This document shows, piece after piece, positions 1 through 64,000 of a stretch of DNA of 64,000 bases. The translations under genes were made by a program, and so were the position numbers. Every line of letters starts with the position of its first letter. The first letter of the stretch is position 1. Location of the stretch: positions 20,407 through 84,406 of the IMG/VR virus record IMGVR_UViG_3300036770_008728, one strand, 5' to 3'. Under the pieces are notes generated by a model that was not told the DNA's origin, searched no databases, and saw only the letters and a program-made list of their open reading frames with translations. This stretch comes from a virus.

Positions 1-17
1 CGAGCTTCACCGGCCAT
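1..17 (-). CDS. 5' end of a late (probably tail) gene, partial
   Basis: Only the first five codons (M-A-G-E-A) lie inside the window and the gene continues off the left edge. The call rests on the leader AGGATTAACAAACATG on the minus strand (about 15-31), the same leader that precedes about 30 other genes here. It follows the head/connector genes of the late operon, so a tail gene is the likely identity, by inference only. Confidence 0.55.
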
Positions 18-71
18 GTTTGTTAATCCTTCAATTGTGATAAAATCAGCTATAAACGGAACAATATAATC

Positions 72-413
72 ATGCTAAAAAATATAGCCGTTAGCGTCCC
101 GAGTGAGGTGTATGAAATACTGAATTCAATGACAGTATCATCACCCCGGTCATTACTCAGTATAAAGTTACTGAGAGCCTTTTTCAAAGAGAACCCACCG
201 CTTCGGGATATGTCAGGCCTTTTGGACCAAGACACGCATTCCTTCACTCTGCGCATTCCCCAGGATCTCATCGAACAACTGGAGCGGTTTGCTAACCGTA
301 TGGCCTACAACCGCCATACGGCTCTGCTGGTCGCTCTGGTCGCTCAGATTGCTGCAGAGCAGCCTTACTTCAGAGAACCGACATCAATGCCGGCCGGTAA
401 CGTAAAGTGGTAA
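72..413 (+). CDS. Ribbon-helix-helix-like DNA-binding protein, opposite strand in late operon
   Basis: The 113-aa protein has two segments with the strand-helix-helix pattern of RHH (CopG/Arc-like) regulators. The first is residues 4-37 (IAVSVPSEVYEILN onward). The second is clearer, about residues 57-96 (HSFTLRIPQDLIEQLERF onward). It is read against the surrounding late genes and its 3' end overlaps the tail of the convergent gene 365-877 by 49 bases. The Shine-Dalgarno is weak (GGA) and a TATAAT at 65-70 lies too close to the ATG to serve this start, so the start is uncertain. An RHH protein would bind a palindromic operator as a dimer; the target is unknown. A similar multi-RHH protein is at 11891-12622. 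Confidence 0.55.
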   Translation: MLKNIAVSVPSEVYEILNSMTVSSPRSLLSIKLLRAFFKENPPLRDMSGLLDQDTHSFTLRIPQDLIEQLERFANRMAYNRHTALLVALVAQIAAEQPYFREPTSMPAGNVKW

Positions 414-877
414 GCCATAGTAGGTGTTACTGCCCAAGGCTGGCCACAATACTCAGCTTCGCTTAACATAAATTCAATGCAGGATAGTTTATCCAACTGA
501 TTGAATTTCTCTGCGAGACCTAACGCAAAACCCAAAAGATGCGACGTATCATATTCTGTCGCTGCCTTAGCTTTCGCACGATAACCCTCCAGAGCTTTTT
601 GCTTATCACGCACGGCCAATAACCGGATTTCGACCCGACCGTTGTAACGCTTTAAAAACTCAGCAATCGGAGTTTCAACTACCCGATTGTGGGTTTCTTT
701 TAAATGTTTCTGACCCAGTACCTTGAGCTTGAAAAGAGCACTAAATGAACCCTTGGATTCAATGGCTACTTCGCGCTCACGGTCATACACAGCGCCATGG
801 CTGAACTTACCCGTGAGCCGGATTAACCAGCTTACGGGATGATTCCCAATGGCGAACAACGTTTCTACATACTGCAC
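365..877 (-). CDS. Late protein, possible NlpC/P60-like or YiiX-like cysteine amidase
   Basis: The 170-aa protein starts at GTG 877 behind a strong AGGAGG site with 5-base spacing. It has a histidine in GKFSHGAVYD (about residues 24-33) and a cysteine in LSCIEFMLSE (about 131-140). That His-before-Cys order with hydrophobic surroundings recalls permuted papain-like amidases of the YiiX type, which often sit in phage tails and cut peptidoglycan peptides. The similarity is judged by eye and the catalytic assignment is tentative. It is the last complete gene of the minus-strand late series in the window. Confidence 0.45.
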   Translation of the reverse strand: MQYVETLFAIGNHPVSWLIRLTGKFSHGAVYDREREVAIESKGSFSALFKLKVLGQKHLKETHNRVVETPIAEFLKRYNGRVEIRLLAVRDKQKALEGYRAKAKAATEYDTSHLLGFALGLAEKFNQLDKLSCIEFMLSEAEYCGQPWAVTPTMAYHFTLPAGIDVGSLK

Positions 878-886
878 AGGGACCTC

Positions 887-1333
887 CTAATTAACGCTCT
901 GGATTGAGGCTTGGAAAGTGATTCCCTGCATTGCTACTTGCGAGTTTTTCATAACGGGCATCAGTCGCGTGGTACCCATCATCTTCAACTCGCCAACCCT
1001 TTGGTTGTTATTGTCATAATATGGAATAACTGACCCCGGCTGCAGAACTTCAAAAATCACATTAAGCCGGCTCATCAAACGCATGTTGTTCGCATCGTTG
1101 TAGGTGGCGCACACGATCATGGCGGACGTTGCGGACAAGGCTGAACCATCGTTGGCCGAGTACATCGCAAAGTTTTGCATCCCCACGAAATCATTGCTCG
1201 GAAGCTCTACTTCACTGGCCAGCGCATCGAGGTTAATTGGCTCGACCGTCATCTGGTCGACGCTGGCGAATTCGCTGGCCATCTCCGTGATAAACCGCAG
1301 CACCGACTGGTGAGTAAATTCAAGCTTATTCAT
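887..1333 (-). CDS. Late structural protein, head-tail connection region
   Basis: The 148-aa product is not recognised with certainty. Position after the capsid and connector genes, compact size and single-base overlap with the gene before it fit a tail terminator or head-tail joining protein. The start ATG at 1333 has an AGAGG site. No membrane segment or catalytic motif is visible. Confidence 0.5.
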   Translation of the reverse strand: MNKLEFTHQSVLRFITEMASEFASVDQMTVEPINLDALASEVELPSNDFVGMQNFAMYSANDGSALSATSAMIVCATYNDANNMRLMSRLNVIFEVLQPGSVIPYYDNNNQRVGELKMMGTTRLMPVMKNSQVAMQGITFQASIQSVN

Positions 1334-1755
1334 TAAAACCTCTGGTCTTCTAATCGTTCTGAAATACGATCCAGCATTTCCCCAAAGAATGGGTCTATCA
1401 CCGACCGGTCTTGGTCTCTCAAAAACATCAACGTGGCCGACGAGTGACTATTCATTCGGTTCAGAATGGGCATCATGGCCAATAAGAAGCCGTACTCGTT
1501 GGATTCCACCTTTCTGAAAAACGTGTCTTCTACTCTGATTTTCATGGGGACCCGGATCAGCCCCTCAACAATGGCCCGCTCTACAGAAATCCGGCGCCGA
1601 GTTACGGGGTCGTAAAAGTATTCACCCTTAAAGTCCAGGTTCCCGCGGCCCACCACCAGACTTTGTTTACTGGTTTGCACACGACGAACTATCTCTGGAG
1701 GTACGATTTCCGACCACTTTGGAACTCGGTACTTTGGCTTCAGGCTATCCGTCAT
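1333..1755 (-). CDS. Late structural protein, unknown
   Basis: The 140-aa protein is unrecognised. It is translationally coupled: its start overlaps the end of 1752-2285 by 4 bases and its stop overlaps the next start by one base. It is rich in charged residues (RRVQTSKQ, RRRISVERA) with no membrane segment. By position it belongs to the connector/tail completion set. Confidence 0.5.
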   Translation of the reverse strand: MTDSLKPKYRVPKWSEIVPPEIVRRVQTSKQSLVVGRGNLDFKGEYFYDPVTRRRISVERAIVEGLIRVPMKIRVEDTFFRKVESNEYGFLLAMMPILNRMNSHSSATLMFLRDQDRSVIDPFFGEMLDRISERLEDQRF

Positions 1756-2285
1756 ACCCGCACATTCCGTCTTCGCTGGGCTTGTGCATCGTAAAGGCGC
1801 TGATCGGGTACATATCTTCCCAGTTCATAGCCCCGTTTAAACTGAAGTCCCCCGAACGCCATAAACAGGGTTTCAGCAATATTCGCTTGATTGCCCAGTT
1901 CACTCAGTAGCGCCACCAGCGATTTTTCTTTGGTTGGGCCATAGTAGTTCTGAAATTTCAGGGGATATTCACCCCCTGATTTGCGGTGATAAAAAAACTT
2001 CCGCTTAACGGTTTCATCCGACAGCGGGCGGTACTGGTAGATACCACCCATCCAATCGTTATTTACCCGGAACTGCTTTGATGAGCTAAAGCCTTCAACC
2101 GAATCCGCGATGGATTCAACACCCAGGCGACCAGAACCCGACACTGTTGCACTGATTTCTTCTTTTATCAGCGACGTGATCCGCTGCTCGACCGTTAAAT
2201 TCACATCGGCTGCAGCCTGATGCTGAAGGCTTTTCAGAACCCCAAACAGTTGCTTGGATAGCGCGGCCATGACCGGGCCACTCAT
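1752..2285 (-). CDS. Late structural protein, possible head-tail connector or tail completion protein
   Basis: The 177-aa protein starts with a long N-terminal helix (AALSKQLFGVLKSLQHQAA) and ends in a basic tail (QRRRNVRV). In many siphophages and myophages a protein of this size in this position is the gp10-like or tail completion protein, but no diagnostic motif was seen. It overlaps both neighbours by 4 bases, so the genes are tightly coupled. Confidence 0.45.
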   Translation of the reverse strand: MSGPVMAALSKQLFGVLKSLQHQAAADVNLTVEQRITSLIKEEISATVSGSGRLGVESIADSVEGFSSSKQFRVNNDWMGGIYQYRPLSDETVKRKFFYHRKSGGEYPLKFQNYYGPTKEKSLVALLSELGNQANIAETLFMAFGGLQFKRGYELGRYVPDQRLYDAQAQRRRNVRV

Positions 2286-2776
2286 GAGCCAACCTCGACC
2301 CGGTATACGCCGTTTAGAAGCGCCACATGGCTGACACGTAGGCCATTTATCTTGTGATTCGTCGTCGCCGGGTACGCCATGTAGTAAACGAGCTGAGGGA
2401 CTTTCAGGCCCAGAACTTCCGAACTACTGACTAAATCCTGACAAACCTGAACTTTAATTGCAGGACCATCCACAGGGTTCCCTTTCATCTGGGTCACTGG
2501 ATTGATGGTGGTGAGAATTTCACGAATGGTGACTTCTGCGTTCAGCTCTAATGCTGCAAACACAGTGCTGTCAGAGTTCAAATGGTGGTTTGCCAACACA
2601 AAAGCCGGCCGGCCACGTTGGTAAAGAAACTCTCCGGGCTTAACCGCCGAACCGTCAAGGATATGAACAAGGCTTTTCACCGGACCCAGTAGGCGAAACC
2701 CGTCTGCCGGTTTGGTCAGTACCGCAGAAACGTTTTTATTTCCAATCCGGTACTTCCGATGGTCCATGTTATTCAC
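2282..2776 (-). CDS. Late structural protein, possible head closure protein
   Basis: The 164-aa, mostly beta-predicted protein (alternating hydrophobics in RLLGPVKSLVHILDG and RVSHVALLNGVYRVEVGS) has the size and position of a head-closure/head-tail joining protein. It is not recognised from sequence alone. It starts inside the end of 2769-3467 and ends inside the start of 1752-2285, so all three are in one translationally coupled string. Confidence 0.45.
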   Translation of the reverse strand: MNNMDHRKYRIGNKNVSAVLTKPADGFRLLGPVKSLVHILDGSAVKPGEFLYQRGRPAFVLANHHLNSDSTVFAALELNAEVTIREILTTINPVTQMKGNPVDGPAIKVQVCQDLVSSSEVLGLKVPQLVYYMAYPATTNHKINGLRVSHVALLNGVYRVEVGS

Positions 2777-3467
2777 CCGTCAGCGGGTCAGTGACTGAGA
2801 CCACCGTCAGAAGCGGTTCATAGTCATCCACTGGTACGTAATTGAAGTGAGTCACTAACAACGACTGGAACTGGGCATACAGTTCGCCCTGCAGCTTCAC
2901 ATAGTCAATGCTCTGCCGGGTCATTTTGTGGTCATCTACTTCTCGGGTTTTCAGTAAACGCAAAGGCAGAGTAGGGATCTGGCTTATGGCCACATGCAGC
3001 AAAAGGGCCTTGTTTGCATGACTGACCTTACTGACATCTGTAAAAAGGTCCTGATTCAGGATTTCAGAAACCTCCAGATAGCCGGCATAGATATCAAATA
3101 CTGAATCTGGTAGCTCCTCGTTTGAGGCTCCCAGCAGATTCCGCACTTGTAATGGTGTGACTGTGATTGGTTTGAAACGCACCACGCGAACCGGTGAGCT
3201 CCAAGTGATTTGCTGGCTTGCCGAAACAAACGTCACTTCCATAAACAGGAATTTAGACAGCTCATTTGAGTCCAACGAAAAATTGCTGGCCGGAACTAAC
3301 CAGTCCGGCTCAGCCAAATCCAGATAAACCTTGTTACCCAGAGCCACACCAGACACATCACGCAGTACTACAAACAGGTCCTCTGCGGGATCTGGTGTGT
3401 AGAACTCATCATTTACCAGAAATTCCTTTTGTAATTTCAATGGTGTCTGTGTGCGAATTTCGATCAT
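2769..3467 (-). CDS. Late structural protein, possible head-tail adaptor
   Basis: The 232-aa protein starts one base inside the stop of the Ala-rich gene upstream. The N-terminal half looks beta-rich and the middle contains a helical segment (VRNLLGASNEELPDSVFDIYAGYLEV, about residues 107-132) of the kind found in head-tail adaptors (gp6/gp15-like). Assignment rests mainly on genome position between capsid and tail genes. Confidence 0.45.
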   Translation of the reverse strand: MIEIRTQTPLKLQKEFLVNDEFYTPDPAEDLFVVLRDVSGVALGNKVYLDLAEPDWLVPASNFSLDSNELSKFLFMEVTFVSASQQITWSSPVRVVRFKPITVTPLQVRNLLGASNEELPDSVFDIYAGYLEVSEILNQDLFTDVSKVSHANKALLLHVAISQIPTLPLRLLKTREVDDHKMTRQSIDYVKLQGELYAQFQSLLVTHFNYVPVDDYEPLLTVVSVTDPLTGE

Positions 3468-4000
3468 TATTTTTTGCCCTTGTTGGCGCCAGCGTCGGCT
3501 TCTTCCTGAGCCTTTTTCGCAGCTTCAGCAGCCGCGGCAGCATCGGCTTCTTCCTGAGTCTTTTTCGCAGCTTCAGCAGCCGCGGCAGCATCGGCTTCTT
3601 CCTTGGCCTTTTTCGCAGCTTCAGCCGCAGCGGCAGCGTCGGCTTCTTCCTTGGCCTTTTTCGCAGCTTCAGCCGCAGCGGCAGCGTCGGCTTCTTCCTG
3701 AGCCTTTTTCGCAGCTTCAGCTGTAGCCTGTTCGTCTTCCACATCACCACTCAGAATGGCTTTGAATGACGCTACGGCCAGTTCGAAATCACCCTCAGCG
3801 GCCTGATAGCATTTCAACCATTCAGCATCCGTGGCATGACCTGGCAGTTCTTCAGCCACACAGAGCTTTACCTGACCACGAGCAATATTCTGATCCAGAA
3901 AACTGGATTTCGACACGACCGAAGGCCGGTCATGGTGATATTCGTCACCGTTAAAGTCCGTCAGATAAACCGGACCAACTGTTTCAACTAAACACTTCAT
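3467..4000 (-). CDS. Virion-associated protein with Ala/Lys/Glu-rich 16-residue repeats
   Basis: The 177-aa protein has a globular N-terminal half (to about residue 90) and a C-terminal half of five near-perfect 16-residue repeats of the type AEAAKKAQEEADAAAA, ending in GANKGKK. Such EAAK-rich repeats form long rigid helices. The gene directly follows the major capsid gene, from which a UUCG stem-loop separates it (4019-4038). A capsid-surface spacer or head-tail linker is plausible; the true role is unknown. Confidence 0.6.
   Translation of the reverse strand: MKCLVETVGPVYLTDFNGDEYHHDRPSVVSKSSFLDQNIARGQVKLCVAEELPGHATDAEWLKCYQAAEGDFELAVASFKAILSGDVEDEQATAEAAKKAQEEADAAAAAEAAKKAKEEADAAAAAEAAKKAKEEADAAAAAEAAKKTQEEADAAAAAEAAKKAQEEADAGANKGKK
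3495..3722 (-). repeat. 48-bp in-frame tandem repeats (five copies)
   Basis: Five 48-bp units encode the 16-residue repeats of the preceding entry. Units differ by a few bases (for example KKAQ, KKAK, KKTQ variants), so the array probably grew by slippage or unequal exchange and may vary in copy number between relatives. Confidence 0.8.
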
Positions 4001-4018
4001 AGAAGCTCCAGAAGTACT

Positions 4019-4038
4019 GGGAGGTCCGAAGACCTCCC
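4019..4038 (-). terminator. UUCG stem-loop after the major capsid gene
   Basis: On the minus strand a perfect 8-bp stem, GGGAGGTC with GACCTCCC, closes a TTCG tetraloop 15 bases after the capsid stop codon. There is no U-tract, so it is as likely to be a 3' stabiliser or attenuator that keeps capsid mRNA abundant as a terminator. Confidence 0.6.
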
Positions 4039-4053
4039 TTATTAGTTCAAGGC

Positions 4054-5271
4054 TTACGCCATGTTCAACACAGTGCGGGTATCACCAAAGATCAGCTTGT
4101 AACCTGAGTTGATAGTGCGTGTGTAGGTGATAGTCTGGTTCTTAATGGCTTGCTCAGACTCACGGATATCTGAGTTCGCTTCAATCAGCTCTTCCAGAGT
4201 ATCTGCACGGCTGTAACAAATCAGTTTGTTCGCCGGAGCTGCAGACGCCAGTTTGAAAGACACGCCTTTCAGCAAGTCCATGGCCAGGCTGACTTTCGGC
4301 GCACCTTTCTCTTGCAGGTGCTCTGCAACAGACTTATTGGCCGTGGTTGGGTTGAACATCAGGAACAGTTCCAGATACATGTCCAGGTTACCCACCATGG
4401 TATCCACTGGGGTACCGGCTTTGGCACGGGCTACCAGGAACTTCATCAGCGCGATGTAGTTGTCTTTCAGCGTTTTACCAGCAGAGAAGTCCGCACCATG
4501 CACAGACAGGTTAACTACTGGAGCCGCACTATAAACCGCATCGCCATTAATGAGTTGGCCTACCGCAGCAGAGACTTTACTGATTTGCAGCTGACGTTCT
4601 ACGCGGGCAGCGTAAGGCTTCAAAATGTCCATTGCTACACGGCGTTCGAACTCATAGGTGGTACGAATCGCAGAACCATGTTTATAGAAACGAACGTTGT
4701 TTTCAGTCGCTGTGATGTCATACACAGGAATGCTGGCGCCTTCAGCGATCATCGAAGTACTACGGGCTTCTTGTGAATCCTGCAGGATTGCACGAGTCAG
4801 AACTTCCGTACCACGAATGGTCCGTGTCTGGGCTACGAGACCTTCCGTCGATTCCATTTCATCCATGCGGGTTTCCCAGCGAAGCATGTCATCAATGACT
4901 TCTGGAAACAGGGCACGAGTACCCGGCTTGAAGTTGAAGGTATCCGCTGCAGCTTCTAACAGGATGCCCTGTTTGAAATCCTGGCGAGTTGGTAAGCCTA
5001 AGTGCATCAGCGCAGCTTCGTAACCACTTAAATGGTCGCCACCGGCTAACAGATATGGATTGATCTGTTGGTTGTTTACTTCAATCGTAGACTTTGGAAT
5101 ATCTACGGCTAAGGTCAGGTAATCGCGCAGGTTCAAACCATATTCTTTGGCCTTGGAGCAAAGAATATGGCCGGCTTGAGCAGATTTGAACGTATCTTCA
5201 GATGCGATATCACCCAGAACTAAAGCCAATGGTTGGCGCTGGATCTCGGTTAAACGACGGTATGCTGTCAT
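4054..5271 (-). CDS. Major capsid protein
   Basis: The 405-aa protein is the expected size for an HK97-fold major capsid protein and lies directly after protease/scaffold and decoration genes. It has a long helical region around residues 120-230 and a beta-rich C-terminal part. It is preceded by a stem-loop and the leader TAGGATTAACAAGCATG, so it has its own unit head, and it is followed by a UUCG stem-loop. This arrangement fits a highly expressed virion gene. The family assignment is from position and length. Confidence 0.75.
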   Translation of the reverse strand: MTAYRRLTEIQRQPLALVLGDIASEDTFKSAQAGHILCSKAKEYGLNLRDYLTLAVDIPKSTIEVNNQQINPYLLAGGDHLSGYEAALMHLGLPTRQDFKQGILLEAAADTFNFKPGTRALFPEVIDDMLRWETRMDEMESTEGLVAQTRTIRGTEVLTRAILQDSQEARSTSMIAEGASIPVYDITATENNVRFYKHGSAIRTTYEFERRVAMDILKPYAARVERQLQISKVSAAVGQLINGDAVYSAAPVVNLSVHGADFSAGKTLKDNYIALMKFLVARAKAGTPVDTMVGNLDMYLELFLMFNPTTANKSVAEHLQEKGAPKVSLAMDLLKGVSFKLASAAPANKLICYSRADTLEELIEANSDIRESEQAIKNQTITYTRTINSGYKLIFGDTRTVLNMA

Positions 5272-5317
5272 GCTTGTTAATCCTATTCTAATTTTAGTGG
5301 AGGCGGGCTAGGCCCGC
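5272..5317 (-). promoter_or_regulatory. Stem-loop plus conserved leader in front of the capsid gene
   Basis: On the minus strand GCGGGC-CTA-GCCCGC (about 5303-5317) is followed by an AT-rich stretch and then TAGGATTAACAAGCATG. This is the same hairpin-then-leader design used at many plus-strand unit boundaries, which shows that the signal also serves late genes. Confidence 0.6.
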
Positions 5318-5332
5318 ACGACCAACGAGCTG

Positions 5333-5731
5333 TTACTTCAACAGCACTTCACAGGTCAGAGTTGTGGTGTTTACGGCAACAACCACGGTGTTCATACCGA
5401 CGCCGGCACCCGCCGTTTTCACACCACCCAAACCATTGCCCACGACGCGACCACCGCGAGTAGGAGCCGTACCTGTGTAGCTGAACTTCTGATACATCAA
5501 TGGCTGATATGAACCGGTCTTCACACCGTCCTGAGAGCGGTTTTCAAAAGCAGTCAGAACGCCGTTGATGTCCACACCGTCTGGAGAGATACCAACTGTG
5601 AAGTCCGCTGCAGGGTCAATCGAGACTGGTTTACCCACGTCGGCAATACCGGTAACCGTGGAATTTAAATACGCGGTGACCGCCAGGTCTTCGACGCGAA
5701 TACCCTTATAACTGGTAATTGTATTCATCAT
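5333..5731 (-). CDS. Putative head decoration/stabilisation protein
   Basis: The 132-aa, Gly/Val/Thr-rich, beta-predicted protein lies between protease/scaffold and major capsid genes, the usual place of lambda gpD or HK97-type decoration proteins. The start is ATG-ATG at 5731/5728 with AAGGA upstream. There is no membrane segment. The call is by position and composition. Confidence 0.6.
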   Translation of the reverse strand: MMNTITSYKGIRVEDLAVTAYLNSTVTGIADVGKPVSIDPAADFTVGISPDGVDINGVLTAFENRSQDGVKTGSYQPLMYQKFSYTGTAPTRGGRVVGNGLGGVKTAGAGVGMNTVVVAVNTTTLTCEVLLK

Positions 5732-5737
5732 GGGTCC

Positions 5738-6886
5738 TTAACGTGGTGACTTGTAAAGTGCCGCCTGACCCAGCATGGCTGGTACTGCAGCAGGTTGTTG
5801 TTTATCCGCCGGGTCAGTAACACCACCACGAGGGATTGCCGCCAGTACAACCTTGGCTTCGTCAATCGCTGCGATCATCTGTTCCGGAGTTGCGTTTGGA
5901 ACTTCTGTCAGGTTTGCCGCAACACAAGCTGCCTTGTACTGTCCTGACAGGAAAGTTGTTACTGTCGCGTGAGAGGCCTTGATCGTGTCCAGCTCTTTCA
6001 CGGTATCCGTTGAAGCCGCTTCCAGCTTGGTTTTCAGCTCAGCGATTTCGGTATTAGCGGTTGTCAGTGCAGCCTGTGAAGCAGTTAACTGGTCAGCCAA
6101 CGTCTTCTTCTCACTTTCTAACCGCCCATTGGTTTGCGCCAGTTCCAGCATTTGTGGATCCATGACATCTCCTGTGGGGTTGGTTTTTGGGGGTTGTGGT
6201 GCCAGGGTGACGGCACTAAACAGGAAAGACAGATCTGGTTGTGCACCAGATGCCGCCAGTCGCTGGTAAGTTTCAGCACCCAGACGTTGCTTGGCTGCGC
6301 CAAGGATTTTTGCTTTTGATGAAGCGCCACGGTTCACCAAGCTCAGCTCGGTCCATGTGTTCATCTCAGTTAAACGAAGGTGAACGCCGTCTTTACCCAG
6401 CTGATGTTCATTGGGACATTCACGGGCATACAGGTAGTACGGTTCTGACATGTAATCAAAATCACACTGACTGCAGAAAGCATGTTTGGGTAAAGTGCCC
6501 ACGGATACTTCGTCAATAATGCTGGTATCAATTTTTTCCAGCAGTGCCGTTTCCGTCGCCAGAAGATAAAACGCGGTATTTAATTCCCAGTGACCAGCTT
6601 CGGCGGCAAACACGTCAGCCATGAACACCCGGCCGGTAGGCAGGGTGTAGTCGTCGTGCATGATTTGAAGAGTTACAGGGTTTGATTTGAGGTGTGCAGA
6701 CATCTGACGCAGATACGCTTCAGTCATCTGAGCACCGTTATATGGGGAGTAACGCTGGGAAATCGGGCGCGTAGAAGCTGCCACAGCTTCGTAGGCAACG
6801 ATTTTGCTGAAATCCATATCTGGATCACCAGCAACAGCACGAATGGCTTCTTTGTGCTTTTCAGTCAGCTCAAGGCGTTTTGCCAT
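5738..6886 (-). CDS. Putative prohead protease fused to scaffold
   Basis: The 382-aa protein has two parts. Residues 1-220 form a globular domain with a cysteine-rich patch (FCSQCDFDYM and ECPNEH, about 152-175). Residues about 240-330 form a coiled coil (repeated LTAS, TANTEIAELKTKLEAAS) typical of internal scaffolds. A protease-scaffold fusion just upstream of the capsid gene is common in tailed phages. The protease family is not certain and no catalytic triad could be fixed by eye. The start has the leader AGGATTAACAAACATG. Confidence 0.6.
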   Translation of the reverse strand: MAKRLELTEKHKEAIRAVAGDPDMDFSKIVAYEAVAASTRPISQRYSPYNGAQMTEAYLRQMSAHLKSNPVTLQIMHDDYTLPTGRVFMADVFAAEAGHWELNTAFYLLATETALLEKIDTSIIDEVSVGTLPKHAFCSQCDFDYMSEPYYLYARECPNEHQLGKDGVHLRLTEMNTWTELSLVNRGASSKAKILGAAKQRLGAETYQRLAASGAQPDLSFLFSAVTLAPQPPKTNPTGDVMDPQMLELAQTNGRLESEKKTLADQLTASQAALTTANTEIAELKTKLEAASTDTVKELDTIKASHATVTTFLSGQYKAACVAANLTEVPNATPEQMIAAIDEAKVVLAAIPRGGVTDPADKQQPAAVPAMLGQAALYKSPR

Positions 6887-6939
6887 GTTTGTTAATCCTC
6901 AAATTGTCTATTTATGCTAGAGCATTTTATTTCGAACTT

Positions 6940-8403
6940 CTAGCGGTTTATTTTGTTGGTGTTTGATTTGACAGTTTTATTCGCTGCCGAACTGGTGCTT
7001 CTGCCCAATGGATCACTGTTTGGTGTTATTTTTTCAGCATCAACCATCATTCCACCACTCACGAACATGGTCCCGCTCATTTCTGGAATATGGTCCGGTC
7101 GGATCTTGCCGTACATGGCCAGATGGTATTCATCATCATCAATCAGACCATCACTCAAATCCTGGCGTAGCCGGTTACCTTTCAGCTGGCGCTGTGGCTC
7201 CATTTCCAGCTCAGAACGCAAATCAATCTGCGGGTAAACGACCTCGACCCGGCTTTCAGAACCCTGCAGACGGAGTGCCTGCGTCAGGATGTTACTGAAT
7301 ACTCGACCAATACCCTGATTCAAAGAACCGGCGTTTTTACTAAAAAGCTGGGCTTCCACGGTCGCCGTGTTCACACCACTTTCGCCACGGCCAAGTACGG
7401 TGGCCATCGTCCGAAGCCCCGCTTGGTTCTGGGCATTGAGAACGTCGATGATGCTGGTGATATCCAATCCCACAGCAGGGTTTTTTTCATTCAGAATATT
7501 CAGCTCAGCACTGTCGTAATGAACCATCGGCTGGTCGGCACGAATCGAACCGAACTGCTGTACCAGTTCATTGCGCCTTGCCCGCAAATATTTCCGGAAC
7601 TCTGCAGCATCGGCCTTTAGGTGAGCCGGGGCACTGCGGGCAATCACTTCTTCCAGAACCTTCACGGTCAGACGTGGAAAACCGGTAATTTGCATGATCC
7701 GATACAGGTCATTAATCACCTGCTGACGTGCGGCCATGGAGTTAATCGCCGCAATAAACGGACTGTTGCCATAGGCTTCCATTGGACTTTTCCGGTACCA
7801 GTGCATGAAGAACGTCGGGATATCGAGCTTGATTTCTTTATCACCAACCACCTGCCAAGGCACCATGACACCCGGGGACTTTTCCTGCAGTTGGATTTGC
7901 GCGATGTCTACCAAACGCAGTTCGTTCAACACCAGAAGTTCGTTGTACACGGCCTCAACGGCAATCCCGCCGCGGGCCAGAATCATGTAACGCAGGTCTT
8001 CAGCAATGGTCCTGAAATCTTTTCGTTCTTCATAGCCTTTCGAGTAATCCCGTCGGGTTGTCAGAACTTCGATGATTTCATTGACCAGCTTGTATCCATC
8101 ACGGTCAATGGCACCGTCTGGGTCACGAACAATAATCTTTGGTTCAACGTCGGCAGTTGTCAGGTAAGCGGACAGGGCACTGCTGGCATCCGGGTCAGCC
8201 TTCAGCAAACTCAACATCAGTTCCCGCGAGTTTTTGTTGATCCGGTCATCGTAAAGATTGGCCAAATGCTCCTTAAACGCGGGTAAATCAAGGGTGTCGC
8301 CTGTGCGCTCGGGGTCGAACGTCGCTGTCTGTGTATTGCCCTTGGGTTTGGTGCGCGTGGGCAGCAGGATTTTAATCTTAGCGAGAATGCCGGAGCTGGC
8401 CAT
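6940..8403 (-). CDS. Portal protein
   Basis: The 487-aa protein of portal size lies directly after the large terminase. It shows the usual features: an N-terminal region with DPDASSALSAYLTTADVEPKI, a central segment describing neighbouring membrane-like beta/alpha parts, and a C-terminal region with LRQDLSDGLIDDDEYHLAMYGKIRPDHIPEMSG. That last segment recalls the DGxxsxxEaR-type helix of portal proteins. It forms the dodecameric DNA gate at the head vertex. A polar Ser/Thr/Asn-rich tail ends the protein. Confidence 0.75.
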   Translation of the reverse strand: MASSGILAKIKILLPTRTKPKGNTQTATFDPERTGDTLDLPAFKEHLANLYDDRINKNSRELMLSLLKADPDASSALSAYLTTADVEPKIIVRDPDGAIDRDGYKLVNEIIEVLTTRRDYSKGYEERKDFRTIAEDLRYMILARGGIAVEAVYNELLVLNELRLVDIAQIQLQEKSPGVMVPWQVVGDKEIKLDIPTFFMHWYRKSPMEAYGNSPFIAAINSMAARQQVINDLYRIMQITGFPRLTVKVLEEVIARSAPAHLKADAAEFRKYLRARRNELVQQFGSIRADQPMVHYDSAELNILNEKNPAVGLDITSIIDVLNAQNQAGLRTMATVLGRGESGVNTATVEAQLFSKNAGSLNQGIGRVFSNILTQALRLQGSESRVEVVYPQIDLRSELEMEPQRQLKGNRLRQDLSDGLIDDDEYHLAMYGKIRPDHIPEMSGTMFVSGGMMVDAEKITPNSDPLGRSTSSAANKTVKSNTNKINR

Positions 8404-8412
8404 AAAGAGTCC

Positions 8413-10179
8413 TTAGTATCGAGTAATGATGTTTTTGCCCCGGCGGGTCTGAGGCTCAAAGCCAATCAGGTCCATCGCAGCCCAAATTTTTGTGTCATCG
8501 AGTTCAACTTCATCCATCACAATCGAATCATCAACGTGCTGGTAATCGCCGGCAAAGCTTTGGAAATCGAAGTTCCGAACACCCGCAACCATGAAGGCCA
8601 GTGCGTGGAAGTAGTGATCGTTTTCGTTGAGCTTGACCCAGGTGGCCTCGTCTTCACCGGTACCTTCTTCCCGAACCATGTCCATCAAATGGGTCGTCAG
8701 TGTGGATTTGTCGTCCCGGTAACCGGCTAGTTTCCATGTGCCGTTCCGGATGCCGTTCGCCACGGTATCGAGCATCGCCGTCCGGCCTGCCCGTACCGCA
8801 GCCTGTTCCAAGAACTCATCTTTGATGGGCATGAACTCCCGGCCCTTGCCATACTCGACCGGCATAATCAGACCAAAGCTCTGGTCCCGGATAGCATTCG
8901 AAGTCGGGGTGTATGGGTAGCGGTCGATACCGCCGGACACAATGTTGTACTGCTCCCTGAGTCCCTTAACCTTCAACGAAAGGTTGTCAGCGCTGCAGGT
9001 TTCAAACCGAAACACGGTCAGGTTATCCACGTCTGGACCAACAGCCAGAACGATATGGCAGGTAGCGCCAACGTCGATTCCAATGAAGACAGGGTGACCC
9101 TTTGCCGGCTCAAGCACCGAATCCTGAATCATCACAGCTTCGATTTGTTCCTGGGTCAGCCGGCTATTGCCCTGATCGTAGGTTTCACCTAAAACCGTGT
9201 TGTGGAAACCCTTGAGGTTATTCCGGCGCTTGTAGTCAAACAGCTGGGTAACAACGTACTTCGCATCCAGTGTGTGGGTGGAAAACGGCCGAACGTGATA
9301 ACCCCGGTGGTGCGTCCGGTTCGGATACTTGGCCACCCAGGCTCGGGATTCATAGTCGGCCATGTTCAGCCGGCGCCGGCACTTCTCACAGGTGATATGC
9401 AGGGCATCAAGGTCAATCAGACCGTCATCCAGTAACCGCGGCTCCAAATCAATGAGCGAGTTCACCCGGTCAGTCAGGCCGGGGATCCGGATGAATTCCT
9501 TGGTGAACAGCGGAATTTGCCAGTGATTGCAGGCGCGGCACTTAATCATGAACTCGTGCTGGTCACTGGCCGCATAACCCTTGTGAATCCCGAACCCGTT
9601 GTAGGTGGGTGTACTGAAGCGCTGCCGGATACGGAGGTCTGAACCCTGCAAACGCGAGTTGAACAGCGCCAGCATACTCTGGTCAGTCAGGTCCACTTCG
9701 TCGTTAAAAATGAAGTCCGCGTTGATACTGGTGGCATCGCCCTCAGTCGAGCCGGTGACATACATGAACGAGGTCCCGATTTGCATCAGGCCCATCGAGT
9801 TTTTCACGTCGCCGCTTAGTCGGAACGCCTTGGCATCCGACTGCAAAATTGGCTGAATACGGGTTTTCGATATCCGCTTGAACATCTTGTCATTCGGCAT
9901 CGTGTAAATCAGTGACCGGTTATCCGTCCGCGTCAGAATCGACAGGGCCTTTCTGATTTGGATTTCAGTCAGGCCCACCTGTGATGGCTTCATGCAGTCC
10001 AAGTTTTCGTGCATGTCGTCCGCGATGGCTCTCTGAAAAGGGTACTTGTCAAAGGTAAACGGCTTTTTGTTCAGCGTGGTGTTGATGCACATGAACTGGC
10101 CGTGCGACATCCCGCTACTGTCCTTGTTGTAGCGCTTTGTCGCATCCTTGATGAAGCCACCGAGGTACTGGTTCGCCAT
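8413..10179 (-). CDS. Terminase large subunit, GpA-type
   Basis: The 588-aa DNA-packaging motor has an N-terminal ATPase with a Walker A variant KPSQVGLTE (about residues 63-71) and Walker B in ADFIFNDEVDL (about 154-164). A zinc-binding pattern follows (CRACNHW and CEKCRRRL, about 215-270). The C-terminal nuclease begins at VFIGIDVGATCHIVLAVG (about 370). The zinc knuckles mark the lambda GpA-like family, which usually makes cohesive ends. The ATG start overlaps the stop of the holin-like gene (TGATG); a GTG lies one codon upstream. Confidence 0.85.
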   Translation of the reverse strand: MANQYLGGFIKDATKRYNKDSSGMSHGQFMCINTTLNKKPFTFDKYPFQRAIADDMHENLDCMKPSQVGLTEIQIRKALSILTRTDNRSLIYTMPNDKMFKRISKTRIQPILQSDAKAFRLSGDVKNSMGLMQIGTSFMYVTGSTEGDATSINADFIFNDEVDLTDQSMLALFNSRLQGSDLRIRQRFSTPTYNGFGIHKGYAASDQHEFMIKCRACNHWQIPLFTKEFIRIPGLTDRVNSLIDLEPRLLDDGLIDLDALHITCEKCRRRLNMADYESRAWVAKYPNRTHHRGYHVRPFSTHTLDAKYVVTQLFDYKRRNNLKGFHNTVLGETYDQGNSRLTQEQIEAVMIQDSVLEPAKGHPVFIGIDVGATCHIVLAVGPDVDNLTVFRFETCSADNLSLKVKGLREQYNIVSGGIDRYPYTPTSNAIRDQSFGLIMPVEYGKGREFMPIKDEFLEQAAVRAGRTAMLDTVANGIRNGTWKLAGYRDDKSTLTTHLMDMVREEGTGEDEATWVKLNENDHYFHALAFMVAGVRNFDFQSFAGDYQHVDDSIVMDEVELDDTKIWAAMDLIGFEPQTRRGKNIITRY

Positions 10180-10544
10180 CACTTGGTCTTCTTTTCGAGC
10201 TCAATCGACAGCTGGTTCAGCTTCTCGTTGAGCTGGGTGAGTTGCGTCAGCACCCGATCCGTTTGTTGTGCTGACGCCGCCTGATTTGCATCAAGCGTTT
10301 TCTGGAACGCGGCTAACCGGTTGTCCACAGAGGTCTCAAGCCGGCCGACGGCGCCATTGAAGTCGGCCTTCGACAGATACTCGTCTTTCATCGAGTACTG
10401 CCGGTCATCGAGTTTCTGCATCCACACAAACATCACCGTTAAGCCGGCCATGATGAATGGACTCACGAAAATCGCAGCCTGGTGTAACCAGTGCAGCGCT
10501 GCGTGGGCATTCTGAGTGCCGAGTTGTTTGTTATCTTCAGACAT
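10179..10544 (-). CDS. Holin- or spanin-like membrane protein
   Basis: The 121-aa protein has one clear membrane helix (AAIFVSPFIMAGLTVMFVW, about residues 23-41) followed by a long coiled coil with heptads (VDNRLAAFQKTLDANQ, LTQLNEKLNQLSIEL). It is encoded directly after the endolysin and overlaps it by 8 bases, so a lysis role is likely. A single N-terminal anchor plus periplasmic coiled coil fits an i-spanin as well as a holin. Confidence 0.6.
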   Translation of the reverse strand: MSEDNKQLGTQNAHAALHWLHQAAIFVSPFIMAGLTVMFVWMQKLDDRQYSMKDEYLSKADFNGAVGRLETSVDNRLAAFQKTLDANQAASAQQTDRVLTQLTQLNEKLNQLSIELEKKTK

Positions 10545-11082
10545 TGCCACCGGCCTTACGGAAAATTTCCCGGGCACACTTCAGGTCGATGTCATAGAAA
10601 ATCACGCTGTCTTTTTGTTTGATGGTGAAGCCCATGCCGGCCAGGTTCCCGCAGCCGATGTGTAGCCACGTCACCGAATCACCTTCTTCGACAAAGGTGA
10701 TGAACGGGTAGAGTTCCGGATGTTTTTCAATATGGTCGCGGACTTCCGCCGCCGGTGTGGTACTGAACGTGATGTCCAGTGCTCGACCAAAACTATGGTC
10801 TGAGAATTGTTTGAAGTGCGGGTCGCCCGGTAATCGCAGGCCACGGTACTGCAGGTTCCCGCCAAACGACCAGTTGTTTATCGTCGCGGTACCAATCTTC
10901 TGGCCTTCTTCGTCCAGACAGAACCTGTCGGCCAGAGCGTCGGCCATCATCAGGATCCGTGGGTCGATATAACGCAGAACGCGGTTTTCCCCTAACTGCT
11001 GGAACGCCTTCTGACTTACCAACTCTGCGGGCTTGAAGTGGCGCGGGCGGTAAAAATTAAGCGCGGTGCTCACGTCCGACAT
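10537..11082 (-). CDS. Endolysin, M15 family peptidase
   Basis: The 181-aa protein carries the M15 zinc peptidase motifs: SDHSFGRALDI (His96, Asp103) and WLHIG (His141), as in phage L-alanyl-D-glutamate peptidases of the T5/A118 type. These cut the peptide stem of peptidoglycan at the end of infection. No signal peptide is seen, so export would depend on a holin. It is the first gene of the minus-strand late operon and has the leader AGGATTAACAAGCATG. Confidence 0.85.
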   Translation of the reverse strand: MSDVSTALNFYRPRHFKPAELVSQKAFQQLGENRVLRYIDPRILMMADALADRFCLDEEGQKIGTATINNWSFGGNLQYRGLRLPGDPHFKQFSDHSFGRALDITFSTTPAAEVRDHIEKHPELYPFITFVEEGDSVTWLHIGCGNLAGMGFTIKQKDSVIFYDIDLKCAREIFRKAGGNV

Positions 11083-11215
11083 GCTTGTTAATCCTCTGAT
11101 TGTATTGCCTGATTTTGTGCGGCAATTTCAGTATATCACCGGATAATTTGAATGTGGAACGGCAATATTCCGGTATGATTCACTGGAAAGTAACACATCG
11201 ACAGGATTAACAAGC
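11083..11215. promoter_or_regulatory. Divergent late/early control region with mirrored leaders
   Basis: This 133-bp gap separates the leftward endolysin gene from the rightward gene at 11216. Each flank ends in the same leader AGGATTAACAAGCATG facing outward, so the two starts are mirror images. A leftward extended -10 candidate (TGATATACT on the minus strand, about 11130-11138) would drive the lysis/head operon. A rightward -10-like TATGAT is at 11174. No good -35 boxes are visible, so the promoters may need an activator. Confidence 0.5.
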
Positions 11216-11740
11216 ATGTCAGAGCAGAAAAAAGAACCCCGTGAGTACCCCAGAATCACCCCATCCATGGAAGATATGCTGGTCGAACTGGCTCAAATGT
11301 ACCGCCAGTACCCGGATTTTCTGACCCATAAAGACTGCAAATACCCACTGGCAGTAAAAAACGCCATCGCCGCGATTGCAGCCAAAAATGGCTCTGTTGC
11401 ACCGGTTTCAGCTCAAAAGCTCGCAGATACCAATCAAAACTCAACCGAAACCACCGAAATCTCTCTGGAAGAGGTCGATATTCACCAAGAATCCACGCTT
11501 TTGTTCCAAAACCTGAAGACGTTTATGAAGGACATGAGCAAGATGGAGACCAGTGAAAAGGCCCAAATCTTCCGAACGGCCACAGCACTGCTCGAAAAAT
11601 TACTCACCATCAAAGAGAAATCGAGCGGCATCCAGAAGTATGAGGATTTCAAAGCGCTGGTTATGAACACCCTCGACCGGCATCTGACGCCGGTTCAGAT
11701 AACCGGATTTATCGAGCAGCTGGAAGAACTGGAAAAGTGA
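11216..11740 (+). CDS. Possible terminase small subunit
   Basis: The 174-aa protein has a low-complexity centre (NQNSTETTEISLEE). Its helical C-terminal half (SEKAQIFRTATALLEKLLTI, DFKALVMNTLDRHLTPVQITGFIEQLEELE) resembles the C-terminal region of some small terminase subunits. It starts at the conserved leader and is divergent from the lysis-terminase operon. If it is TerS it would bind the packaging site and load TerL. The alternative is an early regulator of late transcription. Confidence 0.4.
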   Translation: MSEQKKEPREYPRITPSMEDMLVELAQMYRQYPDFLTHKDCKYPLAVKNAIAAIAAKNGSVAPVSAQKLADTNQNSTETTEISLEEVDIHQESTLLFQNLKTFMKDMSKMETSEKAQIFRTATALLEKLLTIKEKSSGIQKYEDFKALVMNTLDRHLTPVQITGFIEQLEELEK

Positions 11741-11748
11741 CCCAAATA

Positions 11749-11778
11749 AAAAACCCCAGTGTCTGGGCTGGGGTTTAA
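11749..11778. terminator. Bidirectional rho-independent terminator
   Basis: AACCCCAG (11752-11759) pairs with CTGGGGTT (11768-11775). The minus-strand reading ends in a strong TTTTTTATTT tract; the plus-strand reading ends in a weaker TTTAA. It sits between convergent genes 11216-11740 (+) and 11891-12622 (-). Confidence 0.8.
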
Positions 11779-11830
11779 GCAATGCAGGTTTCGTATGGCA
11801 ACAACAGGGAGTGGAACACCTCAGGTTCGA

Positions 11831-11856
11831 TAAAAACCCCTCAGAGGCAGGGGCTT
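11831..11856 (-). terminator. Terminator of the multi-RHH regulator gene
   Basis: On the minus strand CCCCT-GCCTCTG-AGGGG is followed by TTTTTA, about 35 bases after the stop codon of the gene at 11891-12622. Confidence 0.75.
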
Positions 11857-11890
11857 AAGAATCGGAGTCTTTGATGTTCCGCTTTTTAGG

Positions 11891-12622
11891 TTACGCCTGC
11901 GCCACTCCAATGGCAACCAGAATTTTCATCAGCGCCTGAGACCGGCTGCAACCAAAAGCCGATTCGATTTCCCCCAGTAATTCCACCTGCCAGGGTAGCA
12001 ATGAAACCGCCATCACCGGCCGGTCAGTCCGACCAGATTCCAGCTGAAAGTTGCTGCAGTCCACAAACGGAACCGGGTTGTCCGCATACTGTTTCATCCA
12101 CTTCCGCAGCAGGTTCCCATACTTGGCGCCGTAATCCAGTAACCGGCTTTCCAGTTCAGTTGTCAGTCGAATGGGTGCCCTTTGTCCCTGCCCAGACTTC
12201 GGCCGACCCTTTGTTTTGGTCTCAGGTTTAGTTTCATCGGGTAAGGTCGGAGCCTTGGCCACCACCGGTAACTTGGCCAGGTCCTTCCCATGCCGGTAGT
12301 TCAGGCCCGACCAAAAGAGCAGGTCCGCGGCCGCGACCAGCGTCGTGCCATGCTTCTGAGCAAAGCGCTCGACCAGACCGGCCGTTTTCGCACTCACCCG
12401 AATCGACTCCGTTGGCCGGCTCGACTTCAGCCCCAAGGCATCATGCCGGCTCACCCCCTTCAGCAGCCCCAAGGTCACCAGCTCGTCCGGGTCCAGCCCG
12501 TCCAGCAAAGCGGCCAGAGGCAGCTCGTCATCCGCCGGACTGTGGACGTGAAGTTTTACCCGAGTCTGAAGCGGGGCGGTGTTTGGGTGTTGGAGGTGGT
12601 TCAGGGGCGGGCTGGTATCCAT
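11891..12622 (-). CDS. Regulator with three ribbon-helix-helix-like segments
   Basis: The 243-aa protein has a disordered Pro-rich N-terminus and then three strand-helix-helix segments: ESIRVSAKTAGLVERFAQKHG (about residues 72-109), RAPIRLTTELESRLLDYGAKYG (about 146-178) and RPVMAVSLLPWQVELLGEIES (about 199-240). A Lys/Gly/Pro-rich linker (KPETKTKGRPKSGQGQR) lies between the first and second. Multi-RHH chains are unusual, since the fold normally dimerises. It is a lone leftward gene with its own terminator, divergent from 12858. The palindromes in 13602-14673 are possible targets. Confidence 0.6.
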   Translation of the reverse strand: MDTSPPLNHLQHPNTAPLQTRVKLHVHSPADDELPLAALLDGLDPDELVTLGLLKGVSRHDALGLKSSRPTESIRVSAKTAGLVERFAQKHGTTLVAAADLLFWSGLNYRHGKDLAKLPVVAKAPTLPDETKPETKTKGRPKSGQGQRAPIRLTTELESRLLDYGAKYGNLLRKWMKQYADNPVPFVDCSNFQLESGRTDRPVMAVSLLPWQVELLGEIESAFGCSRSQALMKILVAIGVAQA

Positions 12623-12857
12623 GGCATACCTCTAAATTTTTAAAATTTTTTCCGGGAGCTATCTTACCCCACATCGCGCTTCGGACACAATAGCACAGAA
12701 AAAACCTGTACACCTTGCCAGATATTGCCATAATGCAAGGGCAGACCAGCTGCAAACGAGGCCCACCGGCTTCGACGCTCTAGTACTGCCCTTAGCCAGG
12801 ACACGGTTGGAAACTTCCAACCGAACCGAACCAAGCCAAACAATGGGATTAATAAAC
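12623..12857. promoter_or_regulatory. Divergent promoter region
   Basis: This 235-bp gap lies between the RHH regulator (-) and the gene at 12858 (+). It holds a rightward promoter candidate (TGTACA at 12707, 16-base spacer, CATAAT at 12729), a direct repeat TTGCCA-GATA-TTGCCA (12715-12730) that could be an operator, and a leader variant GGGATTAATAAACATG at the rightward start. The minus-strand start has AGAGG upstream. Confidence 0.35.
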
Positions 12858-13601
12858 ATGAACAAATTAGCTGCTTTCTCTAAAAACATCGTTGCTGCAA
12901 TGGAATCTCAGCGCTCCGGTGCGTTGGTTGTAAATTTACTGCTGACGCAGCTGCAGGTAGGTCAACCAGCTTTAACTACTGCTGACTGCTGGACTTTGGT
13001 CGGCGGTGCGGGCAAACCAACCAAAAAGAATTCGTTAGTTTACTACCGCGCCAGTTCACTGCAGAAAACCGCTAAGCAGGTGAGCGAGATTTTGCAACAG
13101 CCAGCGGCAACAGATTGGGATCAATTCAATACGCTGCTGAATGCCGTTGACTTTGCGGATGAACAACTGCAGGCCCAACCGGCATATCTGGCGCTGCAGG
13201 GCTTCATTGCAATGAAAGGTTGTCATGCCTGCAATGGTTCTGATATCCGTGAATTTATCGCCACATTGCGCCCAGCCAGTGAACAACCTGCAGCGGGCAA
13301 AGCACAGGGCACAGAATCACAGCAAACAGCCACAGCCAGCGCACCGGACACGGTATCAGCTGAGGCCGGCACCACAGCGGGCAACACTGAAGCGGAAATT
13401 GATTTAGCCGCGTCAATGCTGGCAGATCTGGCAACGGCGGATAATATCGTTGGCAAAACTATTGCCAGCCTGATCGGCCTTGATCCGGTTGTTGCCATGC
13501 AAAAACTGGCTGAGGCTTGGCAGGCTGACCGCGCCAGACTGCTGAAAGAGATCAATACTCTCGAAGCTGCAGCGGAAAAACGCGAGACCAAAGCGGCGTA
13601 A
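12858..13601 (+). CDS. Unknown early protein with Ala/Glu-rich linker
   Basis: The 247-aa protein is not recognised. Residues 1-145 look globular, with cysteines in MKGCHACNGSD (about residues 117-127). Residues about 145-195 are low complexity (Ala, Thr, Gln, Glu). The rest is helical and ends in a charged coiled coil (DRARLLKEINTLEAAAEKRE). The ATG at 12858 is chosen over 12807 because it is preceded by the leader GGGATTAATAAAC. A stem-loop follows the stop. Confidence 0.55.
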   Translation: MNKLAAFSKNIVAAMESQRSGALVVNLLLTQLQVGQPALTTADCWTLVGGAGKPTKKNSLVYYRASSLQKTAKQVSEILQQPAATDWDQFNTLLNAVDFADEQLQAQPAYLALQGFIAMKGCHACNGSDIREFIATLRPASEQPAAGKAQGTESQQTATASAPDTVSAEAGTTAGNTEAEIDLAASMLADLATADNIVGKTIASLIGLDPVVAMQKLAEAWQADRARLLKEINTLEAAAEKRETKAA

Positions 13602-13618
13602 TCCAGCCCGACCGACGA

Positions 13619-13641
13619 ACGGGGCCACCACCTGGCCCCGT
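13619..13641 (+). terminator. Stem-loop after gene 12858-13601
   Basis: ACGGGGCCA pairs with TGGCCCCGT around a 5-base loop, 18 bases after the stop. The U-tract is weak. Confidence 0.5.
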
Positions 13642-13859
13642 CAATCCCTATTTGTACACATGCACCGCCCAGGCGCAGGCCCGGACGGCCGTTGTGCATT
13701 TGTGCGTAAGAAAGACTTTTTCAAATAATCAGGGTGGGGAAGTTACTACCGGTTATTTGAAAGGGCCTTGAATTTCCGCGAAGGCCGGAATTTGGACGTT
13801 TTTTCTGAAAGTAGAACCACAGGAGGTTCTGACTTGCATGAAAAAAGTGAATATATGCA

Positions 13860-13884
13860 GGTCAGACCCTAGGTTCTAATTATA
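13860..13884 (-). repeat. Copy 1 of a duplicated 25-bp promoter/operator-like element
   Basis: The minus strand reads TATAATTAGAACC, one variable base, then AGGGTCTGACC. It matches 24 of 25 bases at 39179-39203 on the plus strand. It contains a -10-like TATAAT and a near-palindrome GGGTCTGACC placed where a repressor could block early elongation. Confidence 0.7.
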
Positions 13885-13924
13885 AAGAGAACCATTTCAT
13901 TAATGGTTAGGATCTGAACCTAGG
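13868..13924. repeat. Nested inverted repeat (cruciform-capable)
   Basis: The outer arms CCTAGGTTC (13868-13876) and GAACCTAGG (13916-13924) are perfect complements. Inside them AACCATT (13890-13896) and AATGGTT (13902-13908) form a second stem with a 5-base loop. Confidence 0.75.
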
Positions 13925-14002
13925 CGGCGCCACGTCAGACAAGGGCTGCAGAGGAGTTGACCATCACCATTTTAGGGTCGTGTTCCGATTATGGTTAAAA
14001 TC

Positions 14003-14054
14003 AAAGTGAATAAATATTCATTGAATGGTTATTTATGCAGTTTTTATTCACTTT
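14003..14054. repeat. 12-bp perfect inverted repeat, T-rich 3' side
   Basis: AAAGTGAATAAA (14003-14014) pairs with TTTATTCACTTT (14043-14054), with a small palindrome ATTCATTGAAT inside. The right arm is followed by TGTTTTG, so on the plus strand it could also terminate transcription. Confidence 0.65.
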
Positions 14055-14263
14055 TGTTTTGCTCAGGGTCTGACCCAGACTCAGGTTGACGTTTTTGGCC
14101 TGTTCGACTACTCGCGTCAGGGTGTTTTTGTGATGTAGTCGGACGGCTCAAGGCGTCGTTGTGGTGCTGATTGTACGTCGCGGCCAGCGCGTCGTTGTAG
14201 TTCTGGCTGTGAATTCCGTGACGGAACCCGAACGGGAGTGTATTTACTACCCGAACCACAGCC

Positions 14264-14317
14264 GGACCCTGACCCGGACCCTAAAAGTATATCTAAAGTG
14301 GACCCTGACCCGGACCC
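14264..14317 (+). repeat. Exact 18-bp direct repeat, 36-bp pitch
   Basis: GGACCCTGACCCGGACCC occurs at 14264-14281 and 14300-14317. Each copy holds three GACCC units; further GACCC units follow at 14333, 14375, 14411, 14508 and 14556. The layout is iteron-like. Confidence 0.75.
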
Positions 14318-14673
14318 AACTAATCAGCATCTGACCCGCTACAGCCCTACTCCCACAAGGCTTTCAGGCGTTCAGACCCTAACCCTTTTTCACAGTCACA
14401 CCCTTATTTTGACCCCCGCAAGCAGCTGGGTGTGGCTGTGGTTTTTATTCCGACGCTGACCTGACCACTGCGCCAGGTTGTGTCCTTTGTGGCCTGGGGC
14501 GCGTTCAGACCCTTTTGCCTACCCTGAAACTGGTGTTTTTCCGACTTATAATTTTGACCCGCTCAAACCCTTGAATTTGCGCGAGTTTTGGAATTTGGAC
14601 GGTTTTTCACCTATGAATTAATCGAAAAATTTGGGTAGTAACTTGCCCACCAATCAAAATTAAGGATTAACAA

Positions 14674-14973
14674 ATGAGCTCAGCACTGCACCAGAAAATC
14701 GACGCGATGATAGTGAACAAGCCGGGGCGCTTTGTGCTTCTGACCCAGACCATGAATGGCCAACAGGAGCAGGAGTTCACCAACGCTCTGGACCTGCTTG
14801 CTGCAGCCAAATCCTTTGCGGCCACCAGTCTCTTTAACGGAGAACCTCTGTGTCCTGTGGACATGATGTATGTCCAGGCTGGCCAGAAGAAATGGACCTG
14901 GACCCCGCAGGACTACAACGAGCTGCGGGGCCTTGAGCAGACCCCGAACTTCCGTATTTGGCGAGCTGCTTAG
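14674..14973 (+). CDS. Unknown small protein
   Basis: The 99-aa protein is unrecognised. It starts at a leader variant (TTAAGGATTAACAAATG) and is the first gene after the repeat block. It is Gln/Trp-rich (QQEQEF, KKWTWTPQDYNELRG) with no membrane segment. Confidence 0.55.
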   Translation: MSSALHQKIDAMIVNKPGRFVLLTQTMNGQQEQEFTNALDLLAAAKSFAATSLFNGEPLCPVDMMYVQAGQKKWTWTPQDYNELRGLEQTPNFRIWRAA

Positions 14974-15058
14974 TGGTGCTTGACGAATGTGGTGTGGGTA
15001 GTATCTTTCTGACCGTCACCTGACATTCAGGGACAGAACAATTAGGGATTAACAAAAC

Positions 15059-15262
15059 ATGACTGCTACAACAGCTTCTAAACAGGCCCCAGACTGGGCC
15101 AGTCGAATTACCTGCGACCTACCCCTTGCCTCGGTGGGTTCTGCTGCACCTGAAGCGATTCAGGCCGACCTCCGTCGATTTACGAACCAAGCTCTTGCTC
15201 TGGTTTGGCGCAGACTCTCAAAATCGACCCGTGAATGGCTCACTCAGTGGTGGGCATCATGA
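15059..15262 (+). CDS. Unknown small protein
   Basis: The 67-aa protein is unrecognised and starts at the leader TTAGGGATTAACAAAACATG. The second half is helical and Trp/Arg-rich (LRRFTNQALALVWRRLSKS). Its stop overlaps the ATG of the next gene (ATGA), so the two are coupled. Confidence 0.5.
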   Translation: MTATTASKQAPDWASRITCDLPLASVGSAAPEAIQADLRRFTNQALALVWRRLSKSTREWLTQWWAS

Positions 15263-15384
15263 ACCACTTCCACTACCGCGAGGGTTACCCCGCTCAAAGC
15301 AAAATGCCTGTGCGTGTCCTGTTCACCATTCTGGCCGTGGCGGAGCTTTGTCTCCTGGTTGGCGCGTTTATGGTGTCCAAATGA
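15259..15384 (+). CDS. Small single-span membrane protein
   Basis: The 41-aa peptide starts MNHFHYREGYPAQSK, then has one hydrophobic helix (VRVLFTILAVAELCLLVGAF) and a short VSK tail. It overlaps the gene before by ATGA and the gene after by ATGA, which supports real translation despite the small size. Function is unknown. Confidence 0.5.
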   Translation: MNHFHYREGYPAQSKMPVRVLFTILAVAELCLLVGAFMVSK

Positions 15385-15668
15385 CTCCGGTTCAGCTGTC
15401 GGTCGCAAACATGGACGCGGGCCAGCTGCCGGCTGATTTTCACCAATGGTTCCCGATTGTGGATGCACTTCTGAAGGTGACTGGCGCGGCCGTCACCTGC
15501 TGGTACAACCCACGCAGTGGCTACGTCGAGGTTTTAAACCACGACATGGTTGTTGCTGAGTGCGCCAGCCACATTGAGCTGCATTGTTTCTACGCCGGGA
15601 TAGTGATTCAGATTCAGAACTCTGGGGCGGTAGTAGATTTGCTACCACTGAGCGTTCGAAAGCATTGA
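15381..15668 (+). CDS. Unknown small protein
   Basis: The 95-aa protein (MTPVQLSVANMDAG onward) is unrecognised. The start at 15381 is chosen because it overlaps the stop of the membrane peptide gene. It is mostly beta-predicted, with several Cys and His residues (AECASHIELHCFYAG). Confidence 0.5.
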   Translation: MTPVQLSVANMDAGQLPADFHQWFPIVDALLKVTGAAVTCWYNPRSGYVEVLNHDMVVAECASHIELHCFYAGIVIQIQNSGAVVDLLPLSVRKH

Positions 15669-15675
15669 GGTTTGT

Positions 15676-15963
15676 ATGCAAATTGATGGCAAAGACTTCA
15701 CGGGTTTAACCGATAAGCAGGCCGAGTGGCAGCTGCACCACATGAAGGGCGCTGACATGGTATGGCATCTGGGGATCTTTTTCCTGGTGTTCGCTGCCTT
15801 GATGATTTCGGCCTTACCCATGCCTCTGGTGGTACTTCTGCAGTACCCATTCCTGTTCCTGGCAATATCCAACACCGAGGCCGCAAATGACCGGCGCTGG
15901 GAAGAATATTTGAATTGGTATTGTGGCTCACTGTGGCTGGATAACCTTGAGGAGGTGGAGTGA
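15676..15963 (+). CDS. Two-span membrane protein
   Basis: The 95-aa protein has two adjacent hydrophobic helices (WHLGIFFLVFAALMISALPM and PLVVLLQYPFLFLAIS, about residues 30-65) and a polar acidic C-terminus. It starts 7 bases after the previous stop, behind a weak site. A role at the host membrane is likely; the function is unknown. Confidence 0.5.
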   Translation: MQIDGKDFTGLTDKQAEWQLHHMKGADMVWHLGIFFLVFAALMISALPMPLVVLLQYPFLFLAISNTEAANDRRWEEYLNWYCGSLWLDNLEEVE

Positions 15964-16187
15964 TGCGAAAACAAAAGGGTTACATCGACACTTCCGGTTT
16001 CGCGTTTTTCTTTTTCTTTGGGCTGGTTGCTATGGCTGTGCTGGTACTGATGACTCCAATTGTTATGTACGACCAGTATCAGGCCTACAAAGAAGAGTCC
16101 AAGTTAATTTCAGACTGTGAGCGGGGGCTTCCTCGGGAGAAGCGCTGCGTCATTGTCAAAATTGCCAAGCTTGAGGAGCAAAACTGA
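15963..16187 (+). CDS. Single-span membrane protein
   Basis: The 74-aa protein has a Phe-rich membrane helix (FAFFFFFGLVAMAVLVLM) near the N-terminus and a soluble C-terminal part with two cysteines (SDCERGLPREKRCVI). The ATG at 15963 overlaps the previous stop (TGATG) with GGAGGTGG upstream. Confidence 0.5.
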   Translation: MRKQKGYIDTSGFAFFFFFGLVAMAVLVLMTPIVMYDQYQAYKEESKLISDCERGLPREKRCVIVKIAKLEEQN

Positions 16188-16396
16188 TGGGCAACAAAAT
16201 GTACGTTTCACCAACCCATGAACAAGCAGCCGAGTTCTACAACCGATTGTTCCCGTTCCCTCAGGTTTCCACCACACCATACAAAATCACAGGCCCTCTG
16301 CGGATTAACCTGGTGGCCAGGGCGGTGCGTGTTGCTCTGAGTGACTGGGCCTATTGGGATTTTCCTCGTGAAGTGGTGGAGGTGTGTGATGTCTGA
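16187..16396 (+). CDS. Unknown small protein
   Basis: The 69-aa protein is unrecognised. Its start overlaps the preceding stop by one base (TGATG). The pattern SPTHEQAAEFYNRLFPFP and the basic helix NLVARAVRVALSDWAYW are typical of phage accessory proteins but not diagnostic. Confidence 0.45.
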   Translation: MGNKMYVSPTHEQAAEFYNRLFPFPQVSTTPYKITGPLRINLVARAVRVALSDWAYWDFPREVVEVCDV

Positions 16397-16961
16397 ATTT
16401 CAAAAAGAAACTCGCTATATCGTCCTGAAGTTATCGAAGCTGACCGACCACCAGAAAACCGCCTTAGGCGCGGTGCTGGCTGAAATCAATTTGGAGGAGT
16501 CGGCAATGCCTGAGTGTGTGGTCGTTGAGCATGACTGGCCGAACTTCGATGAGACCTGGGCGGCAATTCAAGCCATTTCTGAAGGAGGCTTTGTCAGTGG
16601 TAAAGAACTGGTGCTGGAGCGTGATCGCTTACGCCGTGATTTAGACAATTCCGAAGAAAATGCCCGGCAGCAGTCGGCAATGAAAGTTCAGGCCAGACAA
16701 CAGCGCAATGAGGTGATGGCTTCATTGCTGCAATTGAAAGCCGCCGCGGTGAATGCTTTTGATAACTGGAAAAACAGCCAAGACATTTTTGGAGCCATGC
16801 AGCGTCTGAAGAACACTTATGAGGCCAAAGCCGAAGATACCTTGGATGATGTCAGGGCACATGTGGCACTGGACATGGCCACAGACTTCCGAAGATATGT
16901 CGAAAATGGAACGTATCTGGCGATGCTCGAATATGCCGTCAAATTGAAAAAAGGAGAGTAA
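16389..16961 (+). CDS. Unknown phage protein with central coiled coil
   Basis: The 190-aa protein starts at ATG 16389, inside the end of the previous gene and behind GGAGGTG. The N-terminal 60 residues contain alternating acidic and hydrophobic stretches. The middle (ELVLERDRLRRDLDNSEENA, about residues 77-96) is a coiled coil like those in eaa/ead-type accessory proteins. Function is unknown. Confidence 0.5.
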   Translation: MSEFQKETRYIVLKLSKLTDHQKTALGAVLAEINLEESAMPECVVVEHDWPNFDETWAAIQAISEGGFVSGKELVLERDRLRRDLDNSEENARQQSAMKVQARQQRNEVMASLLQLKAAAVNAFDNWKNSQDIFGAMQRLKNTYEAKAEDTLDDVRAHVALDMATDFRRYVENGTYLAMLEYAVKLKKGE

Positions 16962-16963
16962 TC

Positions 16964-17155
16964 GTGGAAATCATATTTAAAGTATTTTCGGTTGTGTCTG
17001 GCTTAGTGGGTGTCTTAAGCCTAGTCGTTGCCGCAATAGTTCAGTTCGCAAACAACGCCAAAGGCTTAGAAAACCGTATTGATTGGAATGTTTGGTTGGT
17101 ATGCGCAGCGATTTCTGCTGTGGCCTTCAGTTTGGCTCATTACTTGTGGCGGTGA
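16964..17155 (+). CDS. Two-span membrane protein
   Basis: The 63-aa protein starts at GTG 16964, two bases after the preceding stop. Two hydrophobic helices (VVSGLVGVLSLVVAAIVQF and VWLVCAAISAVAFSLAHYLW) are separated by a short polar loop (ANNAKGLENRIDW). Its size resembles a small holin, but it is far from the lysis genes. Confidence 0.5.
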   Translation: MEIIFKVFSVVSGLVGVLSLVVAAIVQFANNAKGLENRIDWNVWLVCAAISAVAFSLAHYLWR

Positions 17156-17158
17156 GCG

Positions 17159-17482
17159 ATGGCATTTAAAGAATTTAAAGGTCCTCCCGAGGATTACAAA
17201 CAGCCTGAAAACCTAACAGTATTCCAGTGCAGTCACATTGGAGTTTCTGGCACAACGCCGGTCATGGTTCGTCAGACAGGTCCGGAGTTTGAAGCTCGTA
17301 TGGGCTTTGCTCTGTTCGGCTCAGCTCAGATGTCGGACGCTGAGTTTGAGGCCTGTGGCTTTAATCCGTTTCACGATGACTTCCATGACAATTACGTTCG
17401 TGGCATGGGTGCCAGCCAGGATGCAGCCATTGCTGCACTGAAGGTTGAACTCGACCAGCTTTCTGAATCAATTTGGATTTAA
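17159..17482 (+). CDS. Unknown small protein (MAFKEF-type)
   Basis: The 107-aa protein is unrecognised. Its N-terminus MAFKEFKG resembles MAFVEFNG of the next protein, which suggests a tandem relationship. The centre is Phe/Asp/His-rich (FNPFHDDFHDNYVRGMGASQ). The C-terminal motif with alternating Ala and Leu resembles a helix common in phage DUF1737-like proteins; this is not certain. Confidence 0.45.
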   Translation: MAFKEFKGPPEDYKQPENLTVFQCSHIGVSGTTPVMVRQTGPEFEARMGFALFGSAQMSDAEFEACGFNPFHDDFHDNYVRGMGASQDAAIAALKVELDQLSESIWI

Positions 17483-17485
17483 AAC

Positions 17486-17692
17486 ATGGCCTTTGTTGAA
17501 TTTAATGGTTATTCCCACGGTGCTAAAAAATTCGTAAACCCGGCGCGAATTGTTCATTTTGAGCAGATCGGTTTCAACGGGTGCAATGGAACAGAGCTTC
17601 ACATGGATGACGGTTCAAAAATCCGTGTGGGCCACTGGCCTCAGGACGTTCAAAAAATGCTTCAAGCAGCAGAATTACAGGACGGTGCGTGA
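17486..17692 (+). CDS. Unknown small beta-rich protein
   Basis: The 68-aa protein (VNPARIVHFEQIGFNGCNGTELHMDDGSKIRVGHWPQDVQKML) has the layout of a small flagellar FlbD-like fold: a residue-by-residue beta pattern with DDG and a final helix. The resemblance is weak. It starts three bases after the preceding stop and overlaps the next start by one base. Confidence 0.45.
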   Translation: MAFVEFNGYSHGAKKFVNPARIVHFEQIGFNGCNGTELHMDDGSKIRVGHWPQDVQKMLQAAELQDGA

Positions 17693-17961
17693 TGGCCTAT
17701 ATACACGAAAAAGAATGCGAAGCCGCGGGGCTGGACCCGAAGGAAGTTCTCCGGATAGCTCGGGGCATTAGCAAATACGCCAAGCAGGCCCAGGCTCTGG
17801 GTATACAGGTGTTTGGTGGTTCCGGCACCGGGTCGCTGAGATTTCCTGACGGCTGGAACGGTGATTTAGTGCTTGCCGATTTAGATGGAACCTTCGATGG
17901 GGGCGATGGCAAGGCCAATGATTTCGGTGATGATGGTTTAATGAGAGGAGAAGTTGGGTGA
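17692..17961 (+). CDS. Unknown small protein
   Basis: The 89-aa protein has a helical first half (CEAAGLDPKEVLRIARGISKY) and an acidic Gly/Asp-rich tail (DLDGTFDGGDGKANDFGDDG). The ATG at 17692 overlaps the preceding stop (TGATG); the last base of its stop is the first base of the next ATG. Function is unknown. Confidence 0.5.
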   Translation: MAYIHEKECEAAGLDPKEVLRIARGISKYAKQAQALGIQVFGGSGTGSLRFPDGWNGDLVLADLDGTFDGGDGKANDFGDDGLMRGEVG

Positions 17962-18116
17962 TGGGTGAAGAAAAACCATTCGCTACTTTAACAGGATTGC
18001 TTTCACGGGTTTCAGGTTCGATTTACGGCCGGCAGACCCGTGAAGACCGGCAAATTCAAAAGGCTGAACGCCGGCGCCAAATGAAAAAGCCGGCGCGTGG
18101 TGGTGGCCGGCCTTAA
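17961..18116 (+). CDS. Small basic protein
   Basis: The 51-aa protein is strongly basic in its second half (EDRQIQKAERRRQMKKPARGG). It begins in the stop of the preceding gene (TGATG). It is the last gene of this plus-strand group before the structured non-coding region at 18137-18247. Nucleic acid binding is possible but unproven. Confidence 0.45.
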   Translation: MGEEKPFATLTGLLSRVSGSIYGRQTREDRQIQKAERRRQMKKPARGGGRP

Positions 18117-18136
18117 TGCCAAACTGAGTGCATGAC

Positions 18137-18247
18137 TCTGGCGCTGGGGAAAGTAGGGCTCATAACCCGAGCGGACCAGATAGCGCGTGTTGACTTCTCA
18201 CCAGCACAATAACCGGTGGTCGCCCGGTTGTCGCTTCCGGCGCCAGA
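18137..18247 (+). ncRNA. Candidate structured RNA with an initiator-tRNA-like anticodon hairpin
   Basis: A perfect 8-bp closing stem, TCTGGCGC (18137-18144) with GCGCCAGA (18240-18247), encloses 95 bases with two internal hairpins. One is GGGCTCATAACCCGA (18156-18170), identical to the core of the anticodon arm of bacterial initiator tRNA-Met. The other is AACCGG-TGGTCGC-CCGGTT (18211-18229). There is no T-arm and no cloverleaf, so it is not a normal tRNA. It lies between convergent genes. It may be an RNA or simply a bidirectional transcription barrier. Confidence 0.45.
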
Positions 18248-18256
18248 TTCATACAC

Positions 18257-18835
18257 TCACACCATTTGATGGCGGTTCATTTTGCGAACCGCGTAGGCAT
18301 CCAGAGTCATGGACCAGATAGCCAGGAGCATCAGGAATTTTAAACTGATCATGGCCGTAGTCTGATGGCTGTAGAAGAACGGTGCCGCTATTGGGTGGTA
18401 AATTTCCCACTTGTAGGCCATGACTTCAGCCAAAACCAGCGCGTTGTAAACGATGTTGGTCAGTAACACGTAACCCATGAATTCCACTTGAGGGATTCTG
18501 CGGGGGGCCAGAGAACAGCCGGCAGCAAGCCACATCTTGGGGTGACTATAAAAATTCAGCAGTACCCAGTATGTAATGGCGTCCAGAAACAAACTACCCA
18601 TGAGATACCATTGAACGGCGTATTTAGTATTCAGGGTGTCAAACATTAAGACATCAATGATTTTGCTGAACATTAAAATCAGCAAAGGTACGAATATTTC
18701 AGGTTTATCCCGGTTGGCCACGGCAATGAATGCCGCAGCCAGTTCCAGAACAATCACCGGTAAATAGGGAACCTCGCGACAAACAAAGAGCGCCACGATT
18801 GAAACTAAAAACAAAATGATGTTCAGGATAAACAT
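18257..18835 (-). CDS. Polytopic membrane protein in the lysogeny operon
   Basis: The 192-aa protein has five or six hydrophobic helices (for example ILNIILFLVSIVALFVC, VIVLELAAAFIAVA, PLLILMFSKIIDVLMF, FLMLLAIWSMTL). It is the last gene of a leftward group led by the XRE repressor, so it is probably expressed in the lysogen. Membrane proteins in this position often give superinfection exclusion or other host benefits. No family is recognised. A poor ribosome site may indicate coupling to 18841-19107. Confidence 0.55.
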   Translation of the reverse strand: MFILNIILFLVSIVALFVCREVPYLPVIVLELAAAFIAVANRDKPEIFVPLLILMFSKIIDVLMFDTLNTKYAVQWYLMGSLFLDAITYWVLLNFYSHPKMWLAAGCSLAPRRIPQVEFMGYVLLTNIVYNALVLAEVMAYKWEIYHPIAAPFFYSHQTTAMISLKFLMLLAIWSMTLDAYAVRKMNRHQMV

Positions 18836-18840
18836 AAATA

Positions 18841-19107
18841 TTAAACCGGTGCTGGTGGTTCTTCAGGTGGCCACGGTGGTAAATCGCCACCACCGCTCAT
18901 TGGTGTAGGCGTTGGGCTCGGTTCTGGTTCAGGTGTTTTTTCCGCCGGGGTCTCAGCGGCGAGTAAAGCCTGGCCTTCAGAAGACAACGTGACCTTATCG
19001 CTTACCGATTGCTCGATCCCAGAAGCGACTGGGTTTGCTGTCACCACGGGGCTCTGGCTCGGTAATACCGTCATTTCCTTGTTCTGGTAACGGGTGTTGA
19101 TATCCAT
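18841..19107 (-). CDS. Pro-rich small protein overlapping the repressor gene
   Basis: The 88-aa protein has an N-terminal half with SDKVTLSSEGQALLAAE, a short motif also common in small bacterial regulatory and flagellar-associated proteins. The C-terminus is very Pro-rich (EPEPSPTPTPMSGGGDLPPWPP). It has a good AGGAGAAACAG-ATG start but overlaps the 3' end of the XRE gene by 113 bases in another frame. Either both are real, or the repressor ends earlier in related phages. Confidence 0.5.
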   Translation of the reverse strand: MDINTRYQNKEMTVLPSQSPVVTANPVASGIEQSVSDKVTLSSEGQALLAAETPAEKTPEPEPSPTPTPMSGGGDLPPWPPEEPPAPV

Positions 19108-19393
19108 CTGTTTCTCCTTTGAGGGATTTTAACCAGTGGTGAGGTAGGATTTTTGCTAACCACTGCGGTAGTACGGGATTCTGTTCAATGTTGTCTTCAG
19201 AAAATAAATCCAAGACCACTAACGGATCTGGTTCCGTCAACCAAACCCATTTTCGAACAATATCAAAGCTCGTGTTGATATTGGCCTCTATGTTGTAAAC
19301 GGTTTGTCTTGAGCATTTTAGTTTCTCAGCCATTTCTGCAACAGACCAATTTTTGGCCTCTCGCATTGATTTTAAGCGTTCACCTGTATCCAC
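18995..19393 (-). CDS. XRE-family (Cro/CI-like) transcriptional repressor
   Basis: The 132-aa protein opens with a helix-turn-helix domain: MDTGERLKSMREAKNWSVAEMAEKLKCSRQTVYNIEANIN (residues 1-40), with the recognition helix SRQTVYNIE. The C-terminus has no visible peptidase or dimerisation motif, and its last 35 residues read through the next gene. It is transcribed leftward from a region with paired TTGTC/GACAA sites, facing the long rightward early region, as expected for a lysogeny switch. Confidence 0.7.
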   Translation of the reverse strand: MDTGERLKSMREAKNWSVAEMAEKLKCSRQTVYNIEANINTSFDIVRKWVWLTEPDPLVVLDLFSEDNIEQNPVLPQWLAKILPHHWLKSLKGETDGYQHPLPEQGNDGITEPEPRGDSKPSRFWDRAIGKR

Positions 19394-19787
19394 CTTAAGC
19401 CTTATTGTAATTATCTGTTAAGTTCTGATTATTTTTCGCTCGAAACCCTAGAAAATCATCTTTTTATCTAATTTCCGTAAGATTTTCTGTATAAAAATTC
19501 GACACTTGTCCAATTAAATTGACAAGCGATTATGTATAGTCTGGGCACAAATGACAAGGTGGATTGTCTGTTATTTGTACTATTTAGCCATTAGGATTTA
19601 AAACAAAATTAAGAGCGCCAAAGGGCGAACTTTTAGTGTCAGAGGGATTTGCACGGATCGCCACTGACCATTAGGATTAACAAACATCTGTTTGTCATGG
19701 GGCTGTACATCGGCCCCTATAACTTGCTCTGTAAACCGGAGCCATTTGCTTCTAAAACGAAGTAACGAACCATTAGGATTAACAATT
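19394..19787. promoter_or_regulatory. Lysogeny-switch control region with TTGTC/GACAA operators and three leader copies
   Basis: A 20-bp dyad TTGTCCAATTAAATTGACAA (19506-19525, 8 of 10 positions symmetric) is followed by a second pair, GACAA (19553-19557) with TTGTC (19564-19568). A -10-like TATAGT is at 19535. Three leader copies lie here: GCCATTAGGATTTAAAACA (about 19586), ACCATTAGGATTAACAAAC (about 19668) and the one used by 19788. A small hairpin ACAAAC-ATCT-GTTTGT and a second, GGGGC-TGTACATCG-GCCCC, follow the middle copy. An open frame of 22 codons starts at 19697 but is not supported otherwise. Confidence 0.6.
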
Positions 19788-20114
19788 ATGCTGCACTTCT
19801 ACAGTCAAGCTGATCATCAGCTGTACCTCCAAGCTATATCCCAGCCAGTCACCGGCAAAGCACTACAGGAAATGGTTAACCGCAAAATTAGCGGCGATGA
19901 GCCACGCTCGTTATTCCTGGCGCCGGGTAATTCCAGTACAGACAAAGACGCGAATGGTGTCTCTACGTATTTCGACTGGATGTGGTTCAAAACTCCCTAC
20001 AACGAAGAGGGCCAGCCAATTCCTGTTGTTATTGGCCAGACAGATTTAAAGCCATACCGGATTATGAACGGCGGTTTTCTGCTGAGTAACGGTCAGTGGT
20101 CTTCACACTCGTAA
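19788..20114 (+). CDS. Unknown early protein, first gene of the rightward region
   Basis: The 108-aa protein (MLHFYSQADHQLYLQAI onward) is unrecognised. The start at 19788 is fixed by the leader ATTAGGATTAACAATTATG. Being first downstream of the operator region, it could be an early regulator or anti-host protein. It has Trp/Phe-rich patches (STYFDWMWFKTPY) and no membrane segment. Confidence 0.55.
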   Translation: MLHFYSQADHQLYLQAISQPVTGKALQEMVNRKISGDEPRSLFLAPGNSSTDKDANGVSTYFDWMWFKTPYNEEGQPIPVVIGQTDLKPYRIMNGGFLLSNGQWSSHS

Positions 20115-20120
20115 GATTTT

Positions 20121-20171
20121 TCGGAGCCCTGTAAACCGGGGTTTTTTTGACTAACCATTAGGATTAACATC
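20121..20171 (+). promoter_or_regulatory. Terminator-like stem-loop plus conserved leader
   Basis: CCC-TGTAAACC-GGG with a run of seven T (20127-20148) is followed by ACCATTAGGATTAACATCATG. This looks like termination of the preceding unit and translation start of the next. Confidence 0.6.
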
Positions 20172-20681
20172 ATGTTTCACATTTCAAAGCACATCTTCAA
20201 GCATCTGGAGTTCTTTGCTCTGGGCGCTCCGGAACCAGAATACGTCTTACCAAACCTTGAGCTGGATGCGGTGGCCCAGTTCGTGACTGACTTTGATATA
20301 GAAATCAAAGAAGTGGCCATTCAAGGTGAATGTTGGGCTATGTGTGATGTCACACGAACTCCATCTCTTTGCAACGTGGTCAATATCCGAGTGGCTGAGC
20401 CAGTAGTAAAACCCCCACCGAAGCGTAATTTCTACAGCGATGCGATGTTTATCCAAGGGGGGGCCAGCAACCCTCGGGCAATCGTCAACACCATTCAAGA
20501 CTTCATGAAAGGCCCATTGAAGGATTTCGGTACTGATGCGCTGCGAAGTGATCCTGGCCTGCGTTTGATGGTGCATCAGCTGGCTTATCTGATGAATGTG
20601 TACGAAATGGACAGCCGCCCGTTGATTTACAGTGAGGTGTGCGAGGCCTGTGTGAAACTGGGTAATGGTGAACCGCAATGA
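20172..20681 (+). CDS. Unknown protein
   Basis: The 169-aa protein is unrecognised. It contains a basic region (KPPPKRNFYSDAMFIQGGAS) and a helical C-terminus (LRLMVHQLAYLMNVYEMDSR). It is coupled to the next gene by a 4-base ATGA overlap. Confidence 0.5.
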   Translation: MFHISKHIFKHLEFFALGAPEPEYVLPNLELDAVAQFVTDFDIEIKEVAIQGECWAMCDVTRTPSLCNVVNIRVAEPVVKPPPKRNFYSDAMFIQGGASNPRAIVNTIQDFMKGPLKDFGTDALRSDPGLRLMVHQLAYLMNVYEMDSRPLIYSEVCEACVKLGNGEPQ

Positions 20682-20947
20682 GTGAAGTGATTTTGGATGG
20701 TGTGACCTTCGAGGTCAATATTGAGAGTGGTAACGCCGCACTGGTGCAGGACCCGAACGCAGAAGTCATCCGAATCCTGCAGAAGATCATTGCGGTGCTG
20801 GCAGACAATCCACCGGCCAGTGGTGTGGGTGGTGTCGTGAAGGACATCAACGGCAATACCGTGGGCGACTGGGGTCTGTACGTTGAGACCAAACAGCAAG
20901 ACGACGAAGGTGAGTTGGACTTGCCGTATCGTGACGTGAACGTTTAA
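20678..20947 (+). CDS. Unknown small protein
   Basis: The 89-aa, acidic protein (DPNAEVIRILQKIIAVLADNPPASGVGGVVKDINGNTVGDW) starts within the stop of the previous gene. There is no recognised domain. Confidence 0.5.
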   Translation: MSEVILDGVTFEVNIESGNAALVQDPNAEVIRILQKIIAVLADNPPASGVGGVVKDINGNTVGDWGLYVETKQQDDEGELDLPYRDVNV

Positions 20948-20967
20948 CAATCAGGGGATTAACAAAC

Positions 20968-21186
20968 ATGAAAAAAGGTTTTTTGGCCGCGCTGTTCGCC
21001 GCTACGGTGTCGTTCATAGTTCCGGATAATCGCCGGCAAAAGCGCAAACCTCAGCATTACCGGGCACTGCCGGAAACCAGTACCGGAACGCCAATGCCGG
21101 TAGTAAAAACCCCACCGATGACTGAAGCGGATGCGAAGCGTGTGAAACAGCGGCACCGTCAGCGTAAAGCGAAGCGGGGTTACTGA
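20968..21186 (+). CDS. Small basic protein with a signal-like N-terminus
   Basis: The 72-aa protein begins MKKGFLAALFAATVSFIV, which looks like a signal peptide or short anchor, and continues with a strongly basic region (RRQKRKPQHY, KRVKQRHRQRKAKRGY). It starts at a leader variant GGGGATTAACAAACATG. Function is unknown. Confidence 0.5.
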   Translation: MKKGFLAALFAATVSFIVPDNRRQKRKPQHYRALPETSTGTPMPVVKTPPMTEADAKRVKQRHRQRKAKRGY

Positions 21187-21187
21187 G

Positions 21188-21517
21188 ATGCGGGGAGCAA
21201 ATACAGCCGGCGGTTTTAATCACCGCCGCCATGATGTGGCCCGTCGTGAACTGCAGGAACTGAGCGCTGTCATCCAACTGAATTATGTCCCTTCACGGAA
21301 TTTGAATGGTGATGTGGAGCTGCGTGGTGGTGGTTTTATGGTCACGTTCCGTGAGGCTGAAACGGTGCAGGTTGTGTTTGTCTGGGCGGATTCCGTTGCC
21401 CAGGCCCGGCACAAAGCCGCGAAGTACTGCACGTTGGTCAAAGTTGAAGAAGTCGTAGCTCGGCCAACGGGTTTGACCTCTGCCAACCGTGCTGTGGGTC
21501 TTATCCAAAACAATTAG
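21188..21517 (+). CDS. Unknown small protein
   Basis: The 109-aa protein starts one base after the previous stop. The N-terminus is basic (NHRRHDVARRELQEL) and the middle is beta-predicted (GGGFMVTFREAETVQVVFVWADS). No domain is recognised. Confidence 0.5.
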   Translation: MRGANTAGGFNHRRHDVARRELQELSAVIQLNYVPSRNLNGDVELRGGGFMVTFREAETVQVVFVWADSVAQARHKAAKYCTLVKVEEVVARPTGLTSANRAVGLIQNN

Positions 21518-21561
21518 TCCTGTACATCGGGACTGTCACTAACCATTAGGATTAACAAATT
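21516..21561 (+). promoter_or_regulatory. Stem-loop with TGTACATC loop plus conserved leader
   Basis: AGTCC-TGTACATCG-GGACT (21516-21534) uses the same loop as the hairpin at about 19699-19717. It is followed by AACCATTAGGATTAACAAATTATG. Confidence 0.6.
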
Positions 21562-22194
21562 ATGCCGTGGCAAACTTTCAAACACATCAAAGACGTGCGT
21601 AAAAGCCGTTTCTCTAAAGTCATTCGTTCAGCCATTACCCTCAACGAAGCTACGCAGCTTCAGGTGGTCTTCGATATCCAGATAGCGCAGCGCCGAAATA
21701 CTTTTGAATACCACGGGGACCATCAGGCCATTGCCCGTTGGCGCTGGATGAAGCGCAAGCTGAAAAAACTGGTTGCCTCCGGCGTCATCCCGCCGGAATA
21801 CAACAAGCTTGGCTCTAAAGTGACCCGGGATTTCTATTCCCGAAATCGTTATTACTACGACAGTCGTCTGACCTCTGAAGACGGCTGGGAGCAATACGAC
21901 ACGGACCAAGATGCGTGGTACTTCGGCGTGTGGGTGAATCTGCGTGAGCGGAAGACTTTCAGCTATGTCGAGGGCGATCTGATTCTGGTCGAGTCTCCAA
22001 CGCAGGAAATCTTCATTGCTGAGCTGAAGCAAATGGCGGAGTTCTACGAACCGGCTCGGGCCTTCAGCACCATCGATGAGGATGGAACGGTGACACGTCA
22101 CTACTGCTCACGTCCTGGCGATGACCTGATTGGTTTCTCCATTGAAGAATGGGTGGCCAAGCAGCAGGCCCAGAAGGAGGCGGTGAATGCCTAA
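21562..22194 (+). CDS. Unknown protein, basic N-terminal half
   Basis: The 210-aa protein is unrecognised. Residues 1-110 are basic and aromatic (WRWMKRKLKKLVASG, DFYSRNRYYYDSR), suggesting nucleic acid contact. The C-terminal half is acidic. It overlaps the next gene by 8 bases. Confidence 0.5.
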   Translation: MPWQTFKHIKDVRKSRFSKVIRSAITLNEATQLQVVFDIQIAQRRNTFEYHGDHQAIARWRWMKRKLKKLVASGVIPPEYNKLGSKVTRDFYSRNRYYYDSRLTSEDGWEQYDTDQDAWYFGVWVNLRERKTFSYVEGDLILVESPTQEIFIAELKQMAEFYEPARAFSTIDEDGTVTRHYCSRPGDDLIGFSIEEWVAKQQAQKEAVNA

Positions 22195-22396
22195 GTACCA
22201 TATCACCTCGCCCAAAAAGCCCGAAGGCGCTGTGTTTGATGAAAAGCAGTTCGCGGAATTTCTGGTCTGGCTTTTCAAATGCCAGAGCGAAGAACAGACC
22301 AAGCAGCTGATGAAGTTCCGTCACGAACTGCACGAAAAGGGCAAACACAGCTTCCCTGAGCACGGTGTAGAAATCACTGTGATGGAGTCTGCGTGA
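22187..22396 (+). CDS. Unknown small protein
   Basis: The 69-aa protein (MPKYHITSPKKPEGAVFDEK onward) is unrecognised, mostly helical with several His. Its start overlaps the preceding gene and its stop overlaps a GTG start (GTGA) of a membrane peptide. Confidence 0.45.
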   Translation: MPKYHITSPKKPEGAVFDEKQFAEFLVWLFKCQSEEQTKQLMKFRHELHEKGKHSFPEHGVEITVMESA

Positions 22397-22506
22397 AACT
22401 AATGCTTATGCAGCTGTCAGCAATCCTGCTGGTAGTCAGCTGCCTAATTTTGATTGTCTGGGAAACCCTATGCTGGCTTGGCCGGCGAATTCGGAGATGG
22501 TTATGA
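22393..22506 (+). CDS. Small single-span membrane peptide
   Basis: The 37-aa peptide starts at GTG 22393 (M-K-L-M-L-M-Q), followed by the hydrophobic helix LSAILLVVSCLILIVW and a basic tail (LGRRIRRWL). It overlaps both neighbours by 4 bases, which supports translation. Function is unknown. Confidence 0.45.
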   Translation: MKLMLMQLSAILLVVSCLILIVWETLCWLGRRIRRWL

Positions 22507-22871
22507 CGGAAATAACAGAAGACCAACGTTTGGCTTTGTTGGAAAGCACGATGCGGGAATATTCGGACACCTTGGGTGACCACCACTGGCAGGCCGCTGA
22601 AGGATTAAAAAAGCTGCGTCAGTTCCTGAATACAGACGTGATGCAGAAGCCGGAAATAGGCGAAGTTCTGGAGCGAGCGCGGGATTTAATCGAAGCTGGC
22701 ACCGATACGCTGGAAGACGAAATTGCCATGTTGTGGGATTTAGTCGGTGCTCTGTCAGGACATGTGAATCGTGCTGAGTTCGATGAGATCATGATTAAGG
22801 GTCTACATCAAGCTCAGGAAAATATGCAGTACGCCCCCCAAGACGAAGAGAACGGTGACTGGAATGTGTGA
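22503..22871 (+). CDS. Unknown acidic helical protein
   Basis: The 122-aa, all-helical, acidic protein (MTEITEDQRLALLESTM onward) has no recognised domain. The ATG at 22503 overlaps the preceding stop. Confidence 0.5.
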   Translation: MTEITEDQRLALLESTMREYSDTLGDHHWQAAEGLKKLRQFLNTDVMQKPEIGEVLERARDLIEAGTDTLEDEIAMLWDLVGALSGHVNRAEFDEIMIKGLHQAQENMQYAPQDEENGDWNV

Positions 22872-23124
22872 TTGCAAAACGAAATATGAAGAAGAAATCG
22901 TTAAAAGTGCCAAGGAGCAGTTGCCGGATTCAACTGACCACACGGCAGAGCTGCAGGGATATGTGCTGGGTATCCAAAAGGGTACGAATGACATCGTACA
23001 GCGTCAGGCAATGCAGGTCGTGATTAAGTACACGGCACATCGCAAAGGTGTCTCGCGTTCGAAAAAGCTGGTTCAAAGTGTGATGGCCAGCTTCTGCATG
23101 TTCTGTGGCGCTTCGTTGAAATAA
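22864..23124 (+). CDS. Small zinc-binding-like protein
   Basis: The 86-aa protein has cysteines at both ends, CDCKTKY at the N-terminus and CMFCG near the C-terminus, which could join to bind one zinc. The ATG at 22864 is preferred over GTG 22855. A strong hairpin follows the stop codon. Confidence 0.5.
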   Translation: MCDCKTKYEEEIVKSAKEQLPDSTDHTAELQGYVLGIQKGTNDIVQRQAMQVVIKYTAHRKGVSRSKKLVQSVMASFCMFCGASLK

Positions 23125-23127
23125 ACC

Positions 23128-23182
23128 GGCCCCCGCCAAAGGGGTGGGGCCTTTAGTACCCTAACCATTAGGATTAACGAAT
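23128..23182 (+). promoter_or_regulatory. GC-rich stem-loop plus conserved leader
   Basis: GGCCCC (23128-23133) pairs with GGGGCC (23146-23151) around CGCCAAAGGGGT, then CTTTAGTACCCTAACCATTAGGATTAACG. It shares GCCAAAGGG and the CTTTA-TACC stretch with the elements at 23991 and 26526. Confidence 0.65.
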
Positions 23183-23986
23183 ATGAGTAATTATTACGGT
23201 TATACCGAAAAGTACTTAGACCAGTGGCCGCGAATGGTGGAGCTTGAAACACTCTTTCCAGTCGCAGGGTATCGGGCTGGAATGTGGCATGGTGCGGTTA
23301 TTTCGGAAGATTTGAAAACCGTAGTAACCCCGTCACACAACGTAAACATGAATGACCCTATTGGCCATTTATTAGGTATCTGGGATTCTGGGTATGTCCC
23401 AGACCCGCTGTTTGAGAGCTCTGCAGGTGTTTTTGGTCGCTTTCTTCAATATAGTTATAACCGTACAAGTGATCCCTTCGCAGATGACCCGTTTTTGGAT
23501 CAAATCAAGGGCGGTTTTACCTTCACAGGGAACCATCTTCAAATTTCTCACGGGTTCACTATCTACACTGCGAATTTAGACTTGGCTAAGTATCTGTTAA
23601 CCCGGCTGTCTGAAATTTTTTCCAGGGATGTGTACTGTACAAGCGCTCTATTAGCCAGACATGGACGCACCCAGGCACACCATCTTTACTACTCAAAATT
23701 ATATGGTTTCTCGACAGTACGTGGAGATCAGCACGAGCAGATCCAGCAGATTTTGTCGGGCCAAGTCCTGTGTAAGGCCTCAGACCATCATAACCGACAG
23801 TCTTGGATTACGTACCTGGCCAGTGAAGCCACCTACTTGGGGTTTCGAAAAGATGTCGATTTGGGCGAATTTCTTCGCAAGAAATTATCTGACCCCGAGG
23901 AGTACTTTAACCAGAAGTTACCTTGGAATTATTCACCGAAGTATCCGGTGATTTCTAACTACTTACTCGACCAGTACGTAGGTTAA
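23183..23986 (+). CDS. Unknown 267-aa protein, single-gene unit
   Basis: It is unrecognised and bounded on both sides by stem-loop/leader cassettes, so it forms its own unit. It is aromatic-rich with the layout GFTFTGNHLQISHGFTIYT and LAKYLLTRLSEIFSRDVY, loosely reminiscent of an intron-type endonuclease core, but no LAGLIDADG or HNH motif is present. It looks like an inserted accessory gene. Confidence 0.5.
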   Translation: MSNYYGYTEKYLDQWPRMVELETLFPVAGYRAGMWHGAVISEDLKTVVTPSHNVNMNDPIGHLLGIWDSGYVPDPLFESSAGVFGRFLQYSYNRTSDPFADDPFLDQIKGGFTFTGNHLQISHGFTIYTANLDLAKYLLTRLSEIFSRDVYCTSALLARHGRTQAHHLYYSKLYGFSTVRGDQHEQIQQILSGQVLCKASDHHNRQSWITYLASEATYLGFRKDVDLGEFLRKKLSDPEEYFNQKLPWNYSPKYPVISNYLLDQYVG

Positions 23987-23990
23987 TTTT

Positions 23991-24041
23991 CCCCCGCCAA
24001 AGGGTGGGCTCTTTACTACCAACCATTAGGATTAACAAATC
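23991..24041 (+). promoter_or_regulatory. Weak stem-loop plus conserved leader
   Basis: CCCCCGCCAAAGGGTGGGCTCTTTACTACC precedes AACCATTAGGATTAACAAATCATG. It is a close relative of the elements at 23128 and 26526, with a weaker stem. Confidence 0.55.
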
Positions 24042-24521
24042 ATGTCAAAAACCAAAGGTATTGCACCGCTCAATCTGATTTACACGTTCATTTCCCACAA
24101 TGAAGGCGAACGTCCTTACATCTGCACCCAGGGTCTGGAAGTTCAGAGCTTCAAGATGTCTCAAACTGAGACCACGTTCGGTTTCGGCAACGATAGCGTG
24201 AAGATTGACGATGAACCGATGCAGGCCTACGCCGACAATCCGACGCCAGAAACATTGGAAGCGATGGCAGCAGCCATTCACCGGACGATGCACTTTGCCT
24301 TGTTGAATTCTGGCATGGCCGTGGCCGGGATGCGCTGGCCGGTGACTGAAGAAATCTACTGGTACTTCCTCGAAATCCTCCCGCCGATGGATTACCACAA
24401 GTCTGAAGGCTTCCGTATTTGTGAAGCCAAAGGAACGGACCCCCTGGGGAACTACATCCGTTCGGCTTACTACTTCGAAAACGGCACCTACTGGCACGAA
24501 TACGTGGCGGATAAGAAATGA
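24042..24521 (+). CDS. Unknown protein
   Basis: The 159-aa protein (MSKTKGIAPLNLIYTFISHN onward) is unrecognised. It is soluble, with mixed alpha/beta pattern and aromatic C-terminal third (SAYYFENGTYWHEYVADKK). It overlaps the next gene by 4 bases. Confidence 0.5.
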   Translation: MSKTKGIAPLNLIYTFISHNEGERPYICTQGLEVQSFKMSQTETTFGFGNDSVKIDDEPMQAYADNPTPETLEAMAAAIHRTMHFALLNSGMAVAGMRWPVTEEIYWYFLEILPPMDYHKSEGFRICEAKGTDPLGNYIRSAYYFENGTYWHEYVADKK

Positions 24522-24703
24522 GCCGGCGCCGGTTTGGTGGTGTTGCACAGCTGGTACTCCGGCTGTGTCTTTTCTGGTTTGGCGTTGTTCTGTTTGTGGC
24601 GGTGGTAGTCAGCCGCCTACCAGATCGAGTGCCCTGTAAAACCGTTGAGTGGACCGCGCAGCAAGATGCTGTGTGTATTACTCGTGATGTGGGAGGTGAA
24701 TGA
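24518..24703 (+). CDS. Single-span membrane protein
   Basis: The 61-aa protein has a basic N-terminus (MSRRRFGG), a hydrophobic helix (LFWFGVVLFVAVVVSRL) and a short external part with two cysteines. It is coupled to both neighbours by 4-base overlaps. Confidence 0.5.
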   Translation: MSRRRFGGVAQLVLRLCLFWFGVVLFVAVVVSRLPDRVPCKTVEWTAQQDAVCITRDVGGE

Positions 24704-24921
24704 TGTCAAGAATGGATATGTGTCGCTGTAACACTTGCGGGTCGACGTTTAAGGTCTCTGCATGTATCCCTGACTTTGGTAATCACGATGGTTGGGAGTT
24801 ACCACCCTCAACACAGCACTACTGCCCGAACTGTCCCGATGCCGAGGCTATTGACGATTATTTCTATTCTGAAAGCCCTACAAACAACGTACAGCAAGGG
24901 GAGGTTCCCGATGTCAGTTGA
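24700..24921 (+). CDS. Small zinc-finger protein
   Basis: The 73-aa protein has CRCNTCG near the N-terminus and YCPNCPD about 30 residues later, a C-X2-C pair arrangement of a zinc ribbon. The tail is acidic. Phage zinc ribbons of this size often bind nucleic acid, but the target is unknown. Confidence 0.55.
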   Translation: MMSRMDMCRCNTCGSTFKVSACIPDFGNHDGWELPPSTQHYCPNCPDAEAIDDYFYSESPTNNVQQGEVPDVS

Positions 24922-25258
24922 ATCCTACCCAACGAAAGCCCGGTTCTACCTGCTGACGATGGTACTGCAGATTGACTCTGGGCTGGCTTACGGCGGCTTT
25001 GAGTGGCACGAGAAATACGTGGCCAAGATACCGGCTGAGCTTTCGAACGAGGCGCTGCTGAATGCTCTTATGGCCGTGAACCGCAGCTTAAGCTCGGCGG
25101 TTTTGATTAAAACCGGCTCGGGCCACCGGTTAAAGCTGGGTAATTGCCTGATATTTGCGACCCGAACTGAACTCCGGCCGACGACGGCCAAAGAGCTCTT
25201 GGAGCAAAAAGTACTGCCATTACTAAATTTTCAACACAAGGTGGAGGTGGCCCTGTGA
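24911..25258 (+). CDS. Unknown protein
   Basis: The 115-aa protein (MSVESYPTKARFYLLTM onward) is unrecognised. The ATG at 24911 is chosen because GGGGAGG precedes it. It overlaps the preceding gene by 11 bases and the next by 4. Confidence 0.5.
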   Translation: MSVESYPTKARFYLLTMVLQIDSGLAYGGFEWHEKYVAKIPAELSNEALLNALMAVNRSLSSAVLIKTGSGHRLKLGNCLIFATRTELRPTTAKELLEQKVLPLLNFQHKVEVAL

Positions 25259-25695
25259 GTGTTAAACAGATTCAAGCACGATTTCAAAGTATGCGCTTTG
25301 AAATCGACAATTTAACCAGCGCTAACCAGAACCTGAAGTCCCAGCTGGATGACGCCACAACGTTACTCAACACCATTCGTCACAGCCTGGGTGCTCAACC
25401 GGGTGAAACGGCGCTGGATACAGTGAATCGTGTTGTTGCTCTGTATCAGGATCGGGCTGAAAAAGCTGAAACAAATGTTCGACTTTTTAAATCACGGAAT
25501 ACCGTGTTGGGGAATATCGTTTTAGAACGAACCGTCGACGCGGGGCGTATCAATGCTTTGGAGGCGGCGTTGTCTGTACTCCAGTTTGCAGCTTTCTTGG
25601 TGTGTGAAACCGATGAAAACCTTAAGAGGGTACTCATCGACACGCTGAAAATTCACAACGATGCGCCTGAAGAATTTAAGGACCTCAAACCATGA
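25255..25695 (+). CDS. Coiled-coil accessory protein
   Basis: The 146-aa protein has an N-terminal coiled coil (RFEIDNLTSANQNLKSQLDDATTLL) and a second helical half. It resembles the many ead/Ea22-like accessory proteins of temperate phages in layout only. It starts at GTG 25255. Confidence 0.45.
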   Translation: MSVKQIQARFQSMRFEIDNLTSANQNLKSQLDDATTLLNTIRHSLGAQPGETALDTVNRVVALYQDRAEKAETNVRLFKSRNTVLGNIVLERTVDAGRINALEAALSVLQFAAFLVCETDENLKRVLIDTLKIHNDAPEEFKDLKP

Positions 25696-26102
25696 ACCTA
25701 CGTGAACAATTAAGTTTTGGGCGTGGTGTCCGCTGCTTTATCAATCAGCCGAGTACACTACAGCCATTGCATCAATACAGTGGCCAGCGTTGTATTGCCT
25801 TTCAGGGCGATCATTCACCGGAAAGCGGTATGGTCGATATCTACTTCACTCATGGTGAAGTGAGTTCCATAGTGGCGCCCATTTTGAGTCTGAGCCCACT
25901 GCATAGCCCAGGAGACAAAGAGCTGTATGTCGTTTGTGGTTATGACGGTGATTACGATAACCAGTGGACTCGGCTTATCGAGGCAGATAGTTATGATGCT
26001 GCTGAGACTCGGCTGAGGGACACCCATTTTCCGGACGTGAACAAGGTCCACATACACTTCTCGGGACGACTGACCGATATGTTAAACAACGTTCTGAAAT
26101 AA
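25692..26102 (+). CDS. Unknown protein with duplicated C-terminal domain (copy 1)
   Basis: The 136-aa protein has a C-terminal 60 residues (ELYVVCGYDGDYDNQWTRL onward to the LTDMLNNVLK end) that align with the C-terminus of the next protein. They share LY-V-GY-GD, T-L-EA, HFPD, IHF and LT-L-LK. The N-terminal halves differ. It overlaps the preceding gene by 4 bases. Confidence 0.5.
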   Translation: MNLREQLSFGRGVRCFINQPSTLQPLHQYSGQRCIAFQGDHSPESGMVDIYFTHGEVSSIVAPILSLSPLHSPGDKELYVVCGYDGDYDNQWTRLIEADSYDAAETRLRDTHFPDVNKVHIHFSGRLTDMLNNVLK

Positions 26103-26125
26103 ACCCTCAGAGGAAATAAATCCAA

Positions 26126-26521
26126 ATGACTGAACAAAAACACTCACCCATAGATATTGGTGTTCGACTGAATTTGACGAGCAACTTCAACAAGGAAGCT
26201 GGTTTGCTTGAACTCACGGTTGAATCAAAAATCAACTCTGTCACGGAGCAGCTGAGTCGTGATGTCTTCAACCTGCGGGAGCAAGCGCTTCGCAATGCGT
26301 TGATTGAGCTGGGCTGGATCCCCCCAGAAACGGCTGAAAAGCTCTATCTGGTGTCCGGCTATGTTGGAGATCCAGAATCCACGCAAACCAGCCTGGTTGA
26401 GGCGCCGAACTCGAAGGTGGCCGAGGACATCTTTGTTCGTAAGCACTTTCCCGATGAGATGAACTGGGACATCCATTTTGTCGAGACATTGACCAACCTA
26501 CTGGCCGATTCGCTGAAATAA
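26126..26521 (+). CDS. Unknown protein with duplicated C-terminal domain (copy 2)
   Basis: The 131-aa protein has an N-terminal helical part (LNLTSNFNKEAGLLELTVES, REQALRNALIELGWIP). Its 60-residue C-terminus (KLYLVSGYVGDPESTQTSL onward) is paralogous to the protein before it. It ends the unit; a stem-loop follows. Confidence 0.5.
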   Translation: MTEQKHSPIDIGVRLNLTSNFNKEAGLLELTVESKINSVTEQLSRDVFNLREQALRNALIELGWIPPETAEKLYLVSGYVGDPESTQTSLVEAPNSKVAEDIFVRKHFPDEMNWDIHFVETLTNLLADSLK

Positions 26522-26525
26522 CCAC

Positions 26526-26573
26526 GGTCCTGCCAAAGGGTGGGACTTTCACAACCATTAGGATTAACAAACT
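26526..26573 (+). promoter_or_regulatory. Stem-loop plus conserved leader
   Basis: GTCC-TGCCAAAGGGTG-GGAC is followed by TTTCACAACCATTAGGATTAACAAACTATG; it is the third member of the GCCAAAGGG family. Confidence 0.6.
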
Positions 26574-27044
26574 ATGAAATCTCCGTATCAGGTGTACGTG
26601 TTCAACCTCAATGATTTTGCAACACTGTCGGCTGCAATGGCGGCCAGTTCAGAGATCCCCGAGAACGAGACCGGCCACTACCAGGCGCATTCGTTTGCAA
26701 CAAAGGACGAGCGGTTATCGTTCATTGATGGGGTAAAAGCCGTCAATTCATTGCCCGGTCCTCACCATTTTGATGCAGTGCCTCTGGATTATTACCTGCT
26801 GCAGGTTTACCGCGGTGCGGACTTTGACGAGAGCTATACAGCGGCTCGTGAAGACGGCGCTGTATATGACCTGGGTGTACGAGTCTCAATCGAAGAATTG
26901 AAGAATACGGATTTGCTGTCTTCATACCTGCGAATTGGGAACCGTACCGAGCGGTGTATCAATGATGGTCAGTCCAACATTCAGATGCTGCTGGTAAACC
27001 CTTTTGAGCCGTCAGAGTTTTATCGCTTAGAAGACCTTCTTTAA
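26574..27044 (+). CDS. Unknown protein
   Basis: The 156-aa protein (MKSPYQVYVFNLNDFATLS onward) is unrecognised and acidic. It stands alone between two leader copies, so it is a single-gene unit upstream of the cytosine methyltransferase. Confidence 0.5.
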   Translation: MKSPYQVYVFNLNDFATLSAAMAASSEIPENETGHYQAHSFATKDERLSFIDGVKAVNSLPGPHHFDAVPLDYYLLQVYRGADFDESYTAAREDGAVYDLGVRVSIEELKNTDLLSSYLRIGNRTERCINDGQSNIQMLLVNPFEPSEFYRLEDLL

Positions 27045-27068
27045 TCAAACAATTCGGGATTAACAAAC

Positions 27069-28427
27069 ATGACAGAGCAGGTTAGCTATACCCAGCTGAA
27101 AGGGCACCGGGGCGGCGTTCGCCTTTGGATTGAAGGTAGTAAATTATCTACCGCCGGCTTCAAACGTGAAGCTCGTTACAACCGCGTCATCAATGGTGAT
27201 GAGATTCACCTGCAGCTGGCGACGAACGGGGAATTCAAAGTCTCTGGCCGCAGCCGCAACGGTGTTGACATTCCCATCATCGACATGTCGTTGGGCCGGC
27301 ATAAAGATTTTCCGGAAGGCACTCGTATCCGTGCCGTGTTCTCCAGCGGCAACATCCATATCAGCATCCACCACGAAGACGCGGCACAGAAAGCCCGTGA
27401 AGAGCGCTTTGTGGCCAATGCCTCATCTGGCCAGTTGAGTGAAGGTTCGGCCTGTACCGGCGGTGGCATCAGCACTGCAGCGGTTCACATGGCGGTGGGT
27501 GATGCCGGATTTAATTCCCGGGTCGCCTGGGTGGTCGATACAGAGATTAAGTATCTGCAGTCCGCCTACGCTCAGAACTTCGCTATCACCGATGAAACGG
27601 TGTGTTTTGAGGCCCGACTGGAAGAGCTGGAGCCACACCTGCTGTCGCCGGTGGATATCTTCAGCTTCAGTCTGCCGTGTGCCGGCTTCAGCCGGTCCGG
27701 TACCAGTAAGCATGGCTTGAGTCCGGAAGAGCACGAATCGGGCGTCAGCTTGTTTGGGCTGATGTCGATGATCCGCGCTGCAAATCCGGCGGTCCTGTTC
27801 TCCGAAAACGTTCGGGAAGCACAGGGCAGTCCGATGTACATCCTGATGCAGCAGGAGCTGATCCGCCGTGGTTACCGGATTGTTGAAGCGGTTCTGGATA
27901 ACAGCCACACCGGCACCTTTGAAAACCGGCAACGTTACTGGTTCATGGCTATTTCAAATGGTCTGCCTGCTGAGCTGCTGGCCGATGTCTTTAAGATGGA
28001 ACCGGCCCGCAAGTTCCACAAATTGGCCGAGCTGCTGGACGCCGAGGTTCCGGACGATGTGTGGGCGGATAACCAGTACCTCAAAGACAAGCAGGTGCGG
28101 GACCAGGCCGCAGGCAAAGGATTCGCAACCAGACAGCTTCTGAGCGGTTCTGAGAGCAAGGTTGGTACCATCGGTCGCTTCTATCACAAACGTCGCAGCA
28201 CAGAGCCATTCGTTGTGAATGCTGAGGGGAAAGAGCGCCTGCTGTCGGTCGCTGAACATGCCCGCTGCAAATCCATCCCTGAAGTGCTGGTGGCCAAATG
28301 CAATATGACCACCGGCCATGAAATCCTGGGCCAGTCGGTGGATTTCCAACAGGCCCTTCAACCCATGTACCGACTGATGGTGGCTGTCCGCCGCTGGCTC
28401 GGTATGGACTTAGCGGAGGCTGTATGA
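27069..28427 (+). CDS. DNA (cytosine-5) methyltransferase
   Basis: The 452-aa protein carries the C5-methyltransferase motifs in order: motif I variant SACTGGGIS (about 127-135), catalytic motif IV SLPCAGFSRSG (Cys204), motif VI ENV (246-248), motif VIII ENRQRYWF (285-292), and motifs IX-X near the C-terminus. An extra N-terminal domain of about 110 residues (VRLWIEGSKLSTAGFKREARYN) is not part of the core. No partner restriction enzyme is seen, so it probably protects phage DNA against host cleavage. It starts at a leader variant TTCGGGATTAACAAACATG. Confidence 0.85.
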   Translation: MTEQVSYTQLKGHRGGVRLWIEGSKLSTAGFKREARYNRVINGDEIHLQLATNGEFKVSGRSRNGVDIPIIDMSLGRHKDFPEGTRIRAVFSSGNIHISIHHEDAAQKAREERFVANASSGQLSEGSACTGGGISTAAVHMAVGDAGFNSRVAWVVDTEIKYLQSAYAQNFAITDETVCFEARLEELEPHLLSPVDIFSFSLPCAGFSRSGTSKHGLSPEEHESGVSLFGLMSMIRAANPAVLFSENVREAQGSPMYILMQQELIRRGYRIVEAVLDNSHTGTFENRQRYWFMAISNGLPAELLADVFKMEPARKFHKLAELLDAEVPDDVWADNQYLKDKQVRDQAAGKGFATRQLLSGSESKVGTIGRFYHKRRSTEPFVVNAEGKERLLSVAEHARCKSIPEVLVAKCNMTTGHEILGQSVDFQQALQPMYRLMVAVRRWLGMDLAEAV

Positions 28428-28879
28428 ACACCGGCAAGGTTTTTTACTCCAACTCACGGCGGTATTTGGAAGGCGTTGCCGCCGGCGTTGAGCATGTTGG
28501 CGACTCCGTTCTGGAAATTGGCGATATCGAGAAGTCCGATAAACCGGGCTACCCGCTCAAACTCGTCATTGAAGATCGTGAAGCCACGGAGCTGCACGAA
28601 GATTTCACCCATTTCGATGCCCGCAAAGGTATCCCGCATATCGAAATCGACAAGCTGTGCTTTGACGACCTAATGAAACTCGGGGAGGAAGGTTACTACT
28701 TCCCGAAAATTCAAAGTGCCCCAATGCACGAAAGCATGATTATCGACATGCAACTGCTGACACTCAACTGTACCGACGTTGACCGTGAATCGGTGATTGA
28801 TTTGCTGGTGCAGTTCACCGACATCCCCCGTAATACGTTGCGCCGGGTGGCCATGATTTACGTGAAGTGGGAGGTGTGA
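28424..28879 (+). CDS. Unknown protein
   Basis: The 151-aa protein (MNTGKVFYSNSRRYLEGVA onward) is unrecognised. It is translated by ATGA overlap with the methyltransferase gene, so co-function is possible. It is acidic with no membrane segment. Confidence 0.5.
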   Translation: MNTGKVFYSNSRRYLEGVAAGVEHVGDSVLEIGDIEKSDKPGYPLKLVIEDREATELHEDFTHFDARKGIPHIEIDKLCFDDLMKLGEEGYYFPKIQSAPMHESMIIDMQLLTLNCTDVDRESVIDLLVQFTDIPRNTLRRVAMIYVKWEV

Positions 28880-28880
28880 C

Positions 28881-29108
28881 GTGAACAATCCAATTCCACC
28901 ACACCTCCAGTTTAAAAAGGGCGACAAGCTGGTGTGTGTGAGTACCGTTCTGGGCTCGAATTTGGTTATTGGCCAGGTCTATGAAGCCACTGAGGACACA
29001 GAACCCGGCAATCACCATACACCAGATCCGTTTGTCTGGATTAAAGGTCGTAACGGGAATTCGGTCGGTTGTTACGCTTGGCGATTCGTAAAAGCGGAGG
29101 CCGCATGA
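28881..29108 (+). CDS. Unknown small beta-rich protein
   Basis: The 75-aa protein starts at GTG 28881. The pattern LQFKKGDKLVCVSTVLGSN, GQVYEATED and NGNSVGCYAWRF is that of a small beta-barrel (KOW/SH3-like) common among phage accessory proteins. Confidence 0.5.
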   Translation: MNNPIPPHLQFKKGDKLVCVSTVLGSNLVIGQVYEATEDTEPGNHHTPDPFVWIKGRNGNSVGCYAWRFVKAEAA

Positions 29109-29311
29109 CCTGTGAGACCCCGAAGCCCATACGGATTGAGTGTTCTATCTACGGTTATTACTACCCGGACCGAACAACGTTCAGTTGTACTCACGGCGGT
29201 TGGGAAAGCCAAATCGTGCTGATAGACGACTCCACTTGCCGGGTTCGAGCGCTTGAACGTGTCTCGACCTATGAATTTCTTGAAAAACTTCCTGAAGAAT
29301 ACGGAGGCTAA
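29105..29311 (+). CDS. Unknown small protein
   Basis: The 68-aa protein (MTCETPKPIRIECSIYGYY onward) has three cysteines in the first 30 residues. The ATG at 29105 overlaps the preceding stop. No domain is recognised. Confidence 0.45.
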   Translation: MTCETPKPIRIECSIYGYYYPDRTTFSCTHGGWESQIVLIDDSTCRVRALERVSTYEFLEKLPEEYGG

Positions 29312-29313
29312 TT

Positions 29314-29514
29314 GTGACCGTCGATGAAATCAAAACGGCTGTTGAAGCCGGCCAGAAAGTTTTCTGGTGCAATCCTGGCTATCAAGTGATTAAGGACTCG
29401 ATTGGCCAGTACCTGATTAAATTCATCCCCAACGGCCACTGTATTGGCCTGACCGGGCAGGACGGTGTGACTTTAAACGGCGAACCCGACGAATTTTTTG
29501 TAGACAACAACTAA
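29314..29514 (+). CDS. Unknown small protein
   Basis: The 66-aa protein starts at GTG 29314 behind GGAGGC. The sequence VDEIKTAVEAGQKVFWCNPGYQVIKDSIGQYLIKF fits a widespread class of small phage proteins with a helix and a beta-hairpin; function is unknown. Confidence 0.5.
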   Translation: MTVDEIKTAVEAGQKVFWCNPGYQVIKDSIGQYLIKFIPNGHCIGLTGQDGVTLNGEPDEFFVDNN

Positions 29515-29542
29515 CCCGCAACAACCAGAAGGATTAACAAAC

Positions 29543-30661
29543 ATGACGGTACTTTATACCGAAAAACTGTATATCAACCACTCCAGCGGCCAAGCCGGCA
29601 GCTGGGAAATCGAAGTGACTGACGCCGGCGCTGACGGTGCTCGAATTGTAACCACGGCCTGTAAAGTAATTGGCGGCAAACCGGTGGAACATATTGAGTT
29701 CGTGAAGGTCGGCAAGAACGTCGGCCGTGCCAACGAAACTACTCCGCTGCAGCAGGCTATCTCTGAGGCCCAGTCCAAGGCTCAGAAGAAAATGGACAAG
29801 GGTTACACCCGTGAGATCCCAGAAGCCGGCCAGAAAGCGGTGAACAGCCTGGGCCTGACTAAGCCGATGCTGGCGCAGGAATTCACGGGCGTTTCAAAAT
29901 GGCCTGTATTTATTCAGCCAAAGCTCGACGGCAATCGCTGTCTGGCTGCTCGTGTTGACGGCAAAGTGAAGCTGTGGAGCCGGGGCGGGAAGGAAATTAA
30001 CCTCCCGCATATCATTGAAATACTGGAAGCCAAACTGCCTGAAGGTCTTACTTTGGATGGTGAGCTGTACCTGCATGGTATTGCGTTACAAACCATTACC
30101 AGCTGGATTAAGAAGCTGCAGCCGGAGTCAGCCAACATCCAGTATCACATTTACGACGTGGTTTCGCCTCAGTGCTACTCAGAACGTGCCGAGGTATTCA
30201 ACAACCTGTTCGGTGGCCAGTGCGGCTTGGTCCGGGTGGTTGAGACTTATGCTTCACAGAACGAAGAAGCTATGAACAATCAGCACTCTTCATTTGTTGC
30301 CGCCGGTTATGAAGGCACCATGGTCCGTATGCCCGGTGTGGGCTACGAAGATGGCAAACGCTCCAAGTCCCTGCAAAAACTGAAAGATTTTCAGGATGGC
30401 GAATTTGAAATTGTTGGTATTGAGCGTGGTGTACCTCGGATTGTAAACGGCGGGCAACTGGAAGTTCCGCTTTATGTCTGTAAGGCGCCGAACGGCAAGA
30501 CTTTCAATGTTACGGCCCCCGGTGATATGTACCAGAAACATGCTGCATGGGTAAATTCAGAAAATGCCCTGGGTAAGCAACTCACCGTGAAGTTCTTCAA
30601 CTGGACACCGGACGGCCTGCCGTTCCTGCCGGTTGCTCTGCGTCTTCGTGACGATCTGTAA
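29543..30661 (+). CDS. ATP-dependent DNA ligase
   Basis: The 372-aa protein contains the nucleotidyltransferase motif I QPKLDGNRCLA (Lys127), motif III-like TLDGELYLHG (about 171-180), motif IV EGTMVR and motif V SLQKLKDF, then an OB-fold domain. Residues 1-95 form an extra WGR-like N-terminal domain (GQAGSWEIEV, IVTTACKVIGGKPVE). It seals nicks during replication and recombination. Leader: GAAGGATTAACAAACATG. Confidence 0.85.
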   Translation: MTVLYTEKLYINHSSGQAGSWEIEVTDAGADGARIVTTACKVIGGKPVEHIEFVKVGKNVGRANETTPLQQAISEAQSKAQKKMDKGYTREIPEAGQKAVNSLGLTKPMLAQEFTGVSKWPVFIQPKLDGNRCLAARVDGKVKLWSRGGKEINLPHIIEILEAKLPEGLTLDGELYLHGIALQTITSWIKKLQPESANIQYHIYDVVSPQCYSERAEVFNNLFGGQCGLVRVVETYASQNEEAMNNQHSSFVAAGYEGTMVRMPGVGYEDGKRSKSLQKLKDFQDGEFEIVGIERGVPRIVNGGQLEVPLYVCKAPNGKTFNVTAPGDMYQKHAAWVNSENALGKQLTVKFFNWTPDGLPFLPVALRLRDDL

Positions 30662-30692
30662 TTCAATTCAACAATCAGAAGGATTAACAGAC

Positions 30693-30947
30693 ATGCCTCA
30701 GTTATTTCAAATCAGCGTCGGCGGGATGGTGAAGCACATTGACCAAACCGACGAGCAAGCGTTCAACATCCTGAATCAGCAGCTGCGTGGCCCAGAGGCC
30801 CGTGCTCAGGCTCAGGAGCACGACTACAAACTGCCGGAAGAATACGAAGTGACCAAGCTGCTACGCCTCGCTCGGTCCGGGATTTCGGCCTCGATGAACG
30901 GTGTGGCCATTGACCTTCAGAAACAACCTTCTGAGGTGGCCGCATGA
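30693..30947 (+). CDS. Unknown small protein
   Basis: The 84-aa protein (MPQLFQISVGGMVKHIDQT onward) is mostly helical. The start is fixed by the leader GAAGGATTAACAGACATG. It overlaps the next gene by 4 bases. No domain is recognised. Confidence 0.5.
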   Translation: MPQLFQISVGGMVKHIDQTDEQAFNILNQQLRGPEARAQAQEHDYKLPEEYEVTKLLRLARSGISASMNGVAIDLQKQPSEVAA

Positions 30948-31108
30948 GCAACGTAAATGCTTTCGTTGAAAGTGAAAAACTGTTTGAAGAATTTGGTGAA
31001 GAACATCCTGAATATGCCCGCTATGAATGGGAATCCGCCGTGGTCAATGGTGAAACCATTCTCGGTTACTGGATGTGGGTTCAGGACCAGATAGAACAGT
31101 CCAAGTAA
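30944..31108 (+). CDS. Small acidic protein
   Basis: The 54-aa, acidic and aromatic protein (FEEFGEEHPEYARYEWESAV, GYWMWVQDQIEQSK) has its ATG in the stop of the previous gene. It ends the unit. Function is unknown. Confidence 0.5.
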   Translation: MSNVNAFVESEKLFEEFGEEHPEYARYEWESAVVNGETILGYWMWVQDQIEQSK

Positions 31109-31118
31109 AACAAAAAAC

Positions 31119-31162
31119 GCCGGCGGCAACCGTCGCCGGCACAACAATTAGGATTAACGAAC
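31119..31162 (+). promoter_or_regulatory. Stem-loop plus conserved leader
   Basis: GCCGGCG (31119-31125) pairs with CGCCGGC (31134-31140) around GCAACCGT, then ACAACAATTAGGATTAACGAACATG. The A-run before the stem makes it a terminator on the minus strand. Its stem is identical to the one at 32197. Confidence 0.65.
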
Positions 31163-32185
31163 ATGAACATGCGTTTTGAATTTCCGGCAGTCAAAGGTCG
31201 CCAGGGTGACCGTGATTTTTATATTGCCTCTATCCCATTTTCAGTACTGGGACGTCTTTTAGAAATTGATGCAGGTAACCCCCTGCAACGAAGCCAGCGC
31301 GTCGTTGATGCTGGCCGAGCAACGGCGATTGTCGATTACTTCTATCAAAACAACGACAACTACGTGCTTCCAAGTTTAACTGGCGTGGTTGAAGACCCCA
31401 GTTTGGATTTCAAAGATGTCGGCGGTGGCGCCGGAGTTTTATCACTGAAGATGGATGCCATCATCAAGCTGTTTGATGGACAACACCGTGCGACGGCTAT
31501 TACTTCAATTGTGAAATCACATGCTTTCCGCAGTAAATGGGAAGACCAGACCATTGGTGTGCAGCTGTTTGTTGGCATGACCTTGCCACAACGTCAGCAG
31601 GCGTTCTCCGATATCAACAGCAAAGCCAAGGCCGTGAGTAAGTCCCTGAACCTGGCCTACGATGTCCGCGACAAAACAACGGCTGAGTTCCGGCAACATG
31701 CTGAATGGGTGTTCGGGATCCATGTGGACTACGAAAAGAACATAGCGACGAAGGGGCAACTGACGTGGTTCAGCTTCAAACATGTTGTGGATTGCTTCCG
31801 GCTGCTCTGTGGTATGAAAGCCAAAGACAAGTTTACCAAGGCGTCCAGTGAATTAATCATGCGTTGGTTTAACCATGTGGAATTGCGTCGGTCCTGTGAC
31901 TGGAATCATGGCCATAAACCAGATCATATCAGCCGAACGGCACTGGGCTTGCTGGCACTGACTCGCGTCTTTAACTATGCCCATTCGGCTCAGATCACTC
32001 CAGACGAGCTGGCTGTCAGCTTGGCTAAAATTGATTTTAACCGTGAGAACCCGCTGTGGTTAAACGTCTGTGTGGATGCGAAAGGCCGGATGATTGCGAA
32101 CCCGCAGTCAATTAAGGCCACGGCACGGAAGATACTGGAAGCCTGTGAATACACAGTCCCAGCGGATTGTCCGGCTCTTCAGTAA
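31163..32185 (+). CDS. DGQHR-domain protein (DndB-like)
   Basis: The 340-aa protein has the signature FDGQHRATAI (104-113). Around it is the family pattern of DndB-like proteins: RSQRVVDAGRATAIVDYF, QQAFSDINSKAKAVSKSLN and a helical C-terminus. DndB regulates phosphorothioate DNA modification in bacteria, and the DGQHR fold is related to ParB-type proteins. No dndCDE or dpd partner genes are in the window. It forms its own unit between two identical-stem cassettes. The molecular role in phage is open. Confidence 0.8.
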   Translation: MNMRFEFPAVKGRQGDRDFYIASIPFSVLGRLLEIDAGNPLQRSQRVVDAGRATAIVDYFYQNNDNYVLPSLTGVVEDPSLDFKDVGGGAGVLSLKMDAIIKLFDGQHRATAITSIVKSHAFRSKWEDQTIGVQLFVGMTLPQRQQAFSDINSKAKAVSKSLNLAYDVRDKTTAEFRQHAEWVFGIHVDYEKNIATKGQLTWFSFKHVVDCFRLLCGMKAKDKFTKASSELIMRWFNHVELRRSCDWNHGHKPDHISRTALGLLALTRVFNYAHSAQITPDELAVSLAKIDFNRENPLWLNVCVDAKGRMIANPQSIKATARKILEACEYTVPADCPALQ

Positions 32186-32196
32186 TTTAAGAACCC

Positions 32197-32241
32197 GCCG
32201 GCGGCAAAGGTCGCCGGCATCAACCATTAGGATTAACGATC
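32197..32241 (+). promoter_or_regulatory. Stem-loop plus conserved leader
   Basis: GCCGGCG-GCAAAGGT-CGCCGGC (32197-32218) is followed by ATCAACCATTAGGATTAACG. The same stem and similar loop as the element at 31119 bracket the DGQHR gene. Confidence 0.65.
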
Positions 32242-33039
32242 ATGTCAGCAATGAAATTTCTAAACGGTGTCCTGCACCGCATCACGATTGAACAAGATTC
32301 AGATCCGTTTAACCCACGAACCGACCGCGACAACGTGGGTACCATGGTTTGTTGGCACCGGAACTACAAGCTGGGCGACGAGCAACCAAAAATGGCGTCT
32401 GATGAGTACCGTAAAAATCTGGCTATTAGCTTTGACCCGAAACTCGAAGACAGGCTGGCACGGATTGAAGACCGGTTTGATAAATCGTACTACCAGCTGA
32501 CAGGTCCACAGGGTCGTCAACAATGGCGTATTGACTATGATAATGCTCTGGATTCGGCGGTGAACGCGGTGCTGGATAAACACATTGTGCAGCTTCCGCT
32601 GTATCTGTACGACCACTCAGGTATCACGATGCGTACTGGTCCGTTCGGTTGTCGCTGGGATTCCGGCCAGGTCGGATTCATCTACATCACCCGGGAAAAA
32701 ATCCAAAAAGAATGGGGATGGAAGAAACTGACCAAAGAGCGCCGTGAAAAGCTGGCTTCCTTCATGGAGTCCGAGGTCGAGGAGTATGATCACTACCTGA
32801 CCGGCCAAGTTTACGGCTTTAAACACGAAACCGCTCAATTGCCCGAGGACTACCTGGTTCTGGGCTTACTGAGCGACGTTCAGGCCTTTGACATTCTGCA
32901 GCGCAACGTTGATGTCGACCGGCTGGACTGGGAAGAGCAGGACAGCTGCTGGGGCTTCCTCGGTGATGACATAGAGAAGAACGGGATTATGGATCACATC
33001 CCGAAAGGTCTGGAGCAACTGGCGAGGGACGCCGCATGA
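32242..33039 (+). CDS. Conserved-looking phage protein, unknown
   Basis: The 265-aa protein shows an unusual pattern: VCWHRNYKLGDEQ, LPLYLYDHSGITMRTGPFGCRWDSGQVGFIYIT, YDHYLTGQVYGF and SCWGFLGDDIEKNG. It resembles a hypothetical protein family shared by many phages and plasmids, with no assigned activity. The clustered His, Asp and Cys could be catalytic or metal-binding. It overlaps the next gene by 4 bases. Confidence 0.6.
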   Translation: MSAMKFLNGVLHRITIEQDSDPFNPRTDRDNVGTMVCWHRNYKLGDEQPKMASDEYRKNLAISFDPKLEDRLARIEDRFDKSYYQLTGPQGRQQWRIDYDNALDSAVNAVLDKHIVQLPLYLYDHSGITMRTGPFGCRWDSGQVGFIYITREKIQKEWGWKKLTKERREKLASFMESEVEEYDHYLTGQVYGFKHETAQLPEDYLVLGLLSDVQAFDILQRNVDVDRLDWEEQDSCWGFLGDDIEKNGIMDHIPKGLEQLARDAA

Positions 33040-33341
33040 TCCAGTTGCATAATCCAATCCCCAAGGAAGTGCTGATTAAGCTCGGCAAGACCCTGCAGGA
33101 GTCTCAAGGATATGAGCTGGGTTATTTCTATGCTGACAAAGAAGAGTTTGGCGAGGTGGGCCTCTGGTTGTGTTTGCCAGGTAATGGTCACCTCGTAGGC
33201 CGACATGTCACCGTTCACTTTGTGGAAACCCACGGAAACTCCAAGGAGTACTTGGAAAGTTTTCAGAAACTGGCTAAGGACCTCAACACGTTACTAAGCC
33301 TCAAAGTTCCTGAGGCTTGTCGAATACACCTGAAGTGGTAA
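33036..33341 (+). CDS. Unknown small protein
   Basis: The 101-aa protein (MIQLHNPIPKEVLIKLGKTL onward) is unrecognised. Translation is coupled to the previous gene by ATGA. A strong stem-loop follows the stop. Confidence 0.5.
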   Translation: MIQLHNPIPKEVLIKLGKTLQESQGYELGYFYADKEEFGEVGLWLCLPGNGHLVGRHVTVHFVETHGNSKEYLESFQKLAKDLNTLLSLKVPEACRIHLKW

Positions 33342-33348
33342 ATTCCCT

Positions 33349-33391
33349 GTCGGGGCAAAGGCCCCGACTCTCTAACCATTAGGATTAACAA
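33349..33391 (+). promoter_or_regulatory. Stem-loop plus conserved leader
   Basis: GTCGGGGC-AAAG-GCCCCGAC (33349-33368) is followed by TCTCTAACCATTAGGATTAACAAATG. The leader is shortened so that its own AAATG provides the start. Confidence 0.7.
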
Positions 33392-34681
33392 ATGACCAAT
33401 GCACTGCAGAACCTGCCGCCTTTTCCCGAGCCGGTACCCAACCAATACTTCATCGACGGCCGCACCGTAGACCTCTCTGAAGACCAAATTTTAGTCCGGG
33501 ATACCATTTTGTCTGGCCGGAACGTTTTCCTGACGGGGGAGCCCGGTACCGGCAAATCGGTGCTGACCAAAGTATTAAAATATGAATTTGCTAAACGCCG
33601 GAAGTCACTGGTGGTTCTGGCTCCTACAGGAATTGCCGCTTTGAACGTCGGTGGTTCCACCATCCACAAGTTCTTCAAATTCAAAATTGACCCGCTGGAA
33701 CCCTACTACGGCGACTCGGTGGGGCGCTCTTTCCGGATGCGTGAACTTATCCGGGCAACAGATGTTCTGCTGATTGACGAAATTTCAATGGTCCGCAGTG
33801 ACGTGTTTGTTGCGATGGATAAGGCAATGCGGGGCGCGATGCTGGAACCGAATAAACCGTTTGGTGGTCGGCAAGTGATCTTGGTTGGTGACTTTTTCCA
33901 GCTTCCACCCGTAGTTTCAGACCCGAACCTGTACCCGTGGCTCGACCAATTCTTTGGTGGCCGTGCCGCCTACAACACAGCCAGCTGGGTCGAAGGTAAT
34001 TTTGAGTGCCTGGGCCTGACTGAGATGCACCGTCAAACGGGAGACCCGATGTTTGTGAACGCCCTGCGGCATATCCGCAACCGGGACACTCAAGGTTTTG
34101 GGATGGTGAATCAGATGTGTCGGGTGACTCGGGATTTAGAGGGGACCATTATCGTGTTCACTCGGGATGCCGCTCGGGTTATTAACGGCCGGCGCCTGAA
34201 CGAACTGGATGCCACACCATTCACCTTCGTTGCAGAGATTGAAAAAGGTGCGGTGGCGCCGGTTGATGCTGAAATCACATTGAAAGTCGGTGCCCGCGTC
34301 ATTCTGATGGCCAACACTGATGCTTTTGTGAATGGGGACATGGGTGAGGTTATCGAACTCCGTACAGATACCATTGTGGTGAAACTCGACCGAGGCCACC
34401 GGATTGAAGTATGCCGGCATGTCTGGGAGCAAAAAGAGTACGTGGTGGCTTCCGATGGCCAGATCACGGAAAAGGGTGGCGCTAAATTCTCCCAGTTTCC
34501 TCTGGCACTCGGCTGGGCCATCACAGCGCACAAATCACAAGGCCAGACCCTCGACAAGGTGACGCTGCTGCTCGATACCCGCCCTTTCGAACCTGGCCAG
34601 CTGTATGTGGCCCTGAGCCGCGTTCGCCGTGCAGAAGACCTGCTGCTTGGCCGTCCGTTAGATAACTTTGACATGGTGTGA
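33392..34681 (+). CDS. Pif1/Dda-like superfamily 1 DNA helicase
   Basis: The 429-aa protein shows Walker A GEPGTGKS (49-56), motif Ia APTGIAALNVGGSTIHKFF (77-95), Walker B LLIDEISMV (126-134), motif III VILVGDFFQLPP (about 164-175) and a C-terminal AITAHKSQGQTLDKV and YVALSRVR. This set defines Pif1/RecD2-like 5'-3' helicases. A role in replication start or recombination, like T4 Dda, is likely. Confidence 0.85.
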   Translation: MTNALQNLPPFPEPVPNQYFIDGRTVDLSEDQILVRDTILSGRNVFLTGEPGTGKSVLTKVLKYEFAKRRKSLVVLAPTGIAALNVGGSTIHKFFKFKIDPLEPYYGDSVGRSFRMRELIRATDVLLIDEISMVRSDVFVAMDKAMRGAMLEPNKPFGGRQVILVGDFFQLPPVVSDPNLYPWLDQFFGGRAAYNTASWVEGNFECLGLTEMHRQTGDPMFVNALRHIRNRDTQGFGMVNQMCRVTRDLEGTIIVFTRDAARVINGRRLNELDATPFTFVAEIEKGAVAPVDAEITLKVGARVILMANTDAFVNGDMGEVIELRTDTIVVKLDRGHRIEVCRHVWEQKEYVVASDGQITEKGGAKFSQFPLALGWAITAHKSQGQTLDKVTLLLDTRPFEPGQLYVALSRVRRAEDLLLGRPLDNFDMV

Positions 34682-34688
34682 GGTGAGT

Positions 34689-35177
34689 ATGTCTGCTGCT
34701 GAAAATTTGGATGTGCAAACCGAAATCAAAAAAATGCTGGTCAATCATCCGGATTCGGCGGATGCAGTTATCGCCCAGCTCAAAGACCAGCTGTTGGCTG
34801 AGCTGGTACCAGACGAGCAGTTCCGGGAAATGATTCTGGAAGTAACCGACGGCCTGAAGGGGTATTTAGAGAGCCAAATCGAAAAGGTTTGGTTTCAAAA
34901 ACTAATGCCCGAGCTCATTGAGTTCCTGAAAGATACCGGTCGCGACAAAGCGTTTTTGGACCTGATTCGCGCCGACGATCTCTTGATGGATTCTCTCCGT
35001 GAAGACTCAAAGTTCATTGAGATGCTAATTGGGGAGCTTCCAACCCCGAGCGAACTCGACAGCGACGAACTGATTGGTGAAGTGATGAAACGCTACCATG
35101 CCCATGACATGGATATCCGTCACTTCATCAACGACGTTCAGCTGAACAATCCACTTGTGATGCGGCGCAGGGAGTAA
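34689..35177 (+). CDS. Unknown acidic helical protein
   Basis: The 162-aa protein starts at ATG 34689, a few bases after the helicase stop, behind GAGGTGAG. It is all helical and acidic (LKDQLLAELVPDEQFREMI, IGELPTPSELDSDELIGEVM). No family is recognised; it may assist the helicase, by neighbourhood only. Confidence 0.5.
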   Translation: MSAAENLDVQTEIKKMLVNHPDSADAVIAQLKDQLLAELVPDEQFREMILEVTDGLKGYLESQIEKVWFQKLMPELIEFLKDTGRDKAFLDLIRADDLLMDSLREDSKFIEMLIGELPTPSELDSDELIGEVMKRYHAHDMDIRHFINDVQLNNPLVMRRRE

Positions 35178-35180
35178 CCA

Positions 35181-35369
35181 ATGCGTGAAACTTTTGAGCT
35201 GAAGATTTTTGAACGTAACGACCATTTCAATAAACGGAAATGGTTCGAGCTAACCGAACTGAAATCCGGTGAAGTCATTTTTGAACACGAGCTTCAAGAG
35301 CGAGTTCTCAACTATGCAGAAGAGTTCGTGAAACTTCGGCCGGGCCAATACAAACTTCTAAAAAATTAA
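35181..35369 (+). CDS. Unknown small protein
   Basis: The 62-aa protein (MRETFELKIFERNDHFNKRK onward) starts three bases after the preceding stop. It has charged beta/alpha composition. No domain is recognised. Confidence 0.45.
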   Translation: MRETFELKIFERNDHFNKRKWFELTELKSGEVIFEHELQERVLNYAEEFVKLRPGQYKLLKN

Positions 35370-35379
35370 GGAAATTCAA

Positions 35380-35643
35380 ATGCGTATTAATGTTTACAGT
35401 CAAGAGCTTACAAACGAAGTGATTTTGGTTGCCAAAGAAAGTAACACCGAAGTCACTTATCATGCAGCACAACTGATTTTGCATAGCAGTGAACGACTGC
35501 ACCATCCACCACAAGATGATGACCGCAGCGCCGTTACTTTTTGGCTTCCAAAATCTAAAGCTCGGCGGGAAGAAATGGCCGTAGCTTTTGAACGTATAGC
35601 CGAAATTTTTCGGACGGCTCCTTCAGAGACTGGCTTGGACTAA
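35380..35643 (+). CDS. Unknown small protein
   Basis: The 87-aa protein (MRINVYSQELTNEVILVAKE onward) starts behind TTAAGGAAATT. It has two histidine pairs (SSERLHHPPQDDDR). Function is unknown. Confidence 0.5.
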   Translation: MRINVYSQELTNEVILVAKESNTEVTYHAAQLILHSSERLHHPPQDDDRSAVTFWLPKSKARREEMAVAFERIAEIFRTAPSETGLD

Positions 35644-35673
35644 CCCGCTTCTAAAAAATTAAGGAATTCGACA

Positions 35674-35703
35674 ATGACCCACCGTACAATCCATCCACCA
35701 TGA
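35674..35703 (+). CDS. 9-codon leader peptide (M-T-H-R-T-I-H-P-P)
   Basis: A start behind TTAAGGAATTC at 35674 gives nine codons ending at TGA 35701-35703, which overlaps the ATG (35700) of the next gene. It looks like a coupling leader that delivers ribosomes to 35700, whose own ribosome site is poor. Confidence 0.3.
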   Translation: MTHRTIHPP

Positions 35704-35999
35704 CTGCAGGTATTACCATGAAGAAGAAAAAAGTCCCGACCCTCAACGCACAACTGACAGATCTGCCCGAACTCACCCAGATGCAGCAGCTGAGTAGCGA
35801 TATTCAGAAGCTGCTACCTTTGGCTTCACAGGACATTCCAACCATCCACAACGGGAAGTCCTGGCGCCAAGTAGACTTCCTAAAACTCTGTCACCAATGG
35901 TTTGTGCTTGCACAGAAACATCAGGTACCCAGTGATGGGATGCGGGCATTCCTTCAGCCTCACCGTGCGAAACTCACTGAGTTAGGTCTGGACATCTAA
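35700..35999 (+). CDS. Unknown small protein
   Basis: The 99-aa protein (MTAGITMKKKKVPTLNAQLT onward) is unrecognised. ATG 35700 is favoured because of the overlap with the short leader frame; ATG 35718 is an alternative. It is helical with a Pro-rich region near the end. A very stable stem-loop follows. Confidence 0.5.
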   Translation: MTAGITMKKKKVPTLNAQLTDLPELTQMQQLSSDIQKLLPLASQDIPTIHNGKSWRQVDFLKLCHQWFVLAQKHQVPSDGMRAFLQPHRAKLTELGLDI

Positions 36000-36000
36000 A

Positions 36001-36090
36001 AAGTTTGGGGGGCTTTTCGTACCCCCAAACTTCGTTAAAATACGCCAAGGACGACAAAGGTCGGCCGTTAAATGATTAGGATTAACAAAC
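36001..36090 (+). promoter_or_regulatory. Strong terminator, second hairpin and conserved leader
   Basis: AAGTTTGGGGG (36001-36011) pairs over 11 bp with CCCCCAAACTT (36022-36032). A second hairpin CGAC-AAAG-GTCG (36052-36063) and the leader ATGATTAGGATTAACAAACATG follow. The AAAG loop recurs at 33357. Confidence 0.7.
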
Positions 36091-36897
36091 ATGCAACTCA
36101 ATGCGTCTGCCGCTTTTACGGTAATCACACGTCATCGGAAAATTCCACCAGCCACGGATACCCGGCCACAAGCAGAACCACAGCCGCACTTCGGCGTGTC
36201 TGAAGTCAACGGCGTGAAATACATCTTCCAGGATACATGCCCAGAGGGTATGCCTTTGGTCGCTTGGGAAGACCGTTTCTCCAAGCGTTCCGGTCGCAGC
36301 ACAGAAGAAGCAGGTATCGGCGGGTGCTGTGCTCACAACCTCAATACGATTAACCTGTACCGCAAGGTTTCAAGCAATCAATGGGCTGAGTTCCTAAAGA
36401 TTGCCAGCGACCCGCTGGTTCAGCTGTTTATGCCAGTACCGGCCGAGGCAAAGCCATTTCAATCCAATGTGCTGATCTTGGACCAGAACCTGTGTAAGAG
36501 CTGGTACTTTCTGCTCAAAAATTTAGAGCGTTTGTGCTCACCGATGTACACAAAAATCTGGCCATGGGGTGACCAGCAAGCACAGGACCGCTACCGTGAA
36601 CTGTCACTCACCAATATCCACCCGGTTGTTTACACGTTCAAGGCCGCGAAGCATGACTTCAATGAAATTCGCCAGTTTATTTCAGCGGCACGAAACAGCG
36701 ACGTTCGCCGGCCAGTGTTACTGGTGGCTGATACACCTCTGGTGGCCAAGCTGGCAGAAATCAAAGGGACGGAGGTTATCCAATCCGGTCTGGTTGATAA
36801 CTGCCTGACCAGTAACATGATCACCTTACCGTTGGAGCACATTGGTACCCGAGTTCTGGGTTACTACGCCCAGCATGACACCATAGAGCTCCGCTGA
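36091..36897 (+). CDS. Unknown replication-region protein
   Basis: The 268-aa protein is unrecognised. It is alpha/beta, with FKAAKHDFNEIRQFISAARN and RRPVLLVADTPLVAKLAEIKG in the second half resembling a nucleotide-binding or Rossmann-type half without a P-loop. It is coupled to the next gene (TGATG overlap) and lies upstream of the SNF2-like helicase. Confidence 0.5.
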   Translation: MQLNASAAFTVITRHRKIPPATDTRPQAEPQPHFGVSEVNGVKYIFQDTCPEGMPLVAWEDRFSKRSGRSTEEAGIGGCCAHNLNTINLYRKVSSNQWAEFLKIASDPLVQLFMPVPAEAKPFQSNVLILDQNLCKSWYFLLKNLERLCSPMYTKIWPWGDQQAQDRYRELSLTNIHPVVYTFKAAKHDFNEIRQFISAARNSDVRRPVLLVADTPLVAKLAEIKGTEVIQSGLVDNCLTSNMITLPLEHIGTRVLGYYAQHDTIELR

Positions 36898-37652
36898 TGT
36901 CTCGTAATGGAGGCCCCCGGCTCCACGGGGGCGACTTCAGTTTTGTTCAGGGGCTGGACCGGCAGAAGTTTTTCACTTACGTATCGTTCAATGAAGTGCC
37001 GAGGTTTATCGGCCTGATTGACGAAGAGGAACGGCTGGGCCGTTTCAAGGCGTTGGTGGCCGAGATACGGGCTGAGCACAAAATTAAAAGCCTTCATGCC
37101 ATGGCAAAAATCATGGGTAAAAACGCCGATGATTTCAGGAAACTGCAGTTCCATTCAGCGAAGACAGTTCCATTCGGCATGACCATGGACATGTGTTACC
37201 TGTTTCAAAAAGACCCTGCCAGGGTATTCCCAGAGCTTATCTGGATGCGTGACCTCTGGTTGGAAGACATGAAGCTGGTAATTGCAAGCGCACAGGCTTT
37301 TGCAGCGATTGGCGACCTTAAAGGTGTCACTGAGTGCCTTGAGGCATTAAAGCTCGGCATAGGCGTTTACACAGAGCCAGAGACCGCCTCAAAACTTACC
37401 CCATTACTCCAGAGCACCGACGCTCACTTTACACAGCGCTACTGTTCCAACCAATGGATCCGGAAACAGATGCGGAATCAACTTCAGACGATGCCCTATC
37501 AACGAGCCGAACAGCTCAATCAGCAGGTGGCAGACCGTTTAGAACATGACAGGGGCGAAATTTATGAAATCCTCAGCGCAGAAAAGGCTAATACCGAAGC
37601 AGCCGATAGACGACGGGCTGATCGACTTCGAAGAAGTGCAAAAAAACCGTGA
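36897..37652 (+). CDS. Unknown helical protein overlapping the SNF2-like helicase gene
   Basis: The 251-aa, helical protein has a basic C-terminus (RRRADRLRRSAKKP). Its last ~90-107 bases overlap the start of the helicase gene in another frame. A basic tail next to a helicase gene suggests DNA contact or a helicase partner, by inference. Confidence 0.5.
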   Translation: MSRNGGPRLHGGDFSFVQGLDRQKFFTYVSFNEVPRFIGLIDEEERLGRFKALVAEIRAEHKIKSLHAMAKIMGKNADDFRKLQFHSAKTVPFGMTMDMCYLFQKDPARVFPELIWMRDLWLEDMKLVIASAQAFAAIGDLKGVTECLEALKLGIGVYTEPETASKLTPLLQSTDAHFTQRYCSNQWIRKQMRNQLQTMPYQRAEQLNQQVADRLEHDRGEIYEILSAEKANTEAADRRRADRLRRSAKKP

Positions 37653-39096
37653 GCTGTTAAGCCTCCGGCAATACCAAACGAACCACCTGGGTTTTTTCCT
37701 GAAGGAATGGCGAGCGGTCGACCGTTCCGATGCCGGCACCGGTAAAACTCCGGTGATGTGCTTGTGGCTTTATGCCCGGTCTCAGGAAGACCGCTGCATC
37801 TGGGCCATGCCAAAGTCACTGCTCTCGAAAAACTACGAAGAGCTACTGCTCTGGAGCAACCTGCAGCCGCATCAAATCGTGCTGGTCGACGGTACCCCCG
37901 AGCAGCGTAAGAAACAGATGGACTGGAAAGACGGCCGCGTCTTCTTGATGGGCTTTGACACCTTTGCCAACAACTGGGAGTACCTGCGGAGTAAGTATTC
38001 CAACGTGGTGCACTTTTGCGGGGATGAGTTCCACCGGGGATTCAGTACTCACGGCGTTCGGAACTGGCGAAATCCGCTGAAGTTCGACGGTCCGCGCCGG
38101 ACAGTGATGCTGTACGAGTTCCTTCACAAGGGCGGTAGCATGTTGGCTACCACCGGAACGTTGATTAACGGCAGGCTGACGTCGGCATTTCCGGTCATCC
38201 ACCTGATTAATCCGGTGTACTACGGAACCTATTCAACCTTCGAGTCATGGCATTGCATCCTGGATAACTGGGGCAAGCCCATCATGTACAAGAACCATGA
38301 CCGACTCTCAGCCATTTTAGACAAGCATGGCCGGCGTATTACATACCAAGAAGCATACGGTGAGGAGAACAAACAAATCTTCGTCATCCAGTGCAACATG
38401 GGTGTAAACCAGAAAAAAGCCTACAAGCAGTTTGAAGAGCGGGCGATTTTGGAGCTGGAAGACGGGTTCATCGAATCGAAGAGCTCAGCCACCACGCTGC
38501 GAAAATGTATGGAACTGATGCAGGTCCCGGAGCTGTTTGATATTCAGGACAACAACGACGATGGCAAAGAAGCCCATTTGCGGGATGAAGTGGAGCTGGC
38601 CATTGAAGAGAAGCAGCAGTTGCTGATTTTCGACCCGATTAAGAATGCCCAGGCTAAATGGGCACGTATCCTCAATGACATGGGGCGCAAAGCCGAGGTC
38701 ATGAATGGGGATGTGACGGGCACCCAGCGGATGTGGCAGGACAAACGGTTCCGTGAGGGTGAAATCACAGATCTGGTTTGCAGCCCGGATGTGGCTGGTG
38801 TCGGTTTTAACTGGGAGCATGTCAACACCGTCATCTTCATGATGTTGGACTGGCAGGACACCACGTTCATTCAGAACTACCGGCGAGCACTGAGGGGCAC
38901 TCGGACAAAACCATTGCGTATCTTGGTGTTTCAGTATCGGGCCAGCATCGACCAGAAAATTGCCCAAAAGCTCAACTGGAAATCGGAGAACCGGTTGCGG
39001 GTTGAAGGGGGCACCGAGGTCAATATTGGTGGCAAACCGAAAGCCGACAAAATGAGTTTGTCGATGGAAGATATCGTAAAAACGGGTACAAATTGA
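37564..39096 (+). CDS. SNF2-like superfamily 2 helicase/ATPase
   Basis: The 510-aa protein from ATG 37564 (alternative 37546) has Walker A SDAGTGKTPVMCLWL, a DEAH-type motif II variant GDEFHR, motif III LATTGTLI, and C-terminal motifs SPDVAGVGFNWEHVNTVIFM and QNYRRALRGT. The latter correspond to motifs V and VI (arginine finger RRALRG). This matches SNF2/UvsW-type DNA translocases used for fork remodelling or origin work. It overlaps the preceding gene by 89 bases or more. Confidence 0.8.
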   Translation: MKSSAQKRLIPKQPIDDGLIDFEEVQKNRELLSLRQYQTNHLGFFLKEWRAVDRSDAGTGKTPVMCLWLYARSQEDRCIWAMPKSLLSKNYEELLLWSNLQPHQIVLVDGTPEQRKKQMDWKDGRVFLMGFDTFANNWEYLRSKYSNVVHFCGDEFHRGFSTHGVRNWRNPLKFDGPRRTVMLYEFLHKGGSMLATTGTLINGRLTSAFPVIHLINPVYYGTYSTFESWHCILDNWGKPIMYKNHDRLSAILDKHGRRITYQEAYGEENKQIFVIQCNMGVNQKKAYKQFEERAILELEDGFIESKSSATTLRKCMELMQVPELFDIQDNNDDGKEAHLRDEVELAIEEKQQLLIFDPIKNAQAKWARILNDMGRKAEVMNGDVTGTQRMWQDKRFREGEITDLVCSPDVAGVGFNWEHVNTVIFMMLDWQDTTFIQNYRRALRGTRTKPLRILVFQYRASIDQKIAQKLNWKSENRLRVEGGTEVNIGGKPKADKMSLSMEDIVKTGTN

Positions 39097-39136
39097 CCTG
39101 TGGATAGAATTCTGCAAGCGAGGAACGGCGGGCACT

Positions 39137-39236
39137 CCAATTAGATCAGATACACATTCTAATTAAAATGTGTGTCTATATAATTAGAACCGAGGGTCTG
39201 ACCCGCTAAAAACAATCAAAATTAGGATTAACAACC
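39137..39236 (+). promoter_or_regulatory. AATTAGA-rich control region with copy 2 of the 25-bp element
   Basis: AATTAGA repeats at 39139 and 39182 and its inverse TCTAATT at 39158 form overlapping dyads: TTCTAATTA (39157-39165) with TAATTAGAA (39181-39189), and AGATACACATT with AATGTGTGTCT around them. The 25-bp element (39179-39203) provides TATAAT and the palindrome GGGTCTGACCC (39194-39204). The leader AAAATTAGGATTAACAACCATG follows. It is likely a promoter with operator. Confidence 0.6.
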
Positions 39237-39533
39237 ATGGCTAAATCTGCCTTGAATTTCAAAATTTTTAACCTGTTCACCAGTGCGATTGGGATGAATG
39301 AAGCTCAAACCAACCCACACAACGACCGGTTGAACGAGCTGTCCATTATGTCCAATTCAATGCTGACCCATTACCTGGTGGCTCCCGCTGCCGAGCGGCA
39401 ACAAGTACTGACTCAGCTTCAAGAAACGTTGAATTTGGCGCTGGACCAGCTTCAAACCGGCCTGGCTCTCATCGAAGAAGAGCAAGCCCTCCTGCAGGCG
39501 GAGATTACCCCCTTGTCGAATACAGAAAGCTGA
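39237..39533 (+). CDS. Unknown small helical protein
   Basis: The 98-aa protein (MAKSALNFKIFNLFTSAIGM onward) is helical in its second half (QQVLTQLQETLNLALDQLQT). It is the only gene between the AATTAGA-rich promoter region and a terminator, so it is a single-gene unit with its own regulated promoter. Its identity is unknown; it may be a key regulator. Confidence 0.5.
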   Translation: MAKSALNFKIFNLFTSAIGMNEAQTNPHNDRLNELSIMSNSMLTHYLVAPAAERQQVLTQLQETLNLALDQLQTGLALIEEEQALLQAEITPLSNTES

Positions 39534-39572
39534 TTACACTTGTCCTCAGCTAATACCTCGTAACATTGGTCA

Positions 39573-39597
39573 ACCCCCGGTACTGGGGGTTTCTTTG
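39573..39597 (+). terminator. Rho-independent terminator after 39237-39533
   Basis: ACCCCC (39573-39578) pairs with GGGGGT (39585-39590) and is followed by TTCTTTG. Confidence 0.75.
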
Positions 39598-39603
39598 AGG
39601 TTT

Positions 39604-39660
39604 AGCTTGAGACTGAGCGTATCGGCCTTGGACCTTCCAAGGTTCAATTCCGATGCTCTT
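39604..39660 (+). other. Structured non-coding stretch with tRNA-like fragment
   Basis: A hairpin CCTTGGA-CCT-TCCAAGG is flanked by ATCGG and CCGAT arms and GAGC/GCTC, and includes GGTTCAATTCC, which resembles a T-loop. It does not close into a cloverleaf, so no tRNA is called. Confidence 0.3.
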
Positions 39661-39708
39661 AGCATCTCCACAATCTGGGATTAACAATCATAATCGAGGT
39701 AAAAAATC

Positions 39709-40662
39709 ATGACTATGAACATTGACGCCATGATCGCAAACGCTAATCAATCTGCTAATCAACAAACTCAACAAGCGGTCACTATCGACCAGACCGTTGT
39801 CCACACTCAAACTGTAAATCAAGCTCAGAATACCCAGGTAGACGTCGTTGACGACGAAGAAGCTGAACTGATGCGTCAGTTAGAAGCCAAACGTGCGGCG
39901 AAAGCGGCCGCGGCAGCGCAAGCAGCCAGCCCTCAAGCCGGCCAAGCTGTGAGTCAGGTTCAACCACAGTATCTGCCTGCAGGTGCCCAGCAAACTGTCG
40001 CTGTTCAGCAAAATGCTCAGGTCCCTGTTGCAGGTGCCACCGGTGCGGCGGCTCTGCCAGCGCACTTAGCGGCGTCGTTAATGCAGCCGATGAGCATGGA
40101 TATGGAAACCTTCATGTCCATGGGGATGTCGGTGGACCTGTGGCTGAAGCCAAGTTATGCCGGCCTGACTGTGGGTGACAATGCCACACCAGTACCTCAC
40201 ATGGATGTCGTTATTGATATGACTGAAAAAGTGGGTTTCCAGCTGGCCATGGCTATTCGTTATGGCAGTGAGCCAAATGTGAAGTACGACTACACCCATG
40301 ACTGCGTGACAAACAAAGATGGCCGCCCTTGGGCGGATGCTTTGGCTTTAGCATATCAACTGGATCCTAAAGTCAGCCCATACCGCTGCGTTCAGCTGCC
40401 GATGGTCGTGGCAGACGAAACTAAAAACTTCCAGAACCAGGTTGTTGCCCTGCCGGGTCAAACCGTGGGTTACACCACCGCTGTTACCGGTTGGAGTGCA
40501 TGGCAGAACTTCTACATGCAAGTTCAACGGGCAGGACTACTGGGCCATAAGGTGAAAGTTCGCCTGACCAACGAAGCGAAAATGAAAGACACCAACAAAT
40601 GGGGTCTGATTAAGTTTGAGCTTCTGGGTGTTGCTGACGCGACACAGCAAAAAACAGCGTAA
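39709..40662 (+). CDS. Unknown replication-region protein, possible single-strand DNA-binding protein
   Basis: The 317-aa protein has residues 1-60 rich in Gln/Asn, then a charged helix (EEAELMRQLEAKRAAKAAAA), a Gln/Ala/Pro linker to about 125, and a folded C-terminal domain from about 135 with beta-rich pattern (LKPSYAGLTVGDNATPVPHMDVVIDM, KVKVRLTNEAKMKDTNKWGLIKFELLG). Position just before the 5'-3' exonuclease and polymerase suggests a DNA-binding accessory, perhaps SSB-like. The leader GGGATTAACAATCATAATCGAGGTAAAAAATC is followed by ATG with GAGGT as ribosome site. Confidence 0.5.
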   Translation: MTMNIDAMIANANQSANQQTQQAVTIDQTVVHTQTVNQAQNTQVDVVDDEEAELMRQLEAKRAAKAAAAAQAASPQAGQAVSQVQPQYLPAGAQQTVAVQQNAQVPVAGATGAAALPAHLAASLMQPMSMDMETFMSMGMSVDLWLKPSYAGLTVGDNATPVPHMDVVIDMTEKVGFQLAMAIRYGSEPNVKYDYTHDCVTNKDGRPWADALALAYQLDPKVSPYRCVQLPMVVADETKNFQNQVVALPGQTVGYTTAVTGWSAWQNFYMQVQRAGLLGHKVKVRLTNEAKMKDTNKWGLIKFELLGVADATQQKTA

Positions 40663-40670
40663 TCGCTACC

Positions 40671-40730
40671 GGAGGCCGGCAAACGCCGGCCTCCACAAAC
40701 AATTCGGATTAACAAACAAGCAGGTGACCT
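40671..40730 (+). promoter_or_regulatory. Very stable stem-loop plus conserved leader
   Basis: GGAGGCCGGC-AAAC-GCCGGCCTCC (40671-40694) is followed by AACAATTCGGATTAACAAAC and then AGCAGGTGACCT before ATG 40731. Here the leader is separated from the start and a normal AGGTGA site is used. Confidence 0.65.
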
Positions 40731-41528
40731 ATGCTCCGCATAATCGACGGTAACAACCGTTTCCGTGCTCACTTCGAAAAACAAGGCCCACAGGCCCTCA
40801 GTAATCTCTACAACCACAGCGTGACGTTCAACTCAGGTGACAAAGTGATCTGGGTGTGGGATGCCCCGGGTGGTTCCGGTGCCAGAAAGTCTATTTATCC
40901 GGCCTACAAAGGCGCAACGGATAATATCCCGACAGACCATTTCTTTGAGACCATGAAGTTCTTCAAAGAAATCCTGCGGCATTCAAACTGCCTGCAGATT
41001 GAAGTACCTGAGTTTGAAGCGGATGACGTCATTGCCGCTCTTGCCTTGGGGAGTTCGCAAGAAATACTTATCGACAGTAGTGATGCTGATTTCCTCGTTC
41101 TGGTGAATGACCGGATCCAGAGCACACGAGACCCCATCAAAGGTGTTGATGCTCGGCATGTCCGGCTTTACAAAACGCTGGTGGGTGATACCTCGGATAA
41201 TATTCCGGGCCTTAAAGGTTTTGGGGAGAAGGGCTTTATTACTCTTCCCGACAGCACGAAAGACCTTTTGGTCAGCCACTTCGCAGGAACTCAAAACCTG
41301 ACTGGTGCAGACACCATGCAACTCTGTGGCTTCAAAAAGGCCCAGGCAGCGAACTGGGATTTGATGCAGGCCGACCTTCAAACCTTCTGGCGGATCGTGG
41401 GGTTCTTCGACTTACCGCCTGAACTTCTTCAAAAACATATCACTGCCGGTGTTCACAACCCGCTTGAAGCTCAGAAGCTGTTGGCTTCTCAGCTGATGAC
41501 GATGGCACCGACAATGGGAGCTGTCTAA
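40731..41528 (+). CDS. 5'-3' exonuclease (flap endonuclease, PolI N-domain type)
   Basis: The 265-aa protein has the FEN signature acids: IIDGNN (3-8), WVWDAPGGSGARKSIYPAYKG (about 42-62), EFEADDVIAALA (about 93-104), DSSDADFLVL (about 115-124) and VGDTSDNIPGLKGFGEKG (about 146-163, the helix-hairpin-helix). It removes RNA primers and flaps and would work with the separate family A polymerase encoded at 43508, as in T5 and T7. Confidence 0.85.
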   Translation: MLRIIDGNNRFRAHFEKQGPQALSNLYNHSVTFNSGDKVIWVWDAPGGSGARKSIYPAYKGATDNIPTDHFFETMKFFKEILRHSNCLQIEVPEFEADDVIAALALGSSQEILIDSSDADFLVLVNDRIQSTRDPIKGVDARHVRLYKTLVGDTSDNIPGLKGFGEKGFITLPDSTKDLLVSHFAGTQNLTGADTMQLCGFKKAQAANWDLMQADLQTFWRIVGFFDLPPELLQKHITAGVHNPLEAQKLLASQLMTMAPTMGAV

Positions 41529-42535
41529 TGCAGAACATCCATGTAGAACTGATTCAGGCCAGCGTAGGCCCGAACGGTATTCCAATCCACACCTTTCGAA
41601 TGACTTACCCGCGGTTTATTCATGCTGAATGTAAGACACACCGGTTACTGAAAATTGACGATGAAAATTGGATTGTCGAGCAGGAACTGGCGCTGATGGA
41701 CGATGTGAACCTGAGCCGTAACGCTGCCAGTAGTCGTGCTATCCCAGTTGAAAAAATGCTGGAACAAATCACCAACCAACCGGCGATGCCCGTGCACTGG
41801 GGTAAAAATCAGTCCGGTATGCAGGCTCGGGAAGAGTTAAGTCCAGAAGAAGCGTCAGCAGCTGAAGTGTGGTGGCGCCAGGGTGCCCAGCTGATGGTGG
41901 ACCACGTTCGTAACTGTCCCGTCCCTCTGCACAAGCAGGTTATCAACCGGCCGCTGGAAACGTGGATGCTAATGACCGTTGTCGTCACCGCAACCGACTG
42001 GAACAACTGGCGGGCGTTAAGAGCGCACCCTGATGCACAGCCGGAGATTTATGAGCTGGCCAAGCAAGTGGTTGAGCTGCTGGACAACACCGAGCCATTT
42101 CAGTTGAGAGCTGGTGATCTGCATGTGCCGTTTGTTGAGAGGCAGCGTGAACCTGAGGGGTACCTTCATTATTTCATTGTTGAAAACGATGGCACCCGTG
42201 TCTACCTGAACTCAGACCAAGTACTTCAAGTCTCAGCCAGTTGCTCGGCTCAAACCAGTTTCCGTGCTTTGGACTTCTCGTTGGACAAGGCCCAGCGGAT
42301 CTACAAAAAACTGGTGGAAGACCGTCCGGTCCACGCCTCTCCATTTGAACATCAGGCCATAGCTTTGTTTAGTGACGAAGATATCAAAGTCCGGACTATC
42401 AATGGTATCTGTGGGGGGCTCGAATTCCCTGAAGGCATCACCCATATCGACAGAAACCTTGAACTGTGGTCAGGCAATCTGCGTGGCTGGGTACAACATC
42501 GTCAACTCATCAATGGCCACCATGTGCCAGGTTAA
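41528..42535 (+). CDS. thyX: Flavin-dependent thymidylate synthase
   Basis: The 335-aa protein makes dTMP from dUMP with FAD and methylenetetrahydrofolate. Family features: an N-terminal TYPRFIHAECKTHRLL, then LSRNAASSRAIPVEKM, a diverged form of the RHRxxSxNxxSxR signature, and HWGKNQSGMQA, seen in many phage ThyX. The C-terminal FEHQAIAL and NLRGWVQHRQL are also typical. It follows the exonuclease by one-base overlap and precedes rdgC. Confidence 0.8.
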   Translation: MQNIHVELIQASVGPNGIPIHTFRMTYPRFIHAECKTHRLLKIDDENWIVEQELALMDDVNLSRNAASSRAIPVEKMLEQITNQPAMPVHWGKNQSGMQAREELSPEEASAAEVWWRQGAQLMVDHVRNCPVPLHKQVINRPLETWMLMTVVVTATDWNNWRALRAHPDAQPEIYELAKQVVELLDNTEPFQLRAGDLHVPFVERQREPEGYLHYFIVENDGTRVYLNSDQVLQVSASCSAQTSFRALDFSLDKAQRIYKKLVEDRPVHASPFEHQAIALFSDEDIKVRTINGICGGLEFPEGITHIDRNLELWSGNLRGWVQHRQLINGHHVPG

Positions 42536-42544
42536 GGACCTCCT

Positions 42545-43459
42545 ATGTTTTTTGAAAATCTGAAGATTTACCGTGTGACTGAAAAGCTCCCGTTTGTTAA
42601 AGACGAAGACGCGCTTCAAGCCCAGTTGGAAGAGCATCAGTTCACTCCCTGCATGGCACATGACATGTTGAAGATGGGCTTTGTATCTCCGTTGGTTCCT
42701 GGCGGTAAGCAGCTGTTCCGAAACGTCGGCGGTAACTACTACTTTGCCCTGAAGCGTCAGTGGAAGGTGTTGAAGTCCACCATGATCAACGAGCAGCTGC
42801 AGCCGCAGATCACCCAGAAAGAACAGGAACGGGGCCGGCCGCTGGGACGTAAAGAAAAGTCGGGTCTGAAAGATGAAACCATCCAAAGTCTGTTGCCACG
42901 GGCGTTGACCGAATCATCTACTATCGTTGGGATGTATGTCCCGGCGAAAGACCTGCTGATTTTCAATACCAGCAGTCATGGCCGTGCTGAAGACTTTATG
43001 GCTTTGTTACGTAAAGCTCTGGGCAGTTTACCCGCGGTACCATGGTTTGATGCGAACAAACTGTCCTTTGCAATGAATTCCTGGTTGGGCCAACAACACC
43101 TGCCACAGGATTTTGTGCTGGGTCACACCGTAGAGCTGAAAGCGCCCGATGAAGACGGTGCAGTGGCACAGTTCAAATCTCACCTGTTGACCGGCGCCGA
43201 CGTTCAAAGCCATTTAGAAGACAAAATGGTGACGAAGCTGGAGCTCTATAAGCCTGAGCATTTAAGTTTCACGATTGTTGAAGATGGCCGGATCTGCAAA
43301 CTCCGCTGGCGAGAGCTCCTTATTAACCAGAACGATGAGCTGGGCTGGGAAGATTTGGAGGCCCGACTTGAAGCAGACAGTCTGCTGATGTTGGATACCA
43401 TTACAACTTTGTTGGACAAACTGACGGGCTCAATGCAAGCCGTTGACGACGCAGCGTGA
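42545..43459 (+). CDS. rdgC: RdgC-like recombination-associated protein
   Basis: The 304-aa protein aligns by eye with E. coli RdgC along its length: FFENLKIYRVTEKL, FTPCMAHDMLKMGFVSPL, LKDETIQSLLPRALTESST, AEDFMALLRKALGSLPAVP, and DKMVTKLELYKPEHLSFTI. RdgC binds double-stranded DNA as a ring-shaped dimer and limits RecA action. A phage copy could hold back host recombination at replicating phage DNA. It is encoded between thyX and the polymerase behind AAGGACCTCCT. Confidence 0.85.
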   Translation: MFFENLKIYRVTEKLPFVKDEDALQAQLEEHQFTPCMAHDMLKMGFVSPLVPGGKQLFRNVGGNYYFALKRQWKVLKSTMINEQLQPQITQKEQERGRPLGRKEKSGLKDETIQSLLPRALTESSTIVGMYVPAKDLLIFNTSSHGRAEDFMALLRKALGSLPAVPWFDANKLSFAMNSWLGQQHLPQDFVLGHTVELKAPDEDGAVAQFKSHLLTGADVQSHLEDKMVTKLELYKPEHLSFTIVEDGRICKLRWRELLINQNDELGWEDLEARLEADSLLMLDTITTLLDKLTGSMQAVDDAA

Positions 43460-43465
43460 CAATCA

Positions 43466-43507
43466 GGGTGGCTTCGGCCACCCCTTTAAAATTTGGGATT
43501 AGCAAAC
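43466..43507 (+). promoter_or_regulatory. UUCG terminator plus leader variant
   Basis: GGGTGGC-TTCG-GCCACCC (43466-43483) followed by CTTT ends the thyX-rdgC unit, and TTTGGGATTAGCAAACATG starts the polymerase. Confidence 0.75.
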
Positions 43508-46348
43508 ATGCGGTTATTTAACGAAATCACAGGGCGCTGGGAGCAGTTGGTCGATGCCACCAATATGCACATCTTCATCCCCCAGATTGTAGCGATATTG
43601 CGTGATGAGAGCCGGCCAAGCAAGTTCGTTGGGTTCGATATCGAAAGTCAGGACAGCAAGCGCCACGCTGGCCTGAACGAATTCATGAAGCTCGATGCCG
43701 AGTCCGAGGAGTACAAGCGGGCGAAGAAGCTGGTATTCGACTTACGCCGGACAGAAATCACGGGTTTTTCGATTTACCCAGACAATCTGGATACCTGTTA
43801 TTACCTCAATGCAGCTCATGCCGACGTAGAAAATCGAATCCCCCGGGAAATTCTGCTGGAGCTGCTGCAAATTATCAAAGACACCAGCTTCTGGGTCATC
43901 CACAACGCGGCATTCGAAATAGCGAGCTTTAAAGCCTCCTGGGGCTTTGATATTGGTACGAATTACATCTGTACGATGCAGCTTTGTGTCAGTGCCTATA
44001 ACTCCGATGAGTACTCGGTAGATACTTTTGCTCGGGCCGGCCTCGGTGGTATCCAAATTCTGTTGCCGGCAATCAACCGGGCCTTTGCCGGCTACCAACC
44101 GAAAACTCCGCTCACCGCAGAGCAGAAAGACCTGCTGACGAAAGTAACCTCTAAAACCTCCGAATCGGCCCACAGCTACAACGGATATGTCCGGTCACTT
44201 GCCTACGGCTACGGTTTGAAAAAAGCGGTGAAAAGCTGGTTTGGCTACGACCAGGTGGAATTCGAAACGGTGCTCAACGGTAAAGCTCACATGGGCTTAC
44301 TGACCGGGCCTGAAGTCCTGCACTACGGCGCCGACGATGCTTACTGGTGTTTGGCGTTGATGAAGCGCGTCATGCAGTTTATGCAGGAAACTAACCCTCA
44401 GGTGATTGAGACTTTTTTCCGGCAAGAAAATCCGATGCCGGCTATCTGGGCGGACTGTTGGGTGCGGGGTCTTCGAGTCAACAAACCGGCGATTGATGCC
44501 CGCACCGAAGAGGCTCGGGGCAAGTATGCCAGGGTTATCCGAGACCTGATTGAAGCCCTTCGCCATTTTCAGTTCCCGGAATATGCCAGTCCACGAATGG
44601 TGGAACGGGAAGCTAAGTGGTATGTCGGTGAAGTGAAGGACAAAAAGACCAAGCAAGTGACCGGGCCGGCCAACAAGTATCTGGAGTACCGTGAGAAGTT
44701 TAAGGCGCTCATGAGTCTCGATACTGAGTCCATGTCAGATTACGACATCTGCAAAGCGCTGTCCTCTTCGGTGTCCCAGCAATGGCAGGTGGAACGAAAA
44801 GAGAAGCCGGCAAAAGACCAGCTCAACATCGTCCATTACATGGCAACCCGTGTGCTCTACCACGACCTGATGAACCTGCCCTATGTGTTCGTGAAGGGTA
44901 ACATCCAATCTGGCGCTGAGGCCCGCGGTAAGCTGCGTGAATTCATCAACGAACTGACGACAGACACCACCCGCTGGATTAAAGAACTGAGCCGGTACAA
45001 AGCGTGGCCAATCCCCGAAGGTATGACGCAAAGCGCTTATGCCGAGTTCTTACGTGGCGGCTATCAAAAAAATGCGGCCATCGCGGTTCTGGATTGTTTG
45101 GACAAGCTGGCCAACATCGAGCAGACGATGAAGTTGTACCTTCGTTCATACCTGCTTTTGACTGATCCAGACACAAACCGGATGTACCCCTCAATCAGTA
45201 GCCGGTTAAACACTCGCCGTATGGCAGGTGAGAACCCGAACCCGATGCAGTTGGCCAAGCGTGGTGAGAGTACGTTCGTGCGGGGTTTCTTCCTGCCGGA
45301 ACGCGATGACCATGTGTATGTCTCTGTGGACTGGTCACAGGTAGAACTGGTGCTCATTGGTGAGGAATCCAAAGACCCAGGCTTTCACAAGGCTTACGGC
45401 CAGTTACCTTACAACGATTTACACGTTGGCGCTGCAGCTGCAGCTGTCAAGGTTTACCACCCGGATTTCACTGAAACAGACTTATCCAATATGCGGATGG
45501 ACGATGCTGAGCTGCAGCAGCGCCTGGTTGATGCCTTTCCGATGGCATTTGTCGACCCAGTTAAACAGGTGCCGATGAATGGCAAAGCCGCATATAAGTT
45601 CTGGCGGGGTAATGCCGGTAAAACTTCAAACTTCGGTTACTGGTACTCAGGCTCCCTGATGACGGTGCAAGGTCCGCTTGGTTGGACAGACAAACAAATG
45701 TGGGAAGCGACCGATAACTACCGGAAGAAATTCCCTGTGGCTGAGCAGTGGCGCCTAAACACCATTGAAGAAGTCAGAGCTTATGGTCATGTATTTATTT
45801 TTGATGGTCACCGCAGAACCCGATTTGAAGGCACGATGCACTGGCGCCAGTTGTTTATGGCTAAGTGGGCGTCAATGGGGTCACCCGCAATCACGGCCTT
45901 TGGTGAGCTTGTCTGCAACACCATTCAGCGCCGTGCCGGCAACCAGGGTGTAAACGCCAAAATCCAAGGTGGCTGTGCAACGTTGGCCAAACGCTCAATC
46001 CTGCGACTGTACAACATCATCAAAGACGAGGGCTGGGATGCCTATTTCTGTCTGCCTATCCACGATGAATTGATTTTTTCAGTTCAGAAAGACCAGGCGA
46101 TTGATTTCAGTTACCGGATCCGTGAAGTGATGTGTGACCACCCTGATTTAGTTCAATGGCTGAAGCTGGATGGCACCATTTCTGTGGGCCGGACACTGGA
46201 GGCTTACCATCCAGAGAAGTCGCCTCAGGGCCAGATTGAGCTGGATGAAGCTCCGTTCATCGAAGGTTACTTGCCTCGGGAGTTCGAAGGTAAAGCGCTG
46301 CCGGATGAGTACCGTCGCAAAGCGGTCGAGTACCTGTTCCATGCGTAG
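43508..46348 (+). CDS. DNA polymerase, family A, with 3'-5' exonuclease
   Basis: The 946-aa protein has exonuclease motifs GFDIES (about 44), HNAAFE (about 137) and YGADDAYW (about 277). Polymerase motif A is VSVDWSQVEL (about 604), motif B is KTSNFGYWYSG (about 704), and motif C is IHDEL (about 851). The 5' nuclease domain is absent and is encoded separately at 40731. Insertions between exo and pol domains are longer than in bacterial PolI. ATG 43508 is chosen because the leader sits directly before it. Confidence 0.9.
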   Translation: MRLFNEITGRWEQLVDATNMHIFIPQIVAILRDESRPSKFVGFDIESQDSKRHAGLNEFMKLDAESEEYKRAKKLVFDLRRTEITGFSIYPDNLDTCYYLNAAHADVENRIPREILLELLQIIKDTSFWVIHNAAFEIASFKASWGFDIGTNYICTMQLCVSAYNSDEYSVDTFARAGLGGIQILLPAINRAFAGYQPKTPLTAEQKDLLTKVTSKTSESAHSYNGYVRSLAYGYGLKKAVKSWFGYDQVEFETVLNGKAHMGLLTGPEVLHYGADDAYWCLALMKRVMQFMQETNPQVIETFFRQENPMPAIWADCWVRGLRVNKPAIDARTEEARGKYARVIRDLIEALRHFQFPEYASPRMVEREAKWYVGEVKDKKTKQVTGPANKYLEYREKFKALMSLDTESMSDYDICKALSSSVSQQWQVERKEKPAKDQLNIVHYMATRVLYHDLMNLPYVFVKGNIQSGAEARGKLREFINELTTDTTRWIKELSRYKAWPIPEGMTQSAYAEFLRGGYQKNAAIAVLDCLDKLANIEQTMKLYLRSYLLLTDPDTNRMYPSISSRLNTRRMAGENPNPMQLAKRGESTFVRGFFLPERDDHVYVSVDWSQVELVLIGEESKDPGFHKAYGQLPYNDLHVGAAAAAVKVYHPDFTETDLSNMRMDDAELQQRLVDAFPMAFVDPVKQVPMNGKAAYKFWRGNAGKTSNFGYWYSGSLMTVQGPLGWTDKQMWEATDNYRKKFPVAEQWRLNTIEEVRAYGHVFIFDGHRRTRFEGTMHWRQLFMAKWASMGSPAITAFGELVCNTIQRRAGNQGVNAKIQGGCATLAKRSILRLYNIIKDEGWDAYFCLPIHDELIFSVQKDQAIDFSYRIREVMCDHPDLVQWLKLDGTISVGRTLEAYHPEKSPQGQIELDEAPFIEGYLPREFEGKALPDEYRRKAVEYLFHA

Positions 46349-46727
46349 ACCCGGACCACCCCTGACACTGAAGTTTAACCCCGCGTTACGCCAGAAAATC
46401 ACGGTGGGACCTACGGGCCGCTTCGTTGACCCTCATACGCTCTACCAAGCGGGCCGGCGAGTGAATCAGCTTTTTTCGTTAGGGAAGTTCGGGATCTGGA
46501 ATAACCGGCCAGTTCGAATCACAGGCGCTGTGAACTACAGCGTTCTGTGGATTCAGTTTTACGACCGGCCGGATAAACCAGAGATGATGGTGTGGGCTCG
46601 GGATGTAGATGTGTTAGAGGCATATCCGTACCGTTCTCACAAGTATGAGCCTCGTGAAGCTGCAGCCGCCGAGGAGTTCAATCCTCCGGAGCGGTTCGCA
46701 GATCCATACGAAGAGGGTTGGTGGTGA
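46341..46727 (+). CDS. Unknown protein
   Basis: The 128-aa protein (MRRPGPPLTLKFNPALRQK onward) starts inside the last codons of the polymerase gene. It is basic at the N-terminus and acidic at the C-terminus (AAAAEEFNPPERFADPYEEGWW). No domain is recognised. Confidence 0.5.
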   Translation: MRRPGPPLTLKFNPALRQKITVGPTGRFVDPHTLYQAGRRVNQLFSLGKFGIWNNRPVRITGAVNYSVLWIQFYDRPDKPEMMVWARDVDVLEAYPYRSHKYEPREAAAAEEFNPPERFADPYEEGWW

Positions 46728-47359
46728 AAAAAGACTTTCAACACAGTGACTCAGGTACCGATGAGGAACTGAAGAATCTATGGCAAACGCCGCCTTTTGT
46801 CAGAGCCTGGGTGATGAATCAATACCTGATTGGCTTTGATACCGCGGCGGATGCTGACAACTGTCTGGTACCGAACTTCTGGTGCGAGGAAGACAGTGCA
46901 CTGGAAAAGATGTGGTACCCATTGTCGGACCCCAATGCGTGGTACTGGTGCAATCCACCATACGACAACATTGACCCATGGGTGCAGAAAGCTGTCCAGT
47001 CAATGGTGCTGGGTGGTCGGGTGCTTATGCTGGTGCCGTGTGACTTGACGACAGATTGGGCGGGGATGTCTATCAACATGTCCACCATGATTAATCATCT
47101 GACGGGGCTCCGCATTAATTTCTCTGATCCCATGGCACCAAAGACGGGGAAGGAACGGAGCCAAAACAATAAGGGTTCAGTGCTGTATGAGTTTGATGGT
47201 CACTGCTTTGAGTACAGCGGCCAAAAGCGCACGACCTATCTGAACTGCAGAGAAATTAAACGGGTGGGGAATTTACTACTGAAATCAGTCAGTGATGACC
47301 TGTGCCGGCTGAGAACTCCATTTGCAGAACTGATTCAACCAGTAAGACCAAATTTATAG
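46724..47359 (+). CDS. Phage DNA N6-adenine methyltransferase (Dam family)
   Basis: The 211-aa protein starts at GTG 46724 (or TTG 46718) overlapping the preceding stop. Phage Dam pattern: LWQTPPFVRAWV, FDTAADADNCLVPNFW, then catalytic WYWCNPPYDNIDPWVQKA (NPPY), VLMLVPCDLTTDW, and a C-terminal RINFSDPMAPKTG. It methylates adenine, likely to protect against host restriction. It is the second methyltransferase in this phage. Confidence 0.8.
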   Translation: MKKDFQHSDSGTDEELKNLWQTPPFVRAWVMNQYLIGFDTAADADNCLVPNFWCEEDSALEKMWYPLSDPNAWYWCNPPYDNIDPWVQKAVQSMVLGGRVLMLVPCDLTTDWAGMSINMSTMINHLTGLRINFSDPMAPKTGKERSQNNKGSVLYEFDGHCFEYSGQKRTTYLNCREIKRVGNLLLKSVSDDLCRLRTPFAELIQPVRPNL

Positions 47360-47371
47360 GATTAACAAAAC

Positions 47372-48214
47372 ATGACGAACGTTGCTGAAATTTTCCAACC
47401 GGCCGAGGCCGTTGAGATTCCGAATTACAGTCTGGCTGAGCTGGTGGGTATGCTGGCCCAGAAGGTCGATAGTGAAGCTGACGATTACAATGCTCTGGCA
47501 GACCACGCCGATAACCTGGCCTTGGAACTAAAGGGGATTCAAACGTTGCTGGCTAAGACCACACAGGAACTGGCCGACGAGAAAGACCGTTCGGCCTCGG
47601 TGATTGCCGGCAACACCCTACTTCGTAATGAGCTGGCCGAATCGAAAGAATCTGACCGCAAAGCTCGGGTTGCTTTTGATGTGGCCACCGAAAAGCTGAA
47701 AAAACAGGCACAACAAATCAGTGAACTGGAGCGGGCACTGAAGGCCCTGAAAGAGTGTGGTGACCCTAAAAAGTTGCTGGAGCAAAACAAGAACCTGCGT
47801 CAGCGGAATTCTGAGCTGATGGATTTGAACGAAGGGCTCAAGAAGCAAAACAAATCCTATGAGTCCAGCCACAAAGAGCTGATTGATAAGGCCGAGTTCA
47901 GCCAGCTGCCGAGCTACACGTCACCAAGCAATGAGCAACTGTTCATTCATCCTAATCTGGTGACCTGTGATACGCCTGAAGGCCCGCGTCGTCGTGTTGC
48001 ACTGACCTACTGGAACTGCCAGGGTATCGGCCGGTTGGTGACATGGAATGGTTCGGTGCCCCAGTTCGCCAGCTTCAAGCACAAATCGGTAGACGAGCGC
48101 TGGGCACCTTCACCGGAAGCCGTAGCCTGGGCAACGAAGTGGTTTGAAGACCATGTGATGGAGCAAGGTGGCCATCAGGTGATCCGTTCTAAATTCCAGA
48201 TTAAGGCGCGTTAA
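47372..48214 (+). CDS. Coiled-coil protein with C-terminal globular domain
   Basis: The 280-aa protein has residues 30-175 as a long coiled coil (LALELKGIQTLLAKTTQELA, KLKKQAQQISELERALKALK, NKNLRQRNSELMDLNEGLKK) and residues 180-280 as a folded domain (RRRVALTYWNCQGIGRLVTWNG). It is unrecognised and could be a scaffold for replication proteins. It starts at the leader ATAGGATTAACAAAACATG. Confidence 0.55.
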   Translation: MTNVAEIFQPAEAVEIPNYSLAELVGMLAQKVDSEADDYNALADHADNLALELKGIQTLLAKTTQELADEKDRSASVIAGNTLLRNELAESKESDRKARVAFDVATEKLKKQAQQISELERALKALKECGDPKKLLEQNKNLRQRNSELMDLNEGLKKQNKSYESSHKELIDKAEFSQLPSYTSPSNEQLFIHPNLVTCDTPEGPRRRVALTYWNCQGIGRLVTWNGSVPQFASFKHKSVDERWAPSPEAVAWATKWFEDHVMEQGGHQVIRSKFQIKAR

Positions 48215-48215
48215 G

Positions 48216-48518
48216 ATGGAAATTGTAGACAGCCCCCCTATCATGGGGATGAAGTTTGATTCAGAAAAACCGCGGATGGACTTACTCCCGCCACGGGCGA
48301 TTGTCGATGTCGCACAGGTCCTGACGTTCGGCGCCAAGAAGTATTCACCGGGTAACTGGAAGCGTGTTGAAAACGCTGAAGAACGTTATATGGCCGCGGC
48401 ACTGAGACATCTGATGGCTCACCAAGCTGGGGAACGGATAGATCCGGAGTCAGGACTCAGCCATTTATCTCACGCCACCACCTGTCTGTTGTTTATTCAG
48501 GAGCTGAGCCATGGATGA
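48216..48518 (+). CDS. dATP/dGTP diphosphohydrolase-like protein (DUF5664 type)
   Basis: The 100-aa protein matches the small phage family by pattern: MGMKFDSEKPRMDLLPPRAIVDVAQVLTFGAKKYSPGNWKRVEN, RYMAAALRHLMAHQAGERIDPESGLSHLSHATTCLLFI. Members act in nucleotide pool control; some relatives help 2-aminoadenine phages remove dATP or dGTP. No purZ-like gene is present, so the role here is simply nucleotide metabolism. It overlaps the next gene by 8 bases. Confidence 0.7.
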   Translation: MEIVDSPPIMGMKFDSEKPRMDLLPPRAIVDVAQVLTFGAKKYSPGNWKRVENAEERYMAAALRHLMAHQAGERIDPESGLSHLSHATTCLLFIQELSHG

Positions 48519-48948
48519 CAATAAGTGGTTCCACCGCTGGATGCGTATCGCCAAAGAAGCGGCCAGCTGGAGTAAGGACCCCAGTACGAAGGTAGGCGCG
48601 GTGATTTATGATGAACAGAACACGCCACATTCGATGGGGTATAACGGGTTTGCTCGGGGTGTTGATGACACTGATGAGCGATTGCTCAATAAAGAGCAAA
48701 AGTATAAATTGGTCGTCCACGCTGAAGCCAATGCCATTTTAAATGCAACGAGAACGGGAGCCCGGTTAGCCGGCTGTACCATGGTGGTCACTCATCCGCC
48801 GTGCCCCGCCTGTGCCTCGATGATCATTCAAGCTGGCATTACTCGGGTAGTGACCGCAATCCCTGAAAAAGATTTTAGTCACTGGAACCCAGAGCTCTCG
48901 GCTAAAATCTTTAAAGAAGCAGGGGTTCAGTTCCTGGCCCTGCCATAA
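48511..48948 (+). CDS. Deoxycytidylate (dCMP) deaminase
   Basis: The 145-aa protein has the zinc motifs HAEANAIL (70-77) and PPCPACASMIIQAGI (96-110). It converts dCMP to dUMP, the substrate of ThyX encoded at 41528, so the two form a dTMP-making branch. It overlaps the DUF5664-type gene. The start at 48511 lies after GAGCTGAGC. Confidence 0.85.
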   Translation: MDDNKWFHRWMRIAKEAASWSKDPSTKVGAVIYDEQNTPHSMGYNGFARGVDDTDERLLNKEQKYKLVVHAEANAILNATRTGARLAGCTMVVTHPPCPACASMIIQAGITRVVTAIPEKDFSHWNPELSAKIFKEAGVQFLALP

Positions 48949-48962
48949 AATTAGGGATCATC

Positions 48963-49544
48963 ATGGATAACCGGATGCAGTGTTTTTCACTGTTGAGCCA
49001 GTATGTGCCGGTCTTTTTGGACACGGAAACTACCGGACTGGATACCACCGCTGAGGTGCTTGAAATCAGTGTGGTGGACTGGAATGGTAATGTGCTGCTC
49101 GATACGTTGGTGAAGCCGAAAGGTTTAATCTCACCCGCTGCCTCGGCTATCCATGGTATCACTGCAGAGATGGTAGCTAACGCACCAACCTGGCCAGAAG
49201 TTCTGCCACAGCTGCAGCAAGTTCTGGCAGATAAAATGGGTGTGACCTACAACGCCGCGTTTGACCTGCGAATGATGCTTCAGAGCTCTGAGGCTTGGGG
49301 TTTGACACCTGAACCCTGTTTCGGCGCCAAAACCTTTTTCTGTGCGATGTTGGAGTACGCCCATTGGCGCAATCTTCCGGATTTTTACCGTAAACGAAAC
49401 AAATGGATAAAGCTGGAAGAAGCCTGCAGACATGAGGGGGTCGTATTACTGAATGCCCACCGTGCACTGGCCGACTGCTACATGACGCTGAACCTGGTTC
49501 GGGCCGTCCTACATAAAATTTACTATCAGAACATGACGAGGTAG
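48963..49544 (+). CDS. DnaQ-like 3'-5' exonuclease
   Basis: The 193-aa protein shows Exo I VFLDTETTGLDTTAEVLEI, Exo II YNAAFDLRMM and Exo III AHRALADCYMTLNLV of the DEDDh class. It could add proofreading or trim ends. It is separate from the polymerase's own exonuclease. Leader variant TTAGGGATCATCATG. Confidence 0.85.
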   Translation: MDNRMQCFSLLSQYVPVFLDTETTGLDTTAEVLEISVVDWNGNVLLDTLVKPKGLISPAASAIHGITAEMVANAPTWPEVLPQLQQVLADKMGVTYNAAFDLRMMLQSSEAWGLTPEPCFGAKTFFCAMLEYAHWRNLPDFYRKRNKWIKLEEACRHEGVVLLNAHRALADCYMTLNLVRAVLHKIYYQNMTR

Positions 49545-49546
49545 CC

Positions 49547-49726
49547 GTGAGTGTCGGGTCTTTAATCGTGGGTCTGTGTTTTCTGGCCGCTGGGATTGGC
49601 GGCTTCATCTTGGGTTACTTAGAAAAAAAGTCTGAAGCTGCAGAGCTCAGGCGATTCGGTGCCCCCGGTAATTTAGCGACCGATAGAAGGGAGAGTTCGG
49701 AGGATCCGACTATTCCCTTTGGCTGA
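49547..49726 (+). CDS. Single-span membrane protein
   Basis: The 59-aa protein starts at GTG 49547, two bases after the preceding stop. It has one hydrophobic helix (LIVGLCFLAAGIGGFILGYL) followed by a charged tail (EKKSEAAELRRF). Function is unknown. Confidence 0.5.
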   Translation: MSVGSLIVGLCFLAAGIGGFILGYLEKKSEAAELRRFGAPGNLATDRRESSEDPTIPFG

Positions 49727-49768
49727 TTTTAAGACTACCATTTAATAACAATTTGAGGATTAACAACT

Positions 49769-50353
49769 ATGGCACTTCTGCTGACTGCTGAGGGCTTTCA
49801 AAAGCTCTACACTGACATTCTTACCTTGCGTCAAACTTTCCTCCTGCCGGTCAATATTGGCCGCGAATTGAGCCCTGAAGAACTGGCTCAACATGAAAAA
49901 ATCTTCCGCTCTGAATTCAAAGAACTGGTTCAGGCCTCCACTCGTGTCCTGCAACTCGATGGCTTTGTTGATGCCGTGGTTACACTAATGGGGCGCATCG
50001 TTCACCGTGGCCTGCCAGATTTGGCTCATCTTTACAGCTACATGCCGGGTGAAGCCTTCTTTATCAACGAAATGCTGGTGGGTGCCGAATCGCTGGATAT
50101 GAAGTTCTGGCCGGCTTGGGATGAAATTCAGGCCAGTAACCTGAGTAAAGTCTGTCCAGATGAAGCAAACCGGGACCAGACGATCAGCCATTATGAAGTG
50201 CTGGGTGTCCCCGTGTACGCTGAAGAAACTCCAACCGGCGGCTTTGTTATCAAAGTCGCTGAAGAAGTCACCGTGAATGGTGAGCTGTATCCGAAGGGTA
50301 AATTCTTAAAGTCGGTAACGTACAACAAGCCGAATTTAAAACCGTTCGTCTGA
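49769..50353 (+). CDS. MazG/PRA-PH-like nucleotide pyrophosphohydrolase
   Basis: The 194-aa protein has helical residues 45-90 with EFKELVQASTRVLQLDGFVDAVVTLMGRIVHRG, the acidic EExxE/ExxD-like pattern of all-alpha NTP pyrophosphohydrolases as found in T5-like phages. The C-terminal part (VIKVAEEVTVNGELYPKGKFLKSVTY) has a terminal beta-hairpin typical of that phage group. Leader TTTGAGGATTAACAACTATG. Confidence 0.65.
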   Translation: MALLLTAEGFQKLYTDILTLRQTFLLPVNIGRELSPEELAQHEKIFRSEFKELVQASTRVLQLDGFVDAVVTLMGRIVHRGLPDLAHLYSYMPGEAFFINEMLVGAESLDMKFWPAWDEIQASNLSKVCPDEANRDQTISHYEVLGVPVYAEETPTGGFVIKVAEEVTVNGELYPKGKFLKSVTYNKPNLKPFV

Positions 50354-50356
50354 AAA

Positions 50357-50414
50357 TTTTAGGATTAACAAACAGGCCCGCAAATGCGGGCCTACCTGTG
50401 AAATAGGTATTGGC
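50357..50414 (+). promoter_or_regulatory. Leader followed by a stem-loop in front of the primase-helicase gene
   Basis: TTTTAGGATTAACAAACAGG is followed by AGGCCCGC-AAAT-GCGGGCCT (50374-50393) and then ATG 50415. The order leader-then-hairpin is reversed compared with the other cassettes, so this gene may be held back or regulated differently. Confidence 0.55.
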
Positions 50415-53400
50415 ATGTCAAAGCATCCTCAGATCACACTTAGTGTGTTCACGAAGTTTTCAGGACCGCTGACCAAACAACTGAGCCTGGTGAATGGCAA
50501 GGTTAACAGCGATAGTAGTGAATGTCGGATGTCAAACGGTCTGGCTGAGCGCATCACCCTCCCATTTGACCAGTTGCCCCAGTTCTTTAGTAGCCTCAAC
50601 CCAATGCAAGCTGTTGCGACTGGTTGGGTTACGACTGAAGCCGCCACTGTAGAAATTATCACTAAAGACAAATTTGAAGATAATAACTACCTGTTCCCGG
50701 CGCACGTTACTCCACAGGGTGTCTTCGCAACACGAACCCTGAAATCTATCGGCCAGTCAGGCCCATCTCTGGTTATGTTCGACCATGACCATGACGAATT
50801 CTCACCACACAATGTGCATACGCCAGAGGAGTTTATCCAGCTGCTGAGCACCGTGGTACCCGATTTTGACAAGATTACGTTCCTGCGGACTTACTCAACT
50901 TCATCGTCTGTCTATCATGCTAAGACCGGTGAGTGTCTGCGGCCGGCGGATGGCTTCCATATTTACATGGCTGTGCCAGATGGTGCGGACGTACAGCGCT
51001 TTGGTGAAGTGCTTGAGAAGCGGCTGTGGCTGGCCGGCCTTGGCTATATCAAGGTTAGTGCTCGGAACGGTAGCTCACTGAAACGAACCGTTGTAGATAC
51101 AGCGGTATTCAGTCCTGAGCGTCTGATATTCGAAGCAGGGGCAGTAATCGTCCCAGGTAATCCGATTGTTCAGCGACTGCCGCAGCCGGAATTTGTTGAA
51201 AAAGCCCTGTCGTTTTTGGATACCACAAAGCTGCTGGATCTGACTGATGATGAGGAAGAGGCTTACCAGCAAGCGGTAAAGCAGGCACAGAATACTGATG
51301 TGGTGCTGGCCTCCAAGCAACAAGTTAAAGAGCGCCTGACCGAGGATTACATTGAGCAGGCCCGCCGGCAAGGTAAGATTTTATCTCGTCGCAGTGCTCA
51401 GAAAATGGTGGAAGGTCTCGAAAAGCATATCCTCCCACCATTTCATCCAATCATTCTGAGTGATGGTACTCAGGTCTCCATCCTGGAGCTCGTCAGTAAT
51501 CCAGCGAAGTACGATGGTCGCAGCTGCTTTGACCCGCTCCGGCCGGATAAAGGTGCTGACCGCGCCAAGTTCTACGCCAACTTAGACCAGGCTGTACCAA
51601 ATCCGGTTATCCACTCGTTCGTGGAAGGCTCACGGAACTTCAACCTCCGCGAGAGTATGAAGCTGCTGGCCCAGAACATTACCGAAGATGACGGTGATGA
51701 CCTGCGGGAAATTGCGAACACTTTCACTACGATGAACCAGCGTTATGTCACGGGCATCCAGCTGGCTCCGGGTTGGAATCTGGTAAAAAGCGATAAAGGT
51801 ACCGGCAAAACAAAAGAAATTGCCGGCGTGTTGCGGGAATCCAAGATGTCGATCTTGGCGGTGACTCACCGCGTCAGTTTAACGCACTCAATCAGCCGGG
51901 ACTTTGGTCTAGCCTGTTACAACGAAGCGGAAGTCAGCGCCAGCCACGTTCTGCGCTCACAGTCCCGCCTCGGCATCTGTTACGACAGTCTGCATAAGAT
52001 TGCGGGCCAGACCTATGACGTTGTGGTGCTGGATGAAGTGACGCAGCTGATGCGCCACGTTAAATCCGGCTCAGTGAAGCAGAAGTTCATCTGTTTGAAC
52101 GTTCTGCGGAGCATCCTGTTAAACGCTAAGTACGTGATTGCCATGGATGCGGATTTGGCCGTGCCGTTTGTGGAGATCCTGCGGGACTCAGAAATCGGCT
52201 GGATGAAACCTGCAACCCCAATCAGCGTTTTCGTGAACAGCTACAAGCCGGCAAAAGAACAAAAACGTCAACTTCGGGTCTATACTCAGGATGGTTCTAA
52301 GCCAAGCGAGGTAGGCTGGACGTTGGCATTACTGGAGCATGTGCTCGACAACGGAACTTTCGTAGCGACCAATTCAAAGACGAACACCTATGACCTGGCC
52401 AACACTATCGGCCGGCAGTTGGGTATGGAGCCGACCCAGATTATCAGTGAAGGCCATTTTATCACCGAGATAAAAGGGCGCCGGATTATTACCATCACCT
52501 CGGATAACTCCGGGGATGAGCAGGTAGCCAACTTCATCACGAACCTCAACGAAGAGCTGCGGGATAGCGATATCCTGATTGCATCACCATCAGTTGGTAC
52601 AGGCGTATCCATTAACGCTGTCAACGACCAAGCTCGGTTCAGCCGGACGTTTGGCCGGTTTACTCGGCGGGCCGGTAACACCTCGGGTGACTGCAGCCAG
52701 CACTTAAGCCGGGTTCGTGAGTGCCGTGAGTTTGATTTGGTGGTAATGGACACCTCTGAAATGGATGACGTCGACCCGGATATCATCATCCAGAAAGCCA
52801 TCATCAATAAACTGCGGGTGATTGACCGTCAGGTGGAATTCACTGATTTGAACTTCTGCCCATTTACTCGGAAGTACCAGTTCAGTGACGGCTCATGGTC
52901 ACAGTGGTTGGGTAAACTCACGGCGCTGGAAAATCTGGATCGTAATGAGTTCACCAGCAACATTCTGAACCGGCTGGTCGACGAGGGTTATTCCATCGAG
53001 TATCTGGAATCCAAGGTGAACAGCGCCAAGGCTGAAGAAATCAAAGAAGGCATGGAGCTCGTCATTGAAGAGCGCAAAGCCTTTGAACTCGAACAGCTGC
53101 AGAACGCCACTCTTATTACTGACGAAGAACTGGAGACTTTGGAAACGAAGATCTCCCTGACTGTCGAAGAAAAACGCCAATTGAAGAAGCGGAAAACCGC
53201 GGACACGTTTGGCGCCTATGAACATGAACCGTTGGCTGAACTCCTGGCTCTGCCTAAGGAAAGTTACAACAGCCGCCGTAACGGCCTCATGTTCGGTATG
53301 AATGGTGAAACCCTGTTCGTCATGGACTTGGTTAACCGGTTAGACCCAGAGAAGCAGCACATCGAGAAGACCGCTCACTTTGCGAAGTGGAACCTTATGT

Positions 53401-53930
53401 GGCAAATCGCTTCGATGGTTGGTGTTAATCTGGGATCCGATGGACTCCCGCATAACACCGAGTTAATTGTCACTGACGATATACGTAATGCCATTTATGA
53501 CTTCTTGTTTGAGAACCGGGGCGATGTTCAGGTCCTGCTCAATGCCACTGTGAAATGGTACAAGAAAACTCAGCTGACTGACCGGTATAAAGCTGTTGGC
53601 CGGATCATGAGTCTGATGGGCCTAAAATTGCAACGTGTGAAGGTTGCACCGGCACTTTATGTGTATCAAATTGACAAAGAAAGATTTAACATTCTGATCG
53701 AAGATATTTGTAGAGCAAAACAACACAGCCCCTCAAATAGCTTTAAAACCTTGGTCACAACGCCAAAATTCTTGGTAAGCTATGTGGCACAGTGGTCTGC
53801 AGGAACTCCGGAACGGTTAAAAAATGTTCACAGTTATGTGAGCCGGCTACAACCGTACCAAGCATCAGTGCTTCGGGGTTTCATGCTCAGAATGATAAAA
53901 AATCACATGGAAAGTGCTGAATGTGCATAG
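50415..53930 (+). CDS. Primase-helicase (AEP primase plus SF2-like helicase, CyRepA1-like)
   Basis: The 1171-aa protein has an N-terminal archaeo-eukaryotic primase-like domain (residues 110-280) with MFDHDHDEFSPH and RTVVDTAVFSPERLIFEAG. A helicase domain follows with Walker A SDKGTGKTKEIAG (about 458), motif II VVVLDEVTQLM (about 538) and a C-terminal half with TNSKTNTYDLANTIG and ASPSVGTGVSINA. It is similar in plan to plasmid/phage initiators of the CyRepA1 and herpes UL9-type origin-binding helicases, so it is the likely replication initiator. It is the largest gene in the window. Confidence 0.75.
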   Translation: MSKHPQITLSVFTKFSGPLTKQLSLVNGKVNSDSSECRMSNGLAERITLPFDQLPQFFSSLNPMQAVATGWVTTEAATVEIITKDKFEDNNYLFPAHVTPQGVFATRTLKSIGQSGPSLVMFDHDHDEFSPHNVHTPEEFIQLLSTVVPDFDKITFLRTYSTSSSVYHAKTGECLRPADGFHIYMAVPDGADVQRFGEVLEKRLWLAGLGYIKVSARNGSSLKRTVVDTAVFSPERLIFEAGAVIVPGNPIVQRLPQPEFVEKALSFLDTTKLLDLTDDEEEAYQQAVKQAQNTDVVLASKQQVKERLTEDYIEQARRQGKILSRRSAQKMVEGLEKHILPPFHPIILSDGTQVSILELVSNPAKYDGRSCFDPLRPDKGADRAKFYANLDQAVPNPVIHSFVEGSRNFNLRESMKLLAQNITEDDGDDLREIANTFTTMNQRYVTGIQLAPGWNLVKSDKGTGKTKEIAGVLRESKMSILAVTHRVSLTHSISRDFGLACYNEAEVSASHVLRSQSRLGICYDSLHKIAGQTYDVVVLDEVTQLMRHVKSGSVKQKFICLNVLRSILLNAKYVIAMDADLAVPFVEILRDSEIGWMKPATPISVFVNSYKPAKEQKRQLRVYTQDGSKPSEVGWTLALLEHVLDNGTFVATNSKTNTYDLANTIGRQLGMEPTQIISEGHFITEIKGRRIITITSDNSGDEQVANFITNLNEELRDSDILIASPSVGTGVSINAVNDQARFSRTFGRFTRRAGNTSGDCSQHLSRVRECREFDLVVMDTSEMDDVDPDIIIQKAIINKLRVIDRQVEFTDLNFCPFTRKYQFSDGSWSQWLGKLTALENLDRNEFTSNILNRLVDEGYSIEYLESKVNSAKAEEIKEGMELVIEERKAFELEQLQNATLITDEELETLETKISLTVEEKRQLKKRKTADTFGAYEHEPLAELLALPKESYNSRRNGLMFGMNGETLFVMDLVNRLDPEKQHIEKTAHFAKWNLMWQIASMVGVNLGSDGLPHNTELIVTDDIRNAIYDFLFENRGDVQVLLNATVKWYKKTQLTDRYKAVGRIMSLMGLKLQRVKVAPALYVYQIDKERFNILIEDICRAKQHSPSNSFKTLVTTPKFLVSYVAQWSAGTPERLKNVHSYVSRLQPYQASVLRGFMLRMIKNHMESAECA

Positions 53931-53945
53931 CACATCTATTTGGAG

Positions 53946-54461
53946 ATGCGGGTGGTGAATAAGCCTATTCTAACTTTGAAACGGAATCCGACTGGGGCAG
54001 CAAAGTCCCGGTCGGCAGAAACGTCAAATTTCTCAAAACCAAAACCGGTTGAGAAGGTTCAAGCTTATCACGACTTGGGTCGGGTAATGGCCGAGCTCCG
54101 GAAAATGGGATACAAGGTGCGCTGGAAAGAGCCCCTGTCCAAAGCCATTTACCAGGAGATTCGGGCGGTACTGCCCAAAGAATTCATCTCCAGTCGGGCA
54201 CTTTATGATGCAATCGGTTACTTGGTGAAATCTATCAAGTACCTTCTGAAGATGCGGGATGGTGCGTTCCGTTACAACCTGGCCGGCAAGAAAGCCGGGA
54301 CTGTAACCGCTGAAGAATCCAAATTTGCACTGCAGGAACTGCTGAATCATCACGGTGATTACATGCGGGAACGTCGCCAGAGAGCAAAGAAGATTATCAC
54401 AGCGCACAAGCCATCTCGCTCAGGCGGACCACATGGCAAAAAACACGGGAAAGACCTCTGA
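53946..54461 (+). CDS. FinO/ProQ-domain RNA-binding protein
   Basis: The 171-aa protein has a basic disordered N-terminus (LKRNPTGAAKSRSAETSNFS). Its central domain follows the FinO/ProQ pattern: VRWKEPLSKAIYQEIRAVLP, FISSRALYDAIGYLVKSIKYLLKM, GAFRYNLAGKKAGTVTAEESKFA. The C-terminal tail is basic (RERRQRAKKIITAHKPSRSGG). Such proteins bind stem-loops with 3' tails and act as RNA chaperones. ATG 53946 is used (TTG 53940 is an alternative). It overlaps the next gene. Confidence 0.75.
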   Translation: MRVVNKPILTLKRNPTGAAKSRSAETSNFSKPKPVEKVQAYHDLGRVMAELRKMGYKVRWKEPLSKAIYQEIRAVLPKEFISSRALYDAIGYLVKSIKYLLKMRDGAFRYNLAGKKAGTVTAEESKFALQELLNHHGDYMRERRQRAKKIITAHKPSRSGGPHGKKHGKDL

Positions 54462-54843
54462 AGATATTTTCGAAAATGCGCTGACAGCCGTTGGCGCCTT
54501 TGTTCTACGCAATACCGACCTGTACGATGCGGCCAAGAAGCGGCTGGTGACAGGGAACAAACCCTCCGACTTTTTGGTGACACAAGGCGAAACCTGGTAC
54601 GCCGAGGTGAAGTCCATCGAATCCGGCAACCGCTTTAGTTTTAGCTCCATTCAGCAAGAACAATGGCGTGTGGCCACCCGAGTTAATAAAGCCGGTGGTA
54701 AGTACTTTTTCTACCTGCACTTTATGGCCGAAGACCAATGGTTCAAAGTGCCGGCTTCCGTGATATTGCAGAGTGATAAAAAGTCGCTCACACTAACCGA
54801 CGTTGCTAACCACAGAGTTTTCTTTGGGCATGTGACATCATGA
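54433..54843 (+). CDS. RecU/Hjc-like Holliday junction resolvase
   Basis: The 136-aa protein has a PD-(D/E)xK nuclease fold pattern: SEDIFENAL, KPSDFLV (Asp), TWYAEVKSIES (E-x-K), then IQQEQW and a beta-rich end. This matches the small phage resolvase/PBP-related factor group. It would resolve branched DNA before packaging. The ATG at 54433 overlaps the FinO/ProQ-type gene, linking RNA and DNA functions in one unit. Confidence 0.7.
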   Translation: MAKNTGKTSEDIFENALTAVGAFVLRNTDLYDAAKKRLVTGNKPSDFLVTQGETWYAEVKSIESGNRFSFSSIQQEQWRVATRVNKAGGKYFFYLHFMAEDQWFKVPASVILQSDKKSLTLTDVANHRVFFGHVTS

Positions 54844-54855
54844 TGACCTTTGGTT

Positions 54856-54927
54856 AAGCGGGGGGCCTTCCCCCGTTTAGTTTCAGGCTCATCATTAAAA
54901 ATTTTGGATTAACAAACAGGAATCATC
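54856..54927 (+). promoter_or_regulatory. Terminator plus conserved leader
   Basis: CGGGGG (59-64 within this stretch: 54859-54864) pairs with CCCCCG (54870-54875) and is followed by TTTAG, then ATTTTGGATTAACAAACAGG and a normal start at 54928 with GGAATC. Confidence 0.6.
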
Positions 54928-56031
54928 ATGACTATGCCATTGCATGAAGAGCGGGTTATTGCTAATTCTCGCGCTCAAGTTTTCCCAGAGTCTCCGCTGG
55001 GTATTACCTCCCCACTGAATAAATATCTCAATCATCTGTACGTTCTGGGCGACCCTCATCTGGGCCGGCGCTTTACTGCAGGTGTTCCACTGGCCAGACG
55101 CGGTGAGCGTGAAGCCGAAATTCGTGAGCTGTTCCACAGCGAAGTTGTCTGCGTTAAGCCCGGCCGGCAGTTCCACGTCTGTATGGGTGATCTGTTCGAC
55201 GGCTGGACAGTGGACAACGAAACGGTTGAGTTCGCGTACCGGACCTACAAAGAAGCCAGCTGGCGCAACCCGGCAATCACTTACATCGTATTGGGCGGCA
55301 ACCACGACAAAGCCAAGGACAAAACCAAAGTCTCCAGCTTCCAGATTTTCGCGGAGCTGTGCCGGGACCTTGAAAACGTGCACGTCCTCACAGACACCAT
55401 TATGCAGCGCTCCTTCGATGGCCTGAACTTCCTGTTCGTTCCCTGGGTGCCGTGGCATAGCAGTAACCAGCAACTTTTCATCGAGCAGCCGAAGTTCATG
55501 ACCAAAGGCGAGGACTTTAAATTCATCGCTCTGGGCCACTGGGATATCGAAGACTACGGCAAAGGTGACGACGAAGTTCCTGGCCTGATCCCCTGGCAAC
55601 ACCTGAAAGCGCCACAGTGCGAAGGCATCATTACTGGCCATTTCCACAAACGTCAGCGCACCATCATGAATGGCATTGACGTGTTTGTGTCCGGTTCTAT
55701 GGCGCCATACGCTCACGGTGAAGACGATGATAATGCTGAGGACCCGCAATACCTCACATTACCCCGTGCAGAGGTTCTGTCGCGTCTGGAGGCCGACCCG
55801 GAAGCATTCGCCAGTAAATGCCTGCGTGTGTTGCTGGCCGACGACGAAGAACCACTGGCAGACATTAACTGCCTGCAGCTGACGATGAAGCGTGGCGCCG
55901 TGGGTAAGAATGCTGATGCCGTGCTGGATGTGAAGGTCGATGATTTTTCACTGAAGGTTTTATTCGATCAAGTGATGAGCGAGAAGGGTGTTTCTGAATC
56001 CCTGACTCGTGAGCTTTGGGAAAAACTTTAG
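54928..56031 (+). CDS. SbcD/Mre11-like nuclease
   Basis: The 367-aa metallophosphoesterase has motifs GDPHLG (41-46), GDLFDG (88-93), GNHDKA (125-130), GHWD (about 204) and GHFHK (237-241). It forms the nuclease half of the Mre11-Rad50 complex with the product of 56041, as T4 gp47 and T5 D12/D13. It resects ends and processes branched or hairpin DNA. Confidence 0.9.
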   Translation: MTMPLHEERVIANSRAQVFPESPLGITSPLNKYLNHLYVLGDPHLGRRFTAGVPLARRGEREAEIRELFHSEVVCVKPGRQFHVCMGDLFDGWTVDNETVEFAYRTYKEASWRNPAITYIVLGGNHDKAKDKTKVSSFQIFAELCRDLENVHVLTDTIMQRSFDGLNFLFVPWVPWHSSNQQLFIEQPKFMTKGEDFKFIALGHWDIEDYGKGDDEVPGLIPWQHLKAPQCEGIITGHFHKRQRTIMNGIDVFVSGSMAPYAHGEDDDNAEDPQYLTLPRAEVLSRLEADPEAFASKCLRVLLADDEEPLADINCLQLTMKRGAVGKNADAVLDVKVDDFSLKVLFDQVMSEKGVSESLTRELWEKL

Positions 56032-56040
56032 GAGCAGGCC

Positions 56041-58248
56041 ATGTTAAAGCATATTAAGTACGATCTGGAATTCTCTAATGGTGCCCGCCGTAAAATGGAC
56101 ACCGAACTGTTAGCCGGCTCAACACTCATCACCGGCAAGAACGGCCGCGGCAAATCCCTAATTTTGGAGATGTTTGGCTATCTGCTGTTTGGTTCTCAAG
56201 CGCTGCGGGGTGTAGCCGCCGACTATAAAAAGATGAATGTCGAAGGTACGGTCACCATTCGTGGCCGGGACTATAAAATTGTCCGCTCGAAGTCAAAGGC
56301 GGATATTTTTGATGCCGACGGTAATGTCATCGTCACCAGTACATCCGCGGTTAACGAGCACATTACGCAGCTTCTGGGATACAACTATGATGTGTTCCGT
56401 ATCAGCAATTGGTGTGCCCAAGGGGATATCCAGGCACTGGCCAACATGAAACCAACCGAGCGGAAGGCCATGATCGACAACGTGGCCGGTTTGACGCAGC
56501 TGGACGGTCTTATTGAAATCACCAAGCAGAGCATTAAGGTTCTGAAGGCTTCGGTTAGCGCCGTTGAAAATGCGCTGGTAAAACCGCTGGAGCCAACTAA
56601 ACCTGAGGTGGCCAGGAGCTGGGCGGTGGATTCGCTTGAAGAACAGAACACTTATTTGAGTGCCGCTCAGCAATCAGAAATGAAGCTGAACATGTTCCGT
56701 GTGCCACTGGCGGGCGAGGCCCCGGCTAAAGTGCGTGATCTGGTCCTGCCGGACGAACCAGTTCCGGCGCCACTGCCTCAGCTTGGTGACGCGCCGGCGA
56801 AACCAGAACCACGGCCTTTGCCGGTGTTTGAGCGTGAGAAACCGTTCAATAGTCGTGTGGGAGAGGGGGATACCCAGACGCTTCTGGACCGGGTTCTGGA
56901 CCTGCAAGTGAACCAATTCGGGCCAAAGTACAACAAGCTGAAAGAACTCTATGCAGGGATGTACAACCGCAAGCAGCATGTGTCTGACGAGATGTTGGCC
57001 CTTTGGAGGGGCAATCCTGATTTAGATTATTGGGACGAACAGCTCCAGCAATGGCGCAATAAACAGAGCTATGAGCAGTTGCTGGCTCAAGGTGATGTTA
57101 CTTGTCCAAGCTGCCAACACAGACACCCCGTGGCGGCGGAGGCACTTGCCAAATTTAACCCTGGGTTATTTCCAAAAGCTCAACCACCAGGACATACGGA
57201 GATCCGAATCGCTCAGGAGTACTGCCAGATTGAGGCGCAGTACACAAAGCTGATCGAAGAACTTACCACCATTTTTGGCGGTGAACCTGATGCCGTAGAT
57301 AAGCAGCTGGAAGAAATTCGGGTTGAGCTGGTGAACCACAAACAGGCCGAGGCCGAATATGCTCGGGCACTGGAACATCACCAGCAGCAGTGCCAATTCA
57401 TCGAGCAGAACAACCAGCAGGCGCTTGATAACTGGAAGCAGCAATGTGACAGTCGGTTGGTTCAACATCAGCAAATGGTGGATACCGTTCGCCAGAATAA
57501 CGAGCAGCGCCACAAAGATTGGCTGGCCCAGTGCAACCAACTCCGTCAGTCGCATCAACAATCCGTGGATGCCGCTAATTTGGCTCAGCAAAAGTGGGAG
57601 AAGGACATGCAGGCTCAACGCGATGCGGAATCAGAACTGGCAGAACTGAAGCACCGTTTCGCTCAGGATTACAGCCCAGAGCGTCTGCACGAAGCCCGCC
57701 GGAGTATTGAAGAGGCTCAGAAAACGATTGCTGACTGGCGCCTGTATGACAGCTTGTTTGGCGAGTATCAGCGCCTGCTGGAAAGCTACAACCTGGCCCT
57801 CAGCCGTTGTGATAACGAACGGGCTCAAATCGAAGACCAGACTAAAGCCCAAGCCGCGCTGGTCGAGATTAAGGCCCGTGTAAAAACGTACCTCATCCCG
57901 AGCCTGAACCGGGTGTCGAGCTACCTGCTGTCAGAGATGACCGGCGGTGAGCACAGCACGGTCCTGATGGACGAGAACTTTGAAGTGTTTGTCGACGGTC
58001 AGCCATTACGCACCATGTCCGGTTCTGGCAAGGACATCACCAACCTGGCCATTCGAATCGGCCTCGGTCGGATCCTGACACACAAAGTGCTGGGTATGAT
58101 GCTGCTCGATGAAGTGGACCAAGGTATGGATGACAGCCGTGCCGCCTATACGTGGGAATGTATCGAACGCATCACCCCACAAATTGGCCAGGTACTGCAG
58201 GTCAGCCATAAAGAGCTTCGAGCAGAAAACCGGTTAGTTGTCATGTAA
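56041..58248 (+). CDS. SbcC/Rad50-like ATPase
   Basis: The 735-aa protein has Walker A GKNGRGKS (31-38), a coiled-coil middle with a zinc hook CPSCQH (about 354-359), the ABC signature TMSGSGKDITNLAIRIGL (about 658-675) and Walker B MMLLDEVDQGMDD (about 684-696). The Gln-rich coiled coil is shorter than in bacterial SbcC. It is translated right after sbcD behind AGGAGCAGGCC. Confidence 0.9.
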   Translation: MLKHIKYDLEFSNGARRKMDTELLAGSTLITGKNGRGKSLILEMFGYLLFGSQALRGVAADYKKMNVEGTVTIRGRDYKIVRSKSKADIFDADGNVIVTSTSAVNEHITQLLGYNYDVFRISNWCAQGDIQALANMKPTERKAMIDNVAGLTQLDGLIEITKQSIKVLKASVSAVENALVKPLEPTKPEVARSWAVDSLEEQNTYLSAAQQSEMKLNMFRVPLAGEAPAKVRDLVLPDEPVPAPLPQLGDAPAKPEPRPLPVFEREKPFNSRVGEGDTQTLLDRVLDLQVNQFGPKYNKLKELYAGMYNRKQHVSDEMLALWRGNPDLDYWDEQLQQWRNKQSYEQLLAQGDVTCPSCQHRHPVAAEALAKFNPGLFPKAQPPGHTEIRIAQEYCQIEAQYTKLIEELTTIFGGEPDAVDKQLEEIRVELVNHKQAEAEYARALEHHQQQCQFIEQNNQQALDNWKQQCDSRLVQHQQMVDTVRQNNEQRHKDWLAQCNQLRQSHQQSVDAANLAQQKWEKDMQAQRDAESELAELKHRFAQDYSPERLHEARRSIEEAQKTIADWRLYDSLFGEYQRLLESYNLALSRCDNERAQIEDQTKAQAALVEIKARVKTYLIPSLNRVSSYLLSEMTGGEHSTVLMDENFEVFVDGQPLRTMSGSGKDITNLAIRIGLGRILTHKVLGMMLLDEVDQGMDDSRAAYTWECIERITPQIGQVLQVSHKELRAENRLVVM

Positions 58249-58254
58249 GTCTCG

Positions 58255-58326
58255 GGTTGGCTGGGGTTGTCTCAACTCCAGCCAACCTCTATAATCAGAT
58301 TCTAAAATTAGGCAGGATTAACAAAC
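58255..58326 (+). promoter_or_regulatory. Stem-loop containing a sigma70-like promoter, plus conserved leader
   Basis: GGTTGGCTGG (58255-58264) pairs with CCAGCCAACC (58278-58287), with an inner GTTG/CAAC stem. TTGTCT (58267-58272) in the loop, a 17-base spacer and TATAAT (58290-58295) form a good sigma70-type promoter. The leader GCAGGATTAACAAACATG follows. Confidence 0.6.
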
Positions 58327-58788
58327 ATGACAGATGACGCAACTTTGCGGCTTGACCTGACACCTCACGATCTGCTCACCGAGCAAGATATGCTGGAGCT
58401 CACAGGCGTTTCCAGACCAGACATGCAGGCCCGGTGCCTGGCAGCGAACAACATCTACTTCCTTGTTAATCACAACAATATTCCAAAGACGACGTGGTAC
58501 CACGTCAATAACCCAATTCATCTTCGCACTCCCAGCTTATCCATGACCGACTTCGGCTATGGGTTCACCAAGACATTTCATCCAAAACGTGATAGCGGCG
58601 TACCTGCGGGACTCAGCCGGGACTCATGGGTAAAACGGATGACCAAATTCCTGGACAAGGTGTTTGCGAATATCGAAGAAGATGTGCCACCGCACATCAA
58701 ACAGCAAATTAAGGAAAATGCTGAACGGCTATCAAGGATGGAGGCCACTGCAGAAGAACAGCGCCAACGCAGTCAAACCGGCGCATAA
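58327..58788 (+). CDS. DUF4224-like protein
   Basis: The 153-aa protein has residues 17-66 (LTEQDMLELTGVSRPDMQAR, LAANNIYFLVNHNNIPKTTW) following the DUF4224 pattern, a short domain usually encoded beside phage integrases. The remainder is basic to helical (RMTKFLDKVFANIEEDVPP). It may regulate integration or excision. Confidence 0.65.
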   Translation: MTDDATLRLDLTPHDLLTEQDMLELTGVSRPDMQARCLAANNIYFLVNHNNIPKTTWYHVNNPIHLRTPSLSMTDFGYGFTKTFHPKRDSGVPAGLSRDSWVKRMTKFLDKVFANIEEDVPPHIKQQIKENAERLSRMEATAEEQRQRSQTGA

Positions 58789-58811
58789 AAATTAGGGGAT
58801 TAACGAACATT

Positions 58812-59021
58812 ATGAGTGCAACTAACGAAGACGGTTTCTGGCTGACCAAGAAAGTTTGTGAATATTGCGGGGGCATATCCACAAGAACCCTACACCGGTG
58901 GCGGAACTTAAAGACAGCTCCATTCCCGGCGCCGATAAACCCCAGTAAAGGGTCCAAGGCAATGTATCGGGCCAGTGACGTAAAACAGTGGTTCACGTCA
59001 CAACAAACCGCACAACAGTAA
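58812..59021 (+). CDS. AlpA/excisionase-like small DNA-binding protein
   Basis: The 69-aa protein has a MerR/AlpA-type winged helix-turn-helix: GFWLTKKVCEYCGGISTRTLHRWRNLKTAPFPAPI and MYRASDVKQWF. Its position at the end of the rightward region next to the attachment end suggests excisionase. Leader variant GGGGATTAACGAACATTATG. Confidence 0.7.
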   Translation: MSATNEDGFWLTKKVCEYCGGISTRTLHRWRNLKTAPFPAPINPSKGSKAMYRASDVKQWFTSQQTAQQ

Positions 59022-59038
59022 ACTCAATTTAAACTCAG

Positions 59039-59062
59039 AGCCCCGGTAATCCGGGGCTTTTT
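59039..59062. terminator. Bidirectional rho-independent terminator
   Basis: AGCCCCGG-TAAT-CCGGGGCT (59039-59058) with TTTTTATA on the plus strand ends the early region and meets the leftward tail module. Confidence 0.9.
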
Positions 59063-59312
59063 ATATCTGCAGGATTTCGTTGCTGGCGATGGTCCGTAAG
59101 CCGGCTATTGCCGGATCGTAAATCAGAGGCGTACCATCACTGGCCGCACGTTCTTTAATACTGCCATCGGGGAGTAGTACCAGCGGCTTAAGGTTCGTCC
59201 CGATCTCGGCGTCGGTGATTTGGTAGATCAAGCCCATCTTAAGAAGTAAGGCTCTCGCGTTGGTCGTCAGCGACGACGCCGAGTTAACCGGCCCCCAAGA
59301 ATTAATAGCCAC
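59061..59312 (-). CDS. Unknown small protein after the tail spike
   Basis: The 83-aa protein (MAINSWGPVNSASSLTTNAR onward) is unrecognised. It is the last gene of the leftward tail module and overlaps the spike gene by 11 bases. It may be a spike chaperone or trimming partner. Confidence 0.5.
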   Translation of the reverse strand: MAINSWGPVNSASSLTTNARALLLKMGLIYQITDAEIGTNLKPLVLLPDGSIKERAASDGTPLIYDPAIAGLRTIASNEILQI

Positions 59313-61296
59313 GGGTCACAACTCCGTAAATAACAGCGCCGTCCACGGGCGTTGACACGTTGTCAATAACATACCCGCTTATAGGGGTTCCTATCGCAAG
59401 ACTGGTTGTAAAGGTGTTCTGTCCATCCACGTAACTTAATGGAGTCCTGGATAAAAATGCCCCTGTATCATGATTGAATAGCGCGGTTTGGTAACTACCG
59501 TTTGGAAGACCCGACACCGAAATTTGTAGTTTGTTTGAGTAGAACGCCGAAAGCATTCCCACGCCCAAGGCATTTGCGGCCTGTGCGGTTTCCTGGTCTG
59601 TTTCATAGTGGATCTTTTGATATAGCCCCCATATTTCCGGCACAGTATCTGAAGCATTGGGGCTGCTTGCCGCAATATCTTTGGTCCACTGACGCACGTT
59701 CGCGTAGTCAGTCAAAGCCAGACCGGAAATTGCCACCAGCATACTGTTTACACCCGTCAGCGTTTTTAGTTGGTCAATCACCGCGTTATATCGGGTTTTG
59801 AAATCAACTTCGGCGGTGGCCGCGCCGGCGTCACTCTCACCGATCCAACTACAGATCCCCTCTAAACCATCGGGCGCTGCGGCGGTTATGTAATTCAGCA
59901 TTCGAGTATTAAGTGTTTGACCCGATTGCCACTGGGCCAGAGAGGTGCTACCTGCTGCAACACCAATAAAAGCAACCGGACAACCAAGCGCTGCAACAAG
60001 CTGGTTCGCTAACAATGGGAAAAGTGAACCGTTCGTTGTGTCCGAATCGAACGCATCGGCACCTTGCTGCCACAAAGCGTTTGAGACCGTGTACTTATGA
60101 AAGTACCCGGCGAGGCCCGTATATGTCTGTGCGTTATTGGCCCGACCTGAAAAGTTTGATTGCCCCCAAAATAAGAATTTCGCCCCAATAGCCACGTTAT
60201 CAACAGAGTCAGAAACTGTCGGGGCGTTTGAATGGCGTACTTCAAGAGTACCGTTACCCGACGTTAAACCCGTGAGAGAACCACTAAAGGTGCCTCCGCT
60301 TGGATCCAGATCAATAACAGACCACTCACCGCCGTTCCACCGGGCTTCAATGGATACAGGTACCGTACTGCCCGAATAATTTCCTGTTATGGCAATACTA
60401 CCGGTGTTTGTGGCTCTGTCCCGCGCAAACATCTGCCAGGTGTAGGGAGAAGTGATTGCGATAATGTCAGCGACGGACAAGTTTAACCCACGGTCAGCAC
60501 CACCGGCGGCAGTACCATCTAAAACACCACCATCCGCGGCTGTGTAAATCTCACCAACATAGTTAGTAAAAGCCGCGGAAGTGACACCTGTAATAGCATT
60601 CGCGCCCGCCGCGGTTGTATCCCCACTGGCTGCGTAAGTCATTGTGGCGCTGACGGTTGAACCTTGGAAATCATAAAGGCCGTTGCCAAATGCAACAACG
60701 TTATCAATGATGGTTCCGGCAATATCTCTTCTCATCCCACCACGGAAGGCCGTATTCGACAGGTTATTGCCCACAATAACCGTGTTTCTTACTGTAACAC
60801 CCGCAGCCCCATTACTAATCCCAAACTGTTGGGCCCCGGTTACAATACAATTTTCAACAAATGTGAGGGCTGCAGCTCTGCTGTGGCTAATCCCCGTTGT
60901 ACCCCCTTGAACTAAACAGCGACGGACGGTTACGACAGTATCTTCAAAAGATCCCACGCGAAGACAGGTTGAAGCAAACGTAGTAACCAATTTCAGGTCT
61001 TCGAGTACTAAAGGAGCCAAGGGCCTCCAATACAGAGCGCTCCCCGTGGTCGATGCAATTCTTGCATGCGGTGCTGTAGGATTATTCGGATTATACTTAA
61101 CAGTCTCAAAAGCCCGGACAATTACATTTGCAGCAAAAGAGGTATTAGTGGGAACATCCCCCCAAGGATAATCAGCCGCATCTGTTAAGATGCCGATATA
61201 ATTATCACCGGCCACGCCGGTTCTCGCCGCCCACCAAGCAGCAAGTGTTGTATAATCCGCGCCAACGGCACCAATCGTTTTAATTATGTCAGCCAT
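59302..61296 (-). CDS. Tail spike: beta-helix domain plus SGNH-type carbohydrate esterase
   Basis: The 664-aa protein has residues about 80-260 as a right-handed beta-helix pattern (LVLEDLKLVTTFASTCLRV, TVRNTVIVGNNLSNTAF) followed by Ig-like segments. The C-terminal half has SGNH/sialate-acetylesterase motifs: GQSNFSGR (about 377), a Gly block GVAAGSTS (about 440), WIGESDAG (about 484) and KIHYET (about 561). It would bind host surface polysaccharide and remove acetyl groups. It overlaps the small gene upstream by one base. Confidence 0.75.
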   Translation of the reverse strand: MADIIKTIGAVGADYTTLAAWWAARTGVAGDNYIGILTDAADYPWGDVPTNTSFAANVIVRAFETVKYNPNNPTAPHARIASTTGSALYWRPLAPLVLEDLKLVTTFASTCLRVGSFEDTVVTVRRCLVQGGTTGISHSRAAALTFVENCIVTGAQQFGISNGAAGVTVRNTVIVGNNLSNTAFRGGMRRDIAGTIIDNVVAFGNGLYDFQGSTVSATMTYAASGDTTAAGANAITGVTSAAFTNYVGEIYTAADGGVLDGTAAGGADRGLNLSVADIIAITSPYTWQMFARDRATNTGSIAITGNYSGSTVPVSIEARWNGGEWSVIDLDPSGGTFSGSLTGLTSGNGTLEVRHSNAPTVSDSVDNVAIGAKFLFWGQSNFSGRANNAQTYTGLAGYFHKYTVSNALWQQGADAFDSDTTNGSLFPLLANQLVAALGCPVAFIGVAAGSTSLAQWQSGQTLNTRMLNYITAAAPDGLEGICSWIGESDAGAATAEVDFKTRYNAVIDQLKTLTGVNSMLVAISGLALTDYANVRQWTKDIAASSPNASDTVPEIWGLYQKIHYETDQETAQAANALGVGMLSAFYSNKLQISVSGLPNGSYQTALFNHDTGAFLSRTPLSYVDGQNTFTTSLAIGTPISGYVIDNVSTPVDGAVIYGVVTRGY

Positions 61297-61463
61297 TATT
61301 TATCCTGCCACGGGCCGTCCACGGTCCTAGCTCCGGCAGTTTTTAAATTGCCGGTTTTCAAGTGGCTAAGTGGGGAAGCGGCTTTCGACTTAAATGAAGC
61401 TAATTGTTCAGAAAATAAGCCTGGCTGATACTCGGGCTTGTCCAGTTTCTCAGTCAGGCTCAT
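61296..61463 (-). CDS. Small protein before the tail spike
   Basis: The 55-aa protein (M-S-L-T-E-K-L-D-K-P-E-Y-Q-P-G-L onward) starts at 61463 behind a GGGTGAC stretch and ends in the TAATG overlapping the spike start. The overlap supports translation. Function is unknown. Confidence 0.5.
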   Translation of the reverse strand: MSLTEKLDKPEYQPGLFSEQLASFKSKAASPLSHLKTGNLKTAGARTVDGPWQDK

Positions 61464-61471
61464 GAGTCACC

Positions 61472-61972
61472 CTACGCTAAAACAATCGGTTGGCTACGTT
61501 CGAAGTTGACCGCTGTGTCACTCACCGCGATACCAATACGTTGGACCATTGAGCCTGCTGCAGTTGGAGCTGCCGAAACACCTACACCGGCGTTACCTAA
61601 GAAAACCTGGCCCGGGGTCTGGGTATTGACCATATTGTTAGTGCCCTCGAAGTAAACAGTAGCGTTACCACCAGAAGTCACCGCGGCCAAGACAAACCCA
61701 TGACACTCTTTTGCACTTGCGGCATCCGCCTTGCGAGCTTTAGCACCAGAACTGTTCCAGATGTTTATCCAGTCACCGGCAGACAGCGCCTCTGACGTTA
61801 CTACAATAGCCGTATCGGCACCTATACCCACGGGCATCATGGAGTTGTCGAGTTTACCTTGATCATCCAGAGCGACGATTTTGCCACCATCAGCGGCACC
61901 TGCGCTGGTTTGGCTGGCGACAACTTCAGTCAACACACCGTTGTTATTCGAAAGATATTTTTTAGCAGGCAT
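61472..61972 (-). CDS. Tail/baseplate-associated protein, unknown
   Basis: The 166-aa, Gly/Ala/Val-rich, beta-predicted protein (GGKIVALDDQGKLDNSMMPV, FLGNAGVGVSAAPTAAGS) has the character of a tail fibre neck or decoration protein. It lies between two further leftward tail genes. No sure family. Confidence 0.5.
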   Translation of the reverse strand: MPAKKYLSNNNGVLTEVVASQTSAGAADGGKIVALDDQGKLDNSMMPVGIGADTAIVVTSEALSAGDWINIWNSSGAKARKADAASAKECHGFVLAAVTSGGNATVYFEGTNNMVNTQTPGQVFLGNAGVGVSAAPTAAGSMVQRIGIAVSDTAVNFERSQPIVLA

Positions 61973-61987
61973 CGTATTTCTCTCTTA

Positions 61988-62434
61988 TTAAGCTAATGAA
62001 ATGGGTGCGCCGAGTTGGATTCGGAGCACGGTAGGCGCTGTGGCCGTGCCGATTAAAACCAGAAATCCGGAAGTAGGGACCGTTTGCGTCAGCTGGCCGG
62101 AGTTCCCGAGATAGACCGGACCTTCAACCCAGTTCCAGGTGGGCTCCACCAACTCACCAAAGCTCTGAACTTGGACAGCTGAGCCCGAGCCGGCAGAGTT
62201 GAGGCCTACGCCTGCGACTTTGTGCATGTGAGCGGGGGTATCTTTGTCTGCCAGAAACATTTGGCCAGAAGGAAACTTCACAAGGACGCGATGACCAGAG
62301 AGAACCATGCCCGCAATCTCCGGGGCGATAATCTTTGAACTGTTTCCACCGCCACCGATGTAGACGACCTGCTCAGAGACAATCTCAGTGACTTTCTCAG
62401 GTTCTTGAACGATTTCTAATACAGCCTCAGTCAC
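61988..62434 (-). CDS. Tail/baseplate-associated protein, unknown
   Basis: The 148-aa protein has a short acidic N-terminus, then GGGGNSSKIIAPEIAGMVLSG and VYLGNSGQLTQTVPTSGFLV. The final Ig-like pattern resembles the protein at 61472 (YLGN, FLGN), suggesting related folds. It overlaps the upstream gene by 8 bases. Confidence 0.5.
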   Translation of the reverse strand: MTEAVLEIVQEPEKVTEIVSEQVVYIGGGGNSSKIIAPEIAGMVLSGHRVLVKFPSGQMFLADKDTPAHMHKVAGVGLNSAGSGSAVQVQSFGELVEPTWNWVEGPVYLGNSGQLTQTVPTSGFLVLIGTATAPTVLRIQLGAPISLA

Positions 62435-62771
62435 GGGTGACCTCCGGGCTAAATGTCACGTCGCCTTTCAGGAGTCGATAAGTTCGACCGTCCTGAGTGA
62501 CCTCGATGTCATAGACACCCTTCTTGCCTTGGATAGGGCTGGTGAGTTCCGCCGGAATCTGGAGATGGACGATGCCCGCATCAACCGTAAATGCACCATT
62601 GGCACTGCTAAGGTCCAGCAGCACGGTCCCGTCGATCATCCGGTCTCGGATCTGCATGTGAAACGAAGCATCCGGCTGCAGCAGATTATTTCCCTGTTTG
62701 TCACGCCACTTAAATGGCAGTCCAAAGTGTGAGCCTTTATCAATGTGGATGTCGTATACCGCAGCGGTCAT
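62427..62771 (-). CDS. Tail-fibre region protein, BppU-like N-terminal type
   Basis: The 114-aa protein starts at ATG 62771 (GAGG site, 5-base spacing), which fits better than 62822. The pattern DIHIDKGSHFGLPFKWRDKQG, FHMQIRDRM and GVYDIEVTQDGRTYRLLKGDVTFSPEV is common in small proteins at the head of tail-fibre operons. It is the first gene of the leftward module next to the chromosomal boundary. Confidence 0.6.
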   Translation of the reverse strand: MTAAVYDIHIDKGSHFGLPFKWRDKQGNNLLQPDASFHMQIRDRMIDGTVLLDLSSANGAFTVDAGIVHLQIPAELTSPIQGKKGVYDIEVTQDGRTYRLLKGDVTFSPEVTRD

Positions 62772-63061
62772 GGTAGCCTCACAAAAAGATTGTTTTTCAT
62801 TATCGAACAGAGTAAAAGCCATTTCAAATCAATACTTTAAGGTGTCTTTGGTTGTCTTCGGTTGTCTCTGCTTGACTGCGGACATACGATGGCCGATCAT
62901 GACGCGGAAAAATCAGGCTTTAGCGACCCTCAATAGGGGTCAGTTTTTAAAAGTGTGGTAATGATTGTGGTTCAGTTGGATTTTTTAAGCGGTTTAAACA
63001 TAGCTTAAGCGTTTGATTTAGTTGAGTTATCTTCGTTTTATTACATTATTGGGAGAGAAGC
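62772..63061. promoter_or_regulatory. Phage-chromosome junction (attR candidate region) and mdh promoter
   Basis: Three tandem 9-10 bp units GGTGTCTTT, GGTTGTCTTC and GGTTGTCTCT (62841-62870) could be integrase-binding repeats. The mdh promoter is predicted at TTGATT (63013-63018), 17-base spacer, TTTTAT (63036-63041), with GGGAGAGAAG as ribosome site. The exact crossover cannot be fixed without the left end. Confidence 0.4.
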
Positions 63062-64000
63062 ATGAAAGTTGCCGTTTTAGGTGCTGCTGGTGGTATTGGT
63101 CAGGCCTTATCATTATTACTGAAGTTAAATCTGCCAGCTGGTACTGATTTGGCTTTATACGATCTGGCTCCGGTTACGCCAGGTGTTGCTGTAGACTTAA
63201 GCCATATCCCAACCGCGGTAAAAGTGACGGGTTATGGTAAAGATGATTTACACACTGCATTAGCTGGTGCTGATGTCGTGATGATCCCGGCAGGTATGCC
63301 ACGCAAACCGGGTATGGACCGTTCAGATTTGTTCAATATCAACGCCGGCGTGGTGAAAACGCTGGCAGAAGCTATTGTGCAGCAGTGTCCAAAAGCATTA
63401 GTTGGTATTATCACTAACCCGGTAAATACTACTGTTGCAATCGCCGCTGAAGTATTCAAAAAAGCCGGCACCTATGATGCAAAACGTTTATTCGGTGTTA
63501 CGACACTGGATGTTATCCGCGCTGAAACTTTCATCGCTGAATTAAAAGGTAAAAATCCTGCTGAACTGATCGTTCCGGTGATCGGTGGTCACAGCGGTAC
63601 CACTATTCTGCCTTTATTGTCACAAGTCAAAGACGTGACATTTACAGACGAAGAAGTAGCTTCTCTGACTTACCGCATCCAAAACGCGGGTACAGAAGTT
63701 GTTGAAGCAAAAGCCGGTGGCGGGTCAGCAACGTTATCTATGGGTCAGGCCGCAGCCCGTTTCTGTGTATCTTTGATCAAAGGTCTGCAAGGCGAATCGG
63801 TCACTGAATATGCCTATGTTGAAGGCAACGGCGAGCACGCCCGCTTCTTTGCTCAGCCAATTGTGTTAGGTAAAAATGGTGTCGAAGCGTTGTTAGACAT
63901 TGGTACTTTAAGTGCCTATGAACAGAAAGCAATGAACGATATGCTGCCAACATTAAAAGCTGATATCGTGCTTGGTGAAGAGTTCGTCAACAAAGCGTAA
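63062..64000 (+). CDS. mdh: Malate dehydrogenase
   Basis: The 312-aa, complete protein (stop at the last base of the window) oxidises malate to oxaloacetate with NAD in the TCA cycle. Family marks: GAAGGIGQ (7-14), substrate-binding arginines in [10 protein letters not shown] (about 78-87), the region [12 protein letters not shown] (about 146-157), and catalytic IGGHSGTT (about 174-181). It is a chromosomal gene that fixes the insertion site. Its AT-richer codon use contrasts with the phage. Confidence 0.95.

Follow-up and report, generated by a model that had tools for sequence, protein, structure and literature searches.

A leader common to about 30 phage genes as the probable target of one phage-encoded small RNA

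One leader heads about 30 genes of this integrated phage, on both strands. Its most probable role (we put the likelihood near 0.8) is that of a shared target for one phage-encoded small RNA, which would act in trans, assisted by a FinO-domain protein, and repress the roughly 30 phage mRNAs concerned. The window, that is, the whole stretch of 64,000 nt analysed, contains 24 exact copies of AGGATTAAC against 0.30 expected, a number that none of 100 shuffles reached, and 33 copies of GGATTAAC against 1.62 expected. The copies are found directly 5' of start codons on both strands (Table 1). This bears out the preliminary description, which had reported a conserved leader of this kind: at 28 of the 28 plus- and minus-strand sites it listed, the leader stands shortly before the ATG, mostly at a distance of 2–5 nt. 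The core is exactly AGGATTAAC at most of these sites, with the variants GGGATTAAC at genes 15059, 20968, 27069 and 58812, GGGATTAAT at gene 12858 and GGGATTAGC at gene 43508. Four further copies had been described as relaxed. They are present, but intact and detached rather than relaxed, with GGATTAACAA(A/T)C lying 14–23 nt 5' of the ATG at 39709, 40731 and 54928, and about 45 nt 5' of it, with a hairpin in between, at 50415; each of the four downstream ATGs has a Shine-Dalgarno (SD) sequence of its own. Copies that had escaped notice include an orphan leader at 19673, probably the vestige of a lost gene, and more within the leftmost 20 kb of the record, which spans 84,406 bp.

Table 1. Leader copies and the FinO/ProQ-domain gene, in window coordinates
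Feature	Position	Strand	Remark
Leader, gene with start codon at 17	22..30	-	
Leader, major head protein gene (start 5271)	5276..5284	-	
Leader, gene 6886-5738	6891..6899	-	phrog_37797
Leader, endolysin-like gene (start 11082)	11087..11095	-	
Leader, gene 11216	11203..11211	+	
Leader, gene 12858	12846..12853	+	variant GGATTAAT
Leader, gene 14674	14663..14671	+	
Leader, gene 15059	15046..15053	+	
Orphan leader	19673..19681	+	hairpin follows, no ATG in place; missed earlier
Leader, gene 19788	19775..19783	+	
Leader, gene 20172	20160..20168	+	
Leader, gene 20968	20956..20963	+	
Leader, gene 21562	21548..21556	+	
Leader, gene 23183	23170..23178	+	
Leader, gene 24042	24028..24036	+	
Leader, gene 26574	26560..26568	+	
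Leader, DNA methyltransferase gene 27069	27057..27064	+	
Leader, DNA ligase gene 29543	29530..29538	+	
Leader, gene 30693	30680..30688	+	
Leader, DndB-like gene 31163	31150..31158	+	
Leader, gene 32242	32229..32237	+	
Leader, Dda-like helicase gene 33392	33381..33389	+	
Leader, gene 36091	36078..36086	+	
Leader, gene 39237	39224..39232	+	
Detached leader, ATG 39709	39678..39685	+	23 nt 5' of ATG, own SD
Detached leader, ATG 40731	40706..40713	+	17 nt 5' of ATG, own SD
Leader, DNA polymerase gene (ATG 43508)	43496..43503	+	variant GGATTAGC
Leader, gene 47372	47358..47366	+	
Leader, MazG-like gene 49769	49756..49764	+	
Leader, primase-helicase gene 50415	50361..50369	+	hairpin between leader and gene
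FinO/ProQ-domain protein gene	53940..54461	+	candidate sRNA chaperone; Pfam PF04352, E 4e-11
Detached leader, ATG 54928	54906..54913	+	14 nt 5' of ATG, own SD
Leader, excisionase-like gene 58327	58314..58322	+	
Leader, HTH/excisionase-like gene 58812	58797..58804	+	

A nearest-neighbour DNA search of phage records gave no match. A near-identical phage contig, lying inside a 3.3-Mb MAG, carries 7 copies of the motif, while in the rest of the MAG there is none before an ATG and just 4 unrelated matches. The leader is thus a phage convention and not a host one, and a habit of the host is ruled out as its origin. The relatives that bear the leader all fall in one terminase clade (support 100/100), and each has a specific dialect of it (GGATTAAC, GGATTGACA, GGATTGACG, GGAAATTGACG, GGAAATCGACG); among other relatives (JWF, Lumi, Seuss, EAb13 and GC-rich contigs) no cognate leader as strong is present. 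In a given phage the conserved bases beyond the SD shift coherently at all sites, which calls for a trans-acting partner. TTRAC and its flanks, beyond the bases that pair with the 16S 3' end, are conserved as strongly as GGA, although conservation at GGA and TTRAC arises partly by construction, because the search pattern fixes GGA and part of TTRAC.

The partner is very probably an RNA, to judge from the sequences compared. In the record, two tail genes lying 8 kb to the left of the window are separated by a gap that holds a putative sRNA gene (G000:C1:12308-12383, minus strand), and the same gap looks like a gene for an sRNA of 75–80 nt in 12 of the 12 leader phages that are readable there. 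In Pseudoalteromonas sp. KB12-38, which is lysogenic for the clade's only named phage, the predicted RNA of ~80 nt runs from 13,888 to 13,808 of its record, on the minus strand. Its layout comprises a sigma70-like promoter, a 5' hairpin, a complement of the leader in the phage's own dialect and an intrinsic terminator. The complement is directly 5' of the terminator and covers the SD, the TTRAC spacer and the start of the AUG. Four leader-less relatives with comparable flanking genes have no gap between them. With a covariance model, each leader genome gives a single strong match, and five leader-less genomes give none. All 8 pairs of the terminator stem are formed in all 10 sequences, with 5 pairs changed on both sides, a test in which slid controls fail, and the predicted RNA is more stably folded than its shuffled versions (z -3.3 to -6.8). 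In the predicted folds it ends in a terminator with a 3' U tail and retains a stretch free to pair. In 8 of 9 genomes, no more than two own-genome controls reach the promoter score; the V1 promoter is no better than its own-genome controls, and the U run of the V11 terminator is poor. Half of the W antileader is inside the 5' hairpin (unpaired probability 0.34), so that a chaperone would be needed. Rfam gives no match above gathering score in the window, and at the RNA locus no more than a sub-threshold match (17.6 bits vs 49.5). The antisense copy was also considered as a small ORF, and this was rejected since what lies downstream varies from lineage to lineage and is either short or not an open frame. 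We infer that the small RNA is made.

Pairing between leader and RNA is strongly supported by comparison of the sequences. The RNA is complementary to the ribosome-binding sites of its putative targets, and each phage's own RNA pairs far better with its own leaders than with non-leader starts (p 2e-3 to 1e-13). For the leaders of W, KB, V1, V4 and V6 the best partner is in each case their own RNA, while those of V10 and V11 have, on average, a slightly better partner in the V4 or V6 RNA than in their own. Where the RNA base opposite T[T/C]GAC is A, the leaders have 1 C and 105 T; where it is G, so that C or T is tolerated, they have 15 C and 20 T (p 7e-10). At +5, an RNA with U (KB) is accompanied by leaders with A15, G4 and T3, and one with C (its sister V1) by G18 (p 5e-7). 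Transitions that keep G-U pairing amount to 74/523, against 6/447 for those that break it (p 6e-15); this final count is without V10 and V11, left out because the search pattern forces GGA there, and the A-to-G tolerance in the SD spacer could come partly from a purine preference. Free variation of the flanking bases among relatives, which the preliminary description had named as contrary to its proposal, is not what is seen; the variation is coherent, as pairing predicts. Its suggestion of a sequence-specific factor or RNA gains support from the coherent dialects together with a predicted sRNA gene carrying a dialect-matched complement.

The FinO/ProQ-domain gene has no full leader of its own. 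A profile search with its protein matches solved ProQ and FinO, and the predicted fold matches FinO/ProQ structures only. All 11 complete leader genomes encode such a protein, as against 0 of 29 relatives without the leader, an association that counts as one event on the tree. By analogy with FinO for FinP and RocC for RocR, the protein would act on the RNA, probably by stabilising it and speeding pairing. According to the proposed mechanism, an RNA of ~75–80 nt would start at the sigma70-like promoter, end at the intrinsic terminator and pair with the leader, covering SD and start codon. About 30 mRNAs, from early, replication and late genes alike, would thereby have their translation repressed as a set; the setting is probably the prophage or the timing of expression, with a putative role in lysogeny. 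If the leader common to ~30 genes is the target of one RNA, then many phage proteins would be controllable together.

Other accounts of the leader have to be weighed against this. There is a slim chance that it is just a strong ribosome-binding site of the ordinary kind, lacking a trans-acting partner and held uniform because efficient initiation is selected for. AGGA/GGAG is a well-spaced SD, and the leader regions, rich in A/T, have little structure (fold -2 to -4 kcal/mol). However, SD pairing is weak (median ~-4 kcal/mol) and no better than that of other genes; outside the SD, conservation is just as strong, in line with the claim that it exceeds the needs of ribosome binding, and these outer bases change dialect in concert; detached copies persist next to a second SD; and relatives without the leader manage. 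The weak SD pairing and the dialect switching outside the SD lead us to reject a plain SD as sole cause. Hardly credible is a promoter or other transcription element, despite the resemblance of TTGACA in KB12-38 to a -35 box. This reading is unsupported: the motif keeps a fixed place at the start codon, and upstream sequences differ from gene to gene. No conserved -10 box follows, the sequence 3' of the ATG is coding and varied, and promoter-like boxes occur upstream, at varied places.

A phage RNA- or DNA-binding protein that reads the leader, with the antisense copy as a decoy or autoregulatory site, is quite improbable, if slightly less so than an ordinary ribosome-binding site. It would account for the coherent dialect shift at all sites and has a precedent in translational repressors such as T4 RegA, but it leaves unexplained why the antisense copy is set among a promoter, a 5' hairpin and a terminator, and why tolerated substitutions follow a G-U pattern. 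Less improbable than these, though still unlikely, is that pairing of the RNA with the leaders serves to activate or protect the mRNAs, or that the mRNAs titrate the RNA. Sequence does not tell which way the effect goes, and pairing beside a start can in principle stabilise an mRNA. On the other hand, SD and AUG would be directly covered by the pairing, the leaders are weakly structured and therefore offer no inhibitory structure to open, and FinP/FinO and RocR/RocC both repress (PMC9977716). For these reasons repression, and not activation, is the effect that we infer for the RNA.

The closest likeness is to RocR/RocC of Legionella pneumophila, in which a trans-encoded sRNA with a terminator and one FinO-domain chaperone repress several mRNAs at translation (PMC9977716). 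These components are shared here as predictions from the genome; RocR/RocC, however, is chromosomal and has four targets, competence genes, as against a phage locus here and ~30 targets sharing a dedicated leader that co-evolves with the RNA. In FinP/FinO of F-like plasmids (also Inc/FopA), a mobile element regulates itself by means of an RNA that base-pairs at a ribosome-binding site, with the element's own FinO-domain protein as helper (PMC9977716). Here too the same element is predicted to encode both. FinP, encoded in cis, has one target, to which it is fully complementary, whereas the present RNA would be trans-encoded, with a match of ~11–23 nt to many targets; its locus is flanked by two tail genes of the same strand, and the targets are elsewhere. 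P22 sar, lambda OOP, VP882 VpdS and phi24B 24B_1 are phage-encoded RNAs acting on phage mRNAs (PMC12197685), as is predicted here, but with one or few phage targets and Hfq or no named chaperone. A genome-wide common leader is described for none of the phage RNAs in that review.

The leader itself works like the start-associated sequences (SAS) of cluster K mycobacteriophages without being a member. SAS is a 13-bp asymmetric repeat right before the ATG of 11–19 genes, conserved beyond the SD, and several phages have one opposite-orientation copy without a gene (PMC3203893). Both properties, the repeat in the ribosome-binding position of many genes and the single gene-less opposite copy, recur here. 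The SAS consensus GGGATAGGAGCCC is not matched by the present leaders, and SAS occurs at non-structural genes only, in unrelated phages and hosts. No small RNA is proposed in the published descriptions compared here; in Adephagia the antisense copy is in the loop of a hairpin at about 58,660–58,710 on the plus strand.

A further possibility, offered tentatively and more doubtful than not, is that the sRNA with its FinO/ProQ protein is the main immunity or lysogeny switch of a temperate clade, silencing the ~30 lytic genes at translation and blocking superinfection by relatives of the same dialect. No classical phage repressor was seen among the unassigned genes in a non-exhaustive Pfam search. 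If such an RNA 'repressor' existed, the dialects would act as immunity groups, and the SAS of cluster K might have evolved independently as another instance. Control of phage genes is usually described at the promoter, through repressors, sigma factors and antiterminators. Here, one sRNA seems able to address some 30 mRNAs, of early and late genes, by way of a purpose-built common leader, and leader and RNA have co-evolved through several dialects within one clade.

The short conserved leader before the ATG of about 30 genes, first noticed in the preliminary description, is confirmed. Its copy numbers are far above expectation (AGGATTAAC, 24 copies in the window vs 0.30 expected; GGATTAAC, 33 copies vs 1.62), and all of the sites originally listed are real, the majority lying a few nucleotides 5′ of an ATG. 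Those that had been called relaxed are also present, but are really detached copies; their genes have a second Shine-Dalgarno (SD) sequence, which suggests that GGATTAAC is retained for something besides SD function. Capsid, replication and excisionase-like genes carry the leader, while the genes for integrase and a FinO/ProQ-domain protein do not. At window positions 19674 and 50362, leader copies are followed by a hairpin with no ATG in place, and are probably remnants of lost or displaced genes.

The window covers bases 20407-84406 of a virus record 84,406 bp long. Judging by the tyrosine integrase at the start of the record, the excisionase-like genes (at window 58327 and 58812) and the lactate/malate dehydrogenase encoded at its right end, the record is most likely a prophage, its right edge appearing to be host DNA. 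A phage contig within a Comamonadaceae MAG is near-identical (portal identity 97%) and has seven motif copies 5′ of ATG, while the remainder of the 3.3-Mb MAG holds merely four unrelated matches. The phage also encodes DndB-like and RdgC-like proteins, and in Pseudoalteromonas phage KB12-38 (KB) PAPS-reductase-like genes lie close to the DndB homolog. Across the whole record, GCTGCAGC is over-represented (32 on both strands vs 6.6 expected), as is CTGCAGC in Acinetobacter phage EAb13.

Coordinates of features in the phage record, its window and Adephagia
Feature	Position	Strand	Detail
Tyrosine integrase	record 1-1194		
Tail gene	record 11780-12316	minus	
Predicted antileader small RNA gene	record 12383-12308	minus	outside the window, 8 kb to its left
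Its promoter	record 12419-12414 (-35), 12396-12391 (-10)	minus	TTGACT, TAATAT
Tail gene	record 12448-12843	minus	
DndB-like protein	window 31163-32185		
RdgC-like protein	window 42545-43459		
FinO/ProQ-domain protein, candidate chaperone	window 53940-54461		Pfam 4e-11
Excisionase-like genes	window 58327-59021		
Lactate/malate dehydrogenase	window 63062-63997		
Adephagia anti-SAS hairpin	~58,660-58,710 of JF704105	plus	

Terminase relatives include KB12-38 (54%), Achromobacter phages JWF and 2-1, Caulobacter phage Seuss, Xylophilus phage Lumi and EAb13, as well as many viral contigs. When 7-mers upstream of ATGs were counted with no motif preset, KB12-38 showed a strong start-linked motif, GGATTGA (30 observed vs 0.33 expected), and none as strong was seen in JWF, Lumi, Seuss or EAb13. 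The contig survey added further versions of the leader, here termed dialects, every one immediately 5′ of ATG. Complete leader genomes have 18-36 leaders each; the same loose pattern gives 1-9 matches in outgroups, and 1-9 in reversed-sequence controls. A tree of 75 terminase sequences places the leader phages on one side of a single branch (support 100/100), requiring one state change, and orthologous genes across the clade keep the leader in each phage's own dialect, the outgroup orthologs being mostly without it. KB12-38 also has a perfect or near-perfect palindrome, GGGGTAACGTTACCCC, at nine places, mostly adjoining leaders on the upstream side, as well as a cluster of 16 GGACAGGT copies at 33-37 kb. 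In the leader-less JWF, GGTTCGTTACGAACC inverted repeats occur 5′ of several starts.

Leader dialects and predicted small RNA promoters (-35, spacer, -10)
Phage	Contig name	Leader dialect	RNA promoter
W (this phage)		GGATTAACAAAC	TTGACT-17-TAATAT
KB		GGATTGACA	TTGACT-17-TACTAT
V1	3300019755_000002	GGATTGACGAT	
V4	3300025065_000001	GGA(A/G)ATTGACG	TTGACA-17-TAATAT
V6	3300028612_002727	GGAAAT(T/C)GACG	TTGACA-17-TAATCT
V7	2895548450_000001	GGA(A/G)ATTGACG	
V8	2895532408_000002	GGA(A/G)ATTGACG	
Others		GGA(A/G)ATTGACG	
V10	3300035698_011202		
V11 (37-kb fragment)	3300034044_000059	GGAATCGACG	

In every leader phage the orthologs of two tail genes are separated by a gap, which contains one antisense leader copy that no genuine gene follows. 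Read on the tail-gene strand, this gap resembles a small RNA gene, in which -35 and -10 boxes are followed by the leader complement and then a terminator. At this locus the genes overlap in Lumi and Seuss, and the gap is absent from EAb13 and from L042, another relative without the leader. It was found also in three genomes left out of its discovery (G005, G012 and the MAG contig), bringing the total to 12 of the 12 leader genomes that could be read at this locus. Folding of the predicted RNAs gives a hairpin at the 5′ end, an antileader that is largely unpaired, and the terminator (z-scores -3.3 to -6.8). In the terminator stem every cell is paired and five of eight pairs show changes on both sides, which supports the stem; slid controls fail. 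A covariance model, whose training set held most of the loci or near copies, found the 12 loci at E-values of 1e-8 to 2e-14 and had no hit in five genomes that lack the leader; the sole extra match, a weak one, fell antisense to a unit of hairpin and leader at window 31108-31180. In eight of nine genomes, no more than two of the genome's own antisense control regions scored as high as the promoter at the locus; V1 failed this test.

Duplexes between each RNA and its own leaders have mean predicted energies of -20 to -28 kcal/mol, whereas starts lacking a leader give -14 to -18 (p 2e-3 to 1e-13). Among all RNAs, the top partner of the W, KB, V1, V4 and V6 leaders is their own; in V7 and V8 it practically ties with near-identical RNAs, G005 prefers its own and G012 gives a near tie, the exceptions being V10 and V11, where the V4 or V6 RNA is slightly ahead. 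The conserved leader block ends where complementarity ends, position by position, reaching, for example, ATGA in V10 and V11. Three positions covary. Within TTRAC, W has leader A/RNA U vs leader G/RNA C in all others; at another, RNA A is matched by leader T, and RNA G by either C or T in the leader (V6 15C/20T and V11 8C; V4, V7 and V8 together 1C/105T; Fisher 7e-10); at the third, RNA U goes with leader A or G (KB 15A, 4G, 3T) vs RNA C with leader G (sister V1, 18G; p 5e-7). The spacing between GGA and TTGAC (0, 1 or 2 nt) mostly shifts in step between leader and RNA. With one genome per lineage, and V10 and V11 excluded, leader substitutions that preserve a G-U pair number 74/523 vs 6/447 that break pairing (p 6e-15). 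Were a protein rather than an RNA to recognise the leader, such adherence to G-U rules would not be expected. The earlier suggestion of a sequence-specific factor or RNA is supported and can be narrowed, most likely to a small RNA encoded by the phage.

The FinO/ProQ-domain product matches solved ProQ (5e-9) and FinO (1e-5) in HMM comparison, and its predicted structure (core pLDDT >90) matches RocC, FinO, ProQ and NMB1681 only. It is present in 11 of 11 complete leader genomes vs 0 of 29 leader-less relatives and is missing from two leader fragments; as a clade marker, this association counts as one event and not as proof. The presence of leaders on lytic genes, and their absence from the genes for this protein and integrase, would fit silenced lytic and active maintenance genes.

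Precedents for such a mechanism are FinP/FinO and RocR/RocC (PMC9977716), and, in the open literature searched, none of the phage RNAs covered by one review (PMC12197685) has a genome-wide common target. The start-associated sequences (SAS) of cluster K mycobacteriophages share the layout of the leader system, and the paper describing them notes, in four phages, a single reversed copy that heads no gene (PMC3203893). In Adephagia this copy, CCUCCUAUCC, lies between genes 92 and 93, in the loop of a hairpin that is long and very stable; late transcription is reported to start in this region (PMC11373665). It is perhaps a parallel RNA system, but CCUCC is the anti-SD itself, so that this is no more than a lead.

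Genome comparison brings together a common leader, the architecture of a putative small RNA gene, dialect-matched complementarity over the SD and start codon, and a linked FinO/ProQ protein. The RNA would be transcribed from the tail-gene gap and pair with leaders inside the cell, probably assisted by the FinO/ProQ-domain protein, and would repress translation by covering the leader regions; as these have weak structure and weak SDs, covering them should block initiation. Most likely, a small RNA encoded by the phage targets the leader and controls about 30 genes, and this system may act in lysogeny or timing.

Follow-up and report, generated by a model that had tools for sequence, protein, structure and literature searches.

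A gene-free, repeat-dense block near the terminase genes of a probable provirus is a candidate chromosome-end region

The window, the whole stretch of DNA analysed here, comprises 64 kb of an 84,406-bp IMG/VR record that opens with a tyrosine integrase gene and closes exactly at the stop codon of a complete bacterial malate dehydrogenase gene (63062-64000). Given the integrase at its start and the malate dehydrogenase at its end, the record is most likely the integrated provirus of a temperate phage, and the latter gene probably represents host DNA past the provirus end. Products encoded in the window include terminase, a major head protein, DNA polymerase, helicases, ligase, SbcCD and a 1171-aa primase-helicase, and the phage belongs to the siphophage group of Pseudoalteromonas phage KB12-38, Achromobacter phage JWF, Caulobacter phage Seuss and Acinetobacter phage EAb13. 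There is also a DndB-like gene (31163-32185; PF14072, 6.8e-54), linked to DNA sulfur modification and present too in KB12-38, and the gene at 3467-4000 contains five 48-bp tandem repeats (3486-3769), apparently an alanine-rich stretch.

Between the gene that ends at 13601 and the gene that starts at 14674 there are ~1,070 bases in which the only ORFs, on both strands, are overlapping ones of 57-73 aa, none of them credible as a gene (Table 1). The original prediction, which placed a gene-free block at 13733-14651, therefore holds, the true stretch being slightly wider. Rfam and tRNA scans were both empty, no DNA similarity to the region was detected among 50,697 phage and 72,556 plasmid records, and IMG/VR yielded no relatives of either flanking gene. 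The number of 8-mer repeat pairs in the block is equalled by just 2 of 171 windows from the same genome; the count of its top 7-mer, taken alone, is unexceptional (5/171). Its long direct repeat matches at 33 of 40 positions, as originally reported, above the 28 obtained as the best of 60 shuffles. Counts of the word GACCC are 13 on the + strand and 2 on the - strand, against a mean of 2.2 and a maximum of 7 in 1000 shuffles. This excess is real, but the copies are scattered over 13865-14560, 12 of them within 14072-14560 and with tight clusters at 14265-14281 and 14301-14317, and do not form the single continuous run of about twelve units described originally. Dyads, likewise part of that description, are present at 13712-13769, 13868-13924 and 13997-14060, with DNA folding z-scores of -1.6, -2.5 and -2.7, respectively, although the first alone is not clearly beyond chance. 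The dyad at 13997-14060 (14014/14043) is the best in the block with a score of 26, above the 99% background value of 20 (background maximum 29), and several other dyads in the block compete with it. A 75% similar inverted copy of the 13857-13917 dyad lies at 39146-39206, preceding the gene at 39238, with a GGGTCTGACCC palindrome.

The 18-bp inverted pair near the edges of the block matches at 17 of 18 positions, and no non-overlapping 18-mer pair as good was obtained in 600 dinucleotide shuffles of the block, which bears out the inverted ends originally noted. Each 18-mer is a short hairpin by itself and both were picked, facing inwards, by a terminator scan. The scan count, 4 as compared with 2.7 in shuffles, is only slightly higher than chance, and the assignment of the inverted ends as two inward-facing, terminator-like hairpins is therefore tentative. 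The right 18-mer sits just upstream of the leader of the 14674 gene, CAATCAAAATTAAGGATTAACAAATG, a near-copy of which, CAATCAAAATTAGGATTAACAACCATG, precedes the gene at 39238. Throughout the window, a near-identical leader, (ATTA)GGATTAACAAACATG, stands before ~30 genes and is conserved beyond what a ribosome site requires; immediately upstream, several of these leaders also have a hairpin that is rich in GC and has a loop of the CAAA type.

Table 1. Features of the window, and gene-free blocks with direct terminal repeat (DTR) ends in related phages
Sequence	Feature	Position	Strand	Remarks
Window	Terminase large subunit	8413-10182	-	PHROG 675 at 4.6e-109
Window	Probable terminase small subunit	10179-10577	-	Similar to annotated terminase small subunit gene of KB12-38
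Window	phrog_30421 family gene	11216-11740	+	Synteny anchor, terminase to block
Window	247-aa gene	12858-13601	+	Precedes block
Window	Whole gene-free block	13602-14673		No credible ORF; syntenic gene-free blocks in relatives; predicted chromosome-end/concatemer-processing region
Window	Left 18-mer, GGTGGGGAAGTTACTACC	13733-13750	+	Apex of 13719-13763 hairpin; terminator-like, pointing into block
Window	Direct repeat copy 1	13766-13805	+	Includes TTTGGACGTTTTTT
Window	Dyad, CCTAGGTTCTAATTATAA / TTAGGATCTGAACCTAGG	13868-13924		Related inverted copy at 39146-39206
Window	A+T-rich dyad	13997-14060		Arms 18 nt, loop 28 nt; immediately precedes GACCC array; would span predicted DNA end
Window	Array of same-strand GACCC / TGACCC / TCAGACCC words	14066-14560	+	12 of 13 GACCC
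Window	Direct repeat copy 2	14569-14608	+	33/40 vs copy 1; core TTGCGCGA..TTTGG.ATTTGGA
Window	Right 18-mer, inverted copy (17/18)	14634-14651	-	Terminator-like on - strand, GGTGGGCAAGTTACTACC then CAAATTTTTC, pointing into block
Window	Leader examples	21549, 29531, 36079, 58315	+	Near-identical (ATTA)GGATTAACAAACATG
Window	Leader examples	6898, 29	-	Near-identical (ATTA)GGATTAACAAACATG
fJoAci04	Gene-free block	1781-2782		DTR end 2182
JWF	Gene-free block	79094-80136		DTR end 80076
2-1	Gene-free block	80554-81266		DTR end 81170
Lumi	Gene-free block	80102-81239		DTR end 80497
EAb13	Block, ORF calls all <50 aa	1776-2778		DTR end 2177

KB12-38, the nearest annotated relative, has 54% identity in the terminase large subunit and 50% in the primase-helicase, and excisionase and integrase genes lie at the end of its genome as well. 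A second relative (L013/L043; terminase 58%) has contig ends that overlap by 123 bases and was thus assembled as a circle. Gene-free blocks occur at the syntenic place in KB12-38, L043, two further contigs (L022 and L040), the Achromobacter phages JWF and 2-1, Xylophilus phage Lumi and the Acinetobacter phages EAb13 and fJoAci04, and homologous terminase and phrog_30421 neighbours lie at the distance from the block expected for the JWF/Seuss/EAb13 group. The relatives' blocks, which lie upstream of the terminase genes, are filled with repeats that differ from phage to phage (those of L043, L022 and L040 are repeat-rich, each with different words), and conserved small genes were seen in none of them. 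The KB12-38 block (MF098558.1 35004-36764) holds 6+6 copies of AACCTGTCC, all inside the block. TCAGAC was counted five times for the window (0.56 expected) and five times for L043, and GACAGG six times for L043 and 15 times for KB12-38; in these words, the three closest phages look as if they had one drifting site. The direct repeat of the window carries TTTGGACGTT, a motif confined, among the fetched loci, to the window, KB12-38 and L043 blocks, the latter two having in common an identical 21-mer that contains it; TTTGGACGTTNTTT, with at most one mismatch, likewise has its only other occurrences among these loci in the blocks of KB12-38 and L043. The core of direct repeat copy 2 matches the KB12-38 block at 20 of 23 positions, equalled by 3 of 60 shuffles, and is no more than suggestive of an element common to the two. 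A rule that one C-rich strand characterizes all blocks was rejected, as JWF, Lumi and EAb13 have a positive skew and KB12-38 and L022 a negative one.

Ten copies of a palindrome, GGGGTAACGTTACCCC, are present in KB12-38 (MF098558.1 34089-60015), eight of them immediately upstream of early genes that run rightward and the other two at the start of the block (35018 and 35144), and contig L016 carries GGTGGGGAAGTCCCCACC at a comparable place. A contig from a Comamonadaceae pond MAG (L042; JAIXVK010000627.1) encodes a 97% identical terminase, and so represents a close relative in another environment or was mis-binned there. This contig begins within the terminase, and a search of its MAG genome gave no match to the block.

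Direct information on DNA ends comes from six relatives, all of which were confirmed to have exact end repeats: JWF (1466 bp), 2-1 (1542 bp), Seuss (1748 bp), EAb13 (2177 bp), fJoAci04 (2182 bp) and Lumi (2298 bp). Four of these DTRs had been set by PhageTerm (fJoAci04; Lumi, PMC9959647; EAb13, PMC10508131) or by PAUSE (Seuss, PMC4591317). In all but one, the terminase-distal DTR end falls inside a gene-free block of 0.7-1.1 kb at the syntenic place, the exception being Seuss, where it falls in a 135-bp gap. This end is straddled by an inverted repeat in 5 of the 6 phages, Lumi having no convincing one, and dyads as good or better were found at 0/147, 5/137, 2/143, 0/144 and 0/136 random positions in the same sequences of the five phages; at the other DTR end a straddling repeat is less clear. 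As the six include the close pairs JWF/2-1 and EAb13/fJoAci04, they amount to four independent lineages, three of them positive. A 2.5-kb primase gene, absent from the window, lies between the terminase and the DTR in JWF, Lumi, Seuss and EAb13, and once it is allowed for, the distances from TerL to the block agree. The gene in the position of 12858-13601, matched by position and not by sequence homology, is resident in the DTR of JWF, 2-1, Lumi, EAb13 and fJoAci04.

Given that five of these six relatives have their DTR end within a similar block in the syntenic position, we consider it on balance probable that the block forms the chromosome end of a temperate siphophage, the region at which concatemers are processed and cut for packaging. 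From synteny, we infer that the window phage has a DTR. Lytic replication would yield a concatemer of the genome, to be cut by terminase within the block on the early-gene side of a DTR of ~1-2 kb that would also hold the 12858-13601 gene. The cut is placed at 13997-14060 because this is the strongest dyad in the block and lies directly before the array. By analogy with the dyads at the relatives' known ends, this A+T-rich dyad would straddle an end predicted at ~14015-14042, a weak prediction given the several dyads in the block. The one-orientation GACCC array beside it may be a recognition or processing array for a putative binding protein, and the two edge 18-mers would stop transcription from entering the block. 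Several observations weigh against a chromosome end. In a provirus such as this contig, any DTR would be present just once, and the measured ends come from relatives beyond KB12-38 and L043, the two closest with the block. The Seuss end has only its short gap and Lumi lacks a convincing dyad, the strand bias of the window is missing in KB12-38, where the words are in both orientations, and the repeat words vary between phages so that no conserved cut signal can be named.

The same anatomy would suit a replication origin, with the GACCC words as the iterons of an initiator from the phage and the 13997-14060 dyad as the unwinding element. The repeats are iteron-like, there are A+T-rich dyads and a cumulative GC-skew minimum at 12-15 kb, a primase gene adjoins the equivalent place in JWF, Lumi, Seuss and EAb13, and the KB12-38 block has its AACCTGTCC words. 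We regard an origin as unlikely, however: gene direction switches at the skew minimum, which is therefore not independent evidence, and the Herpes_ori_bp match covers just residues 456-619 of 1171 in the primase-helicase, taken as the helicase part. DNA ends are the only direct data at the relatives' equivalent place, and a genome terminus therefore fits better, although the two roles could coexist at the block. Of the original interpretation as an origin or partition site, what is supported is a fit with a cis-acting DNA site, the block being gene-free, repeat-dense and recurrent at the same place in relatives; the origin or partition role is only a possible one. It is improbable, in our estimate, that one hypervariable locus is both replication origin and terminase cut site throughout a temperate DTR phage family, its repeat word drifting by lineage along with a rapidly evolving DNA-binding protein from an adjacent gene; if so, each phage would gain private recognition of its own concatemers. 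The block also lies where the structural and early gene blocks diverge, and has a promoter-like site (14524-14552), and in KB12-38 and L043 the equivalent position also has leftward genes. A regulatory region of early promoters and operator repeats for the rightward early genes, with a repressor from the leftward 11891-12622 gene, could account for this but is doubtful, as the block is far bigger than a control region needs to be and far richer in repeats, and the 11891-12622 protein has no Pfam match and an unusable structure model (pLDDT 41).

The inverted ends are not a chance match and had suggested a non-autonomous mobile element (MITE) bounded by 18-bp terminal inverted repeats. There is no target-site duplication: the AATCA proposed as such a flank is offset on the left and on the right falls within the leader that precedes the 14674 gene, of the kind found phage-wide and with its near-copy at 39238. 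The right 18-mer is located where other phage genes carry hairpins before their leaders, the region lacks matches in the phage and plasmid records, and no empty site was seen, all relatives examined keeping a gene-free gap or block there. A single exact 18-mer match elsewhere in IMG/VR, in a phage (L056) with no protein similarity to the window, was taken as chance and not as a related copy. A mobile element thus has very little probability. Neutral filler, gathering repeats as nothing is encoded there, would explain the low sequence conservation between phages, but is scarcely more credible with a position and size that persist in a compact genome, motifs common to the three closest phages and a DTR end in relatives.

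To our knowledge, little is understood, T7 apart, of how ends are chosen and duplicated in long-DTR phages. Our comparison delineates a locus that is found family-wide and is fixed in position and character, with lineage-specific repeats and, at most known ends, an inverted repeat across the end. Terminase recognition can be tested directly in phages that already can be grown, and a route is suggested to predicting ends in metagenomic phages of the JWF/Seuss/EAb13 group.

One close counterpart of the window block is that of KB12-38, an integrase-bearing phage in which the gene order is conserved and the block has two copies of a D1-like element and the TTTGGACGTT motif, but it is 1.76 kb long and its array word is in both orientations, whereas that of the window is one-stranded. 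JWF, 2-1, Lumi, EAb13 and fJoAci04 have homologous terminase large subunits (40-49%, tblastn), co-directional early genes and the repeat block that holds the DTR end, and the phrog_30421-family neighbour is evident in JWF, 2-1 and Seuss. These five differ from the window in the 2.5-kb primase gene between terminase and DTR and in their repeat words, and the window phage has an integrase and a DTR predicted from synteny. T7 is an unrelated phage with a 160-bp DTR, and its genome has at the left end no gene before 925 and 11 same-strand copies of CCTAAAG in the first 340 bp, repeats thought to serve processing or packaging. CCTAAAG is absent from the block and occurs four times in the whole window (5.6 expected). 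Both have ~0.9 kb of gene-free DNA, spanning the DTR end in T7, with about a dozen same-strand short words, and by this analogy the block may work like the T7 ends while not being a member of the T7-type end repeats.
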